Positions 1-64,000 of a DNA stretch of 64,000 nt are shown here, one piece after another. The position numbers and the translations under genes were made by a program. Source of the DNA: Tridacna crocea (Eukaryota > Mollusca > Bivalvia > Cardiida > Cardiidae). Location: the NCBI GenBank assembly GCA_943736015.1, contig OX031059.1, positions 41,799,159 through 41,863,158 of the forward strand. Reading direction: 5' to 3'. The notes under the pieces were generated by a model. The model ran no database searches. It was not told the DNA's origin and worked only from the letters and a program-made list of their open reading frames with translations. The stretch's first letter is position 1; every line of letters starts with the position of its first letter.

Positions 1-70
1 TATGGGTTCAAAATCAGATTGTACATACTGTGCAGCCTGATCATAATGTATGGCGTCCGCAAACCCATCA
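1..70 (+). repeat. Family B hairpin fragment
   Basis: Degenerate form of the family B core: CAGATTGTAC and GTGCAGCCTGATC arms followed by ATGGCGTCCGCAAA. The full element is described at 26328-26539. Confidence 0.5.
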
Positions 71-315
71 AGTTTCACTCTATATCCATCCAAAACCAAA
101 GCTTCATTTTTGAGTAACTCTTACCTTGTTTACTTAAGACTTAACCCTATTTCCACTTTTTCCACTGTGTTCTCTACTCCGTAAAAAATAACATAAAGAG
201 AAATTGCACTAATTGAACTGTTTCTTCATCTGTTACACTGTTTCCGAATTTCTACCATATTTTTAAATTTCTAACAGCTTGACGAAAAAAGAAAATCGTC
301 TGTGTAATACATAAA

Positions 316-566
316 AATGACCATCCCTACAAAATGACCCATCGGTCATTTTTCTACGTAGAGGAATGACCCTGGTCATTATTCTACCCTACCCTACCCT
401 ACCAGGGTCATTATTATACTTAGAGGAATGACCCCATGGGTCATTTCTCTACGTAGAGGAATGACCCGGGTCATTCCTCTACGTAGTGAAATGTGTTCTG
501 AAGTCGTTTCTCTACGTAGAATAATGACCCTGGTAGGGTAGGGTCATTTCTCTGCATTACACCGTT
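316..566. repeat. GGTCATT / CTACGTAG cruciform tract, copy 1
   Basis: Repeated dyads of GAGGAATGACCC and GGGTCATTCCTC separated by the palindrome CTACGTAG, with an expansion of CCCTA (399-413). Nearly every segment can pair with its neighbour. A second diverged copy is at 38821-39022. Both end in TTTCT(C/T)TGCATTACA, which suggests a bounded dispersed element. Confidence 0.75.
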
Positions 567-1036
567 TTTTTTTCTTCTCTTTTTCAAATGTGAAATCATG
601 CTTGTGAATAACGTAATGTTTTAGAACCATATGCCCCATTATATCAGTGACATGATCTTCGGTATGTACTATAGTTTGGATGAATATAAAGTTTTGATAT
701 ATGGTGTTTGGTTAGGGTGTCATAAATAAATAAATATATAAATATATAAATAAAACAATAAGAAATTAAAAAAAAAAAAAAAACAATCAAGTAAACAAAC
801 ACACACACCCACACACATACAAAACAATTTTTATATTTGTCTTATTTTGATGGCTTACTTACCAGAACGGTTGTTGCAACACTTGGGTCGACTTGAGTAA
901 CAGTGGCCTCTAGTGAATGAGTTGTTATTCCATTTACAGCTGCCTGAAAAATGAGTTAAACTCTCAAAGCGCTGATATTATGACAGGAGCCTTTCATTTA
1001 ACAAAACAGTCAAAATATTCCAGTGTTGTTTCGGTC

Positions 1037-1037
<1 letters not shown>
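567..1037. other. AT-rich DNA, low complexity
   Basis: Contains AAATA-type runs (725-760), a poly-A run (766-783) and a short CA-rich run (798-820). No gene is seen. Confidence 0.6.

Positions 1038-1080
<43 letters not shown>
1038..1080. repeat. (GA)n microsatellite
   Basis: About twenty uninterrupted GA units. It makes a false open frame on both strands (RERERE / SLSLSL). Confidence 0.95.
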
Positions 1081-1082
<2 letters not shown>

Positions 1083-2222
1083 GGGAGAGAGATCTGAATG
1101 GAAATCAAATGAATCAGACGAACAAACAATCAAGTAGCAAAGAAATACCATGAGATTGAAATAATGATGGCATACCTTATAAACAGTTTTTGTGTTTCTG
1201 ACCATCGTCAATCGTCCAGATTTCAAGAGCAACGAATGTGAGACTTGACTTTAATTCGTCCACGAGGGATGCAGTCAGTTGTAGAAACTTTAAGTTTCGC
1301 GTCATTTTATCGTTACTGTTGGAGATAAACAATGATAGGTCCGCGAACAATTTTCGCTCGAATCATAAAAAGTAGCATTCGCTCAAAATACAGGAAGGCC
1401 CCTGCCCTACAATTGCTACAATTCTTTTCTATTGTGTTGTATTTTAAAGCTACACGGTGTGGAACAGTAAGGGAGTAGTTGAGGCGGAAAATAAAATAAT
1501 GTGAAGTAACTATTTTAGTGTACGCATTACTGTTACTAAAATGGTTAAGATCCAATGCCACACAAGACATTCATGATGAAGAGATCATGCAATCTTTGGT
1601 GTGGGGTGAGACACAGGGGTCTTTCTATTTTCATTGCTGAATATAATATGGTCATACCTTTCACAAAGATTGTACTTTTCTGTTTAAAATTGGGTACTTA
1701 ATGCATGTGCATACAGTGTTTAACGCTTCAGTTACAATTATGAATTTTCAGTCGCTTTCTTTTGCACATTTTCCTTACCTCTGCTGGTTACATACTAGTT
1801 AAGTAAATACCACATCAAGATAATGTAGATACATATTACATGTGATAATAATTACTTTTGATCCATCTTTTTATTACCAGTACAAGAGGCCGCTTTCAGG
1901 ACTTTCAGTCCTTTGATTTTTTCTTCGGGTGGAAAATCTGAAAAATTTCCCAAACATTTCATTTAAAACCTTTAGATCAGCGATGAGTGATCGAAAATCA
2001 TTCATTATTCGATAGACTATTTTAACAAACTTTGTCACAGTGTTGTAAAAGGTAGTCTGCTGCAAGAGGAGTAATTTTCAGGTCGACTGCAGGAAGTCAT
2101 GTGAGCTAACTTTTGCAGCGCCAATTACATATGAGCCATTCCCTGGCAAAAGAGAATTTAATGCGGTCACGTGATACATTAACCGAATATGTCATCGCAT
2201 CCCTAACTCAATACTAAACGTC
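1081..2222. other. No feature seen
   Basis: Ordinary AT-rich intergenic sequence. Short frames here have no protein-like pattern or splice context. Confidence 0.5.
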
Positions 2223-2432
2223 AATATTTTAGGCTTGTCGAAATAGAAAGCATTTGCAGATAACAAAATAAAAGTGACTGAAATTTTGAAATTTGTAATG
2301 TGAAGGGTAGAAAACATTGTGGGAAAAGGAGAAAATGCTGGTTACCAGCATTTTCTCCTTTTCCCACAATGTTTTCTAAAGGCTCCTTTCTCAGAGTCGT
2401 CAAAAGTAGGGATTGTTCGGTAATAGGTTAAA
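2223..2432 (-). repeat. Family A hairpin element
   Basis: Reverse-oriented copy. The central hairpin is complete around ATGCTGGTTACCAGCAT at 2335-2351. The right end is GGTAATAGGTTAA. The left end is worn. Confidence 0.85.
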
Positions 2433-2504
2433 ACCCATTTTGTCTAACAATAGAATCCTGAATCCTGAAGTAGATTAGTCCTTGAACGAGCACAAAAATA
2501 CCAA

Positions 2505-2600
2505 ATAGCAAAAGATTTCGACCCATGCCAGCCTGCGCGGACTGCGGACTGCGCAGGCTGGCATGGGTGGATACTTTTTGCAAATGAATGATGTCCCTTT
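2505..2600. repeat. CG-rich hairpin related to family C
   Basis: CCCATGCCAGCCTGCGC pairs with GCGCAGGCTGGCATGGG across a short duplicated loop. A TTTTTGCAAATG tail follows, as in the fragment at 57570-57660. Confidence 0.6.
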
Positions 2601-3059
2601 TTCACAAAATATGTCTCATATAAATTATGATTTCTATGAACTCTATAATCTCCACTCCACTGAAACTCCAAAAAACAGGCTCGACTAATTAAAGTGGTAC
2701 CATATTAATCGAAAACAGCAATTTACGCTATAATATTATCCTAAAAAAGTTGCTATGACTGAAAATGAGTATATTGTACTACTTTGACCGAGCAACTTTT
2801 TTTCCCCCATTTTTTCCTTCTAAGAATTATAAATCTTACGCCACTCTATTCTCATTACAAAAGGATATAATGATAACCTCCCTTTTCTCAATAATAAAAA
2901 AAAAATCAACAAATGATTTCAAGATGGGCATCAAATGAATTTCTGGTCGGTTAAAAATATGCAAAACTATTATATCAGTATAAATCCTTACTCATCAACT
3001 AATAAGAAATTTCATTCCATGTTGCGCTAGAAGCGTTAGGATGGTAATACCTTAGACTG
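2601..3059. other. No feature seen
   Basis: AT-rich intergenic sequence without recognisable repeats or genes. Confidence 0.5.
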
Positions 3060-3120
3060 GCGGTATAAACTGTACCTTTTATTCAATCTGATCTTAACCT
3101 ATGGCGTCCGCAAAAGCGCA
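3060..3120 (+). repeat. Family B fragment
   Basis: CAATCTGATCTTAACCTATGGCGTCCGCAAAAG is recognisable as the right half of family B. The left arm is degraded. Confidence 0.45.
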
Positions 3121-3146
3121 TGTTTTCCTCAATGCTACCAAAAGGT

Positions 3147-3372
3147 TTAACTCTTTACCACACAATCCCGACTTTTAAAGACCCTGAAAAAGAAAGCTTT
3201 TGAAAACATTGTGGGAAAAGGAGAAAATGCTGGTAACCAGCATTTTCTCCTTTTCCCACAATGTTTTCTACCTTTTCCAAATGGAATTTTAACTTTTGAT
3301 TCACATTTATTTTGTCATCTGCAAATTTCAATTTGGACCTGTCCGTAATTTTGTCATTTGGTAAAGGTTTAA
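3147..3372 (+). repeat. Family A hairpin element, complete
   Basis: Ends TTAACTCTTTACCACACAAT and TTTGGTAAAGGTTTAA. The central hairpin arms are perfect for about 33 bases around GCTGGTAACCAGC. Confidence 0.9.
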
Positions 3373-3400
3373 ACATGCTTTTGCTACTCACCATAGAAAT

Positions 3401-3624
3401 CTCTTTACCTAACAATCCCTGGTTTTTCACGGACTTGTGGCTTTTGAAAACATTGTGGGAAAAAGAGAAAATTATGGTAACCAGAATTTTTTTTATTTCT
3501 TTTTCCCACATTGTTTTCTTCTCTGCTAAAGATCAATAGTTAATCTGTACCAATTCTTAATTTGTAGTCTGTGGACTCTGTCAGATTGGAAGAGTCTAAA
3601 ATTTGTCGTTTTGGAAAGGGTAAA
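3401..3624 (+). repeat. Family A element, diverged
   Basis: Starts CTCTTTACCTAACAATCCCTGG. The hairpin core is mutated (TTATGGTAACCAGAA) and the right end is GTCGTTTTGGAAAGGGTAAA. Confidence 0.75.
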
Positions 3625-3750
3625 GGGAACTAGTGGCCCTTTACATGAATAATTGTCAAGTTGACGAAAGATCTCGGGAAAATTTTAATACCCGGTACAA
3701 CAAAGGCAGATCCTCATTCAGAAGTCGATATTTTTTCGTGATCTTTTCAT

Positions 3751-3830
3751 ACCATTCTTGAAAACACTGTAGCAGAAGGTGAAATTAATCGTAATGAGTA
3801 CTTTCTCCTTTCGCCACAACGTTTTTTTTT
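3751..3830 (+). repeat. Family A fragment, hairpin only
   Basis: TTGAAAACACTGTAGCAGAAGG and a worn partner arm CCTTTCGCCACAACG remain. The ends are not recognisable. Confidence 0.5.
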
Positions 3831-3964
3831 AACATTAATTCATTTGAAGAGTCGTTGGAAATGCAGATGCTTTATACATAACAATGATGTTTTCACGGGT
3901 CGTGCACTTCAGTGCTGTTCCAAGAGGGAAAGGGATACGTATCTCATCGAATCTGTGATGGTTG

Positions 3965-4202
3965 GCTTGCAGCACAAGAAAAAGAACATTGGGACATTTG
4001 CGTACAGTGTCGTCTCGGATCAGCCTGCGCGGACAGCGCAGGCTGATCCGTCACGACACTTTCCGATCGTGCGTGAGTTTCTATTTCATGTAAGTGTACT
4101 GTCGGAAAAAAGTCTAATGTTGACGTAAAGTACCGCCTCTGATCCGGGACATCACTATACGCAAATGACCAAGAGCCCCTTTTCGCATGTTGCAGACTAT
4201 AT
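3965..4202 (+). repeat. Family C element
   Basis: Worn TIR at the left; CCCTTTTCGCATGTTGCAG at the right. The central CG-rich hairpin is CGGATCAGCCTGCGC pairing with GCGCAGGCTGATCCG. The element is described at 6068-6335. Confidence 0.75.
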
Positions 4203-4413
4203 GACAGAGGTAAAGAAGCATCCTGAAGGGAAGGAACCGGGATCCTGAACGGAGGTCCATTGTGTCCATTGTTTGGGGGTCTCGAACAATGTGCGTTCGT
4301 GTTTATGTCCGCCTTACATGCGAACTTTTGTTCTGTAGTGAGCCGGATTTTCTTCTTTTGTTCAAAATAGGTTTCTAAACTTGAAATACGGAAAGACAGA
4401 ACCGAACGAGTTT

Positions 4414-4623
4414 TAGCCCTTTAACACACAATGCCGACTTTTGGTGCTCTTGGAAAAGAAGCCTTTTGAAAACATTGTAGAAAAAGGAGAAAATTTTGTC
4501 CTTTTCCCGCAATGTTTTCTGCTCGTAAAAGAAAAATTACGCTATTAGAGCCACACTAAAATTGTCGTCTGCAAATACTTTCAATTTAGACAAAGCTAAA
4601 ATTTTATCGTCAGGTAGATTTAA
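4414..4623 (+). repeat. Family A element, one arm shortened
   Basis: Recognisable from CACACAATGCCGACTTTTGG to ATCGTCAGGTAGATTTAA. The hairpin core GCTGGTAACCAGC is deleted. Confidence 0.8.
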
Positions 4624-4625
4624 AC

Positions 4626-4822
4626 GAAATTTTGGAAGAAAGCTTTTGAAATAGTTTTAGAGAAAAAGGGGGAAATTATTGGTTACCAACATTTTACCTT
4701 TTTCCACAATGTTTGCCATCCTTTAAAAAATTAATCCTATGATTTAAGCTGCATTTAATTTGTCGTCTGCAACTAGTTCAAATTTGGCCAAGTCTACGTT
4801 TTTGTACCTTGGTAAAGATAAA
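4626..4822 (+). repeat. Family A element, diverged
   Basis: GAAGAAAGCTTTTGAAATAG, a worn hairpin around GGTTACC, then GTCGTCTGCAA and CCTTGGTAAAGATAAA. It follows the previous copy directly, head to tail. Confidence 0.7.
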
Positions 4823-5009
4823 CTCTTTACACCTTATTAAATAGTTCTCGCAAGGCGTCCAAGAGATAAAGGCAACTTTAAAATTACAAAATATAGTTTG
4901 GAGTTTTCTGAATTAAAATGTCAATTTTATTATTTTATTTTGACTGACTGACAATAGCAGACTACTGATACACCAAATAGACCAGCAGTAAGCCTACAGT
5001 AATCTTGGA

Positions 5010-5207
5010 TCCGTATTCACCAATCATTCTTAAAAACATTCCTCGTGTTCTTCTTCAAGATTTTCTAACTGTGAAAGTAACAGAGCTTCTGATTGGCTAA
5101 ACCAAATGGTTTAGCCAATCAGAAGTTCTGTTACTTTCACACTGACAAAATTCTGAAAAATAAGACTAAGAATCTTAAGAATGGTTGGTGAATATATACG
5201 GACCCAC
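5010..5207. repeat. Family D foldback element
   Basis: Ends TCCGTATTCACCAATCATTC and GAATGGTTGGTGAATATATACGGA are inverted. The centre is a strong palindrome, CTTCTGATTGGCTAAACC paired with GGTTTAGCCAATCAGAAG. Related, more worn copies lie at 10008-10195 and 11000-11202. Confidence 0.8.
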
Positions 5208-5811
5208 AGGCTGACTGATTTTTCCGTCTTTGAAATAAGGGTATAAATCTTTGAACACCATACGATTGAGGTTTACTTTCTATGTCGACAGAAAAAAATT
5301 GTTGCCTGATACCACCCGTTTTTTTTCCCAGCTTAACACCGTGCGTAAAAAGCTATTGTACTGTAATGACGCTGCTTAGATTTGGTACAATGTCAGCTTT
5401 TTGTCCTTTTTAAGTTATGCGTCGTGTTTGGTAATGTTTCAGATAGTATTTATCTTATTCATATGTGTTTCTGTGTGCATTTTTGTCTCCATCTTTCGGC
5501 TTATATATCTGCCTTCTCTCATTTTGCCTCTCTCCTTAAAGTGCTTGCAAAATTTACATGCCTCCAAATAGTAGTTGCAATTGTGCAAAAAAAGGAGCTC
5601 GAAAAATAGCTTAGAGAGAGACAGATATAGAATGAGAGAGAATACGCGTCCGAGTTTTACGTCCTTTCGACTCTCTTGAAGTTCTTACTTATTTTGAAGC
5701 ACAAGACTCTATTTCAGACTCGAATCCAACACAGTTGCAGACAAGAAATTTAATGTGTTTCAAACAAAAAGATGAGTTGCTGGTTACCAGGATTTTCATT
5801 TTTTCCCCTAT
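5208..5811. other. No feature seen
   Basis: Contains a short GAGAGAGA-rich patch near 5610-5640. No gene is recognised. Confidence 0.45.
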
Positions 5812-6052
5812 TGTTTCAAAAGACTTCCTCCTTCTGGTCAGTAAAGAAACATCCGAACGCAGTATCGATTTGTGTAGATTTACATTGACACAAGTACCGC
5901 CATCATATAAATTATAGTTATCATTATCCCACTCTGTTTCAAAAGACTTCCTCCTACTGGTCAGTAAAGAAACATCCGAACGCAGTATCGATTTGTGTAG
6001 ATTTACATTGACACAAGTACCGCAATCATATAAATTATAGTTATCATTACGA
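5812..6052. repeat. Tandem duplication, two units of about 124 bp
   Basis: Unit 1 begins TGTTTCAAAAGACTTCCTCC at 5812 and unit 2 begins with the same words at 5936. The copies differ at only a few positions, so the event is recent. It explains the repeated peptide seen in frame here. Confidence 0.92.
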
Positions 6053-6067
6053 TTATGGTGTAAACTT

Positions 6068-6335
6068 AATATGGAGTGCAACACGCGAAAAGGTGCATTC
6101 GGACATTTAAAGTGTCGTCCCGGATTAGCCTGCGCAATCCGCGCAGGCTAATCCGAGACGGCACTTTACGACTACATTAGATTTTGTGCTACAGTAGACT
6201 TGCGTAAAACAGAAAGTCACATAAAATTGGAAAGTGTCGTTTCGGATTAGCCTGTTCGGACTGCAGACGCTGATCAGAGACGACACTTTACGCAAATGTC
6301 CGAATGACCCTTTTCGCGTGTTGCACTCCAATTAT
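6068..6335. repeat. Family C element, near complete
   Basis: TIRs are TGGAGTGCAACACGCGAAAA and its complement TTTTCGCGTGTTGCACTCCA. The inside holds two CG-rich hairpin blocks of the same design: a strong one at 6111-6170 (CGGATTAGCCTGCGC with GCGCAGGCTAATCCG) and a worn one at 6230-6290. The element is about 268 bp. It has no coding capacity and is probably a MITE. Confidence 0.85.
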
Positions 6336-7454
6336 GATATTCAATCTAGTTTGAATATAAGAAGGACAAGGAATCTTTAAGTTCGAGTTATCAGTTTATT
6401 CTGATTATCGAAGAACCAATAACCGATTGAGGGATAATTTCTGCAGATGATTCATTTGAAACACGATCCTCATACGCACAAAGAGACATCGATTGTCCTT
6501 TTTTTTAAAATCACTGCATACAGTAGTGGTTTTTATTCCTCGCACAAGAAGCGTCAAAAACGATTTATCACAGAGTTGTAAGAAAGAAAATGTCATATTT
6601 GCTTTCTACCAGACACGAGCAATTTTTGTCGTTTTTTTTTTTCAGGAAGATCATAAAAACGCAGGATTAATGCACAAAAATGCAAGAAATCGAGCGAAAT
6701 CAATGCAACAGTCGGAGAAAGAAACAGACGCAGACAGATCGACGATTAGAGCGAATCAAAGACAATGATAAAACAAAGCTTACATTAGCTTCCATGATTG
6801 TACAAGTCGACTGCTCGGACAGTGCTTCTGTGCGAAGAAAACGGATGTTCTCCGGTTTATATTAACGGGAGATTTCCGGTGGTTCACACGTACTTGTGCA
6901 TCATTAGACAGAGAAACAAGCATGTATAATACAGGCAGCTACGTGTCTCAGTAGAAAAGGTATAGGAGTGGTAATCCAGAAGTTTCGGGTCCTATCCTGA
7001 CCAAAGCTCTTGTACTCTCGTTGGAGTGCCATTTGGAAAGACGCAGAACAGAGCCCTAGCCTGATACTTGAAAAAAGACGAACAATTGAGATGTTGCTGC
7101 GAGATGTCTGAAATATGTTATCTTATTTTGTGATTGAAATAATGTTGAAACAGTTTGGTAAGCACCATATGGAAAGAGACTTCAATCTTTGTTTGTACTT
7201 TTTTTGTGGGTGATGCCGTTTCACAGTATTTCAATAACATCACGGCTACCAGAGCACCTGTCCACCAGTTTCATGAGTTTCTGTGCCAACACAAACTATG
7301 TGAGCTCTATCAAGCCATTTGTATTTTTTTGCACTTAAAACGGTTTGTTTTTGAAACAACTCTCTTTTCCCCGTGAATCGAATCGTTGTAAAGCACTGAT
7401 GAGTATCACGAGATATATATTTCTATGCAAGCATAAAAAATCTGGGAGGTTTAA
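6336..7454. other. No feature seen
   Basis: AT-rich intergenic DNA. The frames around 6493-6865 overlap on several strands and lack codon bias. Confidence 0.45.
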
Positions 7455-7660
7455 TTAACCCTTTACCACACAATGGCGCCTTTTAACAACCCTTAAGATG
7501 ATACCTTTTGAAAACATTGTGGGAAAAGGAGAAAATGCTGATAACCAGCATTCTTCTCCCTCTCCCACAAAGTTTTCTACCCTATCAAAGAAAAGTTGCG
7601 TCATTTGAGCCGCTGTCAATTCGGATAGATTTAAAATTTTGCCGTGTGGTAACGGTTTAA
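7455..7660 (+). repeat. Family A element, complete
   Basis: Starts TTAACCCTTTACCACACAAT and ends GTGTGGTAACGGTTTAA. It shares its terminal TTAA region with the next copy. Confidence 0.88.
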
Positions 7661-7840
7661 TCCTTTCCAAAACAATTCCTGGTTTTTACGACCCTGGAAA
7701 AGAATGCTTTTAAAACATTTTTCACAATGTTTTTTACCCTCTCAGAACAGTTTTCAATTTTTGGGTCATGTTTATTTTGTCGTCTCCAAATGCGTTCAAT
7801 TTGGATCGGTCTAGGGTTTTGTCGTTCGGTAAATATTTAA
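7657..7840 (+). repeat. Family A element, hairpin arm lost
   Basis: Head-to-tail with the previous copy. It keeps TTTCCAAAACAATTCCTGG and GTCGTTCGGTAAATATTTAA but only one hairpin arm. Confidence 0.8.
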
Positions 7841-8647
7841 AAATACATTTATATCCGCTTTCAGGTAGTTTTTAACCAGATTTTGAACCATTCTATCCTC
7901 ATTTTTTGAAACTATAATGATTCTGATATCTTCATTCCAGATGTTGCTCATAATGGCTTCAAAATTACACAGATTACCACGCATAGAAAGTAGGCCTATA
8001 TTTAATATTTCGAAGGCCTTCAAAGTTATCGCTGTTGTCGTTTCCGGTTTTAAATAAGGACAAATCCCTTAAAATTTTCCACGCCTATAGTGATAACTAT
8101 AATGATTCTGATATCTTCATTCCAGATGTTGTTCATAATGGCTGCAAGATTACACAGATCACCACGCATAGAAAGTACGTGTAGACCTAAATGTAATATT
8201 TTGGAGGCCTTCAAAATTATCGCTGCTGTCGTTTTCGGTTTTAAATGAGGACAAATCCCTTATTATTTTCCACGCCTATAGTAATAACTACAATGATTCT
8301 GATATCTTCAAGCCAGATGTTGCTCCTAATGGCTGCAAGATCATACAGGTCACCACGCATAAAAAGTACGTGTATAAATTATGTAATATTTTGGAGGCCT
8401 TCAAAGTTATTGCTTCTGTCGTTTTCGGTTTTAAATGAGGACAAATCCATTATTTTTTATTATTTCATGTGGCTATTTCTAGAAGTGTAATGGGTAAAGA
8501 AATGTCGTAATTTAAGCTGAATGCGAATTATTTCCCCATCACAATGAATATTTTCCTCCTGCCGAAAATCTCGTTATCCGGTTAATTGACTTGAGACCAC
8601 TAGTTTTAAAAGTGGCATTCGTTGACAAAATAATCAGAGGAAATATA

Positions 8648-8813
8648 ATATATAATTTATTTCATCAGTTTGTGGTTAATATGGGGAAATATTTGCCTTA
8701 AAAGGGAAAGGTCCGCGAAAATAACTCGTGCTTTACAGCACTCGTTATTTTCGCATACCTTTCCCTTTTTCGGCTAATATTTCCCCATATTAACCACAAG
8801 CTGATGAAATAAA
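8648..8813. repeat. Long palindrome, arms about 75 bp
   Basis: TTTCATCAGTTTGTGGTTAA at the left pairs with TTAACCACAAGCTGATGAAA at the right, and pairing continues through ATGGGGAAATAT and AAGGGAAAGG to a small loop near 8735. It interrupts the 190-bp tandem array, so it arrived after the array formed. Confidence 0.9.
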
Positions 8814-8985
8814 CTCTAATTATTTTCCACGCCTATAGTAATAACAACAATGATTCTGATATCTTCATGCCAGATGTTGCTCCTAATGGCTGCAAGATCA
8901 CACAGATTACCACGCATAGAAAGTATACGTGTATATTCCATATTTTGGAGGCCTTTCAAAGTTATAGCTGCTGTCATTTCCGGTT

Positions 8986-9214
8986 TTAACACTTTACAAC
9001 ACCATGCTCGACTATTGACGACCTTGAGAAACAATACTTTTGAAAACATTGTGGGAAAAGGAGACAATGCTGGAAACCAGCATTTTCTCCTTTTCCACAA
9101 TATTTTCTACCTTATTAAAAACATTTTCAACAATTTTAACACTTTAAATTTTGGGTCTGCATATGCTTTCGATTCGGATAGGTCTAAATGTTTATCATGT
9201 GGTAAAGGGTTTAA
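8986..9214 (+). mobile_element. Family A element with visible TTAA target duplication
   Basis: It sits inside unit 4 of the 190-bp array. Sister units read CGGTTTTAAATGAGGACAAA. Here the same sequence is split at TTAA, giving TTAACACTTTACA on the left and GGTAAAGGGTTTAA on the right before TGAGGGCATA. One TTAA is present on each side, which shows a 4-bp TTAA target duplication. The hairpin core is GCTGGAAACCAGC. Confidence 0.92.
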
Positions 9215-9439
9215 TGAGGGCATATCCTTTATAACTTTCTATGCTTTACTCCATAAGAAATAGTAACTCTCCGTTTACAAAGCTGAGCCAGTCTACACAC
9301 TTTCGATTTTTAACAGCATTTTTATTCTCTACAGCTGAAAAGATCTATCTTTCCGACACGGGAGGATCGTTTTGCAACCGGTTACTCTGGCTATCTTATG
9401 CCATTAAGCATGGCGTTAACCTACTTTTTTGAACACAAT

Positions 9440-9662
9440 CCAGGGTCCTCCGTGGAATATTAGAGGCTCTGGCTTCGAACCTCAGTTGGAGCATAGGGGC
9501 TTCCATGAGAGTGTCTTTAGGGCAGCAAACCTCAGAGATAAGTACAAATGAAACCTAGGAAATCAATGAATCAGCAAGCTATCATTGTGATTTGACGGAA
9601 ATGATATTGAAATAATGTTAAAAGCGGCATAAAATGCCATTCAATCAATCGATCAATTGAAA
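9440..9662 (+). repeat. tRNA-type SINE, worn
   Basis: The head region has a B-box-like GGCTTCGAACC. The tail carries AATGTTAAAAGCGGCATAAA, a worn form of the mollusc SINE central domain, and ends in CAATCAATCGATCAA. Confidence 0.5.
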
Positions 9663-9664
9663 AT

Positions 9665-10007
9665 ATCTGAGCAAGGATTAACCATGCAGTAGTTCCATAA
9701 TCATTAGGGAAATTTTTGAAATTGACATAGTCCGGCTTTTAAACTGCCTAAAACGTTAATTTCTTCCCGTATCTTCCTTTCTTTTTTATTCTTTGTTCAC
9801 CGTTAGGTTTTTACTTGCTTGCCTCTATTGCATAGAAAGTTTGAAAAATAAAATCCGTGAGGTTCTTTGAACACTTTATTGGATTTTTTGTATATTATAT
9901 AACAATAATGAAAAGGAAAAAATAGAAAACATGTATACAACTATAAATACCAAAAAGCTACAATAACGATTATACGAAATATTTAAAAAGCATTTACGTA
10001 TAGGGGC
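9665..10007. other. No feature seen
   Basis: AT-rich intergenic sequence. Confidence 0.5.
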
Positions 10008-10195
10008 GCCCTTATTAGGAACGTTCCTAGTCTTATTCTACATCATTTTCTAAGGATATGAAAGTAACACAACTTCTGAATAGGGAATCATTTGATTAAG
10101 TGCCAATTAGAACTTGTATTACTTTCACATTTAGAAAATCTTGAAGAATAGACTTAAAACATTAAAAAATGGTCAGTGAATATGGATTCATTGTA
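10008..10195. repeat. Family D foldback element, worn
   Basis: Keeps TTCCTAGTCTTATTCTACAT, GAAAGTAACACAACTTCTGA and the complementary second half TTACTTTCACATTTAGAAAA to GTCAGTGAATATGGAT. The central palindrome is largely decayed. Confidence 0.6.
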
Positions 10196-10999
10196 AGTAT
10201 AAAATAATACCTATGGTATTAAGATTTTATACAAGTTCATCCGAAATATCAAGTTCAATTTCAAATTATTTTGGAATCTTATTCAGATACGCACATAGTA
10301 AGTAGTGACAAGAATGTTGTCAAAGCTTATTATCCCAGGAATATATCATTTTATGCCACACTATACTCATACATGCATTTTCGGTGTTTTTTTCTTTTAT
10401 TCAATGCAGAACTTATGTCGTTATGAAATGTGCAAAAAAAAAAGTAACACGATAGAAATAAACAAAAATGAACAACCAAATTATGACTCAAAGTAACCTA
10501 ATTTAACTAAGACTACTATTTCCTGTATACATGTACCACTTCAATCACAAGTATTTGTAGTAGTAGTGGAGATAGCAGCTGCAATATTTCTAGTTGAATT
10601 TGTTGCTGTAAAAGTAGTTTAATGAAAATGATAATAACAATGATAATATAAGCGATGGTGATGATGATAATAGCTGACATTTTCACAGTAAACACATCTA
10701 AATCGAAATAATGAACTCTTACAGCGCCAAATATAAAAACACATCCACTTTCGACGACCAAAAATACAATCCACTGACAAAGACATATTTTTATCTTCAA
10801 GGCAGGTCTAGCTAAACAATCACATTGTGTGCAGTCTGATTCTGATCTATGCCGCCCTTAGCCCTGTTTTAACCTATGGTTCTGAAAGGGTGGTGGTAAG
10901 GCATGGACAATGCTACTAGCATAGTTTGCAAAAAAGGTGGTTGATCCATGATTTTTTATTTTAGAATGTTTTATACGTGCGAAATATGGCAAGATAAGG
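10196..10999. other. Little of note; family B remnant
   Basis: GTGCAGTCTGATTCTGATCTATGCCG at 10829-10855 is a family B remnant. The rest shows no gene. The minus-strand frame at 10516-10800 is hydrophobic low-complexity sequence. Confidence 0.45.
10955..10960 (-). promoter_or_regulatory. Possible poly(A) signal for the annexin
   Basis: AATAAA on the minus strand, the first found downstream of the annexin stop. The distance of about 860 bases and the repeat sequence in between make it only a candidate. Confidence 0.2.
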
Positions 11000-11202
11000 G
11001 TCCGAATTTATCTACCATTCTTATAAAGATTATTTGTCTTATTCTCCTAGATGTTCTACATGTAAAATTAACCCAACTTTACGAATTTTGATTGGCTAAA
11101 CAAAATCCTTTAGACAGTCGGAATTTGTCCTACTTTTAAATTTGAAAATCCTGGAGAATAAGAGAAAGACTGCTCTTACGAACAGTTGGTGATGTGGGCC
11201 CA
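11000..11202. repeat. Family D foldback element, worn
   Basis: TCTACCATTCTTATAAAGAT at the left and CTCTTACGAACAGTTGGTGA at the right, with a centre related to GATTGGCTAAACAAAAT and TTTAGACAGTCGGAA. Confidence 0.55.
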
Positions 11203-11407
11203 GAACAAGTTATTCTTTTTCTTGAAACAATCGCATGTCAACCTCTGACAATTTTTTATACATGTATTTACTTTTGATAAATGTTTACAGAAATAACAAA
11301 GATATAAATCATCAAACAAAATTTCTAGAATTAATAAATGCGTTGATTTTATCACTAAATGGAAGATATTGCATTGTACCGATCAAAGACAACATTCAGG
11401 GGTTATC

Positions 11408-11506
11408 AAAATCCAAGGCATTTGCAAATGACAGTTTAGATGTGACTCAAGCGATTGGATTTGTTTTGAAAAGGTTGAAAACATTACAGGAAAAGGAGGA
11501 AATGTA
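11408..11506 (-). repeat. Family A fragment
   Basis: Reverse half copy: GGCATTTGCAAATGACAG to GAAAACATTACAGGAAAAGG. The other half is missing. Confidence 0.6.
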
Positions 11507-11577
11507 ATCAAATTTTCGAGGACGCTATCAGTAAGCAAGAAAGTCATAGCTGTCTTTCATTGCAAATGCCTTACTTT

Positions 11578-11765
11578 AGCCTTTACCAAACGACAAAATT
11601 TCAGACTCATCTGCATTGAAATCTCTCGTAGACAACAAATAATCATTGCTAAAAAATTACGGGATTTGCCCCTGCAAGGATAGAAAACATTGTAAGCAAA
11701 GGCGAAAATGCTGGTTACCAGCATTTTCTTCTTTTCTAACAATGTTTTCAAAATCTATCCCAGGA
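11578..11765 (-). repeat. Family A element in annexin 3' flank
   Basis: TTTACCAAACGACAAAATTTC, then the hairpin around GCTGGTTACCAGC. It lies 50-240 bases past the annexin stop and is likely transcribed in its 3' UTR if the transcript extends this far. Confidence 0.8.
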
Positions 11766-11816
11766 CTGTTAGAACTCAGGAACAAATAAGTATTGAGTAC
11801 AGGTTTAAATGAGTAT

Positions 11817-11942
11817 TTAAGCTTCTTTGGTGAGCTTTAGAAGTAATTTCTTATAGTCCCCGCTTGTATCTCCTGCAATGAAACTTCCCAGCGTTTTACC
11901 ATACTTGCTTTGAAATTCTGCCTTTATCTGCACCATGTCCAC
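11817..11942 (-). CDS. Annexin coding exon 9 (end of repeat 4, stop)
   Basis: Encodes 41 residues from [20 protein letters not shown] to [18 protein letters not shown] and the TAA stop. Asp304 in AGDTSGDY caps calcium site 4. The acceptor is AAACAG|GTG. No AATAAA is visible on the minus strand close to the stop. The nearest I see is at 10955-10960, about 860 bases on, which would place family A repeat sequence in the 3' UTR. That poly(A) assignment is weak. Confidence 0.95.
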   Translation of the reverse strand: MDMVQIKAEFQSKYGKTLGSFIAGDTSGDYKKLLLKLTKEA

Positions 11943-14900
11943 CTGTTTGAACAATAACAAAGAAAAAAAAGTAATAACGATCTCAAGAAAAAGATGGTCG
12001 GCATAAATAATACTGAATATTAAAACTCTTCCGTAGTTGGGTGTGAAGAGAAATAATGAAAAGCAACCTGGCTCCCAATTACCTACTTTTCCGCACTGTT
12101 TTGCCTATTATCAAAAGGTGAAATTTGCAAACGAGATAATCCTTTCAAATTAGATGTAAATGCAGTTAATCCTTTGAAAAAAAAGTTGGTGCTGTTAATG
12201 GCGTGTGTGAGAATAAACTTGTAGACTATAAAGTAATTGCATAATGGGCAACCCAGAAAAAATATCAAAATACCACTAGAAAACGATTATCAACTGTCAT
12301 ATGTATTTGTTAAAGCGTGTACTAGTAAGCGCCGCAGAGTATATATCTAAAGCTGAAACTCAAGTATATCAGTGTCAAGTGGAAACGCAAATAGGTCCAC
12401 GAAATAGCTACACAGACTCTGTTGAAAAACAGTTGTCTACGGTGTTACCGAATCGCAAGTTTCCTGCTTATCTGTTCAAAGCTGATACAAATAAAAAGGC
12501 CCAAAACTAGTTGATAAATCTGAAATGTAGTTAAATCGATATAGTCCCACGGTGATATAGTTTCATCTGGCAAATGCAAACGCTAAAAATATTTCTAACC
12601 CATTAGATGACATACCTGACGAATTTGATTTTTTGCAGTTATATTTAGAATGAAGCTCTAATTTCAAAGCTGATATTCGAATTTCACTGACCAGTCATAT
12701 TCGTTCAACAAATTCACTGCAGTATCAAAATTTCCATTTCATGGAAATGATCCACCTAAAAGTCTCGACCTTGTGAACTCGCTAAATATGCATCCGTTTG
12801 TTTTCATTCCATGTGTTACATCGAAGGTAACTTTACGTATAACACAAAAAATTACCAACCTTTCCCATCCAATGTGAAAAATACCGACAATGAAAGGAGC
12901 TCATAAGCGCTATTAACCCGTTACTCCATATATACTCATTTCTACGCATTGCTTGTAGGAGCCTTTGGAAAACATTGTGGCAAAAGGTGAAATTGCTCGT
13001 GACGAGCAATTTCACCTTTTGTCACAATGTTTTCTGTGCAATCAAAAGGTGTCATATACACATAAGAAACGGCTTCATCCTTGCTGCTATTTAGAGTCAA
13101 TTAGAGATACCATAGAAATGCCTCATGGGGTAAAGCGTTAATGCAGTTGGAAACCATGTCTTATATCTAAGCTATGCTTTCAGGTAAAAGGGGCCCAATA
13201 CAACTCCGTGATGCACTATACCAAGCAAGTGATCACATCGTCGGTTTACTTCGAAAACCTCGTAACTACAGCTTGTTACAAGCTGTAGTTACGAGGTTTT
13301 TGAAGTAAACCGACGACATGGTAAATCTAACTAATGATTGAATGTGGAGGGAAGGTGGTCCTTTGGCATGGAGAAAATTGACCAATGTCATAGGCCTACA
13401 TTAGGCCTCTCTTTTATATTTGTAATACTTTCTCTTTACCCCCTCACTCCTTTCCCTACCAAAAAATAAGAGTCCCACTGCTAACCTTTATGTTCCTTAC
13501 TTTTTCTTTTCTTTCTTTTTGAAATCTCCCCAATCTCCCAGAGTTAAGTTCTTCTTCACGCAACACTTTTCTACTTGTTACTGCATAGTAATAATCACCT
13601 ATATTGAATTGATGTTCCGTCAAACTGTTATGTATCTTTGTCATATCGCCATGTTTGATGTATGTATCAGTGGGTGAATAAATGGTAATTTTGTATGTTG
13701 TTGCCTACCCTGACTGCGCATGCCGACATGGGTTGATGTTTTACTGTTGCAGCCTTAAGCCTCCTTTCAAAAAGTATGGCCCAATCATACATGGTTTTAA
13801 AAAGTTTATCAAAACCTAGGTGTCGGTAACAAGCACACTTACCTCACAACGTGACACGACCACACGGATCAGAACTTTGTCATTGGTTCCAGCACCTTTC
13901 ATGCTTTTGTATAGTCTCTCTGCGAAAAACCCTGGTCTATTTTTAGCCATCTGAACTGTAACAATAGAATAATGTTGAAAAAGAGCCGACAAAGATCAAA
14001 GAAACTTAAGAAACATTCGTGTGTTTTGATTGAGTGAAATAGTTATTCCGTTTCTTTTCAACTCATTCCTAGGCTGGTCTCTATTATAAATCGCGCTCGG
14101 TATAAGTCGGTAATGTTCAGGGCTTGAAACAAGGGGTTCGTTCGTAACTTCTCAAGCATATCTTTTCGAGGATTGGTGACAGTCCTGTCGACAGAATTCA
14201 ATTCAGATCCAGTGTGCCTCGCTTACAGTCTGTTTCCAACTTGACAGCTACACTTTAAATAAAGATATCTTACTATATATCCCCAATCCTATGACACTTA
14301 TCTAAGTTTCGAGCTACAAGAATACCTGAACATTTATATACAAATTACTTATTGGCAATTTTTGGTGTGACAGCCTTGTAGACCGTATTCCGGCTGGTGA
14401 CGTAATGACGACGGTTAATCTGTAAGCGGCAACTGGCTAACAATTCCCTTTCTTATTTCAAGGGTATCCGGTTTTCAACCTGCAAATTACCCAATACGTC
14501 AAATTGGCCCAAACTGTACCATGATCTTGTATGGAAATGCCGAAATACCGGAAAACGATTGAGACTTGAATAGCCCTTAACCAGCAATATCTATTTTCCA
14601 CAATTTTTGTACTCTTGTAAACATAATTATTTTCATTAATGGACCATATTCAAATTATCGTCTGACAGCACATACTTTCGAATTTGACATGTTTAGCATA
14701 TAAGAGTGATGGCAAGAAAGAAAATAATACTATGTTTTGTTATTGCTATTATGTTGTCGGTATAACCTGATCATCAAAGACCAAACTTGAACCATAGGCC
14801 CTTCAAAATTCTAGCAGTAAGTTGAATTATTACCTATTGCTAAGTATCCATCCTCTACATGGCCGCTGGTCTCTGATTTGACTACTTGTTCAATCTCTTT

Positions 14901-17900
14901 TCCATACTGTCGTCGGTATTCATCAAACATGGCGACTAGTTGTGGATAACTTCTAAGGCACAAAAGACGGTTGAAAGTGGATTCGTCCGTCCCGATTTTA
15001 TTAGCCCCAGCCTGTAATAGAGACCCAATGATGAATCTGGGCGGACAGACGTACAGATGCCTCAGCACATTACGTCAGTTTTACATCGATTGACTAAAAA
15101 GTTCTTACAACTTCTACTAATCTCGCTCGATTCTGCTTCCTATGAATTTGACCAGTACTCGCGCCGAATTTGTTGGCCAATGAAAAATCCCAAAGTTGAC
15201 ACCCGCTCCCAGGTATCGAATTCGGGACCTTAAAATTACGAGGCCGAAGCTCTATCTCACATTCACGGACACAACACCTCATCACACGAAAACGCGTACA
15301 GATATGGAAAGCAAAGGCTAACTGCAATGTGGGTGGTGTAGATCAAGATCATACAGCACAATACGTGTTATCTGATCTTAGATCTACATACTCAAATAAG
15401 GAGAGGCTTTCCCTTAAAAAATAACTATAAAAAATGCAACACGCGAAAAGGGACATTCGGGCATTTACGCAAATTTGTCTCATATCAGCTCCGCGCAGGC
15501 TAATCCGAAACGAAACTTTCCGTTTCCATGTACTTTTCTGTTTTGCCTAAGTCTACTATAGCACAAAATCTAAAGTAGGCTGATCCGAGTTTACACACAA
15601 GTCCAAATGCCCTTTGTTGCTCACGTGTTGCAAGCCAAAGATAAGCACTTGGGTTTTTACTTCCGGATTGAAGCTTTCATGCAGGTTAAAGCTTGAAAGA
15701 AAGCAGAACAAATGACCAAGGTGCCAAATAATTTCACACTCTTTCTACTAAATATCTTACATCAAAGAAGTCCTTGGCGTCTGCAGCAGCTTTTGCTGGA
15801 TCTACAGCAGTAGCTTCGTCCCTGTTGCCCGTCAGTAACGCGACAAGAAGCCTTTTGAAGTGTCCACTTGTGTCGCTCATTACTTCCTTTTCAAGGTCCT
15901 TCTTATACACTGAAAAAAAGTAAGGTCAGATACTCATAGATTGAGTATGGGTGCATATACACGTACGGTTTTCTAAATGGTATAGAGGATATTTGTTTTT
16001 TGCGGTGAAAGATCGAAATTTATTTCATCGAGTGGACACCATCGGTAATATTTTCACGAGTGGCGCAGTCACGAGTGAAAATATTACCGATGGTGTTCAC
16101 GAGATGAAATAAATTTCGATCTTTCACCGAAAAAAAACAACAACCAAATATTCTATTAATTTCATGCTTTTAACCTTTTCTCGGAGGAGCTTTATCAAAA
16201 TTCAGTACCGTTCTTTTCCCTTATTTCCCGTGGCGTACCCCTCCCGCATAGCAACGTTACGTCAAGCCCGAGAAATGTAAGGTATATGACGTCATATTTC
16301 CCATCTGGTTGTTTGGCACGCGCAATTTACCTAGGCAACAAGAACGTGAAAATCGGTATTTTCACTGGTGGTACCAGTGTAAGATTGAAAAATATTTTCA
16401 CTGCTATTTCTCGATATCCTACCGGAAAGCATGAAATAATACGACTTCTAACATTACTAATACCAATGATAACAATTCTTCCGACTAGAGAACTTCTTCT
16501 ACAACTACCGTCACTACTACTACATCTATTTTGAAATAGTTTAATACAAAATTTGACTTTTGTTTTCATATTATAATTTGACAAAAAGAATAAATCCATA
16601 TGATAATCCGTATGATTAAGCAACAATTCGAACTGAAGAGGTGCCAGAAACTTTTGTCATGTAAAACCAAAGTTTATAATTTATAATCTTTGTGTTCGAT
16701 TTTTAAACCATTATCACACAGTCCCTACTTTTGACGATTCTGAGAAAGAAACCTTTAGAAAACATTGTGGGAAAAGGAGAAAATGCTGGTAACCAGCATT
16801 TTCTCATTTTCCTACGATGTTTTCTACCCTTAACAGAATTAACTTAAGATTTTCAGTCCCTTTTATTTTGTCGTCTGCAAATCTCTTCGATTACGGCAAA
16901 CCTAAAATTTTGTCGTTTGGTAATGAGGGAAAAGGCAAAACTACTTCAAATGAGCACTTTGTTCTGTTATACACATATATTTATATTTTTTCGGACTCCT
17001 CTCTTTTCAGCAAGTATTAGAATGGCGTATCATGTAACAGGTTAAAAGGTATGCCATCGTACCAATACTTATACTTGTCGATAGCTAATTACCTGTTTTG
17101 TAGGCTTTCTTTATTTCTGCAATTTGTTCATTTGTTCTGGAACACAGTATTTCTATCAACGTATTCTCGTTTGTGCCAAGTCCCTATAAAAATATAAGGC
17201 ATACTGAACAATTTTGACAATCGGTTCTATTTACGCTACAAGCACACTATCTCTTGATATTGTCATGAGGTTTCAATGAACATGTACACAAATACAGGGG
17301 TGATACACTCATTAGCTTTCAATCATACCATCTACAAGGACAATCCTCAATGAAATTATCTTCAAAACTTGTTATAATAAATGGCAACTTTTTTTCTTTT
17401 AACCCATATCCAGCTGAATTAATGAAATAAAATCTTCAAACCAATAAAAAAAAAACAACACATTTTCCTATTTCAAAGATATTTTTGGAGGAAATATATC
17501 TTTTTATTTGACAATATACATGTAAATTCAAGACCAGACTGCATGTTTTTGAATATGAGAGCGTAATATTCGACCTATCAAACAGAAAACCAAACCGAAA
17601 ATAGTTTGCAGGGAGGAATCTTTGGCACTATCCAGATATGGATAGTGGATACTTTCCCGTCGTGTCTATTTTGTTTTTGTGCGATTCATGTGTTAGAGCC
17701 TAAATTTTGGAGGTATATGATAAAGGCAAAAACTTTCCCTTGATATTGATATGTGATGGTTTCTCTAACAGTGTTCAACAAAAACTATCCATGAAAATTT
17801 GTAACACAGACGAAAGTTCTTACCGATATAGCGTTATGCAGTTCTTTAATGTCGAGCTGTGTCGGGGTGTCTAATAAGGCCAGTACGAGATCCTCGAAAT

Positions 17901-20900
17901 GTCCACTTAACTCTGACTTCAGTTCTACTCTGAGATCCTGAAAAGAGAGGGACATTGGTTTAAGTCCTATACGACAGCATTCAACATCAATTAATACTCC
18001 CATTACACCAAAATGATTCTAACAACGTTCGAGAAGTTTAGTCGAACGGTTTCAAACTCTGCACAATTGTTCATTTCGGTAGCAATATTCTTACAGTGAT
18101 AAATCGTCCAGAAAAAAAATATTCACGGTGTCAATTTTTGTTTCCATATGCTGTATCAAATATTTTTGTCTATAAATTCTGTCGATTTCTTTCTATTGAA
18201 TTCTCATCACTGAAAAGACCGTTGACATGCATCATGGGTGATGTATTGTACCCCCATTTGTCAGAGCATGGCTACTTTCCTTAGGAACATGTACATGTAT
18301 ATTATCTCTTTACCAAATGACAAAATTTTAGACTTGTCAAAATTGAAAGCGTTTGCAGACGACAAAATAAAATGTGACTCAAAAATTGAAACTTGAGTTT
18401 AGAAGAGTAGAAAACATTGTGGGAAAAGGAGAAAATGCTGGTTACCAGCATTTTCTACTTTTCCCATAATGTTTTCAGAAGTCTCCTTCCTCTGCCTTGG
18501 TAGAAAAAAAAATCAAGGATTGTTTGGTAAAGGATTATAACGCCTAATGCTCCTGCCTTCTCTCTGAACTTAACACATGCTTGCTTAACCCATTACCACA
18601 CAATCCCTACTTTTGACGACCCTGAGAAAGAAGCCTTCAGAAAACATTGTGGGAAAAGGAGAAAATGCTGGTAACCAGCATTTTCTTCTTTTCCCACAAT
18701 GTTTTCTACCCTTCACGCAACAAATTTCAAATTTCCAGTAACTTTTATTTTGTCGTCTGCAAATGCTTTCAATTTGGACCAGTCCAAAATTTTGTTATCT
18801 GGTAAAGAGATAATGCAGGATTTTTGCTATACCTTTTAACCTGCTGAATAAGTCAAATGAAGCTTTCATGCCGAGGTACTGCTACTTCAACGTTATTTTC
18901 TGGTGGAAAATATTCCCCTATTTGACACTGTAGAAGCAAGATCATATTGCATTTTCTGTACAGTCTGACCTTGATCTATACTGTCCGCAAAAGATCAGTG
19001 GGTAGTGTCTAAGAGCCTCAAGGTCAAGAGAAAGTAATATGATTACCAAGACAGAATTTACTAAATAGGCTTGCTGGTAACGTAAAAAGGGCTTTTTCAG
19101 ATTTCTTTGCTGTACTTCAAAGTTTCTCATACGCTTAACAATGAAACTCACATTATTATATTTCTATGAAATCGGTAGCTCCCTGTGTCTCTACGAGGTC
19201 AGATATCATGACATCAACATGCTTATTTTGAATACCATTTTATATAACCTAAAAGCAAAGTACTGGTTATGTGGCATTCCTACAAAACTTTGCAAAATAC
19301 TGGAGCAAATTCTAGCCTGAATACCCGAAGGTTTGCTAACTACTGCCTAAAATTTTAGAAGTTTGTTCGTTTATACAACATCTAAAGAGCACTCTCTTTG
19401 TCAAAGTTAGCAAATAAGGGAGGCCTACAGTATAAAATAAAGCAAATGAATATGGCATATGAGAAGCCTCATATCATGCGCATTTACACCTTATACAGGC
19501 ATAAACTTTTATGCCAAGGCACTGTGTATATACATGTAGGCATGTATGTCTTTAACTCGTAACATTCTGGGATGAAAGGTTTATATACAGTGTATAAGTA
19601 GCCATTAGTTCAGATCAGCCAAACCGATCTCAAAGACTTTATATACACATGTAGTCTCTGTAATATAATTCATTCCTCTCGCATCACTGAACATTGATTC
19701 GACAATGCTTCTGTGGAAAGGCAGTCTGCAGCGTGGAAAGCTAGAAATAAAACTTGCAGCCACTAAGTAATGGTTAGAGCACAAAAAAGAGAACTCTTCG
19801 AGAAAATAAAAGCGAAGGCGCTCTGCGCCGTAGCTTTTATTTTCTCGAAGAATTCTCTTTTTGTGCTCTAACCAACTTAGTGATCGACTGGGTTTTTATA
19901 TAAATCATTTTATAGAGACTGCATTCTCTATAAAGTTTGTCCTAGATATTATGCAAAGACATGCCTTCATTACCGCATGACCCTATAGACACGCCCACAT
20001 GACATAAGTATATCAAGAAACATGACTTTCATCAAATTTCATTGTTTTGTTTTATTGTAAAGACACGCCCGAAACACGAGAAAACAGCACTATGACGTGG
20101 ATTTCCTCATGCACAGTACCCTCATGTTATGCGTGTCTCCAAGCCCAAATTTTGCGAAAGAAAAGTGCATAGCTTTGCTTTCTTTACAATGGCGGAAGCC
20201 AAACCACATTTTGACCTTTTCTTAGGAAATGACTTAGACGAAATTTTCAAGGATATATCATGTACGCAATTGTTGCAATTGCTCACACAAGAACTTGTAA
20301 AAACAGGTAACTGATATGATTTATGATTGCAGACCTTTTTTTCTTTTTTTCAAATAATGCAAGTTCGTATGTTTATCAATAGATTTCGTTCTTTAGGTTA
20401 CATGCAAAACACTATTAATTTTAGTATATGTTGATTTTTCAATGTCAACAATTTAGGTATCACAAATGTATCCACTTTTCATTTATAAATGCGTTGTCCT
20501 TGGATATATAAGATAATCTAGATATGACATTTGTAAACAATCTACCACCTCAATTGTTGTTGTTCCTCGTTATCAATTGTTATCACATGAGGTCGACATT
20601 TTAAGAGATTGAATGATCGGTTAATTTATTGATGATTGTTATTTTACACCGCTTCTGTTTCCTGGCTTTTTCACACCTGTACTGACACAACTTTCTTTCC
20701 AAAGCCACTGACTAATTTTCTCACATGCATGAGAGGTGAGATGCAAAAGTTTACCGGAAAGAGAGTTCGGCGCAACCAGGTATCGAACCCGTAACCTCCA
20801 GGTTACGAGTCAGATATACTAACCATTATACGTGGCTGGGCTGCTTTTAATATGCTAGAGCCGGGCTTAAGTTTTGGCATCTTGTAAAGAGTGCATGGCA

Positions 20901-23900
20901 AGCATTTTCGGACTTTCCTTTAAACCTGTACTTGCTAAATACTATCTTTTTTTAGGGTTATTTTTAAAAGAAAAAAAAAAAGGACAAGTTGAACTTTTCT
21001 AAAAACTAATCAGTTGGCTCTTGCTGTAGATAATCTTTTTTACTTTCGAGATTTTCAAATGTCATTTCTTTGTTGTCAAATTTTTGTCATGATACAGAAC
21101 GAACAACGTTCAATCAGACCATAAATTTTAACATTGCTCTGTTTAGCACAATGTTTAAATTCATGATCCGACTACACGTTCTCTGCAGATTGATCGTTAA
21201 AGTACGCAAAAGCTACTTGGGTCGTCCATTTGGGTGTAAAATTTATTGGGGGTAAAAATATGGAGAAGAAAAATCAGATTTTGTTTTATTACTCAATTCT
21301 TCTATTGCAATTTCCCCTTTTTCTGCAATATTTTCTAAAATCAAACTTTCACCGATAACATACAGGATTACTTGGTAAAGGGTTTAGGTTGTGTTGTAAC
21401 AAATTTCAAATCGTGCTTTAAATGGTTGGGAGGAGCATGAATTAATTTTATGTAGATGTGGGAGGAGCCAGTAGAATTCATACGTGCGGAACGGCTGTTT
21501 TTATTTCAAGCAGACAAAATTTTATGGACTTTTAGAGGTAGAAAATTTCCACAAATACTCCTCTCTGATTGGACAAAAAATTAGGTCGATCACTAAAAGA
21601 GTGAAAGAATAGGTAAAAGCGGCGTAAAGCACCGAACAATGAAATGACGAATTCATATTCCGGGAAACACAAGGCAAGTGGAAACGGAACACAAACATCC
21701 TGTTACAATGTGTAACTCAACCCACTTAACTGACCATATTTTATTTCGAACTTGTTCGACCGTTCACTAAGCACTTGTGTTTTAACAACCATGAGGCCTC
21801 TGAGTCAGTATGAAAAAGCGTTTAACGCTTGTGACCAAAATTGTTTCCTCTCACAACAGTATTTTCCACCATTTATTGATCAGAGCTCTAGCTAGAGGGA
21901 GTTTGTATGATTTTAAAATTTAGAATTTTAATTATTCTCCACTAAACTCTAGGTTATGGGTACTCATTCTAATGATTACCCTTAACATAGGGTTTTGAAG
22001 AGAAATACATGTAATGGATTTAGAAAATCGGCATTCTCTCTTATCTGGGAAGCTCTGTTGATGTACATGTATTCTATCAGTTGTGATATATTTCATTATT
22101 TTTTTTCAAATGCTTTTAGATGGGACGAGTTTGCCAATTTGTCTTTTAGTAAAGAGTTGGACACGTATACACTCTTTTATTTCATGCCTTCCGGTAGGAT
22201 ATCGAGAAATAGTAGTGAAAATATTTTTCGATCTTACACTGGTACCACCAGTGAAAATACCGATTTTGACGTTCTTGTTGCCTAGGTAAATTGCGCGTGT
22301 CTAACAACCAGATGGGAAATATGACGTCATATACCTTACATTTCTCGTGCTTGACGTAACGTTGCTATGCGGGAGGGGTACGCCATGGGGAATATGGTAA
22401 AAACACTGTACTGAATTTTGATAATGCTCCTCCCAGAAAGGGTAAAAAGCATGCGCCACTCGTGAAAATATTACCGATGGTGTCCACTCGATGAAATAAA
22501 TTTCGATCTTTCACCGAAAAAAACAAATATCCTCTATACACTATTTCGTTACGCGGATACCCCAGTCGGTTCAATCACTGGACTACCGTTTTTAAGTTTC
22601 AAGAGTATACGGCTGTAAATGTGGCCTTTAGAGCGCACACGAGTGTCTTCGATGATTTAGCCCTGTGACCTACTTTTTGACCCGACGTGACCCAATTTCG
22701 AACTAGTCTAAGACACATATTGACCAAGTTTCGTGAGTATCTGACCAGAAAATTTGGGATATGGGTAAATATTGACGCTTGGACGACGCATGGTGCACGA
22801 AGGAAGACGCACAACTGACACAACACGATCACAAAAGCTCATATAGCACTGTCTGCTCAGGTAAGCTCAAAGACAAGTAGGGGACAGGAAGAATCTCTTA
22901 CTTTTCCAAAGTGGTCCTTGGAAGATCTGCCTATTTCCTGTCGCTGCTCGTAGGATTGGGACCCCGTGATTCAGAAGGAAATACATGCTTTCAACGGAAG
23001 CATATGCTAAGGTTCGTGTATTCGAACCCAAAATAAACTAAGGGATGGACAAATCTACTTACTTTTCCAAATTGAGTCTTAAAAGATTTGGCTATTTCCT
23101 GCCTCTGGTCATTCGAATGGGAACTCATTACTTCAATAATTGCTGCTTCATCCGTACCTGGGGAAGTAAGTAATCAAAGTACTGAAAGTATTGACAAGAT
23201 AAGCGAATGTGGAACAATAAGCGGCCTCATTTAAGATAACACTTGGTTACTCCATACAAGAATGCAAAAAAATAATTCAATCCTGTTATGAAGTCAGATC
23301 CGGTCAAGTCTGATACGGTTCGTCCTGGAACAATCGTCCGATCGAGTCCGCTCCAGTGACTTTAGTTACCCACCGCTTATAGCCATTTACTCGTACCAAT
23401 AGAATATGCAAAGAAACATTCTGTTTGTAGATCTAGATTTAAAAAGATGAAGACCAGAATAGTTTGATGATTTGGCATTTGAATTCAAGTTTAGATGAAC
23501 TTTCAATGCATTGGACGAACTTGTAGCAAGACAAGCACCACAAAACCCGCTAAAAACTGGAAGATGAAAAAAAAAAGGTTGCTCTGGGATAAGTTAAGAT
23601 GACCCTGAGAAACATGGATCACTGATTTAACTCACATAAAAGTAAACATCTTGCATCGTATCGATAACAACTTCTCCAGTCTCTGACTTTGTAAGAACAC
23701 ATTGCTTATATTATAGTCGTAGAGATCTTGTAGTTCAAGTCAACATTGTTATATTTTACAGAATTTCGACTTCTAGAAGATATAACTATTTCTACGAGGC
23801 AGCATTTGGTGACTGTGTATGTTTGTGTGTGATTCTTCATTTGTATGCACCTGGATCACTTTAGATAAATCAGCGTTCGGTATTCTCGAAAAGCAAGAAC

Positions 23901-26900
23901 AAAATTTTCTGTGGAAAAAGATAAAACATCCTGATACAGATTTGATCTTGCAGACCAATAAAAAGAATGGAGTGCAAAGTAAAATGCCTGCGGAATTTTG
24001 GTCATGCAGAAAAATAGGGAATACGGTATTGGGGCTAGTACATTTAAGTCATCACGTTTTAGAAAAAAATTCGGATGAAAAAAAATTGAGGCATGTTCTT
24101 GAAAAAGAAGTTTCATGAGTCTCCAAGACGCAATATACCAAGCAATTCACTGCGTATTTATGGATCCATCAAACAAATTTGTGACCCATCATGCAAAATG
24201 GGACTTTCTGGGAACTGCAAAAAGTGTCAACCCTGGTCAAACTGCGCGAATTACACAGGCTGACTAGGGTGACACTTTTCGCTTTGATGACAATTTTTGT
24301 ATGACAAGGGGTCATTTCATCTTGTTATACAATCATTTTTGAATTTACATCTTAAATTGACCTGCACTATCGTTGATCTTTTTTCATGTAATTGTGATGT
24401 ACAGATTTCCCAGATGGTCCCTTTTTGCGTGATGGGTCACATTTTGTCTAACAATGAATAAGACCTAGCGATAAAATGTCCCTTTGAAATGGTGAAAATT
24501 GAAAAGTACATAACAGTTTTGAGCCATAGCAGTGTATAGCCTTTGCAGACTGACATGAGCCGGACATTTTTGTCGATGCAATTAGCGCCATTCCCAAAGA
24601 GAATGGTTCAAACATTGTTTAGCGACCCTGATTAAGGCAACTTTTGAGGGCATAATATTGCAACCCTATAGAGATGGGTTGTAACTACACGCTGGAAATG
24701 TTTTCCGAAAAGTCATAAAACAGTTTGAATGTTAGTTGAAATACAGGAACAATGGATCTTTTTTGTTATATTTCCTCTTACATTCAATTTAGTAAAACAG
24801 ACCTCTCCCTCTCTCTTTCTGTGTTTTGTGTCTATTTTTGTGGTATTTGTGGAAGACAATACCACTATGAGTTCAATATTAAATTTTGAGGACAATGTAT
24901 CGTGTTTTGTGCAAAACCGAAGGAAATAAACCCAATTAAACTCAGGTTTTTCCAGGCAAATGAGTTTTTCGGTAGCACTCAGATATGTAATTGAAAATGA
25001 CATATTAAAAACACTGGGTTACGCCACTGATTGTAAAAATGCTATTTTTTTAAATTGAAAATAGCTTCACTCACTCATAGCCTTCTATTAGCGCATTGAT
25101 ACAAATTCGTCTAACGATCGATTGGTCCTAAACTTTTTCGTTCCAAAACCACTTCGTCCTCTGACTTGTTAATGCCATGAAAATTTAATGTGAATAGCCA
25201 AAGATATTTCAGAGTCATAGTTTTCAGGTACAAACTTAATCTTATTCAATATATTTACATGGTTTCTCTCTATCCATGATGCATCCCACTATAAAGGGAC
25301 GTTACTCCTTAGTCCTCCTTATAATCAAAGGGAGACCACCAATACACAAATAATCCTAACTTTGTCGTGATTACTCTCCCTTAAACTTAAAGGGTATTCA
25401 TTTGATTAATAGGGTGACTTTCAAGCCAGTTTTTGAATATTTTTTTTATATTATTTTATTCTTTCAAAATATTGAATTCACACAATGGCTTCCTTGACAA
25501 ATACCACTTCAGCGTTCTCAACGCTTTGATTATCTTTCTCTCCCTCCCTCTGCCTTTCTATCTCTCTGTCTATCTGTATGTTTCCCTTTCACATATCAGT
25601 CAGTCTGTCTATCTTTTACAAGAAAGTTGATAACACAAAAAAATTGAAAAGAAAAATGACAGTCATCAAGAGAGACAAGCATGGACAAACACACACAGAG
25701 AAAATATCAATGCTTATGTACGTACCTAAACCCTTCATTGCCTTTCTTAACTGACCGGCCGCGTTTTCGGCCGAAAAGTTCGGGTTGGCTGTCACTGTGC
25801 CCTGTAACGGTAGAAAAGTTCGATTTACTCAAAACTAGAAAACAGAATTGTATAGTGGTTCAAATTGAAAAGATTAGCAGACAAAAATAGGTCACATGGG
25901 TAGAACTCGCAAAAATGTCGTGGGCCTATAGTATGCATGGATTTAGGTGGGAAAGGGCCACATCTGTCAGCGCTAGATATATATAAACTCGGCCTCTTTC
26001 AACGACAGCAGCTGAAAGAGAGTGAGAGAGAGGATGTGGTGGATATCATGGTAATTTCATGAAATTTGCAATCACACTAAAACGAATGCCAAGTATATCT
26101 TTCATTTATATCTGACATTTATAGCAAATATTAGCTAGTAAATTAAATTCTTAAAACGAGCTGTGCACTACATGATTGTGTATATCAAATCCCAAGTCAT
26201 ATACATGTATTAGGTAAAGGTATCTCATGGGATACATTATACTCGTAACTAGCAACGTTATATTGAGTCACACGTAGCGAAACATCTCATGCTTCACAAA
26301 ATTCAAGTTTATTAGATCCAGTAGGGTTTAACTCTTATCCTGCTAAATAACTAAAATGACATTTTTAATTCGATGGTAAAAACCCAAATATTGTTATTTC
26401 AAAGTTATAGTTTAGGTAATAAAATCTCCATATCGGACAGTGTAGATCCAAGATCAGACTGCACGTTCTGTGCAGTCTGATCTTGATCTATACTGTCCGC
26501 AAAAGGTCAGTGAGACGCTATAAGCAGCCAAAGGGTTAAATCACACACAATGGCATTGTACAATATTGAAGAACAGCGCCAGTTTCAGTTTATTTAATGA
26601 CATATAAATACAAATTTATTTTTGTATGTCAATATGCTGGTGTTTATTGATATTTCAGAGTGTCTAGTGTATTATCTTGTATATCAATATCGTCGTCATC
26701 TACTCTCCTTAAAACTAGTGGGCATGTACGGGAAATGCCCAAGACAGGGCGAGCAAACCCGACATTATCGATTGAATTATCTTCCGATGTCGTTTCATTT
26801 CTCAACTTTGAAGCCTTTAGTTTCCTTCGATTGCTATGCTGACGATCTGTTGTCCGAAGTTCATGATCGGTTCCCTCAGAGCTTTGAAATCATTTATTTG

Positions 26901-29900
26901 TGTAATGTATAACAGTGTGTGAAAAAGTCCTAAAGTCCCTTGCAATTTTGGTTATAAGCCCGGCCATTGCAGATCAAGATCAGAGTGTACGAATCGTGCA
27001 ATCTGATCTTGATGCATATTTTTTGTCCGAACTTCTGTTCTTCGATGAAGATTTAACCCCTAGGATGCCAAGCATGACTCACGAACCTTTTGCCGTCAGT
27101 GTAGATAAAGAAAAGGGTGAACTGAACAGAAAATATACAGTCTGCTTTTGGATCTACACTGTCCGAGAAGATTTTTTTTCTCCCCAAAATAAGTTTGAAG
27201 GAGCAATATTCGTTTTTTTACTATCGGCATGAAAGTTTGATTCAACAACAGGTATTTAGCAGGTTAAGGGTTATCACGGTTACACGAAAGACAATGATTT
27301 TTATGATATGAATTGCAACCCGTGAAAAGGGGCATTCAGACGTTTGCGTCCAGGGTCGTCTCGGATTAGGCTGCGCAGTCCGCGCAGGCTAATCCGAGAC
27401 GGCACTTCACGACTAAATTAGATTTTGTGCAACAGTAGACTTGCGCAGAACAGAAAATTATATCAAAACGAAAAGTGTCGTTTCGGATTAGTCGGCGCTG
27501 AGTGTTCAGGTTGATCTCAGATGACACTTTACGCAATTGTCCGGAAGCCCCGTTTCACTTACTGCAGGCCGTATTTCATTTTTTTTTCCCAATCTTAATC
27601 AAGAAACAATCGGGTTCTTGGATGGTCAGAGACAGTTTCAACAAGACTAGCAGAAATAGGGTGATTTTTTATGCCATATGATCCTATGAGATACGTGTTG
27701 TGTGATGCCTTATGGCTTTCAACACGAGAAAATGGACATTCGGATATTTGCGTAAAGTGCCGTCTCGGATCAGCATGCGCAGTCCGAACAGGCTTATCCG
27801 AAACGATGCTTTTCGTTTCTGGGTAATTTTCTGTTTTGCACAAGTCTACTGTAGTATAAATACTAATATAGTCGTTAAGTGCCGTCTCGGATTAGCCTGC
27901 GCGGACTGCGTAGGCTGATCCGAGACGACACTTTACGAAAATGTCCGAATGTCCCTTTTCGCGTACGTGTTGCAGGCCATATCGATCAAAGTACTTCCGA
28001 TGACAGGCTCTGAACTTCATGCTCAGACTATTAATTTAACTCTTTACGAAATATAATAATTTGACACTTGTCTATATTCAACGTAAATGCAAAATCAAAG
28101 TTAGGGATTTATTTGTTGGACGGCTAGTAAACATTGTGGGCAAAGGTGAACATGCTGGCTGCCAGCATTTCCCCCTTTTCCCATGGCTGCCAGCATTTTC
28201 TCCTCGACAAGGTAGTCAAATAATCGGTAAATGTTCATACAAAAATAACCTGGTTAATCTTAGTTTGCCTATGATAGGTCACATATATAATATCAACACG
28301 GCTGACAAAATTATAATACTAGTACATGTACTTTGTTTGATCGAATCGATATATGGAATGTCCATTTAGAGGTCAGTCTGTATCCTAACCAATTTTCTCA
28401 TGAAACAAATCTAGAAGGGAAAGGGACTTCGAAAACTGTATCGTAAACATTTTAGAAAAGGCACGAATAAGTGTTTAACAGACACATGCTAATCAAATTA
28501 CATATATATTTTGAATAACGATAGCTATGGCTCGTTTGGAGATATTATATTGTAACCAAATGTTTTTCAAAACTGGTCATTCGCAACTCAGAAAAAAATT
28601 TCTACAGTTGTCTGTCGTGTGCTATAAGTTATGTGCTTCAGGTAAACACTGGGATGTTGAAAGTCCAGAATATGTTCATTTTAAATTATAATCCTTGTCT
28701 CGACCCTTATTCTACTAAGAAAGTTAAATGAACTTTTCAAGTCGATATTAAAAACTTGAATGATGCTGTTTCAAATTTATAAAGTTTTTGGGGGGGAATG
28801 AAATTATGTCTTTTACCTTCTGCATGCGCAGATCCAGAGTGTGTGTGTGTGTGTGTGTGGGGGGGGACCAGGGGTCCGGAACTCTCCTGGAATTTTGGCA
28901 AAAATGTGGTTGTCGGATTCGTGAATGGGACCGGTTTGATATTGCACAAAGCATCACATAATTGGACGAGAGCGTTTTCGGTGGGGACCCCCCCACCCCC
29001 GTGAGAAAAATGTCTGAATCTGCGCATGGTTCTGTGCAGTCTGATCTTGATCTACACTGTTCGCAAAAGGTCAGTGGGTACCGCTTAGCAGCCTAAGGAC
29101 TTAGTCTCAATAATGAGACGCCCCGCTGATCTTTTTCATATTTGGACATTTACTGTACACCGTACCAGAGGCGACCAGTCGAAAAGTAACATCGCCTTTG
29201 GGGACTGTTATCTGTACTACCTAAGGACTAAGTTGCCAATACACATCTTCATCCGCTCCTCTGACATTAACTGTACTTGAAGTCTATTTCACACGACAGT
29301 TTTTCACAAATGAAAAGCATTTGCAGACGACAATCTGTATAATGGGAGTTGTCTTTGAGACAGTCGAAACATAGTGAGAAAACGGGCCATATTTTAAATA
29401 AGACGTTTCCTCATGGTACTTAAAACATGGGTTCGTTCGGATAAAGGCACAGTTAAGTCCAAACAAAATATCAAAGGAGTAGAATGCATTTACATTTAAT
29501 TCATACCATTTAAAAGCATGGACCAAATTGTGGAGATGACAGTCTATGATCGTGTGGTCCGACCAAATGTTAGGCTAGTCGCTGACAGATAAAAAAAGTA
29601 TTTCAAAATCAGGCAAAAAGTAAACGAAAGACTGACCAACCTGGCAAGATTTAGCCTAGTTTTGAAATTAATCATTTAGCTGCTTATCGGGACTCCGGGG
29701 CGTTTTGCGGACAGCGTAGATCAAAATTCAGACTGCACAGAACGTGCAGTCTGATCTTGGATCTACGCTGTCCGATCCGGAGATTTTATTCCCTAAAACA
29801 TACCTTTAAAATAATTTTTGGGGGGGTTTTACGATCGTATTGAAAATTTTACTTTAGTTACTTAGCAGGATCAGGGTTGATACGCAGGATAAGGGTTAAT

Positions 29901-30534
29901 ACATCTGTCAGTGACTTTTGTACGACCGTACAATGACAGATTATCGTCACAACAATTTCCATGCTTATAAATGGTATGATATAAAATCAAATATACTGTA
30001 ACACCTGCTTTGTTTACATTTGGCCATTATTGTCACTTTTAACGGCGTACAACAAAATCCTGAAAAAAAATCCGCATGTTATTCAGAGATTTAAAAAAAA
30101 AAGATACAGGATAGAGGAGAGAGAGAGAGAGAAAGGGAGCGGAAGGGAGGGAAAGAGATGGGGTAGGTTGGTAGGTAGGTAGAAATATAGGTTAGTAGGT
30201 AACAATTTGCAATCCTGTGTTACAGGTGTGTCTCAATCATTAGTCCTTGTTACGCTGTGTAAATGAAATTGCCATTGCCCGTCTTACTGATGATGCAGAT
30301 ACTACATTTTCCAAGCGAGGAATTTCCATATCATTTGGTAAAGAAACGAGCAGTGTTAATTCAAAACAAAGAACGTCTAGTCTGATCTTGATCTACATCT
30401 TGTGCAGGCAAATACATCCGGGTTGAGCGTCACAAAAAAAAAATTATCTTCTAAAAATTACTCCCATTTATTCATTTACTAATATGCAGTTACATATGTA
30501 TCACTCCACCCACCTGTGTGTTTACTGCAGCCAT
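11817..30534 (-). CDS. Annexin, complete, nine coding exons
   Basis: Calcium-dependent phospholipid-binding protein of the annexin family, expected to be cytosolic and to bind acidic membranes when calcium rises. Joined coding exons: 30534-30514, 25801-25726, 23157-23063, 17937-17824, 17183-17093, 15909-15761, 15011-14834, 13955-13843, 11942-11817. They total 963 bases, that is 320 residues plus TAA, the usual length of a short-tail annexin. Every junction is GT/AG and phases agree. The N-terminal tail is about 16 residues, followed by four repeats (about 17-85, 87-158, 170-245, 247-320). Type II calcium sites are seen in all four: GLGTDE at 31-36 with Glu73, GLGTNE at 103-108 with Asp145, IGTDE at 188-192 with Glu229, GAGT at 262-265 with Asp304. 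These spacings match the family. It has no signal peptide. The orthologue among annexins cannot be assigned by eye. The introns carry many transposable elements. Confidence 0.96.
11943..12912. other. Annexin intron 8, left part
   Basis: AT-rich intron with no recognised gene. The plus-strand frame at 12301-12510 has no splice or family support. Confidence 0.5.
12913..13141 (+). repeat. Family A, GCTCG subfamily
   Basis: Ends TTAACCCGTTACTCCATA and GGGGTAAAGCGTTAA. The hairpin has a different core, AAATTGCTCGTGACGAGCAA, shared with 35873-36123 and 57201-57428. Confidence 0.82.
13236..13318. repeat. Near-perfect palindrome, arms about 40 bp
   Basis: TCGTCGGTTTACTTCGAAAA pairs with TTTTTGAAGTAAACCGACGA and CTACAGCTTGT with ACAAGCTGTAG, with no spacer. 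No other copy is seen in the window. It lies in annexin intron 8. Confidence 0.9.
13320..13842. other. Annexin intron 8, right part
   Basis: No feature except a worn CG-rich remnant near 13700-13750 (CTGACTGCGCATGCC). Confidence 0.4.
13843..13955 (-). CDS. Annexin coding exon 8 (start of repeat 4)
   Basis: Encodes [20 protein letters not shown], then [17 protein letters not shown]. The GAGT loop of calcium site 4 is present. The acceptor is TTACAG|TTC and the donor TGTGAG|GTAAGT, phase 0. Confidence 0.96.
13956..14577. other. Annexin intron 7, no feature seen
   Basis: Ordinary AT-rich intron sequence. Confidence 0.45.
14578..14690 (+). repeat. Family A remnant
   Basis: Worn right half: TTTTCCACAATTTTTGTACTC, then TTATCGTCTGACAGCACATAC. 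The ends are lost. Confidence 0.4.
14834..15011 (-). CDS. Annexin coding exon 7 (repeat 3)
   Basis: Encodes [20 protein letters not shown] and continues to [20 protein letters not shown] and Glu229 form calcium site 3. The acceptor is ATTACAG|GCT and the donor GCAATAG|GTAATA, leaving phase 1. The first Gly of the GxGT loop is replaced (NKIGT), as is common in repeat 3 of annexins. Confidence 0.96.
15130..15295 (-). repeat. tRNA-derived SINE fragment
   Basis: On the minus strand a tRNA-like head carries the B-box-like GAATTCGATACC, downstream of an A-box-like GAGATAGAGCTTCGG. The body is short. It lies in annexin intron 6. Confidence 0.45.
15434..15643. repeat. Family C element, worn
   Basis: ATGCAACACGCGAAAAGGGA at the left and TTGCTCACGTGTTGCAAGCC at the right. 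The strong hairpin has lost most of one arm. Confidence 0.75.
15761..15909 (-). CDS. Annexin coding exon 6 (end of repeat 2 and linker)
   Basis: Encodes [20 protein letters not shown], then [12 protein letters not shown] and an alanine-rich linker ending AKDFFD. Asp145 in SDTSGHF caps calcium site 2. The acceptor is TTTCAG|TGT and the donor TTTGAT|GTAAGA. Confidence 0.96.
15979..16445 (+). repeat. Family G element with internal foldback
   Basis: Runs from TATAGAGGATATTTGTTTTT to CCGGAAAGCATGAAATAA. It matches 22180-22545 in inverted orientation. This copy has an extra inverted repeat of its own left end (about 16060-16165), so GAAATTTATTTCATCG pairs with its complement 100 bases later. It lies in annexin intron 5. 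Confidence 0.85.
16703..16925 (+). repeat. Family A element
   Basis: TTAAACCATTATCACACAGT to GTCGTTTGGTAATGAGG. The hairpin is nearly intact. It lies in annexin intron 5. Confidence 0.85.
17093..17183 (-). CDS. Annexin coding exon 5 (repeat 2 calcium loop)
   Basis: Encodes [20 protein letters not shown] followed by [10 protein letters not shown]. The acceptor is TTATAG|GGA and the donor AACAG|GTAATT, leaving phase 1. The motif [18 protein letters not shown] is close to the annexin repeat 2 consensus. Confidence 0.96.
17184..17823. other. Annexin intron 4, mostly unremarkable
   Basis: TTTAACCCATATCCAGCTGA at 17398 resembles the left end of family B, but the rest of that element is not recognisable. 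Confidence 0.4.
17824..17937 (-). CDS. Annexin coding exon 4 (end of repeat 1, start of repeat 2)
   Basis: Encodes 38 residues beginning [18 protein letters not shown], carrying the acidic cap Glu73 of calcium site 1, and ending ELHNAIS. The acceptor is TTTTCAG|GAT and the donor ATATCG|GTAAGA, phase 0 on both sides. Confidence 0.96.
18303..18540 (-). repeat. Family A element, complete
   Basis: CTCTTTACCAAATGACAAAA to GTTTGGTAAAGGATTATAA. The hairpin core is GCTGGTTACCAGC. It lies in annexin intron 3. Confidence 0.88.
18585..18813 (+). repeat. Family A element, complete (reference copy)
   Basis: Ends are TTAACCCATTACCACACAAT and TTATCTGGTAAAGAGATAA. The hairpin runs about 18637-18707 with 33-base arms (GAAAACATTGTGGGAAAAGG onward) around GCTGGTAACCAGC. 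The right part carries TTTTGTCGTCTGCAAATGCT. It lies in annexin intron 3, opposite in orientation to the copy 45 bases away. Confidence 0.92.
18830..19030 (+). repeat. Family B element, worn
   Basis: AACCTGCTGAATAAGTCAAA at the left and ACAGTCTGACCTTGATCTAT then ACTGTCCGCAAAAGATCAG at the right. The hairpin arms have diverged. Confidence 0.7.
19761..19882. repeat. Palindrome, arms about 53 bp
   Basis: CACTAAGTAATGGTTAGAGC pairs with the complement GCTCTAACCAACTTAGTG, and pairing continues through ACTCTTCGAGAAAATAAAAGC to a short CG-rich loop (AAGGCGCTCTGCGCCGT). One copy in the window, in annexin intron 3. Confidence 0.9.
19883..20188. other. Sequence upstream of the putative plus-strand exon
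   Basis: GACACGCC occurs three times (near 19990, 20063 and, diverged, 20133), but no promoter element is clear. Confidence 0.3.
20189..20308 (+). CDS. Possible first coding exon, unknown protein
   Basis: The ATG in TTTACAATGGCGG has a good eukaryotic context and opens [20 protein letters not shown], then [19 protein letters not shown], meeting a donor-like AAACAG|GTAACT. It reads like the acidic, leucine-rich start of a real protein and lies on the strand opposite the annexin, inside its longest intron. No downstream exon could be found by eye, and it is not an annexin. It could be the first exon of a nested gene, a piece of a transposon gene, or a chance frame. Confidence 0.3.
20640..20852 (-). 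repeat. tRNA-derived SINE
   Basis: Read on the minus strand, the tRNA-like head has ATAATGGTTAGTATA (A-box area), CTGACTCGTAAC (anticodon area) and the B box GGTTCGATACC. It is followed by a short body that ends in a worn central domain (complement of TTTTACACCGCTTCTG). The body after the tRNA part marks it as a SINE and not a tRNA gene. Confidence 0.72.
20853..22179. other. Annexin intron 3, centre, with family A scraps
   Basis: Family A scraps at 21295-21391 (GCAATTTCCCCTTTTTCTGC, then TTGGTAAAGGGTTTAGG) and 21775-21875. A SINE tail-like AAAGCGGCGTAAAGCACC lies near 21620. No gene is seen. Confidence 0.45.
22180..22545 (-). repeat. Family G element, inverted partner of 15979-16445
   Basis: Reverse complement of the first copy from TTTCATGCCTTCCGGTAGG to GGTGAAAGATCG read inversely. 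It lacks the extra internal foldback, so it shows the simpler form of the family. Confidence 0.85.
22600..22870. repeat. Dispersed mollusc repeat (GTGACCTACTTTTTGACCC type)
   Basis: GTGACCTACTTTTTGACCCG, GACCAAGTTTCGTGAGTATC and the closing hairpin AAAAGCTCATATAGCAC / TGCTCAGGTAAGCTC follow a pattern I recognise from clam and oyster genomes. The class assignment rests on memory and was not searched. Confidence 0.6.
22902..22980 (-). pseudogene. Decayed duplicate of annexin exon 3
   Basis: On the minus strand this stretch aligns with the last two thirds of the true exon. In the matching frame it reads [11 protein letters not shown] then RSSKDHFGK, against [11 protein letters not shown] and KSFKTQFGK, and it ends at the same GGAAAA|GTAAG donor. 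The intron after the donor is also similar for about 35 bases, so a genomic tandem duplication (offset about 161 bp) made it. The upstream part is lost: alignment needs a one-base deletion, there is an in-frame TGA before the conserved part, and no acceptor is seen at the expected place. It is most likely a dead exon. A working alternative exon is possible but less likely. Confidence 0.75.
23063..23157 (-). CDS. Annexin coding exon 3 (repeat 1)
   Basis: Encodes the first calcium loop and helices B-C of repeat 1 ([20 protein letters not shown], then [12 protein letters not shown]). The acceptor is CCCCAG|GTACGG and the donor GGAAAA|GTAAGT. A decayed tandem copy of this exon and its donor flank lies just downstream at 22902-22980. 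Confidence 0.96.
23158..24173. other. Annexin intron 2, first part
   Basis: No recognised element. The 99-codon plus-strand frame at 23819-24118 has a same-length antisense frame and no protein-like pattern. Confidence 0.45.
24174..24447. repeat. Family C-like element with TGACCCATCA ends
   Basis: TIRs TGTGACCCATCATGCAAAAT and TTTTTGCGTGATGGGTCACA. The central hairpin (24217-24284) is GCAAAAAGTGTCAACCCTGG paired with the worn complement AGGGTGACACTTTTCGC. It has the same architecture as family C with different termini. Confidence 0.8.
24448..25725. other. Annexin intron 2, second part, no feature seen
   Basis: AT-rich. The pyrimidine-rich CTCTCCCTCCCTCTGCC patch near 25540-25580 is low complexity. 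Confidence 0.45.
25726..25801 (-). CDS. Annexin coding exon 2
   Basis: Encodes the end of the tail and the first helix of repeat 1 (GTVTANPNF, then [12 protein letters not shown]). The acceptor is TTACAG|GGC and the donor TTTAG|GTACGT, leaving phase 1. The TVxxxPNF motif followed by LRKAMKGLG is typical of the start of the annexin core. Confidence 0.95.
26328..26539 (+). mobile_element. Family B element, complete (reference copy)
   Basis: Starts TTAACTCTTATCCTGCTAAA and ends GCAGCCAAAGGGTTAA. The core hairpin (about 26450-26492) is CAAGATCAGACTGCAC paired with GTGCAGTCTGATCTTG, followed by ACTGTCCGCAAAAGGTCAGT. The element is about 212 bp with TTAA at both ends and is non-coding. It lies in annexin intron 1. 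Confidence 0.85.
26965..27030. repeat. Family B hairpin
   Basis: GATCAAGATCAGAGTGTACG pairs with CGTGCAATCTGATCTTGAT. Confidence 0.65.
27053..27272 (-). repeat. Family B element, reverse, worn
   Basis: AGATTTAACCCCTAGGATGC at one end and TTTAGCAGGTTAAGGGTTAT at the other fit the inverted ends. The hairpin is reduced to CAGTCTGCTTTTGGATCTAC. Confidence 0.6.
27313..27570. repeat. Family C element
   Basis: TTGCAACCCGTGAAAAGGGG at the left. The strong hairpin at 27350-27412 is CGGATTAGGCTGCGC with GCGCAGGCTAATCCG, and a second worn block follows at 27470-27535. Confidence 0.82.
27705..27985. repeat. Family C element
   Basis: TTTCAACACGAGAAAATGGA at the left and TTTCGCGTACGTGTTGCAGG at the right. 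Two hairpin blocks are present, the better paired one at 27875-27935. It is a close neighbour of the copy at 27313. Confidence 0.82.
28036..28230 (+). repeat. Family A element, degraded
   Basis: TTAACTCTTTACGAAATATA then ACATTGTGGGCAAAGGTGAA and GCTGGCTGCCAGC. The right half is rearranged with a repeated CTGCCAGCATTT. Confidence 0.65.
28231..28823. other. Annexin intron 1, no feature seen
   Basis: AT-rich sequence. Confidence 0.45.
28824..29027. repeat. Element with ATGCGCAGATYCAGA inverted ends
   Basis: ATGCGCAGATCCAGAGT at the left and its near complement TCTGAATCTGCGCAT at the right enclose about 204 bp. That interior includes a (GT)n run and G- and C-rich blocks that can also pair. It is a probable MITE. 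The target duplication is not clear. Confidence 0.65.
29028..29096 (+). repeat. Family B right half
   Basis: TGTGCAGTCTGATCTTGATC then TGTTCGCAAAAGGTCAGTGG and GCAGCCTAAGG. Confidence 0.7.
29097..29671. other. Annexin intron 1, no feature seen
   Basis: No recognisable element apart from CAAATGAAAAGCATTTGCAGACGAC at 29307, a scrap of family A. Confidence 0.4.
29672..29900 (-). repeat. Family B element, reverse, complete
   Basis: Reads in reverse. TAGCTGCTTATCGGGACTCC at one end and GCAGGATAAGGGTTAA at the other. The hairpin GACTGCAC AGAAC GTGCAGTC lies within longer complementary arms (GACAGCGTAGATC and GATCTACGCTGTC). Confidence 0.85.
29901..30513. other. Annexin intron 1, start
   Basis: GA-rich microsatellite (30114-30160), GTAG repeats (30166-30182, 30193-30201) and a family B remnant AGTCTGATCTTGATCTAC at 30379-30398. 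No coding sequence. Confidence 0.5.
30514..30534 (-). CDS. Annexin coding exon 1 (start codon)
   Basis: Encodes MAAVNTQ and ends at a CAG|GTGGGT donor in phase 0. The ATG context (AAAAAAGATGG) is good. A TATAAATA-like run lies at about 30566-30575 on the minus strand. It is only 35-40 bases upstream of the ATG, so it would leave almost no leader if it were the promoter. The AG just before the ATG could instead be a weak acceptor of a 5' UTR intron. The sequence does not decide between these. The start is supported by the perfect phase join to exon 2 and by the usual short annexin tail. Confidence 0.85.
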
Positions 30535-30565
30535 CTTTTTTCAATCGTAAAACCCAATAGAGTGA

Positions 30566-30575
30566 ATTATTTATA
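30566..30575 (-). promoter_or_regulatory. TATA-like sequence upstream of annexin ATG
   Basis: Minus-strand GTATAAATAA lies 30-40 bases before the annexin start codon. Base composition here is AT-rich, so a chance match is possible. A working TATA box here would give a transcript with almost no leader. Confidence 0.2.
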
Positions 30576-30610
30576 CTTCAACGTGGCTTGAAGGATAGCT
30601 GTCAGTATAT

Positions 30611-30845
30611 TTAACTCTTTACCAGACGTCAACTTTTTAAGTTGTCCATGTTGAGAGCACTTGCAAAAGAAAAATTCAGGTTACTTAACATGAAATTCGT
30701 ATCTGAAAAGATCAGAAACATCGTGAGGACAGGAGAAAATGCTAATTAGATCTACCAGTATTTCCTCCTTCTCTCACGATGTTTTTAGAAGTTCCTGTTT
30801 ACCCCAGGGGTAGTTAAAACACGAATTTATAGGGTAAAGGATTAA
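30611..30845 (-). repeat. Family A element, worn
   Basis: TTAACTCTTTACCAGACGTC to AGGGTAAAGGATTAA. The loop has changed to AATTAGATCTACCAGTAT. It shares its right TTAA with the next copy, which is in the opposite orientation. Confidence 0.8.
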
Positions 30846-31073
30846 CACTTCATCACACAATCCCGATTTTTGACCACACGAGGTAGAAGCCTTCTGAAAA
30901 CATTGTGGGAAAAGGAGAAAATGCTGGCAACCAGCATTTTCTCCTTTTCCCATAGTGCTTTCTAACCACTCCCATAGCAAATTTTAACTTTCCAGTCACA
31001 TTTTTTTTTGTCGTCTGCAAATGCTTTAAATTTCAACCAGTCTGTAAAGTTTTCGTTTGGTATAGAGTTTTAA
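30842..31073 (+). repeat. Family A element, complete
   Basis: TTAACACTTCATCACACAAT to TTTGGTATAGAGTTTTAA. The hairpin core is GCTGGCAACCAGC. Confidence 0.86.
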
Positions 31074-31099
31074 TGGAATGTGATGATGCATACTATAAT

Positions 31100-31360
31100 A
31101 ATGGCATACAACACGCGAAAAGGGGCATTCGGGCACTGGCGTAAGGTATCGTCAAAGATCAGTGCGCAGTTCATGCAAGCTAATCCGAAACGACACTTTC
31201 CATTTTTGTGTAATTATCTGTTTTGCGCGTGTCTAATATGGCACAAAATCAATCGTAGTCGTACAGTGCCGTCTCGGATTAGCCTGCGCGGGCTGATACG
31301 AGACGCCATTTTGCGCTTACGGCCGAATGCCACTTTTCGTGTGTTGCATACTAAATCACT
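31100..31360. repeat. Family C element
   Basis: TACAACACGCGAAAAGGGGC at the left and CACTTTTCGTGTGTTGCATA at the right. The first hairpin block is worn and the second (31265-31310) has lost part of one arm. Confidence 0.78.
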
Positions 31361-31439
31361 TGCCTGGTTGCTCTTAATTCCCAAACAAACTCATTTCTGA
31401 TGACTTCCTGAACGGCTGAAACTTGTAGTTGTTTGATGT

Positions 31440-31651
31440 GAAGGTATCTTATGCCGCTTTCAACATCATATCAGGGCGATGGTTGAATTATTTATCGTTT
31501 TTCTTTGGTTTTATCATAACTGGGCTGTGGATCTGAAATACCTTACTCTAGGACGCGACCACGACAAAAACCAAGTGGCTCGGTTAAGGATTGAACCCCA
31601 GGCGCCTGAATCACTACTCCAACTCCTTTACCACTGAGCTACACAGGACCT
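31440..31651 (-). repeat. tRNA-derived SINE
   Basis: On the minus strand the head has TGTAGCTCAGTGGTAAAGGA (A box TAGCTCAGTGG) and GGGGTTCAATCC (B box) 45 bases later. It is followed by a body ending with the complement of TGCCGCTTTCAACATCATAT, the mollusc SINE central domain. Its 5' end is split by the inserted element at 31652. Confidence 0.78.
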
Positions 31652-32061
31652 CATCTTCGCGAGCCAAGGTTACGATCACTACGTGAATCTTACCTTGGCT
31701 TATTAAGCCCGATATCGAGATTCCTGTGATGCACCCTCTAGTGGATGCTGGTTATTACCCCCCTTCACATCATATTTCTGAAAGCCAATGAAGTATCGTT
31801 TTACAAACCGCTTACGAATACAATTATTCAACATGAAGCGATAAGCAGACATCCACGTGGGTTTCCATGTTTACCTTCTATTCGAACAGTCGCTACCTTA
31901 CTCTTTTTTATCAAAGATGAAATGCTATGACCGATTTCATTCGATGCAGCTAGAGCTGGCTGCATGCAATGAAAAAGCGCATCGGGGGAATGTAAAAATC
32001 AAGCTCGATCCGCCAAGGGTAGAGTAGCGTTGTGAATCGTCAGCCTTTGCTTGCTAAGATG
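31652..32061. mobile_element. 410-bp DNA element (family L), 10-bp target duplication
   Basis: TIRs CATCTTCGCGAGCCAAGG and the complement of CTTTGCTTGCTAAGATG extend about 35 bases with mismatches. The element is flanked by CACAGGACCT at 31642-31651 and 32062-32071. It has no coding capacity. TIR length and a 10-bp duplication would suit a Mutator-like MITE, but this is inference. A second copy is at 41922-42330. Confidence 0.9.
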
Positions 32062-32071
32062 CACAGGACCT

Positions 32072-32355
32072 CTGATATTACTTCCGTTCTGATATTACTT
32101 CCGTTCTACTTATCTTACTCCAACAGCATTTATCACATAACTCCCGTTGTTTTCAATCTGATAAAGCCAGTACGAATTTTTTTGTCTCACACACGTCTGA
32201 GATAAGAAAAAAAGTGTTGTATGTGGTTGACACACTGTACATAACGAGGCCAATATGTTTTATTTCTAAGACATTTCTGACCGAGTGAAATTAACGGTCA
32301 AAATTCAACATGTTAGCCAACTCGGATCGCACAAGCTGGTCTGCCTCGATAGTTT
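32072..32355. other. No feature seen
   Basis: Starts with a repeated CTGATATTACTTCCGTT (32071-32105); the rest is unremarkable. Confidence 0.4.
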
Positions 32356-32597
32356 TTAACATTTTCTCATACAATCCCTGGTTTTCACGATCCTGAGAAA
32401 GAACCGATCTGAAAAACATTGTGGGAAAATGAGAAAATGCTGCTTACCAGCATTTTCTCCTTTTTCCCACACTGTTTTCTACCCTTCTACACTTCTCAAA
32501 ACAAATTCCAATTTTTGAGTCACATTAGTTTTTTCGTCTGCAAAAGCTTCCAATTTGGACTGGTCTAAAAATATGTCATTTGGTTTTAAAGAGTTAA
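32356..32597 (+). repeat. Family A element
   Basis: TTAACATTTTCTCATACAAT to GTCATTTGGTTTTAAAGAGTTAA. The hairpin is nearly intact. Confidence 0.84.
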
Positions 32598-32727
32598 AAA
32601 TACATTTAAACACCTTTTTAAAAGAGCATCGCTTAGTGATAATGTTTATTATACGATGGCCCGGGGAGAATGCACAGCTCTCGCAAATTGCCTGCTGAAG
32701 TAAGCGTTTTTTCGCACACTCGGTATC

Positions 32728-32905
32728 TTAACCTTTTACCAAACAATCCCTGGTTTTTACGACCCAGAGGAAGAAGCCTTCTGAAAACATCGTGGGAAAA
32801 GGAGAAAATGTTGGTAACCAGCATTTTCTCCTTTTCCCACAATGTTTTCTTCTCTTCCAAAGTCAAGTTTATATTTTTTTCTTTTGAGTCACGTTTATTT
32901 CGTTG
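32728..32905 (+). repeat. Family A element, right end lost
   Basis: TTAACCTTTTACCAAACAAT with an intact hairpin. The copy stops after CACGTTTATTTCGTTGTCC. Confidence 0.8.
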
Positions 32906-33025
32906 TCCATCTACGTAAAACCTATTGTCATAATGACGTAACTACAGGATTATATAATGCCAGACCCCATTTTGCTCCAGTCGATATACATTTCTTTTTA
33001 AATTAACGCAAACAATCTTGGAAAC

Positions 33026-33110
33026 AATGCATAGGTGCTCTGGCCGCCGCAATATATAACTGAAACAGTGTTGAAAATGGCGTAAAACACCATACATTAC
33101 ACCATCAAAG
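33026..33110 (+). repeat. SINE tail with central domain
   Basis: GCTCTGGCCGCCGCAATATA and TGTTGAAAATGGCGTAAAAC match the 3' part of the mollusc SINE seen in reverse at 59336. The head is absent. A family B remnant follows directly at 33109-33194. Confidence 0.55.
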
Positions 33111-33194
33111 TACGTTCTGTGCGGTGTGCAGCCTGATAATGATCTACATTGTCTGAAAAAGGTATATGAAATGCATTTAGAAGCATAAGGGTTA
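33109..33194 (+). repeat. Family B right half
   Basis: GTGCAGCCTGATAATGATCT then GAAGCATAAGGGTTAA. Confidence 0.65.
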
Positions 33195-33318
33195 AAACAC
33201 GAGACTGTTGTAAAAAAAAAAAACGTGCAAAAAGCTAAATCTAGAGGTGAAAAAGAAAGTTTACTTCAACCGGTTATAAAACTCCCATCACCAGACAACG
33301 AGCATCTATGCGTCTGTT

Positions 33319-33553
33319 TTAACCCATTACCACACAATCCCTACTTTTGACGAACCTAATAAAGAAATCCTTAAAAAACATTGTGGAAAAAGGAGAAAAT
33401 GCTGGTACCCAACATTTTCTCCTTTTCCCACAATGTTTTCTAACGTTACTCTTCAAAAAACAAATTTCAAATTTCCAGTCACTTTTATTTTGTCGTCTGC
33501 AAATGCTTTTGATTTCGACAAGCCTAAAATATTGTCGTTTGGTTCTGAGTTAA
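33319..33553 (+). repeat. Family A element, complete
   Basis: TTAACCCATTACCACACAAT to GTCGTTTGGTTCTGAGTTAA. The core is mutated to GCTGGTACCCAAC. A worn partial copy (hairpin only) follows at 33575-33640. Confidence 0.86.
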
Positions 33554-33640
33554 CAGTTATAGACTTTGCCTTCGAAAATGTAGAAAACATCTGGAAAGCG
33601 AAAATATGCTGCTAACTAGCATTTTCCCATGTCCAAAAAT

Positions 33641-35090
33641 ATTTTCAAACCCCTTCTTTGTCTTGAAAGTCGGAAATGTATGATTCAATAAAAGGGCGGA
33701 GATATTTGAATTTTCCCCCTCCACAAACTTTCCATAAGGTGTATAGTTAAAAAAAGCGGGTATTTCAGGAGCATGAATATTGGAGATGATAAGAAAAAGA
33801 ATAACCTAAAGACAAATTTGTGATATTCTAATGTGTTGACTTTGATCGTGCAATACACAAATGCACCAAAGTCTTTCCAAAAATTGAAAGAACCGAAGCA
33901 TATATCTAAATTTAGCAGTATTGATCACGTGTTTAGCAGTATTGATCACGTGTTTCAGTCATTCTTTGCGGCTGCGGAAGTTTCGAAATGGAACTTGTAT
34001 TATGGGTAATGTCACAAACAAAATTCACAGGTGCGGAATATTTACAAGTGGAATTTAAAAAACAACAACATGACGCGTCTAATTATAACTTGGCAAGGCC
34101 ATTGTGTCAAAGTCCTAGGTTGCTCACGCGATGATGTAATTCTATGAAGGCTAATAATAATACTGATCACATGATCAAGATATCCAATCATCGCGTAGTC
34201 TACAAATCCCTTATTTGGATATCCGGAATGAGCATGTAGTTTCTACTAATCACATGATCCATATTATCCAATCAGCGCTCAAGGCGCTTCCTCTCGGCTG
34301 CAATCTCCATATTTGGAAAAGGCGCAGCACCTTTCTCTGTTAAAAAGTGAATTTTTCACCTGTTAGGGATTGAATAATGTTATTTCAGGTACGGATTATT
34401 TGAAATATAGGAATTATGCATAATTTACCAGGTATGTTTCCTACTTTTTGATGTAAATTTTTTGTTAAAATGGATCCAAAGGCAGTGGCCCGACAGCCAT
34501 ATTGGAGTTAGAGGCATGAATTCCTGTTTGCTCAAGTCTCATTCCGGTCCCTTGTTCATCAGATATTATTGATAGTTTTCCTCTTGGAAGTGAGTATGAT
34601 AAGCATTACTTGTCACTGAAAAAGGATAATGCTTTTTGGTAAAATCTTGTGGACGTCAGGACTGAATAGAATTGATCGACGCCCTCTTTTATATTCTGAC
34701 CAAGAACCATTATATTTTTTCATGTAGTTCATGCGATACTTAATCGAAATCGAGGCTGATGATGTCATACCATCTCTTGACATTACAAGTGTCTGCAAGA
34801 ATAGCAGAAAAATGATGTCAAAAAAGACAAACCGATGCACCAAAGCTTTTTGACAGATGGCTTGCTAGTCTATATGCTATTGGAGCAAAAGAGTTGTGTT
34901 TTCCATATGCACAACAACACTCTCTCTTTTAATCCTGTAGCACACAACAAAAATTTAGACATACACAAACTGAAAGCATTTGCAGAGGACAATTGTAAGT
35001 TGTACCCCAGATGCAGTGTTCCGACTGGCTCTTTATTTGAAGGGCACATTACAGCCTGAGCTGTAAAATGGGGGGTAAGATTTCATATTA
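33641..35090. other. Intergenic, mostly unremarkable
   Basis: A 22-bp tandem duplication of TTTAGCAGTATTGATCACGTG lies at 33911-33953. TCACATGATC with ATCCAATCA(T/G)CGC recurs at 34166-34195 and 34250-34278. No gene is recognised. Confidence 0.45.
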
Positions 35091-35382
35091 CAGGCCCGTT
35101 GGAAGGAAATTTCATTTGGTCCGGCCAGTATGGCGAGCTACGAAGTCGCAAAGCCATGCTGGGGGGGGGGGGGGGGGTGTCCGGGAGATGTTCTTGGAAA
35201 ATTTTGAAAATAAGACGCTCTCTAGTGCATTCTGGTGCATTTTTTTAGGTTTATATTACGCATTTAAGCCATGCTAGGGGGGTCTGCATTTTTTTAGAAA
35301 ATTGGTCTGGCCATTTTTCATTTTTGACCGAAAATTTGGTCTGGCCATAGCCGGACCGGCCGGACCACTTTCAACGGCCTTG
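35091..35382. mobile_element. 292-bp DNA element, TATTA duplication
   Basis: TIRs CAGGCCCGTTGGAAGG and the complement of CTTTCAACGGCCTTG. TATTA flanks both sides (35086-35090 and 35383-35387). The interior has GGTCCGGCC at the left and GGCCGGACC at the right plus a G run at 35161-35177. Non-autonomous. Confidence 0.75.
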
Positions 35383-35872
35383 TATTAGAGGGTAAGACAA
35401 TAATGGTTCTAAACAAGATTTATGCAACAATTTGCATGAGTGGAAACACAATTACGCAAATTCTGTGTACCACAATAGGCAAGGAACCTTTTTACCAGAT
35501 GGCTAACTCTATGCTTTTGGCCATATTAATTTACTCTTCCACAGTCAATAGCAAGATTGCAGTGTTCAAAGTTTTCAGAGACAGTGCAGATAGACATCAG
35601 ACCATACAGTTCAGGGTCCAAAAAATTTCAAATAAAAATGTCCTCCTGCCACTTTGCACTTGTCCTACTGGTAGACAAAGAAGGATAATCTACTTGCAAA
35701 GACAAGCGGACCAGTGGAATTTATGGACCCTGGCAGTTTGATCTCGGATCTATATTATCAGCTGCTCAAATTGTAATTATGACCAAACTAGCATTCTTTA
35801 GACAAGTTATTCTTTTAGGCTTAAAAAAGGTAAGAAAATATCAATATGAGCTATGCTCTGTGAAATGGGTGC
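35383..35872. other. No gene; family B remnant
   Basis: GGCAGTTTGATCTCGGATCT at 35730-35750 is a scrap of family B. The 112-codon frame at 35403-35741 shows no recognised domain. Confidence 0.4.
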
Positions 35873-36123
35873 TTAACCCTTTCCCAAACAAGCCCTGATT
35901 TTTACGTGTCTGCAGTAAGTCTTTTGAAAACACTGTGGGAAAAGGAGAAATTGCTCGTAACGAGCAATTTCTCCTTTTCCCACATTGTTTTCTACCCTTT
36001 TTGAGAACTTTATGGCATTTTCTCCAAATCAACTTTCTGGAATTTTCTCCAAATCTAAAATTGTTGTCTGCAAACTCTTTTGGTTTAGAAGAGTCCAAAA
36101 TTTGTCGTTTGGGAAAGGGTTAA
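35873..36123 (+). repeat. Family A, GCTCG subfamily, complete
   Basis: TTAACCCTTTCCCAAACAAG to GTCGTTTGGGAAAGGGTTAA. The hairpin core is AAATTGCTCGTAACGAGCAA. The flank before it (GCTATGCTCTGTGAAATGGG) is also shared with 57201-57428, so both may sit in, or extend into, a larger repeat. Confidence 0.87.
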
Positions 36124-36131
36124 TGCATCAG

Positions 36132-36133
<2 letters not shown>

Positions 36134-36162
<29 letters not shown>

Positions 36163-36168
36163 AAAAAC
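36134..36168. repeat. Poly-C / poly-A homopolymer junction
   Basis: About 19 C followed by about 15 A, directly after the family A copy. Confidence 0.9.
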
Positions 36169-36311
36169 CAGCCTATGTCAGCTTCCCCCTCTAGGATTTA
36201 GGTCAGTTTTCCACATGCTAAAGATCAGTCTATCTCTACATTTAGTCAGCTGATAAACAAAACAGATTCTATGGATTACTATTTATGTGATGACAGGATT
36301 GGTATAATGCT

Positions 36312-36530
36312 TTAACCCTTTACCACACAATTCTGATTTTTAATGACCCAGTGAAAGAAGCCATTTGAAAACATTGTGGAAAAAGGAGAAAATGCTGGTC
36401 CTACAATGTTTTCTTCCCTTTGTAAATCAGATTTCAATTTTTGAGTCACATTTTTTTTTGGTTGACTGCAAATACTCTCAGTTTGGGCTAGTCTAAATTT
36501 TTGTCATTTGGTAAAGAGTAAAAAAGATGC
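36312..36530 (+). repeat. Family A element, hairpin core deleted
   Basis: TTAACCCTTTACCACACAAT to GTCATTTGGTAAAGAGTAAA. The sequence jumps from ATGCTGG to TCCTACAATG, losing most of the second arm. Confidence 0.83.
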
Positions 36531-36569
36531 ATTATATATTTTTGAATGCGTCAAAATATTGAAGTTTCT

Positions 36570-36706
36570 TGTAAAAGGAGAGAAAACATTTTGGGTACAG
36601 GAGAAAAACTTGGTCATCCTATAAAAGAAAGTTTTTCCCCCAGTGTTTCCAAAAACCGCCTTCCACACAGTCGTTAGAACTAATGGATTGTGTGGAAAAT
36701 AGGTTT
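36570..36706 (-). repeat. Family A remnant
   Basis: GAAAACATTTTGGGTACAGG and CCACACAGTCGTTAGAAC recall a reverse copy. Both ends are lost. Confidence 0.5.
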
Positions 36707-37004
36707 GGTTCTAAAAGTGTTTCTAAATCTGCAGGAATTTACCAGTATTATTTTTTACCCACATTTTTTCCGAAGCGAGTTCAAACCTATTGTTTTGGCT
36801 ACGCCTATTTTTTGAATGATAATTTCTTGAATATTACACTCAGAAAAATTGATAATTAATTTTGAAATTATTGGCATATTTTGGTACATATCCACTGGTC
36901 AGGATTTGCTGGTTACAGCTGTAACATGACCAACGAGGGACATATTGGGTCTATCTACTTTTGAAATACTGGTTTATTCTCTCTCCCTGGGAAAGCATCT
37001 GCTT

Positions 37005-37153
37005 AATCCTTTACTAAACAATCCCGACTTTTCCCTCAATGTTTTCTACCCTTCACAAAACAAATTTCAATTTTCGAGTCACTTTAATCTTGTTTTCTGC
37101 TTATGCTTTCAATTTGAACAAGCCTAAAATATTGTTGTTTGGTAAAGAGTTAA
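37005..37153 (+). repeat. Family A, left hairpin arm deleted
   Basis: TTAATCCTTTACTAAACAAT goes directly to TTTTCCCTCAATGTTTTCTA. The right half is intact to GTTTGGTAAAGAGTTAA. Confidence 0.82.
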
Positions 37154-37264
37154 CAAAGTGCCTGACCTGTGTTGGACATGTCATGCTCACTGAGATAATT
37201 TTGTAAATATTTGTAATATTTGTAAATATTTGGAAACTGCATGTCTAGTAAACTTGAAGGACAT

Positions 37265-37420
37265 TTACTACACATTGCTGACTTTCAATGACCCTGTGGA
37301 AGAAGCCATTTGAAAACATTGTGAGAAAAGGAAAAAATGCTGTATACTAGCATTTTCTCCTTTCCCCTTAACATTTTCTACCATATAGAAGACATGTTTT
37401 CCTGATTTGAGTCGCATTTC
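37265..37420 (+). repeat. Family A element, right end replaced
   Basis: TACACATTGCTGACTTTC and a complete hairpin around GCTGTATACTAGC, then joined to a second copy. Confidence 0.75.
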
Positions 37421-37578
37421 ACCCTTTATCACACAATCCCATGTTTTCATGACCGAATTACTACAGGTTTTGAAAAAATTGTGGAAAAGGACAAAATGCT
37501 GGAACCGTAATCAGCATTTCCCCCTTTTCCCACAATTTTCTGAAACTGTCTAAAATTTGTCATAATGGAAAGGGTTAA
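37419..37578 (+). repeat. Family A element, shortened
   Basis: CACCCTTTATCACACAATCC to GTCATAATGGAAAGGGTTAA. The hairpin core is GCTGGAACCGTAATCAGC. Head-to-tail with the preceding copy. Confidence 0.75.
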
Positions 37579-37640
37579 GTTGTTGTCTGCAAAATTAATG
37601 CCCTCTCTATACAGGTAATTGAAGTTTCATTTTTACCCCT

Positions 37641-37856
37641 TTAACTCATTACCAGATGACAAAATTTTAGGTTTGTCCAAATCGAAAGCATTTGCAGACG
37701 ACAAAATAAAAGTGACTGAAAATCTAAAATTTGTTTTGTGATGGGTAGAAAAAGAGAAAATGCCGGTTACTAGCATTTTCTTTTTTTCCTGCAATGTTTT
37801 CTAAAGGCTTCTTTCTCAGGGTCATCAAAAGTAGGGATTGTGTGGTAATAGGTTAA
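37641..37856 (-). repeat. Family A element, one arm shortened
   Basis: TTAACTCATTACCAGATGAC to GTGTGGTAATAGGTTAA. The left arm lacks AACATTGTGGG. Confidence 0.84.
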
Positions 37857-37959
37857 TAAGTCAGTGAAGCATGTTGCTTGTGGTTTAACATTGTCAGTGT
37901 AATGAGGATAATTCTTTCAGCACCAAAAAAATAACTCTGTCCTTTGTTGCGGTACGGGG

Positions 37960-38015
37960 AAGGTATAGACCCAAGATCAGACTGTGCAGTCTGGTTTTGA
38001 CTTATACATCTACAA
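37960..38015 (+). repeat. Family B fragment
   Basis: TATAGACCCAAGATCAGACTG then TGCAGTCTGGTTTTGACTTA. Confidence 0.6.
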
Positions 38016-38048
38016 AAAATGCCTGCATGTACCGAGCAAATATAAAAC

Positions 38049-38280
38049 TTAACCCATTACCACACAATCCCTTACTTTTGATGCCCCTGAGAAAGAAGCC
38101 TTTAGAAAACATGGTGGGAAAAGGAGAAAATGCTGGTAACGAGCATTTTCTCCTTTTCCCACAATGTTTTCTACCCTTCACAAAAAAAAAAATTCAAATT
38201 TTCAGTCACTTTTATTTTGTTGTCTGCAAATGCTTTCAATTTGGACCAGTCTAAAATATTGTCGTTTGGTAATGGGTTAA
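38049..38280 (+). repeat. Family A element, complete
   Basis: TTAACCCATTACCACACAAT to GTCGTTTGGTAATGGGTTAA. The hairpin core is GCTGGTAACGAGC. Confidence 0.9.
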
Positions 38281-38567
38281 CAGATATTCAGCTTGATCTT
38301 GGTACACAAAAAGTGACTGTCAGCACCTTAATGATCAGACTTCAGTCTGATCTTTGTCTACGCTTATAACAAAGACAAAATCATAAGTTTGTGAGGAGGG
38401 TATAGGTCAGGCTTGGGCGGCTTTTTACATGACAGAGCTAGTCCTGTCAATTGAAAGACTTCTGATCTTTTTTTGTTATTAAGATCATATTTTGACATTC
38501 ATTATCCCCCACCCCCACCACCACCACCGCCAAGCATGACTATAGGCTCTCTCCTTGGCAGTGGAGA

Positions 38568-38628
38568 CCAAGATCAGACTGTATAGGACATGCAGTCTGA
38601 TCTGTAATCTAAACTGTTCAATATGGTG
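38568..38628. repeat. Family B hairpin
   Basis: CAAGATCAGACTGTATAGGA with GACATGCAGTCTGATCTGTA. Confidence 0.65.
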
Positions 38629-38820
38629 AAATTCTTTTCACCTGGGGAATTGAACTTACTAATTATGACTGGAAGTTTTTATTTCATTTAGTTTATGAAA
38701 AAGCTTTAGGCCTGTTTAAACTGAGGTCATCTGTAGACATTAAAAAATAAATGTTGACTAAACTGCTGCCGTTGTGCTACAGACATGCTATCATAACATT
38801 TCAAAATATCTGCCGGTGTA

Positions 38821-39022
38821 ATGCAGAGTAATGACCTACCCCTATAAAATGACTCGCGGGTCATTCCTCTACATAGAGGAATGACACGCGCCATTCCGCT
38901 TTGTAGTGAAATGACCCATGGGTTATTTCTCTATGTAGAATAATGACTCGGGTCATTTCTCTAGGTAGAGGAATGTCCCAAGGGTCATTTTTTAAGGGAG
39001 ATTCATTTCTTTGCATTACAAC
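38821..39022. repeat. GGTCATT / CTACGTAG cruciform tract, copy 2
   Basis: The dyad words of copy 1 recur with substitutions (CTACATAG, CTATGTAG, CTAGGTAG). The tract starts near GAGTAATGACCTACCCCTAT and ends TTTCTTTGCATTACA. Confidence 0.72.
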
Positions 39023-39379
39023 AGCGGCAAGGTGGAGATTGAAAGTAGTTGGCAAGCGGCAGGACGGTGATTTGCCGACTGCAGACTCCCGGGCCCCAAA
39101 ATATAATTCAAGGCCATTCACCATAAAAAATAGTCGTTATGGCAATTCTAATAGCACCAGAGTGAATTGGAGACTTGCATGTCTCTGGGGCTGGGGCTCT
39201 GGTCTCTTGCGTTTTGTTGCTGGTGCCTTGTCCTTCTCCTTGCCACTGCCTTGGGGGGGCACCTTGTTGGAAGGAAAAAATTCTTAGAAATCAGATCTAT
39301 TTTCATTGTGGTTTATGAAGATAATGAACACTTTGTAGAGTGATACAAGAGCATTTTAGATTTAAATATATCTCCCTGT

Positions 39380-39725
39380 AAACCATCCTGCTGCCGTCAG
39401 ATTATCAGGCAGGCACCAGCACTTAGAACGCCTGATCGCTGGTCAGTGTCAGGTGAAAATAGCCAGTGTCTGCCAGGTCGCCGGGCTGTGGCAAGTAAAA
39501 TCTAACAGCTGCCGGCTTGTAACCTAACTGCCACCGGCCAATACCCTGATGACCACCCTCACCCCTGAAACTGTCTGGAGTAGCCGGGAACCCCTCAGGC
39601 GGCCTTTTACTGGCACTTATTTATGGACACTCGCACTGATTTGTAAAAAATCGGTGGGCAGCATGTAACTTTTAGAATCCATCGATCTCTAAAAATTGAC
39701 AGGCACCAGTTTCACATTGTGATCG
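39380..39725 (+). repeat. Dispersed repeat J, copy 1
   Basis: Shares long blocks with 52895-53212, for instance GCCAGTGTCTGCCAGGTCGC, AACTGCCACCGGCC and TCGGTGGGCAGCATGTAAC. Both copies are in the same orientation. CTGGCA and TGCCAG recur inside. Class unknown. Confidence 0.8.
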
Positions 39726-40400
39726 TACTTTTAGAAGGGTCCTTGTAAATAACCGTGTAGAAAACAGAAAAGGTGGGACACTATTTTGTTCAATACTGGA
39801 CCTTAAATAATATCTTAAGTGTTTCTGATACTTGGCCTTTAATAAATAAGAAGTTACACCCTGCAGATTGCACATCATTACACTAGCATTTGTTACCAGC
39901 CAAGTGTCTTAGGCCTAGGAATGCAGTGCTTAAGTGAGGTTGAATACCAGTGTATTTCACCTACCAAGCCCTGTAGGTCTGAATGTAACCTACAGGTCTG
40001 GTATTGTGGAGGTTGTGAGATTGAATACTGGTATTTTTTATCAAGTCCAATCCTGTAGCTCATTTGCCATTGTTCAAGCTCTGCAGTGTTCAAGAGTTGT
40101 TTGACTCTGTTCCAGCTCAGTCAAATTCTTTTTGTGACAGGATTCATAGCTTTCTCTGCCGTAAATAACATTTTTAGGATGCTTATGTGGAAAAGCAGCT
40201 GCTGGGTTGAATGAGTGTCTTGGTTAGCAGTAGTAAACAAAACTCCAGGATAAAATGGAAGAGGGCACTGGGTGTCCTGATTTGACTTGAAATGCCATGC
40301 AATGGATTTGTTTCCATCCCATTTCTCCTCTCTCTCTCTCTGTCTTTCTCTGTCTATCTCTCTCTATATTTTGACAGCAGAAAATAGAATCCACTGCACC
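39726..40400. other. No gene; CT-rich microsatellite at the end
   Basis: TCTCTCTCTCTCTGTCTTTC and relatives at 40325-40371. No other feature. Confidence 0.5.
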
Positions 40401-40608
40401 TTAACTCTTTACCAAATGACAAAATTTTAGACTGTCCAAATTGAAAGCACTTGCAGATGACAAGATGTATGTCCCTCAGAATTTTAAATGTGGTTTTGGA
40501 AGGGTAGGAAATATTATTAGAAAAAGAGAAAATGCTGGTTACCCACTGTTTTCTAAAGGCTTTTCTCTTAAGGGTTGTTAAAAGTTGTGATTGTGTACTA
40601 TAGGGTGA
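40401..40608 (-). repeat. Family A element, one arm missing
   Basis: TTAACTCTTTACCAAATGAC, then the left arm to ATGCTGGTTACC, then ACTGTTTTCTAAAGGC directly. The second arm is deleted. Confidence 0.8.
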
Positions 40609-40768
40609 ATACTTTTTTTCGTAAGTTTGATAAAAGGGATTTTTGGGGAAAAAAAAAAATGGAAACTAAAGAAATCATTAAATCTGTAGACCTCATTCAA
40701 AAACTCTCTCTCTGTATCATGACAGCTGGAGTCACAATCCACTGTACCTAAATTTTTTTTTCTCATCC

Positions 40769-40995
40769 TTAACCCATTACCACACAATCCCTTATTTTGA
40801 CGACCCTGAGAAAGAAGCCTTTAGAATACATAGTGGGAAAAGGAGAAAATGCTTGTAACCAGCATTTTCCCCTTTTCCCACTGATTTCTGCTCTTCACAA
40901 AACAAATTTTAAATTTTGAGTCACTTTTATTTTATCGTCTGCAAATGCTTTCAACTTGGACAAGCTTAAAATATTGTCGTCTGGTAATGGGTTAA
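40769..40995 (+). repeat. Family A element, complete
   Basis: TTAACCCATTACCACACAAT to GTCGTCTGGTAATGGGTTAA. The hairpin is slightly worn. Confidence 0.87.
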
Positions 40996-41024
40996 TAGAA
41001 GACATTAGTAAAGAAAATGGAAAG

Positions 41025-41271
41025 TGTAGATTCAATATCATATTGCAGTTCCATTGCAGTCTAATATTTTATATTTGCTTATGGCTAAGGCCCATGTTTT
41101 TTCCAATTGCTTTGAGAGGGTAAATCCAAAATCCACCTTTCTGCTGGAAAAGCACCTAACGGTATACACTGTGGTCAGAGATCAGATGCAGCAAAAAGCA
41201 TTGTCTGATCTTGGTCCATTATCTTTTCCACTGAAACAGATTTTTGAGCCATACTCTGTAAAAAAAGGAGG
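41025..41271 (+). repeat. Family B-like remnants
   Basis: AGATTCAATATCATATTGCAG / GCAGTCTAATATT at 41030-41075 and AGATCAGATGCAGC / GCATTGTCTGATCTTGGTC at 41178-41218. They are followed by GAGCCATACTCTGTAAAAAA, a flank also seen before 35873 and 57201. Confidence 0.5.
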
Positions 41272-41472
41272 TTAAACCATTTCCCAAACAACAAATTTTA
41301 GACTCTCTCAAACAAAGAGCATAAATCTGCACAAGACAAGTTCAGAACTGGTACAAATTAGCTTCAAGTCTCGGATAGGGTAGATACCAGCATTTTCTCC
41401 TTTTTCCACCAAGTTTTCACAGGCCTTCTTTTCAAGGGTCGTGAAAACCAGGGATTGTTTGGTAAAGGTAAT
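41272..41472 (-). repeat. Family A element, one arm rearranged
   Basis: TTAAACCATTTCCCAAACAA to GATTGTTTGGTAAAGG. Only the right hairpin arm is intact. Confidence 0.75.
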
Positions 41473-41618
41473 CCTTCTGCTAGAAGTATTGATCCAGAAC
41501 ATACTGTACAGCCAATGCAGACTGACTTTGGTTGAGAGTTTCTGTATTTGGTAAATTTTGTGTATGTCAAAAAATCATTCTACCTCATGGTTCAGTCTAT
41601 TTTAAAACAAAATGGACT

Positions 41619-41842
41619 TTAACCCTTTACCGAACAGTCCCTGATTTTCACGTCCTTGAGAAAGAAGCCTTCTGAAAACATTGTTGGAAAAGGAGAAAAT
41701 GCTGGTAACCAGCATTTTCTCCTTTTCCCACAATGTTTTCTACCCTGCCAGTAACAAATTTCAATTTTTTAATCCTGTTTATTTTGTTGTCTGGAAATGC
41801 TTTCAGTTTGGACAAGTCTAAAACTTTTTCATTTGGTAAGAT
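41619..41842 (+). repeat. Family A element, complete
   Basis: TTAACCCTTTACCGAACAGT, intact hairpin, then TTTTCATTTGGTAAGA. Confidence 0.87.
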
Positions 41843-41899
41843 CCATATAACTAATTGATGACTTGCCTGGTATAATGCATAATACTAAGAAGCATTAGA

Positions 41900-41921
41900 C
41901 CCCCCCCCCCCCCCCCCCCCC
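41900..41921. repeat. Poly-C run of about 22
   Basis: It follows TTAGA and abuts the left end of the family L element. It looks like an expanded copy of that element's target duplication (TAGACCTCCC on the other side). Confidence 0.9.
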
Positions 41922-42330
41922 GATCTTAGCAAACCAAGTTTACAATCACTATGTGAATCTTACCTTGGCTGATTGAGCCTGATTTCGAGATTCCTGTCAT
42001 GTGCCCTCTATTGGATGCTGGTTATTATCCCCCATTACATCATATTTCTAAAAGCAAATGAAATAATGTTTTACAACCTGCTTACCAATACACATCAAGC
42101 TGTAAGCAGACATCCACATGGGTTTCCATGTTTTACATTATATTCGAAAGGTAGAGACCTTGTTCTATTTATATCAAAGATGAAAATTTAATGCTACGAG
42201 CAGTTTCATTCGTAGCAGCTAGAGCTGGCTGCATCCAATGAAAACATGTATCGGATGAACATAAAAATCAAGCTCGATCCACCAAAGGAAAAGTAGCGTA
42301 GTGAATCATCGGCCTTGGCTTGCGAAGATG
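41922..42330. mobile_element. 409-bp DNA element (family L), second copy
   Basis: GATCTTAGCAAACCAAG at the left and the complement GGCCTTGGCTTGCGAAGATG at the right match the TIRs of 31652-32061. The interior is the same throughout. Right flank TAGACCTCCC; left flank TAGAC plus the C run. Confidence 0.88.
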
Positions 42331-42384
42331 TAGACCTCCCTACAGCAAGAGCAAGGTTAATTTGCCAAGGGCCTATGGCCTACA

Positions 42385-42614
42385 TTAACTTTTTACTAAA
42401 CAATAAAATTTTCGATTAGTCCAAGTTCGTGACATTTGCAGACGACAAAATAAATCTGAACCAAAAATTGAAATTGTATTTTGGAAAGGGTAGAAAACAA
42501 TGCGGGAAAGGGAGTATATGCTGGTTACCAGCATTTACTCCTTTTCCCACAATGTTTTCAGATGCTTTCTTTCTCAGGGTCATTAAAAGTCGGGGCATTG
42601 TATTAAAGTGTTAA
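42385..42614 (-). repeat. Family A element, complete
   Basis: TTAACTTTTTACTAAACAAT to GGCATTGTATTAAAGTGTTAA. The hairpin is near complete. Confidence 0.84.
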
Positions 42615-42929
42615 ACTGGCAGTAACAGAAGGAGAGTACTTTTGTAAAAGTGAATGTTAAACTAATTTCATTTCTTGTTTTTGTGTTAAGTTACAGCCTG
42701 AGAGTTAATACAGTGATGGGACTTTGATGAAATCTGAGCAAGAAAGAATCTTCAAGAATTCAGCTTGGACAGAAACCACAGTAAAAGTCCATAGAACAGC
42801 AAATGTATGAGCAGGAAGTACCCTTGGTCCCAAAGCAGACGCTGTAAGTTACAAAAATTGTTAAATTGTAGAATTCATTCCTCAATGACTTAGTGGCTGT
42901 AATTTGTTTTGATGAATCTTCACACTGAT
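42615..42929. other. No feature seen
   Basis: Short AT-rich spacer between family A copies. Confidence 0.5.
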
Positions 42930-43153
42930 TTAACAGATTACCACACAATCCCTACTTTTAATGACCCTGAGAAAGAGACCTGCAGAAAACATTGCGGGAA
43001 AAGGAAAAATGCTGGTAACTAACATTTTCTCCTTTTCCTACAATGTTTTCTACCCGTCTTAAAACAAATTTCAATTCTTTAATCATCTTTATTTTTTCGT
43101 CTGCAAATGCTTTCTGTTTGGTCTAAAATTTTGTTGTTTGGTAAAGATATAAT
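42930..43153 (+). repeat. Family A element
   Basis: TTAACAGATTACCACACAAT to GTTGTTTGGTAAAGATATAA. First of three head-to-tail copies. Confidence 0.85.
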
Positions 43154-43367
43154 CTTTTACCACAAAGTCACAAATTTTAAGGACCCTGATAAAGATGCCT
43201 TTTGAAAACATTGTGGGAAAAGGGGAATTGTAATGTATTTACCCTCAATGTTGGAGTCACTTTTAATTTTCTTGTCTGCTAATGCTTTCAATTTGGACTT
43301 AATTTTCTTGTCTGCTAATGCTTTCAATTTGGACTATCTAAAATTTTGTTGTCTGGCAAAGAGTTAA
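43150..43367 (+). repeat. Family A element with 38-bp internal duplication
   Basis: It has lost the second hairpin arm, and TTAATTTTCTTGTCTGCTAA through TTTGGAC is repeated directly (about 43264-43335). It ends GTCTGGCAAAGAGTTAA and shares TTAA with the next copy. Confidence 0.83.
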
Positions 43368-43592
43368 CTCTTTGCCACACAATCCTGACTTTTAACAATC
43401 CCGAGAAAGAAGTCTTCTGAAAACATTGTAGGAAAAGGAGAAAATGCTGGTAACCAGCATTTTCTCCTTTACCCATGATGTTTTTTTCCCTTCCCAAAAC
43501 AAATTTCAAATTTTCAGTCACTTTTATTTAGTCGTCTGCAAATCCTTTAAATTTGGACCAGTCTAAAATTTTGTCATTTGGTAAAGTGTTAA
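43364..43592 (+). repeat. Family A element, complete
   Basis: TTAACTCTTTGCCACACAAT to GTCATTTGGTAAAGTGTTAA. The hairpin is intact. Third of the head-to-tail group. Confidence 0.88.
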
Positions 43593-43784
43593 AATGTTAT
43601 TCCTTACTCACCTCCAATTTTCCTTAAATATTAAGCCCATCACCAAAAGATGTACATACTTAATGTTACAGGGTCAGTCAGTTGGAGAAAATTGAATTAA
43701 TTAATAGGAGTTGTTTATAACAGTCAAATGAGGAATGAATTCTGCATAGGGTGTACTACAAATACTGAGTCACAAAAATGAAAC

Positions 43785-44391
43785 TCTTCACCAAACTACA
43801 AAATTTTAGCTTGGTCCAAATTCAAAGCAATTGCAAATGACAAATGATGCTGAAAAATTGTGTTGTCTGCGCATGTCATATTCTTCGAATATTCTACCTG
43901 TCTGATATGATGCATCACTCTCCCAAAAGTCTCGAGTGGGGGGGCGGGGGGGACTTGGGGTGGGTGGTAGTAATATGCGGTGTAATTTAGTAGCAACGGT
44001 GAAAATGGCTTTTATCAGTATGTTTGAGGAGAAATCAGGCCTGTTTTAGCTCCAGATTTCTCTAAACTGCTGATCATAGCTGAATGAATTGCACCAGGTA
44101 GCGTTTTATTGAATAAATGCTTACTTTAGTTTGAAATTCAAAGTAACTGTTCTCATGTAGAAGTAGTCCGTTTTGTACCCAGAATGCAAAAATTAGATAG
44201 ATGTGAATTTGTAGAATGCCATCAAGCGGGAGATAATGAAAAAAATGGAAATTTGTTTTGGGAAGAGTATAAAAAGATGTGGGAAATAGGTAAGATGCTG
44301 GTTATCAGTATTTTTTTATTTTCCCATGATGTTCTCAAAACCCTACTTTGCTTCAGGTCATGAAAACACAGAATCGTGTGGTAATGCTTAA
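43785..44391 (-). repeat. Family A element split by module K
   Basis: The left part (CTCTTCACCAAACTACAAAA to TGCTGAAAAATTG) stops at about 43856. The rest resumes at about 44236 (AAATGGAAATTTGTTTTGGG) and runs through a worn hairpin to GTGTGGTAATGCTTAA. The 380 bp between is module K. Confidence 0.75.
43857..44232 (+). mobile_element. Module K, copy 1
   Basis: GTTGTCTGCGCATGTCATAT to GAATGCCATCAAGCGGGAGA. A second copy is at 45882-46230 in the same orientation, about 80 percent similar by eye. Its place inside a family A copy suggests insertion. No clear inverted ends are seen. Confidence 0.72.
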
Positions 44392-45343
44392 CTCCTTACC
44401 ACACAAGAAAATTTTTGACTGATTGAAAGCATTTGCAGACGACAAAATAAAGGTGACTAAAACAGGGTTTTCCCTCGGCTTTGAAAATTGGGGGTCATTG
44501 TGACCCCCTTCCTCATGAGTTGCGGGTCATTTCATTAATTTTGGGGGTCAAAAAAATGGATTTCCTCGTCATCAACTTCAAACACAATTTATAATGCATT
44601 TTACCTTTTAAACGCCAACTTCCAAGATTGAAAAGTCTGTCGATCATTTCTGACGGAATGGCCGATGTCACTTTGTGACAGACCAAACATTTTCGTCTGA
44701 ATCGCTGCTTGACGTGGCTTGATCGGCAGTTGTAGGAAGCAGACGATAGAAGAATGCTACAGTTTTCTTCGTCATGACATTTTTTTTCTGCAAACAGCAC
44801 AGACCGGTAATGTGTACTTTTATATACCGGAAGTCGTGTGAAGTATGCTATGAAATATAAAGAACCCAACTACGATCTTTGACTGGGCCCATATTTACGA
44901 CACGTGTCAAATTTACTTTTCGGCAATAACGCGTAAACCAGTCTTATTCTATAAACAAATTACCGGAAAACCACTTTTATCTAAAATAAACCCTGTAGTT
45001 AAAAAAAGAACGGTGTTCGTCTGACATTGAAGCAAGAACAGACTTGGAATTATGACGCTTCATTTAACTTCGTACATTATTTAGATTTTGGAAAGTTGCG
45101 TCACCGATGACGCACTGTCATTTATTTTGGGGGTCATTTGAATTGAGATTGCGTCAATGACGCAGGATTTGTGCGTCATGGAAAACCCTGCTAAAATATA
45201 GAAATTTGTTCTGGGAAGGGTAGAAAACACTGTGGGAAAAGGAGAAAATGCTGGTTACCAGCATTTTCTGCTTTTCCCATAGTGTTTTCAAAAGGCTTCT
45301 TTCTTAGGGGCGTCAAAAGTAGGGATCGGGTGGTAATGCTTAA
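44388..45343 (-). repeat. Family A element split by a 728-bp insertion
   Basis: TTAACTCCTTACCACACAAG to 44462 and from 45191 to GGTGGTAATGCTTAA. Removing the insertion and one CTAAAA restores a normal copy with a complete hairpin (GCTGGTTACCAGC). It shares its left TTAA with the preceding copy. Confidence 0.88.
44463..45190. mobile_element. 728-bp DNA element nested in family A
   Basis: TIRs are CAGGGTTTTCC and GGAAAACCCTG, flanked by CTAAAA on both sides (44457-44462 and 45191-45196). The interior has subterminal TGACGCA and GGGGGTCA words. The 118-codon frame on the minus strand is not a recognisable transposase, so I call it non-autonomous. TIRs resemble hAT-type elements, but the 6-bp duplication is not the usual 8. 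Confidence 0.88.
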
Positions 45344-45512
45344 CCATTTGACTAGTCCATAGTGAAGGGTGGTAAGGTTATGATGGGTCATAAAACAGAT
45401 ATGTAACACTAAGAGTGCAAAATAGACCCAATGGACATGTTCAGTCTATCAATGAGACCCAAATAAATGCAATTTGATGGTTGCTTTTGTCTACAGTGAT
45501 TAAGCTAAAGCA

Positions 45513-45600
45513 GACAGAGTAGATCAAAGATCAGACTGCTTGTTTCACGCAGTCTGATCTTGATCCATAGTGGCTGCAAAGGCAAATATGGTGTGAAAGG
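45513..45600 (+). repeat. Family B hairpin
   Basis: GATCAAAGATCAGACTGC with GCAGTCTGATCTTGATC, then GTGGCTGCAAAGG. Confidence 0.7.
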
Positions 45601-45778
45601 CTTTGTAATCCAAACATTCCTGACTTTTAACTACCCTGAAAAAGAAGACTTATGAAAACATTGTGGGAAAAGGAGAAAATGCTGGTAACCAGCATTTTCT
45701 CCTTTTCCCACAAAGTTTTCTACCCTATCATAGACAAATATCATTTTAGCAACATTTAATCTGTTGTTTAAGGGTTGA
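45600..45778 (+). repeat. Family A element, right part shortened
   Basis: The hairpin is fully intact (GCTGGTAACCAGC). The right end is a worn TCTGTTGTTTAAGGGTTGA. Confidence 0.8.
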
Positions 45779-45881
45779 TCTTAAGCAGAAGAGTTTTGTG
45801 TAGTCTCAAGTAGGCGGAATCTTTCACTGAAACAATCAAAATAATAGAACTAAGCAGAGTTCCCGACCACACAAAATTCGT

Positions 45882-46230
45882 TGTCTGCGCATGTCATATT
45901 CTTCGAAGATTCGACTGTCTTATATGATGAATCACTAGCCCCAAAAGCGGGCTGACTGTAATGTTATGCCCTATAAAGAAGTAATGTAGAAAATACCTTT
46001 TATCAATACGTTTGAGGAGAAATGAGACCTGCTTTAGCTCCAGATTTCTCTAGACTGCTGATCATAGCTGAGTGAATTGCACGAGGTAGCATTTTATTGA
46101 GTAAATGCTTATTTTAGTTTGAAATTCATAGTAACGGTTGTCGCGTAGGAAAGTGGTTCGGTTCTGTACCCAGGATGCCCAAATTAGATAGAAGAGATTT
46201 ATAGAATGCCATCTTGTGGGAGACGATGAC
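45882..46230 (+). mobile_element. Module K, copy 2
   Basis: GTTGTCTGCGCATGTCATAT to GAATGCCATCTTGTGGGAGA. It shares TTTGAGGAGAAAT and CTCCAGATTTCTCTA with copy 1. Confidence 0.72.
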
Positions 46231-46899
46231 ACAGAATTGTATGAGAAACACATATAAATGAAATAAAAAATATAAAAAATCCCAAATATATGTGTGAAAT
46301 TACAATCAAAATATTGTTGAAAAATGGGAAAAATAAAGAAGTTGCTTGCATAGAAGGGCTCGTTCAAACCGGATTTTCATAAAATGTAACGAAACAGAAA
46401 AATCTAGGATTTCTAGCTTTCTATTTTTAGAACATTTACAGGGGCTGCATAGTCTGTCTTTATTCTTGTGATAAATAATCGTAGACTGAGATGTTTGCTT
46501 CCAAACAATATCCGTAATTCATCTGTTCTTTCTGTGATGCAGTCTATGAAACAGCATTTTGTCAGTGTCTTTTGTCTGTAAACTAAAATTGGAAATGGTT
46601 TGGAAACCCTGTACTCTGGAATATAACTGATTTTGGAAATTGGGTTCCCATAAAAAATTAGGCCAAATTAAACATAGAAAAATGAAGAGGATAATAGTGC
46701 TAAACATAAAAGCAAGATTAATTAGAAGCGGACAGCAATAAATAATACCAAAATAAATGGCAGATTGAGTTTTCGTGGCTCATACATAGATATGAGTTGC
46801 CTTCACTGAGAGAGAAAGAGGCATTTCAGAAAATAGAATATTTATATCTATAGAGTCATACTGATTTTTCACCCAAGCACAACATCATTGAGGATCATC
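46231..46899. other. No feature seen
   Basis: AT-rich. The minus-strand frames here are hydrophobic low-complexity sequence. Confidence 0.45.
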
Positions 46900-47210
46900 A
46901 TGTGTCCGTGGTGCCCTGTCAGTTGTCCACAATTCTTTAAACCTCCTTTCCTAAACCACTGGGCCAATTTGGACCAAACTTGGCTGAAATGTTCAATGGG
47001 AGGTCCTCTTTGAAAACTGTTCACAGAATTTTATTCCAAATGAAAATCTGGGAATTTTCTCAGAAATTCCTTAAAAATCTTTTCCTCTGAAACAGAGCTG
47101 GTCAGATTTTGAAATCATCTCACAGAAATGTTCCTTTGGTGACCCTTTCCAAAAACTGTTTGTGAAATTTCATTCGTAGAAAAATATGGCAGTGAGGGGA
47201 AAGTTCTTTG
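46900..47210. repeat. Dispersed mollusc repeat (GGACCAAACTTGGC type)
   Basis: CCAATTTGGACCAAACTTGG, GAAATGTTCAATGGGAGGTC and the related second unit GAAATGTTCCTTTGGTGACC follow a pattern I know as abundant in molluscs. Two to three worn units of about 90 bp. Another scrap lies at 47848-47895. Confidence 0.5.
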
Positions 47211-47222
47211 CACTATATAGAC

Positions 47223-47452
47223 TTAACTCTGTACCACACAATCCGGACTATTAATGACCGTGAGAAAGAAGCCTTTTGAAAACACTGTGGGAAAAGTAGA
47301 AAATGCTGGTAACCAACATTTTTTCCTTTTCCCACAATGTTTTCTACCCTTCCCAAATCAAATTTTGATTTTTCGGTCACATTTATTTTGTTGTCTGCAA
47401 ATACTTTCAATTTGGACCAGTCTATAATTTTGTTGTTTGGTAAAGAGTTTAA
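47223..47452 (+). repeat. Family A element, complete
   Basis: TTAACTCTGTACCACACAAT to TTGTTTGGTAAAGAGTTTAA. Confidence 0.87.
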
Positions 47453-48247
47453 AGAAATTCTTTGAAATTCTTCACCACTTGCCAGACTTAGAAATAGTTT
47501 TAAAATGATCCTTATATTGTGCCCCTTCTCTTGCTTGGCTGTTTTTAAAGAAAACGTCTAGGTATTGCATAGCCCTGTTGTTGTCTTCTGCGTTGTGGAT
47601 GTGCAAAAATTTTGACATTTTGTTATTATTTCGGCTTCCAATCAACACTTGTACTTGAAACTTGGAATACTTGTTGACAAGTAAAAGAGCAACCCATTCT
47701 TAAATCATTTCATCTAAATTATGTCCCTTTTTCTACTTAGAATTTTAACTTTTTATCAAGCACCAACAGCCAATCATTGGCACCCGCATGCTGTGTTCTT
47801 GTTTGACTTAATATTGTTAGCTAATATTGGGCATGTGCTCTTGTTCAAGAAATGGTCCTTGGGTTACCCATCCCAAAATTTATTTGCAGAATTCTGATTC
47901 GTCAAGAACATGACTGTGGTGATGATTGTAGGGTAGGTGACAGATTTCAAAATGACTTTTATGGGTGACTTTTTTAAAAATTGCTTGGCGAAGTAATGAA
48001 TTAGTTTACATATTTCAATATTTTAAAACAAAGAATTTGCTATGGTCCTCTCAAAAATTCTGGTGAGCGATAGTGTGGCCCTTTTATACCTCCATTTTGC
48101 AATTGTAGGGGTTTAACAAAAAACCTTAATAAAAATTCCAGTGGGATCGCTGACTAAGTTCTATTCATGTGTGGGTTATTTGCATTATAACACCTGTTCA
48201 GCATTTTACTTTGACCCGTCTGATCAGTCTTTGTGGTATATCTATAG
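47453..48247. other. Little of note
   Basis: No gene. A scrap of the GGACCAAACTTGG-type repeat lies near 47848-47960. Confidence 0.4.
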
Positions 48248-48327
48248 TCTTGTTATTTTTCAGTTCTTTTGTTATGTTTTGGTTCTCTTGTTATTTATCA
48301 GTTCTTTTGTTATTTTTCAGTTCTCTC
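48248..48327. repeat. Short tandem repeat, about 18-bp unit
   Basis: CTTGTTATTTTTCAGTTCTT is repeated about four times with changes. Confidence 0.8.
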
Positions 48328-48559
48328 ACAGAAAAAAGTGTGATTAAACTTGATTCTTAGCTTCTGAAATCAAACACTGTTGGATTATGATAAAAAAGGT
48401 GTTATGCTGTCTTTGATTTAAATCCATTAACTCAGTACCTTATGACTGGCCATTTTTGGATTATTTTTTTGAGAACAAATAAAAATGTGGCTGATGTTTT
48501 AGTTCTTGTTTTTGAAAGGGAGGAAAGCAATTTGGGAAATTAGTACAATCATCAAACAA

Positions 48560-48860
48560 TTACCTTTTGTGCACTCTTAAGAGGCCAGGTTTTCACTGGG
48601 GTACTCGTGCAACTTACATGTAGGATGTTTGGTCACCTTGGGTGAAAGAATAGGTAATTGGGACAAATCTATGAAAAACATTGTGAGCACTCATGAGGCC
48701 AGACTATTAGTCTAAACGTTATTTCAGACAAGTGTGAAATAGGGTCAAGTCAGATAAAAAGGTAGGTTACAGGAATATTTTCCAGGAAAAGCATTGTGTG
48801 CACCCTAGAGCCAATACCGGTATTTTGAAGGTAATGATATGAAACTTGGGTCAGAATATT
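48560..48860. repeat. Dispersed mollusc repeat, two worn units
   Basis: AAAAACATTGTGAGCACTCA, GCATTGTGTGCACCCTAGAG and ACTTGGGTCAGAATATTTGC fit the same family as 57690-58235. Confidence 0.55.
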
Positions 48861-48920
48861 TGCCATGATATCTGCCATGGGTTTCCTAGAAAATCTTGGA
48901 GGACAGGACCAAGAATGCTT

Positions 48921-49148
48921 TTAACACATTACCACACAATCCCTACTTTTGTGCCCCTGAGAAAGGAGCCTTTAGAAAACATCGTGGGAAAAGGAGAAAA
49001 TGCTGGTTACCAGCATTTTCTCCTTTTCCCACAGTGTTTTCTACTCTTTTGAAATCTATTTTCAATTTTTGATTCACATTTACTTTGTCGTCTGCAAATG
49101 CTTTCAAATTGGACAAGTCCAAAATTTTGTCAAATGGTAAAGAGTTAA
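48921..49148 (+). repeat. Family A element, complete
   Basis: TTAACACATTACCACACAAT to GTCAAATGGTAAAGAGTTAA. Confidence 0.88.
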
Positions 49149-49229
49149 GAATGGTGGGCGACTATGGACCCAGACTACATATTCTGAGCCTAGTATTTGT
49201 TACCTAACATGCCAAGGGACAGCACCAGG

Positions 49230-49310
49230 AGCTTTCTGCTGACAGAAAAGATCAAGATCAGAAAAAATATAAGTGCAGTTTGATCTTGGATCTTCACTGT
49301 TTCTTTTCTT
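49230..49310 (+). repeat. Family B fragment
   Basis: AAGATCAAGATCAGAAAAAA then GTGCAGTTTGATCTTGGATC. Confidence 0.6.
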
Positions 49311-49689
49311 CGGATAATTTTGAAAAAAATGGTCTTGTAATTTGGAGGTTTATTTGGCTGAGATTATTATTAGTTTAACTTATTCCATGGTTAATTATTT
49401 AGATTCCCTCGATTACCGTTTGAAACATACCTGACTTCAGATTTTAGAGATCAAGTGTACTGGTATAGATAGGGAATTATTTTTTAAAGAAAGTGCTCGT
49501 ATTGAACAATTACAAGAGAATGCCTGAATGAAATTTCAAAGTTTCTATTACACAAATATGTTGGGGAAAAATTAGGAATGAAATCAACAAGGTTGATTCT
49601 ATTTGGTGACACTTCCTGTGGCATGCTTTGTTGAGCCAATCCCATGCACCTGTTATTTTGACTCCCTTATGCACCTGACAGTTATCAAT

Positions 49690-50000
49690 GCTCTACCAAA
49701 CTATCCCATGATTGAACAACCTAGGAGAGGAAGGCTTTTTAAAACATGTTAAAAGGAGAAAACATGCATAACCAGGACTTTTTCCATGATGTTTCCAGTC
49801 CCAGCTTTTCAGAGATGAATCCTATCATTTAAACCATACACATTAAAATATTGATTCCTTGCAATTGCCTGCAAATACTTTCCAGTTGGAAAAGTATTAA
49901 ATTTTGCCATATGTTACGATATTAACCCTCTACGAAATGATCCAACATTTTATCTACTTTGATAGAAAACATGAAGGGAAACGGACAAAGTGCTGCTTTC
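49690..50000 (+). repeat. Family A remnants
   Basis: A worn plus copy (CTACCAAACTATCCCATG to CATATGTTACGATATTAA, 49690-49925) joined at TTAA to the first third of a reverse copy (TTAACCCTCTACGAAATGAT). Confidence 0.6.
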
Positions 50001-50047
50001 AAAGACAGGTCATTTAGTAACATTCATTTTGACATTTGTAAAGGCTT

Positions 50048-50132
50048 TTAACCCTTAACCAAACAATCATATTTTTTAAAAAACCGAGAAGAAGAAAGCT
50101 TTTGATAAAGGATGAAATGGAGGTTACCGGCA
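50048..50132 (+). repeat. Family A element cut by an insertion
   Basis: TTAACCCTTAACCAAACAAT runs to GGAGGTTACCGG in the hairpin loop and then stops at the start of another element. Confidence 0.7.
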
Positions 50133-50450
50133 CAGGGTTTTCCTTGACGGACGATTTCGTGCGTTTTGACGCACTTTTAAGGAAAATGACCTGCAATTTT
50201 TTCAGCAATGCGTCATGGTGGATGCACAAATACAATAAGAGGTAATAATGATTGTATATACTTCCGACACCGTTACTTTGTGAGCAGATGAAAAATCTGG
50301 AGTATGAAAGGAAAATGGGACGAAACAGTTGACTGTGTATGCATTTTACTAAAATACCGTCGGTCTTTAAACGGGTCTAAACTTAACCAGTCGATCTCAA
50401 AAGAAAACAATATGGCTCTGTCAAAATCGATTTCATTCTTGCTGTCTGCT
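50133..50450. mobile_element. Left part of a second CAGGGTTTTCC element
   Basis: Begins CAGGGTTTTCCTTGACGGAC, with TGACGCAC and TGCGTCATGG words close by, matching the right end of 44463-45190 in reverse. Its other end was not found, so the true end is uncertain. Confidence 0.6.
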
Positions 50451-51949
50451 TGGAAGAAGAGCCCTTAAAGGTGGCCCTTCAGAATTTGGGACGAAAATTT
50501 CACAAAAATACAAAAATATCATCCTTTTACACCCAAAGCCTTATAATTGTCATTCATAAAACCCCGGTAATCGAAAACCATCCGACAACACGAGAAATTA
50601 GAGATTTACTACAGCCAAGGTCGACATCGACGGGAAACACGTTCTATTTTTACATGAACAACTCGCTCATTTACACACGGGAAATACACAGATGAAGCTT
50701 CAAACATAGCGTCTGAAGAAGATATTATGAAAAATAATTGCATGTTTGTAATGTAATGGAATTTAAACGTCATTAGTCATGCACCAGTCACATTCCCACA
50801 ATGCATTTTTTTTATTTCTGGCGTGAAATATAAAAATAGCTTAAGAGGCTACGTAGCCTTTTAAGGGAATACCATCAAAAAAAATGTTTTTGGTAATTTT
50901 ATGATTCTTAATTATCAATGATTTGTATTGTTTTTTCATATAAATTTCAGTGATATATATTTTTTGATTTGGTGTGATGTGAAAATTCTTAGTACCCACC
51001 TTTAAACAGAGATCAGACGATATGGCAGCTGCTAAGAGCACCAAGAATAGAATTTCAAGGTCTCGAGGGTTTACTGTAAATTAGCTAGAGATACACTTTG
51101 TTATTCATTGAATACAGTGGCATGAATGCGACCTGCATGTCGAAACACGAGAATCGGTCATTTATAATTGGTGAAAATAGTTTGTTTTTGGCCGAAATGG
51201 ATAATCTTTATCAAGAAAAATAAGAGACTTCCCACTCTGGCCGATAACAAGCTTTCTTCGCTAATGAAATGGTCTATTTCTGTAATGAAAACAAAATAAC
51301 TTTTAACCATAGAGAGAGACTACACATATTTGTGCATTATCAAAACACAAGCAGTCATGACGATACCATTGAAACAATAAAATTACTTGGAGATAATGAC
51401 AGCTTGTGTGCAGCTAGAGCATAATTATTTGCTCATTATGAATAGGCTTAATAAAGCAAACTTATGTATCTCTCGCCATGAAACAAATTATATATAGGGT
51501 GTACTATATTCTAAAGACTGAAATCAGTCTGTCAAATGTTGACTAAACAATCCTGTGGGGCTTTCAGAAAACTATGAATTCAGCATGTTTTTTCTCATCA
51601 TTTGAAAGAATTTCAGCATTTTTAATTTCACAGGTAGAATTGAATAGAACATTTTCATGGAGGAAAAAAGTGAAAGTGCAAAACAAATAAGCTCACTTAT
51701 AGGCATGTTTTTCATGTCTGAAACAGTTGAACAGGTAAAAAGGCTTTTTCAGTGAGCGCAGATTCACACAAGACAGCGTAGAACATGCAATCAGATCTTG
51801 GGTTTGCTATGCCAGTTTTCTGAGATATTCTAAGCAAAACAGCAATTGTCCTGAAATAGGCTGCTTTTCCAGGCTTCAGGCATAGAAATGAAGGCATCAT
51901 CAAACAAACTGAGAAATGATACTTAAGTTATAGTTCCAAGTGAATTACA
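50451..51949. other. No gene recognised
   Basis: Includes the unplaced remainder of the preceding element and a family B scrap at 51770-51815 (CAGCGTAGAACATGCAATC). The 81-codon plus-strand frame at 50450-50695 has no known pattern. Confidence 0.4.
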
Positions 51950-52085
51950 GACGTTTTGTACCATAAGCATTTAGTACCAGTCACTTTGTTCCATATTTTG
52001 GTCATTTTGTACCATAGCTGATACCATTTTGTATCGTAATTGTACCACTTCGTACCATTTTCATACCACTTTGTATCATATTTTT
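51950..52085. repeat. Degenerate tandem repeat of ACCATTTTGTACCAT
   Basis: About seven worn units of 16-20 bp (for example CATTTTGTACCATAGC, CCATTTTGTATCGTAA, CCACTTCGTACC). Confidence 0.8.
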
Positions 52086-52894
52086 GGCAGCTTTGACAAA
52101 CCTTTGACTCTTAAAAATATTCCTATATGACATTCTAAGTGATAAAAAAAAAAAAAAATGCTTTACATAAAGAAATAAAAAATGTTTCATATATATATCT
52201 AGAAGTGAAGCAATAAAACTTTCCATTTATCATAATTATGCTGTTATGTTTATACAGTAGTTGCTCCAAGAGTCATTAAAAAACGAACTGCCTGTGCAAG
52301 GTGGCTGTGTAGTTGATGAATGTAGTGGATAATTCTGTTTTTACAGATAAAAATGAATGGATGATAGATGGGTCATAAAAGATCAAGGCAAATTATGGGT
52401 AATTAAATAATAATAATTATTTGATTGAATAATCAATTAATGTAGTCAGTTTGATGCCAGGTCAATATTAGTGAAAGCCGACCTGCATCAGATTGCCCAC
52501 AAATGGACTATTTCTTGTCACTAATCGAACCCTGGCTCAGCCAACCTCTCAACTTGATGATATTCACTATGACTACCGACTACAATTGATTCCGGGATTT
52601 CTCAATCGATTATCGGAAGCGGAAGCCAAAACCAACTGACTTTCGACTAGTTGATCATCGGTCCAATTTCTCTCCCACCCCTGACCATTATTTAGACAAT
52701 GATCATGTGGAAAAGCAGCCAGTTGCCAGGAATGAAAATTGGGCAAAGTACGGTCACAAATCAGTAAATGCCGCCTGCTGGCATGGTAACTGCCAGTTTA
52801 TACTCAAATTTAGCTGGTGGCAGCTCAGTGGCATGCACAATCGACAGGCGGCATTTTAGACGCCGCTAGGACGCCGCTGGAGTTTTAAAAAAAA
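52086..52894. other. No gene; part of repeat J near the end
   Basis: Blocks rich in TGCCAG and CTGGCA from about 52730 onward extend repeat J to the left. No open frame of note. Confidence 0.45.
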
Positions 52895-53212
52895 GTAAAC
52901 CGTCAGATAATCGAGCGGGTGTCGGGCGATGGCAGTTCGAACACCCGATCGCCCGCCGGTGTCAGATGTAAATGGCCAGTGTCCGCCAGGTCGCCAGCTG
53001 TGGCAGGTAAAAAAATCTGACGGCTGCCGGCCTGTTGCCTAACTGCCACCAACCGGTATCCTGGTAACATCACACACCCCTTGAACTTGAAATACTGCCT
53101 GGAGCTGCCGGGAACATGTCAGGTGGCATTTTACTGGCATCGATGTGTGAAAAATCAGTCGGCAGCATGTTACTTTAAGAATCCTACGATGTCTAAAAAT
53201 TGGCAGGCAGCA
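52895..53212 (+). repeat. Dispersed repeat J, copy 2
   Basis: GTCAGATAATCGAGCGGGTG, GCCAGTGTCCGCCAGGTCGC and GTCGGCAGCATGTTACTTT correspond in order to 39380-39725. Confidence 0.8.
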
Positions 53213-53254
53213 TTGTGACTGTAGTGTAAAAGAAACTACAGGTAAGCATGGACA

Positions 53255-53325
53255 GGTGCATTGGCTGCCGCGACATAACTAAAATAAAGTTGAAAACGGC
53301 GTTAAACACCACGCAATCAATCAGT
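53255..53325 (+). repeat. SINE tail
   Basis: GGCTGCCGCGACATAACTAA, GTTGAAAACGGCGTTAAACA and the closing CAATCAATCAGTC match the mollusc SINE central domain and tail. Confidence 0.6.
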
Positions 53326-53536
53326 CATGCCCTAATAAGACCAATTCATTCCATACTTTTTGGGACATATGACTATGTTTGACCAAAACAAGACACATTT
53401 AAGTTACATATTTATTAAAAATATTTTTTCAAGAAAAGACAACAGTTAAAGCAGAAAACTGAAACTCTATGGTAAAGGCTATTCAAGAAATGACACCCAA
53501 TAACTTCTACTATGACAGATCTACTTTTTAACTTCC

Positions 53537-53750
53537 TTAACCCTTTACCACGAATCCCAAGTTATAACGACCCTGGAAGACTCTTGAAAACATTGTGGGA
53601 AAAGGAGAAAAAGTTGGCGAGCAACATTTTCTCTGTGCCTCACAGAGTTTTCAAATACAAATTCCATCATAAAAGTAACATTTAATTTATCGTCTGCAAA
53701 TGTTTTGAATTTGGACCAGTCTTAAATAATGTCATGTGGTAAAAGGTTGA
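53537..53750 (+). repeat. Family A element, worn hairpin
   Basis: TTAACCCTTTACCACGAATC to GTCATGTGGTAAAAGGTTGA. The loop is AGTTGGCGAGCAACAT. Confidence 0.82.
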
Positions 53751-53814
53751 GCAAATGAAAATATTGGGAAATTATGTTATTACAAGTAAAACCAAAATCC
53801 ACACAATGACTTTT

Positions 53815-53945
53815 TCTTACCAAGCTGCAGTAGCTCACTTCAGATCATGAGGTCTGTGGTTCAATTCAAGGAACAGCATGTTGGCTGGTATCTCTCTTAG
53901 TGTTTAACGTTGCTCCTAAGATGTTTGTGCGGGAAAGCAGGGGAT
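53815..53945 (+). repeat. Possible tRNA-derived SINE head
   Basis: GCAGTAGCTCACTTCAGATC and GTCTGTGGTTCAATTC resemble A and B boxes about 35 bases apart. The body is not the usual one. Confidence 0.35.
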
Positions 53946-54252
53946 GGCTAATTTAAAAGAAGTATCAATATGCAAACAAATATGACAAAAAGAAACTTGA
54001 CAGACAGAAAAGATAACTTGGATACATAGAATGATGAACTTGCATATATTTTGAAAACGATGTTGATCACCATATTATAAATCAAGGTTGTCCTTGCCTT
54101 AGTATCATATATGGCTCCTCTTATTTCATATTCAATACACAAATATACAAAAAAGACAAAAAAGAGAAAGTAGTACGAAAATACAGATAAATGATACATT
54201 AATGTAATAAATATACACACATTTTGTTTTTCCAAGAATCTTTTTTCTCAAT

Positions 54253-54499
54253 TTACTCCTCAAATACATGTATCATTCTACCATATAACCTCAACAATCG
54301 ACTCACAGACAGCTCTCCTTTTTCATACTTCTCCCACACATTAAATAAGGTGGATTGCAAAGTAGCTGACTTCTTCCTTTGTAACTTTTTGAGTTTGCCC
54401 TTGGACATCAGTTTACTCTGAGTTGGAGGTATGTGTGCCTCTTCTTGTAGCCGTGGTATCAGCTGATATAGACCAAGGTTTGTGGCCTTCTTGTTCAAT
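54253..54499 (-). CDS. Unknown small gene, last coding exon
   Basis: Encodes 81 residues (LNKKATNLGLYQLIPRLQEE at the start, RMIHVFEE at the end) with a strong polypyrimidine acceptor on the minus strand. It is the most protein-like open frame outside the annexin, with no stop and no repeat similarity inside the window. Confidence 0.65.
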
Positions 54500-55091
54500 C
54501 TGAAAATGTAAATCAAAGACAGAGTGACTTGATCTGCTTTAGATAAGTGAAATCGGTATTTCCAAGTTCCATATGTGGAAATACTCTATCTGCTTCAGTG
54601 AACATCTAGATAATTCAAGGTCTAAAATTGCCGAATGCATTACAATAATACATTACAGTTTTATAATCATATGGTGTCTCTTTATAAAGCTTACAAATCT
54701 TACCTATTGTGCCATCCTTTGACGTCGCTGTTGGTGCAAGTCGGGCCTATGGACCACGAGTTGACATTCCATACACTGTTTTGGAACCATGTCACATCTA
54801 TGTAATCGAGCAGCAGGGTAGAATAGAGATAAGAATATATTATATAGAAATAAGTGCTTGTGTGATGAGCAATTTCTACTGTTTTGCAGCGACCGCTACA
54901 AGGCTTCAGTTAATCAGGGAGAAAAAGATCAAATAACACAAACATGAAGTTTTTGATAAAGATGTGTAACACCTGTATAATATGATAAAATGAGTATAAG
55001 TAATAATTAACCTTGTATGTTACCTTGTTCTGTCCATTTTCTCTCCCCAAACAAGAGGGTTGTCACCAGAAATCATGTAATTTAATTTCAT
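54253..55091 (-). CDS. Small basic protein, unknown function, two coding exons
   Basis: Coding exons 55091-55024 and 54499-54253 join in frame (ACA AG|A TTG) to give 104 residues ending in TAA. The donor is AACAAG|GTAACA and the acceptor ATTTTCAG|ATTG. The first exon starts MKLNYMISGDNPLVWGEKMD and continues RTR into the second. A good acceptor (TTTTCTCCAG, about 55132) lies upstream of the ATG and a TGA is in frame in between, so the first coding exon probably also holds 5' UTR and an upstream non-coding exon may exist. The second exon has a Lys-rich stretch (MSKGKLKKLQRKKSATLQ) and a C-terminal part predicted helical (VWEKYEKGELSVSRLLRLYG). There is no signal peptide or membrane segment. 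I do not recognise the family. Codon use and splice signals look genuine. Confidence 0.62.
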
Positions 55092-55131
55092 GATAGGAGT
55101 TCATGATAGTTTCAAAGCCCATTACCCAAAT
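55024..55131 (-). CDS. Unknown small gene, first coding exon with leader
   Basis: Bounded by TTTTCTCCAG upstream and by the AACAAG|GTAACA donor. The coding part starts at the ATG at 55091, or possibly at a second in-frame ATG 15 bases on. The stretch 55131-55092 would be 5' UTR and has an in-frame TGA. Confidence 0.5.
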
Positions 55132-55426
55132 CTGGAGAAAAAAATGAGACCTGCACAATTTATATTTTTAGTATTTCATATGGTAAGTTTATCATTGCAC
55201 CAATGCTGCAGATATAATGGGATGTTCATTGTCTATAAATACCAGAAGTAGGTCAAATTTCATTGACTTGATTTCTGGTGTAATCAAACGTGTGCATGCT
55301 TGTTTCACATTTCGTCATTATTTTTCTGTTAGTTTTCCTTGTTTGTGTTAAATTTTCAGCAAGAATTTCAGGTCAGAGTGGGGACTGTACTGAAAGGTAA
55401 GTGAAAAAAGCCTTCTTTTTAACAGT
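55132..55426. other. Upstream of the small unknown gene
   Basis: The promoter or 5' UTR exon of the minus-strand gene would lie here or further right. No TATA box or clear exon is seen. Confidence 0.3.
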
Positions 55427-55662
55427 TGAACTCTTTACCATACAATCCTGACTTTTAACGACCGGTCACGCTGAGAAAGAAGCCTTCTGAAAACATTGTG
55501 GGAAAAGGAGAAAATGCTGGTAACCAGCATTTTCCCCTTTTCTCACAATGTTTTCTTCCCTTTTCCCCAGCAAAACCCAATTTTCAGTAACATTAATTTT
55601 GTTGTTTTGAAATGCTTCCAATTTGGACAAGTCTAAAATTATGTTGTTTAGTAAAGAGTTAA
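55427..55662 (+). repeat. Family A element, complete
   Basis: TTGAACTCTTTACCATACAA to TTGTTTAGTAAAGAGTTAA. The hairpin is intact. Confidence 0.86.
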
Positions 55663-55689
55663 CAAACTATCCAGTGTTTATTAGCCAGA

Positions 55690-55818
55690 TTTTTTTCCCT
55701 TTTTCTTAGTTCATCCATCCTGTCATACACAAATCCTATGAATTAGTAGCATTAAATTGTTGTCAGCAAATGCTCTGAATTTGGAGACATCTGAAATTTT
55801 GTCAACTGGCTAAGAATT
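55690..55818 (+). repeat. Family A right half, worn
   Basis: AAATTGTTGTCAGCAAATGC then TTTTGTCAACTGGCTAAGAA. Confidence 0.6.
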
Positions 55819-55852
55819 GAACTATACACTAATAGCTTCAGATATTCATTAG

Positions 55853-56052
55853 TTAACCCTTATCCTGCTAAATAAATGAAACTTTCAATCTGATAGACTA
55901 ATATGCAGCTATTTCAAAGGTGTCTCTTTGGAAAAGGTATCTCATCAGATAGAGTAGATCAAAGATCAGAATGCACGTTCTGTGCATTCTAGTCTTGATC
56001 TATGAAGTCTGCAAAAGGTCTGTGAGTCGTGCTTTGCAGTCTTAAGAGTTTA
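55853..56052 (+). mobile_element. Family B element, complete
   Basis: TTAACCCTTATCCTGCTAAA to GCAGTCTTAAGAGTTTAA. The hairpin GAATGCAC GTTCT GTGCATTC lies within AAAGATCA / CTTGATC arms. Confidence 0.85.
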
Positions 56053-56162
56053 AAAATGGGAGGGGAGGGATGTAGGGGATGTGGCAGATGTGATTGTATG
56101 GTATTAGATAGCTATAAATTTATTTTGTGATGAAAGAGAAATGAATTTCAAGTGTAATTTCT

Positions 56163-56375
56163 TAACTCTTTACCAAACAACAAAATTTTAGACTGGTCCA
56201 AATTGAAGGCATTTCCAGATGACAAAATAAAAGTGACTTAAAATTTGATTTTTTTTTCGAGTAGTAAAGAAAACATTGTGGGAGAAGGAGAAAATGCTGG
56301 TTACCAGCATTTTCTCCTTTTCCCTCACTGTTTTCAGCAGGCTTCTTTCTCAGGGTCGTTGTGTGGTAGAGTTAA
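56163..56375 (-). repeat. Family A element, complete
   Basis: TTAACTCTTTACCAAACAAC to GTTGTGTGGTAGAGTTAA. Joined at TTAA to the next remnant. Confidence 0.87.
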
Positions 56376-56547
56376 ACCTTTCCAAAATAACAAATTTCAG
56401 AGCATTAGCAGACATTTAAATGAGAAAGGTGAGAATCGAAAGTTGAAATATGTCTTCGGACCAGTAAAAAAGGTTATGGGGAAAATGAGTAAATCCAGGT
56501 TATCAGCATTGTCTCCTTTTCTCCCACAATGTTTTTAAAAGCTATCT
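56372..56547 (-). repeat. Family A element, worn
   Basis: TTAAACCTTTCCAAAATAAC to CCCACAATGTTTTTAAAAGC. The hairpin arms are mismatched. It abuts the next copy. Confidence 0.7.
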
Positions 56548-56772
56548 TTAACCATTTCCCAAACAATCCCAGGTTTTACGGGTCAGGAATAGAAGCCTTT
56601 TGAAAACATTGTGGGAAAAGAAGAAAATGCTGGTAACCAGCATTTTCTCCTTTTCCCACACTATTTTTTTACCCTATCATGTAGAAAAATCATCTTTTTA
56701 GCAACTGTTTGTCATCTGCAAAATGCTTTCAGTTTGGTCTGGTCCAAAATTTGCCGTTTGGTAAAGGGTTAA
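56548..56772 (+). repeat. Family A element, complete
   Basis: TTAACCATTTCCCAAACAAT to GCCGTTTGGTAAAGGGTTAA. Confidence 0.87.
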
Positions 56773-56822
56773 GGTAGTTTTACCTGAGGATTTTCAGTTC
56801 AGAGTTCAGAATATAGTTTCTC

Positions 56823-57053
56823 TTAACTCATTATCAAACGATAAAGTTTTAGACTTGTCCAAAACTGAAAACCTTCGCAGACAACAAAATTAATGGGACT
56901 CAAAAAATTGAAGTTTGTAAAGGGAAGGGTAGTAAACATTGTGTGAAAAGGAGAAAATGCTAGTTACCAGCATTTTTTCCTTTTTCCACAGTGTTTTCAG
57001 AAGGCTTCTTTCCCAGAGCTGTAGAAACCTGGTATTGTTTGGAAAAGACTTAA
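56823..57053 (-). repeat. Family A element, complete
   Basis: TTAACTCATTATCAAACGAT to TTGTTTGGAAAAGACTTAA. Confidence 0.86.
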
Positions 57054-57200
57054 CTCCTCTGAACAAAAATCTCAATAAAAGAAGTTGTGATTGTAATGTG
57101 TCCAGCCTTGTTGTATTGGGAATGTCAACAGTAACCTTGTATGCTCTCTTGAACTACACGTTCTGTCTAAAACTTGTGAGCCATGCTCTGCAAAGGGGGT

Positions 57201-57428
57201 TTAACCCTTTCCCAAACAAGCCCTTGTTTTTATGTGTCTGCAGTACAATTCTTTTGAAAACACTGTGGGAAAAGGAGAAATTGCTCGTAACGAGCAATTT
57301 CTCCTTTTCCCACAATGTTTTGTACCCATTTTTAGAACTTTCTGCCATTTTTATCAAATTTGAACTTGTCGTCTGCAAACTCTTTGAGTTTGGAAGAGGC
57401 TAAAATTTGTTGTTTGGGAAAGGGTTAA
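57201..57428 (+). repeat. Family A, GCTCG subfamily, complete
   Basis: TTAACCCTTTCCCAAACAAG to GTTGTTTGGGAAAGGGTTAA. The core is AAATTGCTCGTAACGAGCAA, and it is closest to 35873-36123. Confidence 0.88.
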
Positions 57429-57689
57429 TGCATCTATATTATGCATTATAGCAAGCAAGTTACCATATAATTATCGATCCTCAAAATCCGTAATGTTTAA
57501 CTTCTGACTAAATCATCAAATATGATGGTCCTTTGCCATGCAGAAACTTTAAAGATAGCAAAAAGTCTTGTTTCATGTCAGCCTGCGCAAATTATGCCAC
57601 TGACATTGGTCGATACTTTTTGCAAATGCACTGTACCCCTTTTCATAAATCATGACTCTCATCGAACTTTATTGACATGTTGGTCTAGA
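57429..57689. repeat. CG-rich hairpin remnant, family C-like
   Basis: CATGTCAGCCTGCGCAAATT and CACTGACATTGGTCGATACT then TTTTTGCAAATGCAC at 57575-57632. The rest of the interval shows nothing. Confidence 0.45.
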
Positions 57690-58235
57690 TAGTATTTTGC
57701 ACGAGTTGAAGATGGGTCATGTCAGGTAAAAAAGTTGGGTCACTAAAATAAATCTTGCATTTTCTGTCCAACCCTTTTGAAAGTTGGTCAGAATGTTTAC
57801 TTTTTGTAAGTATCGACAAGTTTGAAAATCAATCATGTCATATAAAAAAAGGTCATTGGTCAAATATGAGAAAAACTTTGTGTGTCCACTAGGGTCCAAT
57901 TAAAATTAGTCCAAAAATTGGTCAGAATGTTTGGTTTGGCTACACGGTATTTCAAAGGACTGCAAAGACTGGTTTCTTTGGATCAAACAGTAAATCACTG
58001 GGAAAAAAATACAGAAAAACATTTTGTGCATTTTAGAGGGAACATTTTTAATCCAGTGCTCATGGAGTTGGTAGAAATGTTTGCCCTGATTATTTGTCCA
58101 GAAAGTTGGTTCAATGGACAAATCCTAGAAAATTCTTGCATACTGTATATAGAGGCAAAATCAGTTTTAATCTAATGAAACTGTGTGATGTTTGTCTTAA
58201 TGATATCTTGGATAAGTGCAAAATTTAGTTAACTC
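57690..58235. repeat. Dispersed mollusc repeat, about four worn units of 150 bp
   Basis: GTTGGTCAGAATGTTTACTT, ATTGGTCAGAATGTTTGGTT, GAGTTGGTAGAAATGTTTGC and the linked AAAAACTTTGTGTGTCCACT words recur about every 150 bases. I recognise the pattern from other bivalves. Confidence 0.6.
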
Positions 58236-58318
58236 TGAGCATTATGTAGGTCAGTGGGCCTTATCCAAGAGAAACTTTGTGTACGCTCTACAGACCATAT
58301 TTTCCGTCAAATACTCCT

Positions 58319-58548
58319 TCAACCCATTACCACACAATCCCTAATTTTGACGACCCTAAGAAAGAAGCCTTTAGAAAACATTGTGGGAAAAGGAGATAAT
58401 GCTGGTAACCAGCATTTTCTCCTTTTCCCACAATGTTTTATTATCCTTCACAAAACAAATTTTAAAATTTCAGTTACTTTTATTTTGTCATCTGCAAATG
58501 CTTTTGATTTGGACAAGCCAAAGACATTGTTGTTTGGTAATGAGTTGA
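58319..58548 (+). repeat. Family A element, complete
   Basis: AACCCATTACCACACAATCC to TTGTTTGGTAATGAGTTGAA. The hairpin is intact. Confidence 0.88.
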
Positions 58549-58554
58549 ATCTTC

Positions 58555-58850
58555 TTTCAATGCCACTTTCAACATTACTTGTATAATATCCCGGCGGTCA
58601 ATGCACTTACCCATGTTTTATTGAACTTTCTTTTACCAGTACTTTTTACATTGTCTTTTTCAAACCACTGTCTGCTTTCCCACATGAACAAGTCGAACTA
58701 TTGATCGCTTTTAAGACAAGAATGGGTCATGTGGCATTGAACATAAAAAAAGATCTTAAAAAGAAATTGGAACAGCTTTAGGTAGAGAGTCGAACCATAA
58801 ATCCGAAACTTTTTCGTCCAGAACGGTACTAACGGAGCCTGAGGATAGCT
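58555..58850 (-). repeat. tRNA-derived SINE, type x
   Basis: Minus strand: AGGCTCCGTTAGTACC head area, GGTTCGACTCTC B-box, then the body to the complement of ACATTACTTGTATAATATCCCG. The same type recurs at 60270 and 61130. Confidence 0.65.
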
Positions 58851-59219
58851 AGAGAGAGACACACAAACAGGAAAAGAATGAGGAAATGACAGGCAGACAA
58901 ACAGACAGACATACAGAGGGAGAGAGAGAGTGAGAGTTTCTAAAATTGAAAGTTGGGACGATTAATTTGAATAGCGCTTTTGATTTCGACACTTTTACTT
59001 TATAGTTGCAGGATTGCATTGTGGATGAAGAAATGGTTAAATTTGGAAGGATTAATGACGGAAAATATTTGTTTTGTCTTAGAATGTAATAAGCATGCGT
59101 TGAAAAGCGTTCTGATGGTATATATTAAAAGTTATGTTTTAGCCGTCGGCCTCTTTTCCACATAATCATCGTTAATACGTCGTTGAAACAATGAACAGCA
59201 GTGACACAGAAGATTTGCA
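58851..59219. other. Duplicated spacer between SINEs
   Basis: GA-rich run (58853-58938), then GATTTCGACACTTTTACTTT and GTGGATGAAGAAATGGTTAA, which recur near 60650 and 61470. No gene. Confidence 0.6.
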
Positions 59220-59335
59220 ATTAATTACATGAAATATGGCAAAAATCTTCCGAGGTAGGAATTGGCGACTTCCTTGTCTCCAGAGCTGTGGATAAACGAC
59301 TGAGCTACCGAAGTAGTCTTTGACAATCGATTGAT
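59220..59335 (-). repeat. tRNA-like SINE head
   Basis: Minus strand TTCGGTAGCTCAGTCGTTTA (A box) and a worn B box before CCTACCTCGG. A sister copy is at 62545-62627. Confidence 0.55.
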
Positions 59336-59640
59336 CGAATGATTGATTGACTTTATTTGTTTAACACCGTTTTCAACGATATTTGAGTTATATTGCGGCA
59401 ACCAGTACACTTGCCCCTGTGTTCCTGTAGTTTCAGTAACCAGTACTTCGCACGATATTCTTCCCAAGCCACTGACTGCTTTTCCAAATAGCTATTGTGA
59501 CAACTGCTGCTCAGAGGTTAGGGAAAAATTAATGCTCCCGTAGTGGGTATCATCACCTCTTGGAAGGAATAGCTGAGCAGGGCGATTCAAACCAGCTAAT
59601 CCTTGGAGTTAACGTGAAAAAAAAATGTGTTGATTTTGAA
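59336..59640 (-). repeat. tRNA-derived SINE, type y
   Basis: In plus sense GATTGATTGACTTTATTTG (tail), AACACCGTTTTCAACGATAT and TATATTGCGGCAACCAGTAC (central domain), and the head with GATTCAAACCAGCTAATCC. Sister copies are at 59683 and 62628. Confidence 0.72.
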
Positions 59641-59682
59641 ATGCTGTTAAATATTTCAGATAAATAAAAGAAGGGGGACTGA

Positions 59683-59995
59683 TTTGATTGATTGATTGCA
59701 TGTGTGTAACACCGTTTTCAACAATATTTCAATTATATTGCGGCGGCCAGTGCACCTACTCATACTTTAAGTTCCAGTAACCAGTCCTTTGCAAGATATT
59801 TTCCAGATGTTACTGACCCCTTTTCAACACAATTATTATCAAAAGTACTGTTGAGAGGCTAGCAAATAATTAATCTTGTCGCAAAAACTATAATCAAACC
59901 TCGGAAAGAAATGGTCGAGTAGGGTATTCGAACCAGCAAACCCGTGTCTCAAATTCTGTACACTATCGACCGATCTCTTGTCAAAGATCAAGAAA
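59683..59995 (-). repeat. tRNA-derived SINE, type y
   Basis: GATTGATTGATTGCATG tail, AACACCGTTTTCAACAATAT and GCGGCGGCCAGTGCACCTAC central domain, head with TTCGAACCAGCAAACCCGTG. Confidence 0.74.
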
Positions 59996-60269
59996 AAGTG
60001 TAGATTTGGAAATGCTGTGAATAATTTTCAGATTTTTCAAAGAAAGTTAACTGATTTGAATGGAAAAAGATTTTTCCCTGAACTCATTAAGAGTTTGCTA
60101 TACGTATACGTAACTTAACAGAAAGCTACGGAGTTTTCAGTGCTTTTTTATCATTGTTTTGATGTTGATGATTATAATAATGGTGATGGCAGTTTCGATG
60201 GTTGAGTTGGTAGTAATGGTGGTATTGCCGATACCGGACTTATTAGTGAAGATAGATGTGTTTGTTTTC

Positions 60270-60562
60270 TTGCTGTTTTAACGCCGACTTGAACATTACT
60301 TATGTTATATCCCGGCGGGCAATGCACCCACTCGTGCTTTATTGAAGTTGCTTTTACCAATACTTTGCACATTGTCTGTTTAAAACCACTGTCTGCTTTC
60401 CCACATAAACAAATCGTAACGTTGATCGGCAATAAAGAAAAAGGTATCCTGTCGCAGTGAACATACGAAAAAGATCTTAAAAAGAAAATAGACAAGCTTA
60501 AACTAGGGAGTAGAACCATAAATTCGAGAGTTTTACGTTCGGAATGTTACTAACGGAGCCTC
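60270..60562 (-). repeat. tRNA-derived SINE, type x
   Basis: TTTTAACGCCGACTTGAACA and ATATCCCGGCGGGCAATGCA, then the head with AGTAGAACCATAAATTCGAG and CTAACGGAGCCT. Closely parallel to 58555-58850. Confidence 0.68.
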
Positions 60563-61129
60563 TTGATTTTAAGAGATACGAAAACAGAGAAACAGTAACA
60601 GAGTGACAAAGAGTGTGTGAGGGAGTGAGTTTGAGAAAGCTTTTGAGTTTGACAATTTTACTTGTTAGTGGAAAGGTATTGTGGAAGAAGAAATTGTTAA
60701 ATTTTAGGGCTAATGACGGAAAAGCGAAATATTTATACCGTGCTAGATTTAATTAGACATGTATTGAAAATTTGAAAATTGAGTGTAAATATTATAGAGG
60801 CCACTCGGTTCTTTTTCACATAATGAACGTCAATGCACTGAATATCTATTTCTATAGCTTTAATAAGTGTTACCTGCATTGAAGGAAGGATCCATTAAAT
60901 GAGATATCCATGTTATTGTAGAAAATGCTGATTTAAAGGGCTTGCTGTAAGGGGAGGTGGAGGCCAGGGAAAATTCACCAAGTTCTTGTTTTTTTCCTGA
61001 ACTCTTTTAAAGTTCGTGGCAACTGAATAGAAAGATTTGGATATGGAGTTTTTATGCTTTTAAATCATTGCTTTGATAATGATTATTGTTACTATAATGG
61101 TAGTGGTAGTTTTGGTGGTTGAGTTGATA
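60563..61129. other. Duplicated spacer between SINEs
   Basis: CTTGATTTTAAGAGATACGA, then GTATTGTGGAAGAAGAAATTG and CTAATGACGGAAAAGCGAAA, paralleling 61388-61560. Confidence 0.55.
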
Positions 61130-61395
61130 GTGATGCACCTACCAATGCTTTATTGAAGTTTATTTTACCAGTACTTTTCACATTATCTGCTTTAAACCAC
61201 TGTCTGCTTTCCCACATAAACAAATCGACATAAACAAAAACAAATCGAAACACTGATCGGCGATAAAGAAAAATGTATACTGTCGCACTGAACATATCAA
61301 AGAAGAACGTAACAGAGAAATTCGAACAGCTTTCGATAGGAAGTCGAACCACTAACCTGGGAGTTTTACATCTGATATGTTAAGGAGCCTCTTGA
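61130..61395 (-). repeat. tRNA-derived SINE, type x, shortened
   Basis: CCAATGCTTTATTGAAGTTT, CACTGTCTGCTTTCCCACAT and the head GAAGTCGAACCACTAACCTG. The central-domain end is missing. Confidence 0.62.
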
Positions 61396-61688
61396 TTTTA
61401 AGAGATATGAAGACAGTGAGACTGTGACAGAGAGTGTATGAGGGAGTGAGTGAGAAAGCTTTGGATTTTGACATTTTTATCTTATAGTGGAAGAGTTATA
61501 TTGTGGATAAAGAAATTGTTAAATATGACAGACCAATGAGGTAAAAGCGAAATATCTATATACCGTGCTTAAGTTCAATAGGCAAGTGTTGAACATGTTT
61601 CGAGGGAAAATGTGGGAACTATTTTAAAAGCCACCGTGTTCTTTTCCACATAATCATCATGAAAACAATAAACAGCAGTGAAACAGAA

Positions 61689-62509
61689 CAGGTTCGAATT
61701 TCATTTTTTTTATCCACTTGCAAATTTTAGCAAGTAGCTTTTATTTCCACTTGCAAAATTAAAACTGGACTAGCATTTTTGTTTTTGAAGCTCAGCTTGC
61801 CTACCAGTTGTAAAGAATGAATGGCCGGTACAAACTGTTCAATTCTATTCTATTACGTAACCTGTCAACTCGAGACAACAACCAAACAAAAGGAACGTTA
61901 ATTGACATTAAAACCTTTATTTAACAATTCAATTTCAGTTGAATTTCTGTTCTAATGCGAGGTTAAACTTATACAAAACTTACAATGGTGGATGATTTAG
62001 TAAATGAAAAACGGACGTGTCACATCCGAGTATCTGCGTGTCCGGTAACTGGTTTAGCGAGTCCACCATGTCCGACTTGCTTCTCGTTGCTATTTGTGCG
62101 TAATAATTTGTCTTTTCATGAAAGATTGACAAATGTTTTTGTTTCAAATCAAAGACTGAATTCGCCTTCCATATAAAAAACACAAAACATCAGTATTGGC
62201 TGTGAGTGCAGACGAACGCACTTGCCTCACGAAAGTCGGGTAACGAACGACAACTCGGAGGCTTCAATGGCGACATGTAAAATTATCGACATCCATCCAA
62301 GGGTGTTCTCAGTGCGTTATGACCGATGTTTATCCAGAACAAAAAGAATTACCCATTTTTTTGTATTCACATATGAAACTAAGTACATTTGGTAACTGTT
62401 CTTCAACACTTTGCACTCGCATTTTTTTGCAAGTGCTTGAAATTTCAACTCGCATTTTCCAATTTTGACTTGCATTTTGCGAGTAAATATGTGGGAATTT
62501 CGAACCCTG
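61689..62509. mobile_element. 821-bp DNA element, CAGAA duplication, empty site known
   Basis: TIRs CAGGTTCGAATTTC and the complement of GAATTTCGAACCCTG. CAGAA flanks both sides (61684-61688 and 62510-62514). The paralogous sequence at 59199-59225 reads CACAGAAGATTTGCAATTAA without interruption, which gives the empty site. Subterminal CTTGCAAAA / TTTTGCAAG words recur near both ends (61716-61770, 62417-62490). It has no recognisable transposase. Confidence 0.93.
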
Positions 62510-62544
62510 CAGAAGATTTGCAATTAATTTCATCAAATATGGGA

Positions 62545-62627
62545 AAATAATCTCCAGTGGTAGGGATTGTTGATCCCCTCTTTTCTGCACCTGTGGGTAA
62601 ATGACTGAGCTACCAAACTTAGTCTTT
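62545..62627 (-). repeat. tRNA-like SINE head
   Basis: Minus strand TTTGGTAGCTCAGTCATTTA (A box) and GGATCAACAATCC. Sister of 59220-59335. Confidence 0.55.
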
Positions 62628-62950
62628 TACGATTGATTGATAGAGTGGATGATTGACTGTATGTGCTTTAGAGCGTTTTCAACATTATCTGAGTTATATC
62701 TCTGCGGCCAGTACACGTACTCGTTTTTTCCTGGAGTTAAGTAACCAGTACTTCGCACTCCTATATTCTTCCCAAGGTACTGACTGCTTTTCCACAAAAT
62801 TATCGTCAAATCTGCTGCTTAGAGGTTAGTGAAGAATTAATACTGTTGAAATGAGTATCATCATCGCTCAGAAAAGCATGGCCGAGCATGGAATTTAAAC
62901 CAGCTAACCCGTGTTTCAAGTTCTGTTTGCTACGAACCCAGTTGCTATTC
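62628..62950 (-). repeat. tRNA-derived SINE, type y
   Basis: GATTGATTGATAGAG tail, GAGCGTTTTCAACATTATCT and CTCTGCGGCCAGTACACGTA domain, head with TTTAAACCAGCTAACCCGTG. Confidence 0.72.
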
Positions 62951-63099
62951 AATCATCTTTGGGAGTTAAACGTCAAAAAAGTGTTGATTTGGAAATGCTG
63001 TGATACTTACTAAGATTAATAAAAGATATGGAAGCGATTTCAATCACGAAATATCTATACCATCAAACGTTGGAAATACTTTCAGTCCAAGATAGTAGG

Positions 63100-63960
63100 T
63101 GTTTGGTCAGTATCATAGTTTGTACTTCCGTTTAGTCAGCTCTCGGCCTGTACCATCAGTCCGTACTATGTACCCTTGCCCCTGAGGGGAGTCAACAAAC
63201 GTTTGAAATTAACCAAGTCCTTTTTCCTTTAGTTGATTACCCTTTACTCTCAGTCCATGAGATCAGCCATCGCCCCTGAAAGAACTTTCCAGTATGCTTT
63301 ACTGTTATTGAAGCATGTGTTTTCCTCTCTGCATAAGATGTTGGCTTGGTTGGTCAAATGGAAATGGATGCCGAGATTCTGGTATTTACTTTGATTTTAA
63401 TGAATGCCGTTAGCTTCTTCCCTCAGTCTAATCAATAAAGCTTTGTCCATGAGATGTACCTCCTATCCTAGAAAAGTCTTTCTTTCTTTTGATTTAAATT
63501 TGCCTTTAAAATGGAACCCTTGATTGTTGGAAGTTACCACTAGGCACTGAAACTGTATCTGCATTAATGTGATCGCCCGGATTCCTGTCTGTGCTGTCAT
63601 ATCCGTAGTCTTTAACTCAAACCTCAAACCATCACACCAAGTTCTTGAGATTGTATCCTTTGTTCGTTGAATGTTAACTCAGTGTTCTTTTTTCATTTCC
63701 TCTTAGACTTTAAATTCGTTCCAAACTGCCTATAGTCCGTTAGATGTACCCTCAGACATTGAACCACTTGCCTTACTCGAATGCTTTCATTTGCCCTGTT
63801 TGCCGATACCCTCAGGCCCTGAGACCTATCCTAAACCTGTGAGATGTACCTTTAGAGAGTAACTGTGCCGAGAGATCCGACAACTTTATTATCATGCTGT
63901 ACCCCATGCCCATCTGATGTACTCAAGGCTAGATGTGTCCTCTGTCCATAGAATATTCCC
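63100..63960. repeat. Degenerate tandem array (CAGTCCATGAGATGTACCCTC-like)
   Basis: Worn units recur: TCAGTCCGTACTATGTACCC, CTCAGTCCATGAGATCAGCC, TTTGTCCATGAGATGTACCT, TAGTCCGTTAGATGTACCCT, CCTGTGAGATGTACCTTTAG and CATCTGATGTACTCAAGG. Spacing is irregular. The array may continue past the window. Confidence 0.55.
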
Positions 63961-64000
63961 ACATTCCATGTCACGTCTTCTAAGGAATCGATATCTTTCT

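Follow-up and report, generated by a model that had tools for sequence, protein, structure and literature searches.

The nearest precedent for family A, the repeat element of Tridacna crocea analysed here, is provided by the CMITE families of Acropora corals. As described in the consulted sections of PMC2872659, these, like family A in its probable assignment, are piggyBac/TTAA MITEs with CCCTTT-type tips and a TTAA target, and their internal region is conserved between families above the TIRs; in family A, the arms of a central hairpin diverge by 7% and the TIRs by 15–16%. Moreover, CMITEs occur in head-to-tail arrays, to which the neighbouring family A copies with a common TTAA can be compared. 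The authors speculate that the internal region has a role in transposition. Unlike family A, CMITEs are about 100 bp long and number about 1600 in A. millepora; those sections make no mention of a palindrome in them. The 60-bp consensus printed for the corals shows no similarity to family A (an equal or better score is reached by 288 of 500 shuffles). Internal palindromic sites are also a feature of piggyBac and piggyBat ends, where two transposase CRDs bind them; a binding site within the element limits activity in piggyBat (consulted part of PMC11707139). These palindromes belong to autonomous elements and are 19 bp long in piggyBac and imperfect in piggyBat, whereas that of family A, likewise internal, is much longer at 65 nt. 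Two published repeat accounts of T. crocea contain classes able to hold family A, namely DNA-unknown (34.9%, PMC10858879) and rolling-circle (22.48%, Table 2 of PMC11700175); their consulted sections hold no description of family A or its structure.

Abundance of family A in the window and the genome

The window, a 64,000-nt stretch of T. crocea DNA, had been described in a sequence-only reading as containing more than 45 copies or pieces of a TTAA element of about 230 bp. That figure was exceeded, with 67 copies or pieces found by a profile built from copies and 66 by a profile rebuilt from more copies, extending from 2201 to 58550. They cover 11,731 of the 64,000 bases (first profile) or 19.0% (rebuilt profile), and by end criteria 35 are full copies in both profile counts. 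Ten dinucleotide shuffles, used as a control, yielded no profile match at E<=10. Additionally, the hairpin centre with at most two mismatches gave 62 matches on both strands of the window, at 36 distinct places (0.53 by chance), and the left-end motif gave 60 matches (1.56 by chance). All 66 family A rows below are based on the rebuilt-profile search of the window.

2201..2435 (-) full copy, perfect hairpin
3143..3375 (+) full copy, perfect hairpin; DNA fold computed
3401..3628 (+) full copy
3757..3827 (+) piece, hairpin only
4409..4616 (+) near-full copy, hairpin partly missing
4619..4818 (+) copy without left end
5700..5845 (-) piece
7452..7660 (+) full copy
7655..7843 (+) copy, most of hairpin lost; adjoins 7452..7660 copy at TTAA
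8982..9215 (+) full copy within 191-bp tandem-repeat unit; empty site in window near 7933
11386..11504 (-) piece
11574..11812 (-) full or near-full copy
12910..13145 (+) divergent subfamily; four hairpin pairs flipped (3, 8, 13, 20)
14575..14698 (+) piece
16700..16927 (+) full copy
18299..18540 (-) full copy
18580..18817 (+) full copy, top profile score in window; 68-nt hairpin RNA fold -51.5 kcal/mol
21307..21388 (-) piece, left part
21758..21887 (+) piece, weak
22076..22161 (+) piece, right end
25821..25888 (-) piece, right end, weak
28033..28183 (-) copy without left end
29276..29446 (-) decayed copy, hairpin largely lost
30608..30849 (-) full copy
30838..31070 (+) full copy; TTAA common with 30608..30849 copy
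32353..32600 (+) full copy
32726..32907 (+) copy without right end
33315..33556 (+) full copy
33558..33682 (-) piece
34925..35001 (-) piece, right end
35869..36127 (+) full copy, TTTCCC-ended subfamily; hairpin pairs 3 and 8 flipped
36308..36525 (+) full copy with hairpin deletion
36547..36700 (-) piece
37028..37157 (+) right half
37263..37418 (+) left part
37416..37593 (+) left part
37637..37859 (-) full copy, right arm minus 13 nt
38047..38284 (+) full copy
40398..40612 (-) full copy with hairpin deletion
40766..40999 (+) full copy
41271..41468 (-) near-full copy, hairpin mostly lost
41617..41839 (+) near-full copy
42382..42617 (-) full copy
42926..43151 (+) full copy
43150..43298 (+) partial copy in head-to-tail run
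43300..43368 (+) right end, member of head-to-tail run
43363..43596 (+) full copy, member of head-to-tail run
43782..43861 (-) right end
44241..44386 (-) left part
44386..44465 (-) right end
45178..45343 (-) copy without right end, hairpin kept
45610..45768 (+) copy, ends worn, hairpin kept
47220..47454 (+) full copy
48918..49151 (+) full copy
49685..49913 (+) decayed near-full copy
49920..50050 (+) piece, weak
50046..50132 (+) piece, weak
53533..53752 (+) full copy
55425..55665 (+) full copy
55691..55823 (+) right half
56159..56375 (-) full copy
56371..56550 (-) copy without left end
56545..56776 (+) full copy
56819..57057 (-) full copy
57197..57432 (+) full copy, TTTCCC-ended subfamily; hairpin pairs 3 and 8 flipped
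58316..58550 (+) full copy

Neighbouring copies with one common TTAA lie at 43150-43596 and 7452-7843, and insertion into a neighbour's TTAA predicts the same arrangement. The high density noted earlier holds for the window but is genome-wide rather than specific to it: family A was found in every genome stretch sampled, with a coverage of 19.5% (bootstrap 15–24%) in 20 other 10-kb stretches, from which a genome total of about 1.2 million pieces is extrapolated. On this extrapolation, a single 230-bp element would make up about 200 Mb of the 1.05-Gb genome. Genome-wide, exact matches to the hairpin centre number 300,437 (control 1). When 40 of the 1428 candidates for one window copy were scored, the best genome matches reached 98%, 94%, and 93%, and the rest 87–94%, with one at 79%.

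Element structure and the probable link to piggyBac

The central palindrome of family A spans 65 nt, and its consensus hairpin is complementary at 32 of 32 pairs. The hairpin reported earlier is thus present, with 32-nt arms around a single base in place of the 33-base arms described; that central base is poorly conserved (19.8% differ). The aligned length, with a median of 234 bases in 172 full copies, is too short for a transposase, and ten window ORFs, not selected as lying within family A, had no match in Pfam. The TIRs are imperfect and 14–19 bp long, the consensus ends, with TTAA counted, agreeing over 13 of their first 14 bases and 16 of 19. The left tip has the consensus CCCT, and 40 of 129 copies carry A as its fourth base; the right tip is CTCT in the consensus and mostly CTCTTT (of 129 copies, 75 have T at position 6 and 48 have C). 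Position 8 of the TIRs shows covariation between the two ends (24 A/A, 77 T/T, 20 mixed; n = 121, p = 1e-10), the ends agree above margin expectation at positions 11, 14, 15, and 17 (no significance figure), and both TIRs change together in subfamilies. Furthermore, subfamilies with differing tips (CCCATTACCA, CCCTTTCCCA, CCCTTTACYCCATA) all retain the palindrome, which has only one 6-mer (CACAAT) in common with the TIRs. The hairpin is deleted in 13 of 129 copies; as the breakpoints differ, no deletion lineage is seen amplifying in the sample.

Of 171 full copies, 93 have an exact TTAA at each end. A spanning match was obtained for 42 of 157 queries, and inspection by eye recognised five clean empty sites among them, each with a single TTAA and one lying in the window; the proposed targeting of TTAA by the mobiliser is thereby confirmed. 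PF13843 has 118 matches in the genome, of which 18 loci were read; both ends were resolved in eight and weakly in a ninth. The autonomous piggyBacs of this genome (L031, L034-L039, L043) resemble family A in being TTAA-flanked, with ends reading TTAA-CCCTTT..., TTAA-CCCATT..., or TTAA-CCCT..., and L031 starts with CCCATT as do family A copies with A at the fourth tip base. Unlike family A, they are 2.6–2.9 kb long and carry a transposase, and the remainder of their TIRs differs (CCCTTTATATAC, CCCATTTATGCCT, CCCTTTCAGYGC, CCCTWGTCATGC). The right tip CTCTTT of family A also does not conform to the hallmark CC[C/T]T printed for piggyBac. The suggested piggyBac-type mobiliser is supported by the TTAA target and the left tip, but no autonomous partner with CCC(A/T)TTACCA ends was present among the 18 of 118 PF13843 loci, nine of which are without two resolved ends.

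Conservation and paired changes of the hairpin

The hairpin had been singled out for conservation beyond what a neutral MITE interior would need, and comparison of arms with flanks shows the arms to be better conserved: divergence from the consensus is 7.3–7.4% in the arms, 15–16% in the TIRs, and 22% in the spacers (118 copies). Within the window, the arms diverge by 6.1% and 8.2%, the spacers by 20–22%, and the TIRs by 14.5–17.6%, with the arms less diverged than the spacers in 34 of 35 copies and than the TIRs in 31. Young age, one of the causes offered, fails as an explanation because these copies show much higher divergence in their spacers; with spacers about 22% from the consensus on average, family A is not uniformly young. 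Variants common to several copies number 1.25 per arm site versus 5.25 per spacer site, and singletons are nearly equal (0.78 and 0.74; 30 copies), a comparison open to bias from saturation of variable spacer sites. On internal tree branches there are 0.84 changes per arm site versus 3.47 outside the arms (ratio 0.24); the corresponding terminal-branch values are 6.25 and 11.27 (ratio 0.55). Selection on the hairpin, also proposed earlier, receives support, chiefly for the propagating (source) elements. Some constraint on the arms may act after insertion as well: a neighbour-based correction leaves the arms at 5.2% and the rest at 9.9%, about half as variable, and one copy differs from its five nearest relatives at 7 of 320 arm sites and 66 of 825 others.

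Double compensatory changes are inherited by subfamilies, 99 being seen in 145 copies versus 23.7 in permutations (maximum 47 among 2000). At pair 3, one of 32 pairs and picked since the sample showed its flip, the genome-wide count of inherited states (not events) is 300,437 G-C and 14,530 C-G, with 933 C-C and 869 G-G intermediates, where about 3 doubles are expected if changes are independent. Another double, A-T, is found at this pair in only 684 copies (control 13), and C accounts for 933 of the 14,817 one-sided changes of the left base. Both flip intermediates are few at pairs 3, 4, 8, and 13; at pair 26, intermediates of 7 and 7 are enough for chance steps to its 10 doubles. These patterns point to maintenance of the hairpin shape as such during the spread of the element. 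Terminal branches carry 325 single breaks, 13 double compensatory changes, and 10 other doubles. Private double changes stand at chance (6 seen, three complementary, versus 5.2 expected), which speaks against the gene-conversion-like repair of inserted copies put forward earlier.

Proposed role of the palindrome and rival explanations

In the most probable reading, family A is a non-autonomous piggyBac-type MITE that needs its palindrome as a cis element in order to propagate. A transposase of the piggyBac superfamily, supplied in trans, would cut and paste it; the source lineage would therefore have to keep the hairpin palindromic, and dead inserted copies would lose it through mutation and hairpin-prone deletion. 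The kept internal part and the paired changes offer a testable cis element for why some MITEs amplify so far. More tentatively, the palindrome could be a portable amplification module, re-paired by double changes, that let a defective piggyBac derivative reach about one fifth of the genome. The short tip and hairpin, not a matched TIR, would then define the transposase substrate, and the coral CMITEs would represent this design independently.

It seems unlikely that the palindrome of the same TTAA MITE is kept by germ-line copying between the arms (template switching or hairpin repair) instead of selection. Such copying would fit the common paired changes, the few flip intermediates at the four pairs named above, and the complement flips (G-C to C-G, A-T to T-A) among several doubles. 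However, private doubles in inserted copies are at chance, unpaired changes dominate the terminal branches, and copying would preserve pairing but not the arm sequence, which is also conserved. An RNA role, whereby transcripts would fold into long dsRNA or a miRNA-like stem feeding small-RNA pathways to the gain of host or element, appears doubtful. The 68-nt stem folds as RNA at -51.5 kcal/mol (z = -15), and this role could also act on inserted copies, the arms of the nearest relatives being conserved too; yet no Rfam family reached gathering score in the window, and the contrast between internal and terminal branches better fits source elements. A transposase of the Kolobok type or of another TTAA superfamily is improbable. 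Kolobok also makes a TTAA duplication and the right tip CTCTTT is not classical piggyBac, but the left tip CCC(A/T)TT matches both the local autonomous piggyBacs and the coral piggyBacs printed in the consulted sections of PMC2872659.

Least probable by far is derivation from a Helitron (rolling-circle element) or a SINE, a label that automatic pipelines may have given family A. Helitrons have neither target duplication nor TIRs, whereas in family A empty sites reveal a TTAA duplication, both ends carry inverted repeats, and the hairpin is central rather than terminal; the Helitron assignment is disfavoured on account of the duplication and TIRs. In favour of it, rolling-circle is the only class in Table 2 of PMC11700175 fitting an undivided family of about 20%. 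The consulted text of that paper places the T. maxima counterpart of the rolling-circle figure (23.26%) under DNA transposons, rendering the labels uncertain, and the other T. crocea annotation has Helitron at 1.03% against its large DNA-unknown class (consulted part of PMC10858879). Family A is large enough to matter for published claims about which kinds of repeat expanded in giant clams, as the class labels in print disagree and the family could sit under the wrong one.

Structure and abundance of family A

Family A is a short TTAA-ended element with a central hairpin, and its consensus measures ~229 bp from TTAA to TTAA. The left end reads TTAACCC(T/A)TTACCACACAATCCC and the right end, in inward reading, TTAACTCTTTACCAAACGACAAAATTTTAG. 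The interior between these terminal inverted repeats (TIRs) consists of a 65-nt palindrome (AAAACATTGTGGGAAAAGGAGAAAATGCTGGT-A-mirror) set between spacers of 37 nt on the left and 89 nt on the right; every one of the palindrome's 32 base pairs is complementary in the consensus. The sequence-only reading had described many copies of one roughly 230-bp element, and the profile searches bear this out. In the window (GC ~37%), 67 stretches covering 18.3% were recognised by a profile from window copies, and 66 stretches covering 19.0% by a profile rebuilt with copies from elsewhere. No Rfam family reached its gathering threshold, a tRNA search found none, ten window ORFs had no Pfam match at E<=0.1, and viral contigs held no exact copy of a 40-mer from the hairpin.

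The window is positions 41799159-41863158 of contig C4, but the abundance extends over the whole assembly of 1,048,827,098 bases in 31 contigs, of which 18 contigs of 40-77 Mb account for all of the 1,048.83 Mb save ~0.4 Mb. The 13-mer at the hairpin centre, matched exactly, occurs 150,197 + 150,240 times (reversed control 0 + 1), and a stricter pattern, in which the cores of the two TIRs must stand at the correct distances from that centre, 60,981 + 60,745 times (control 10 + 3). Ten dinucleotide shuffles of the window gave 0 profile matches at E<=10; together with the genome-wide counts, this rejects chance or purely local density as the origin of the signal. Moreover, family A was present in 20/20 sampled stretches of 10 kb, hand-picked at spread coordinates on contigs C1-C16, with a share per stretch of 3.3% to 40.7%. 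Coverage of the sample was 19.5% (230 matches, 97 full), or 20.6% with the rebuilt profile, whose copies include that same sample. Bootstrapping over stretches gives 15.4-23.8% coverage and 0.94-1.48 million pieces, as extrapolated from 200 kb.

Insertion site and candidate mobiliser

An exact TTAA flanks both ends in 93/171 full copies (left 130, right 116), compared with 186/2000 random places having an exact TTAA within an equal search width. When the flanks of 157 copies were joined, a spanning match was obtained for 42, many being self-matches or other family-A copies; five among the 42 were judged by eye to be clean empty sites in other sequence.

Clean empty sites of family A (L numbers denote fetched genome loci)
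L019 6124, compared with L028
L019 2238, compared with L022
L016 1554 and 1809, compared with L019
Window 8982, compared with the 191-bp tandem repeat at about window 7933, the alignment containing a single gap at this site

Other spanning matches, for example L019 8671 and L026 1401, have an imperfect TTAA across the joint, and some adjoining family-A copies have one TTAA in common (e.g. 30608-31070). A Helitron identity of family A is rejected by the empty-site results. The 191-bp tandem repeat itself has 2.9 copies at window 7910-8458 and 8816-8984, an extra unit being split by family-A copy 8982.

Position 8 of the TIRs covaries between the two ends (24 A/A, 77 T/T, 20 mixed; p = 1e-10), as is expected if a single transposase reads both. 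The genome matches the piggyBac transposase domain (PF13843) at 118 places; open frames are present in many of these, and several share the same score. Among 18 of these loci that were read, TTAA-flanked ends are clear in eight and weak in a ninth; the tips are CCCTTTATATAC, CCCATTTATGCCT, CCCTTTCAGYGC and CCCTWGTCATGC at resolved loci, and weakly CCCTCTAGA. The ends CCC(A/T)TTACCA occur in none of these nine. An autonomous partner with identical ends, for which the sequence-only reading had suggested a search, was not found among the 18 loci read of 118. The right tip of family A, mostly CTCTTT, differs from the piggyBac hallmark tip CC[C/T]T printed in PMC2872659. Judged by target and left tip, the putative mobiliser is of piggyBac type.

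The piggyBac copies at L034, L035, L036 and L037 (contigs C10, C18, C3 and C12) are 99.5-99.9% alike over 2.77 kb and have open frames, which suggests recent activity; the L035 copy lies between two parts of a single family-A copy. The piggyBac loci L041 and L045 are 97.8% alike across the full 4.1 kb retrieved, which takes in their flanks as well as family-A copies; they represent a larger duplicated unit, not a single transposon.

Conservation of the hairpin

Divergence from the consensus in 35 full window copies is 6.1%/8.2% in the arms, 22.0%/20.4% in the spacers and 14.5%/17.6% in the TIRs. The corresponding values for 118 copies, being the 129 full copies of window and sample minus 11 with at least 10% gaps, are 7.4/7.3%, 22.2/22.7% and 14.5/16.1%, and the central hairpin base differs in 19.8% of them. 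Full status is set by the ends, which lessens selection bias, although a good hairpin still makes a copy more likely to be detected by the profile. The earlier claim of a well-conserved hairpin stands (~7% for arms vs ~22% for spacers in the 118 copies). Young age, offered as one cause, is rejected because the spacers of those same copies are about three times more diverged than the arms.

Pairing was studied in 145 ungapped hairpins, 69 of 214 hairpin-spanning matches having been dropped. Double complementary changes number 99, whereas 2000 permutations gave 23.7 on average and never more than 47; 16/145 copies are perfect palindromes. The shape of the hairpin is conserved, not its sequence alone. 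The doubles cluster at hairpin base pairs 3, 4, 8, 13, 20 and 26. Both partners are exchanged (flipped) in 17 copies at pair 3, 6 at pair 4, 19 at pair 8, 12 at pair 13 and 11 at pair 20, where one-sided intermediates are rare (two or three wherever listed); pair 26 has 10 doubles, and its intermediates are not rare (7 and 7). Pairs 3 and 8 are flipped together in five copies, three of them with CCCTTTCCCAAACAA tips (window members 35869 and 57197). A divergent subfamily with CCCTTTACYCCATAG-like tips accounts for five copies in which pairs 3, 8, 13 and 20 have all flipped (window member 12910), and pair 26 is the sole flip in eight copies. Since the permutation ignores relatedness and subfamilies inherit flipped states, a tree-based count matters. 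On a tree built without the hairpin arms, double compensatory changes number eight on internal and 13 on terminal branches, and single breaks 34 and 325, respectively; the terminal branches also carry 10 doubles of other kinds.

The genome-wide count covered pair 3 alone, picked because the sample showed its flip. The state G-C was counted 300,437 times (control 1) and C-G 14,530 times (control 2), the latter with ~3 expected under independence, and the intermediates C-C and G-G 933 (control 103) and 869 times (control 0). The figures count copies rather than events; what spread was the double state, not its intermediates. One-sided changes of the left base total 14,817 (control 126), and the ~13,900 of them to A or T fit decay of inserted copies. 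Counted by itself, the A-T double was found 684 times (control 13) and may lie within chance.

Copying from arm to arm might also produce such pairs, and gene-conversion-like repair on the hairpin had been proposed; in inserted copies, repair between the arms is not supported, private double changes being at chance level (6 seen vs 5.2 expected). Shared variants are scarcer in the arms and singletons are not (30 copies, in which saturation may conceal spacer singletons), and the arm/other change ratio is lower on internal branches (0.24) than on terminal ones (0.55). Hairpins have decayed by deletion in 13/129 copies, with an equal loss outside the hairpin in 6/129, and the breakpoints differ among copies in the printed alignment. 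The suggested selection on the hairpin is supported mainly at the source level, by shared variants, branch ratios, private doubles and these deletions; some constraint may also act on inserted copies. By itself, the singleton test would place no constraint on inserted copies, whereas the neighbour test and nearest-relative counts point in the opposite direction. With six unanimous neighbours, arm errors are 5.2% vs 9.9% elsewhere; between copy 18580 and the five nearest relatives fetched, arms differ at 7/320 sites and the rest at 66/825, five of the seven arm differences being one change of copy 18580 itself. Source variation missed by sampling (118 aligned of ~1.2 million) may account for this residual arm constraint. 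When an independent half of the sites is used to bin pairs by distance, the arm/other ratio starts at 0.36 and reaches only 0.52 for the closest pairs, a weaker rise than under the first, biased binning (0.71).

As to function, a palindrome in piggyBac-type ends is bound by the two cysteine-rich domains of a transposase dimer, according to a piggyBat study (PMC11707139). By analogy, the 65-nt palindrome might be a strong dimer site for the transposase; alternatively, it might form a cruciform aiding synapsis or excision. A small-RNA role is kept viable by the stability of the RNA stem (-51.5 kcal/mol).

Relation to known elements and neighbouring repeats

The titles and abstract openings listed by open-access searches on piggyBac/TTAA, mollusc, bivalve and Tridacna MITEs give no description of family A, which may be catalogued in Repbase/Dfam. 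The coral CMITE group is the closest kind, with an interior that has no homology to that of family A; the family is filed as a form of piggyBac/TTAA MITE, not as a CMITE. In the parts available, two published T. crocea repeat tables conflict: one lists 1048 Mb with 22.48% rolling-circle elements (PMC11700175, Table 2), the other a 1.30-Gb assembly with Helitron 1.03% and DNA-unknown 34.9% (PMC10858879). Within the former table, a TTAA family of ~20% fits undivided in the 22.48% class only. In PMC11700175, the corresponding value for T. maxima is credited to DNA transposons in the text and to rolling-circles in the table, so a label slip is as likely as a misclassification.

The window contains further repeats, including a second fold-back family of ~270 bp with copies 67-83% alike.

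Second fold-back family, window positions
6055-6334
27305-27575
27711-27983
31083-31349
15424-15578

Its arms read AAGTGTCGTCCCGGATTAGCCTGCGCA..., a motif known from bivalve sequences. Tandem arrays at window 302-561 and 38814-39020, 68-84% alike between the two places, have 30-33-bp units based on the palindrome AATGACC(C)TGGTCATT together with CTACGTAGAG spacers. Hairpin-bearing repeats are common within the window, as further long palindromes show.

Further long palindromes (82-96% self-complementary), window positions
5014-5194
8639-8828
15996-16136
19761-19882
13238-13316

Other repeats of several hundred bases, 67-79% alike, lie in the last 6 kb (window 58555-61688 and 59207-63044).
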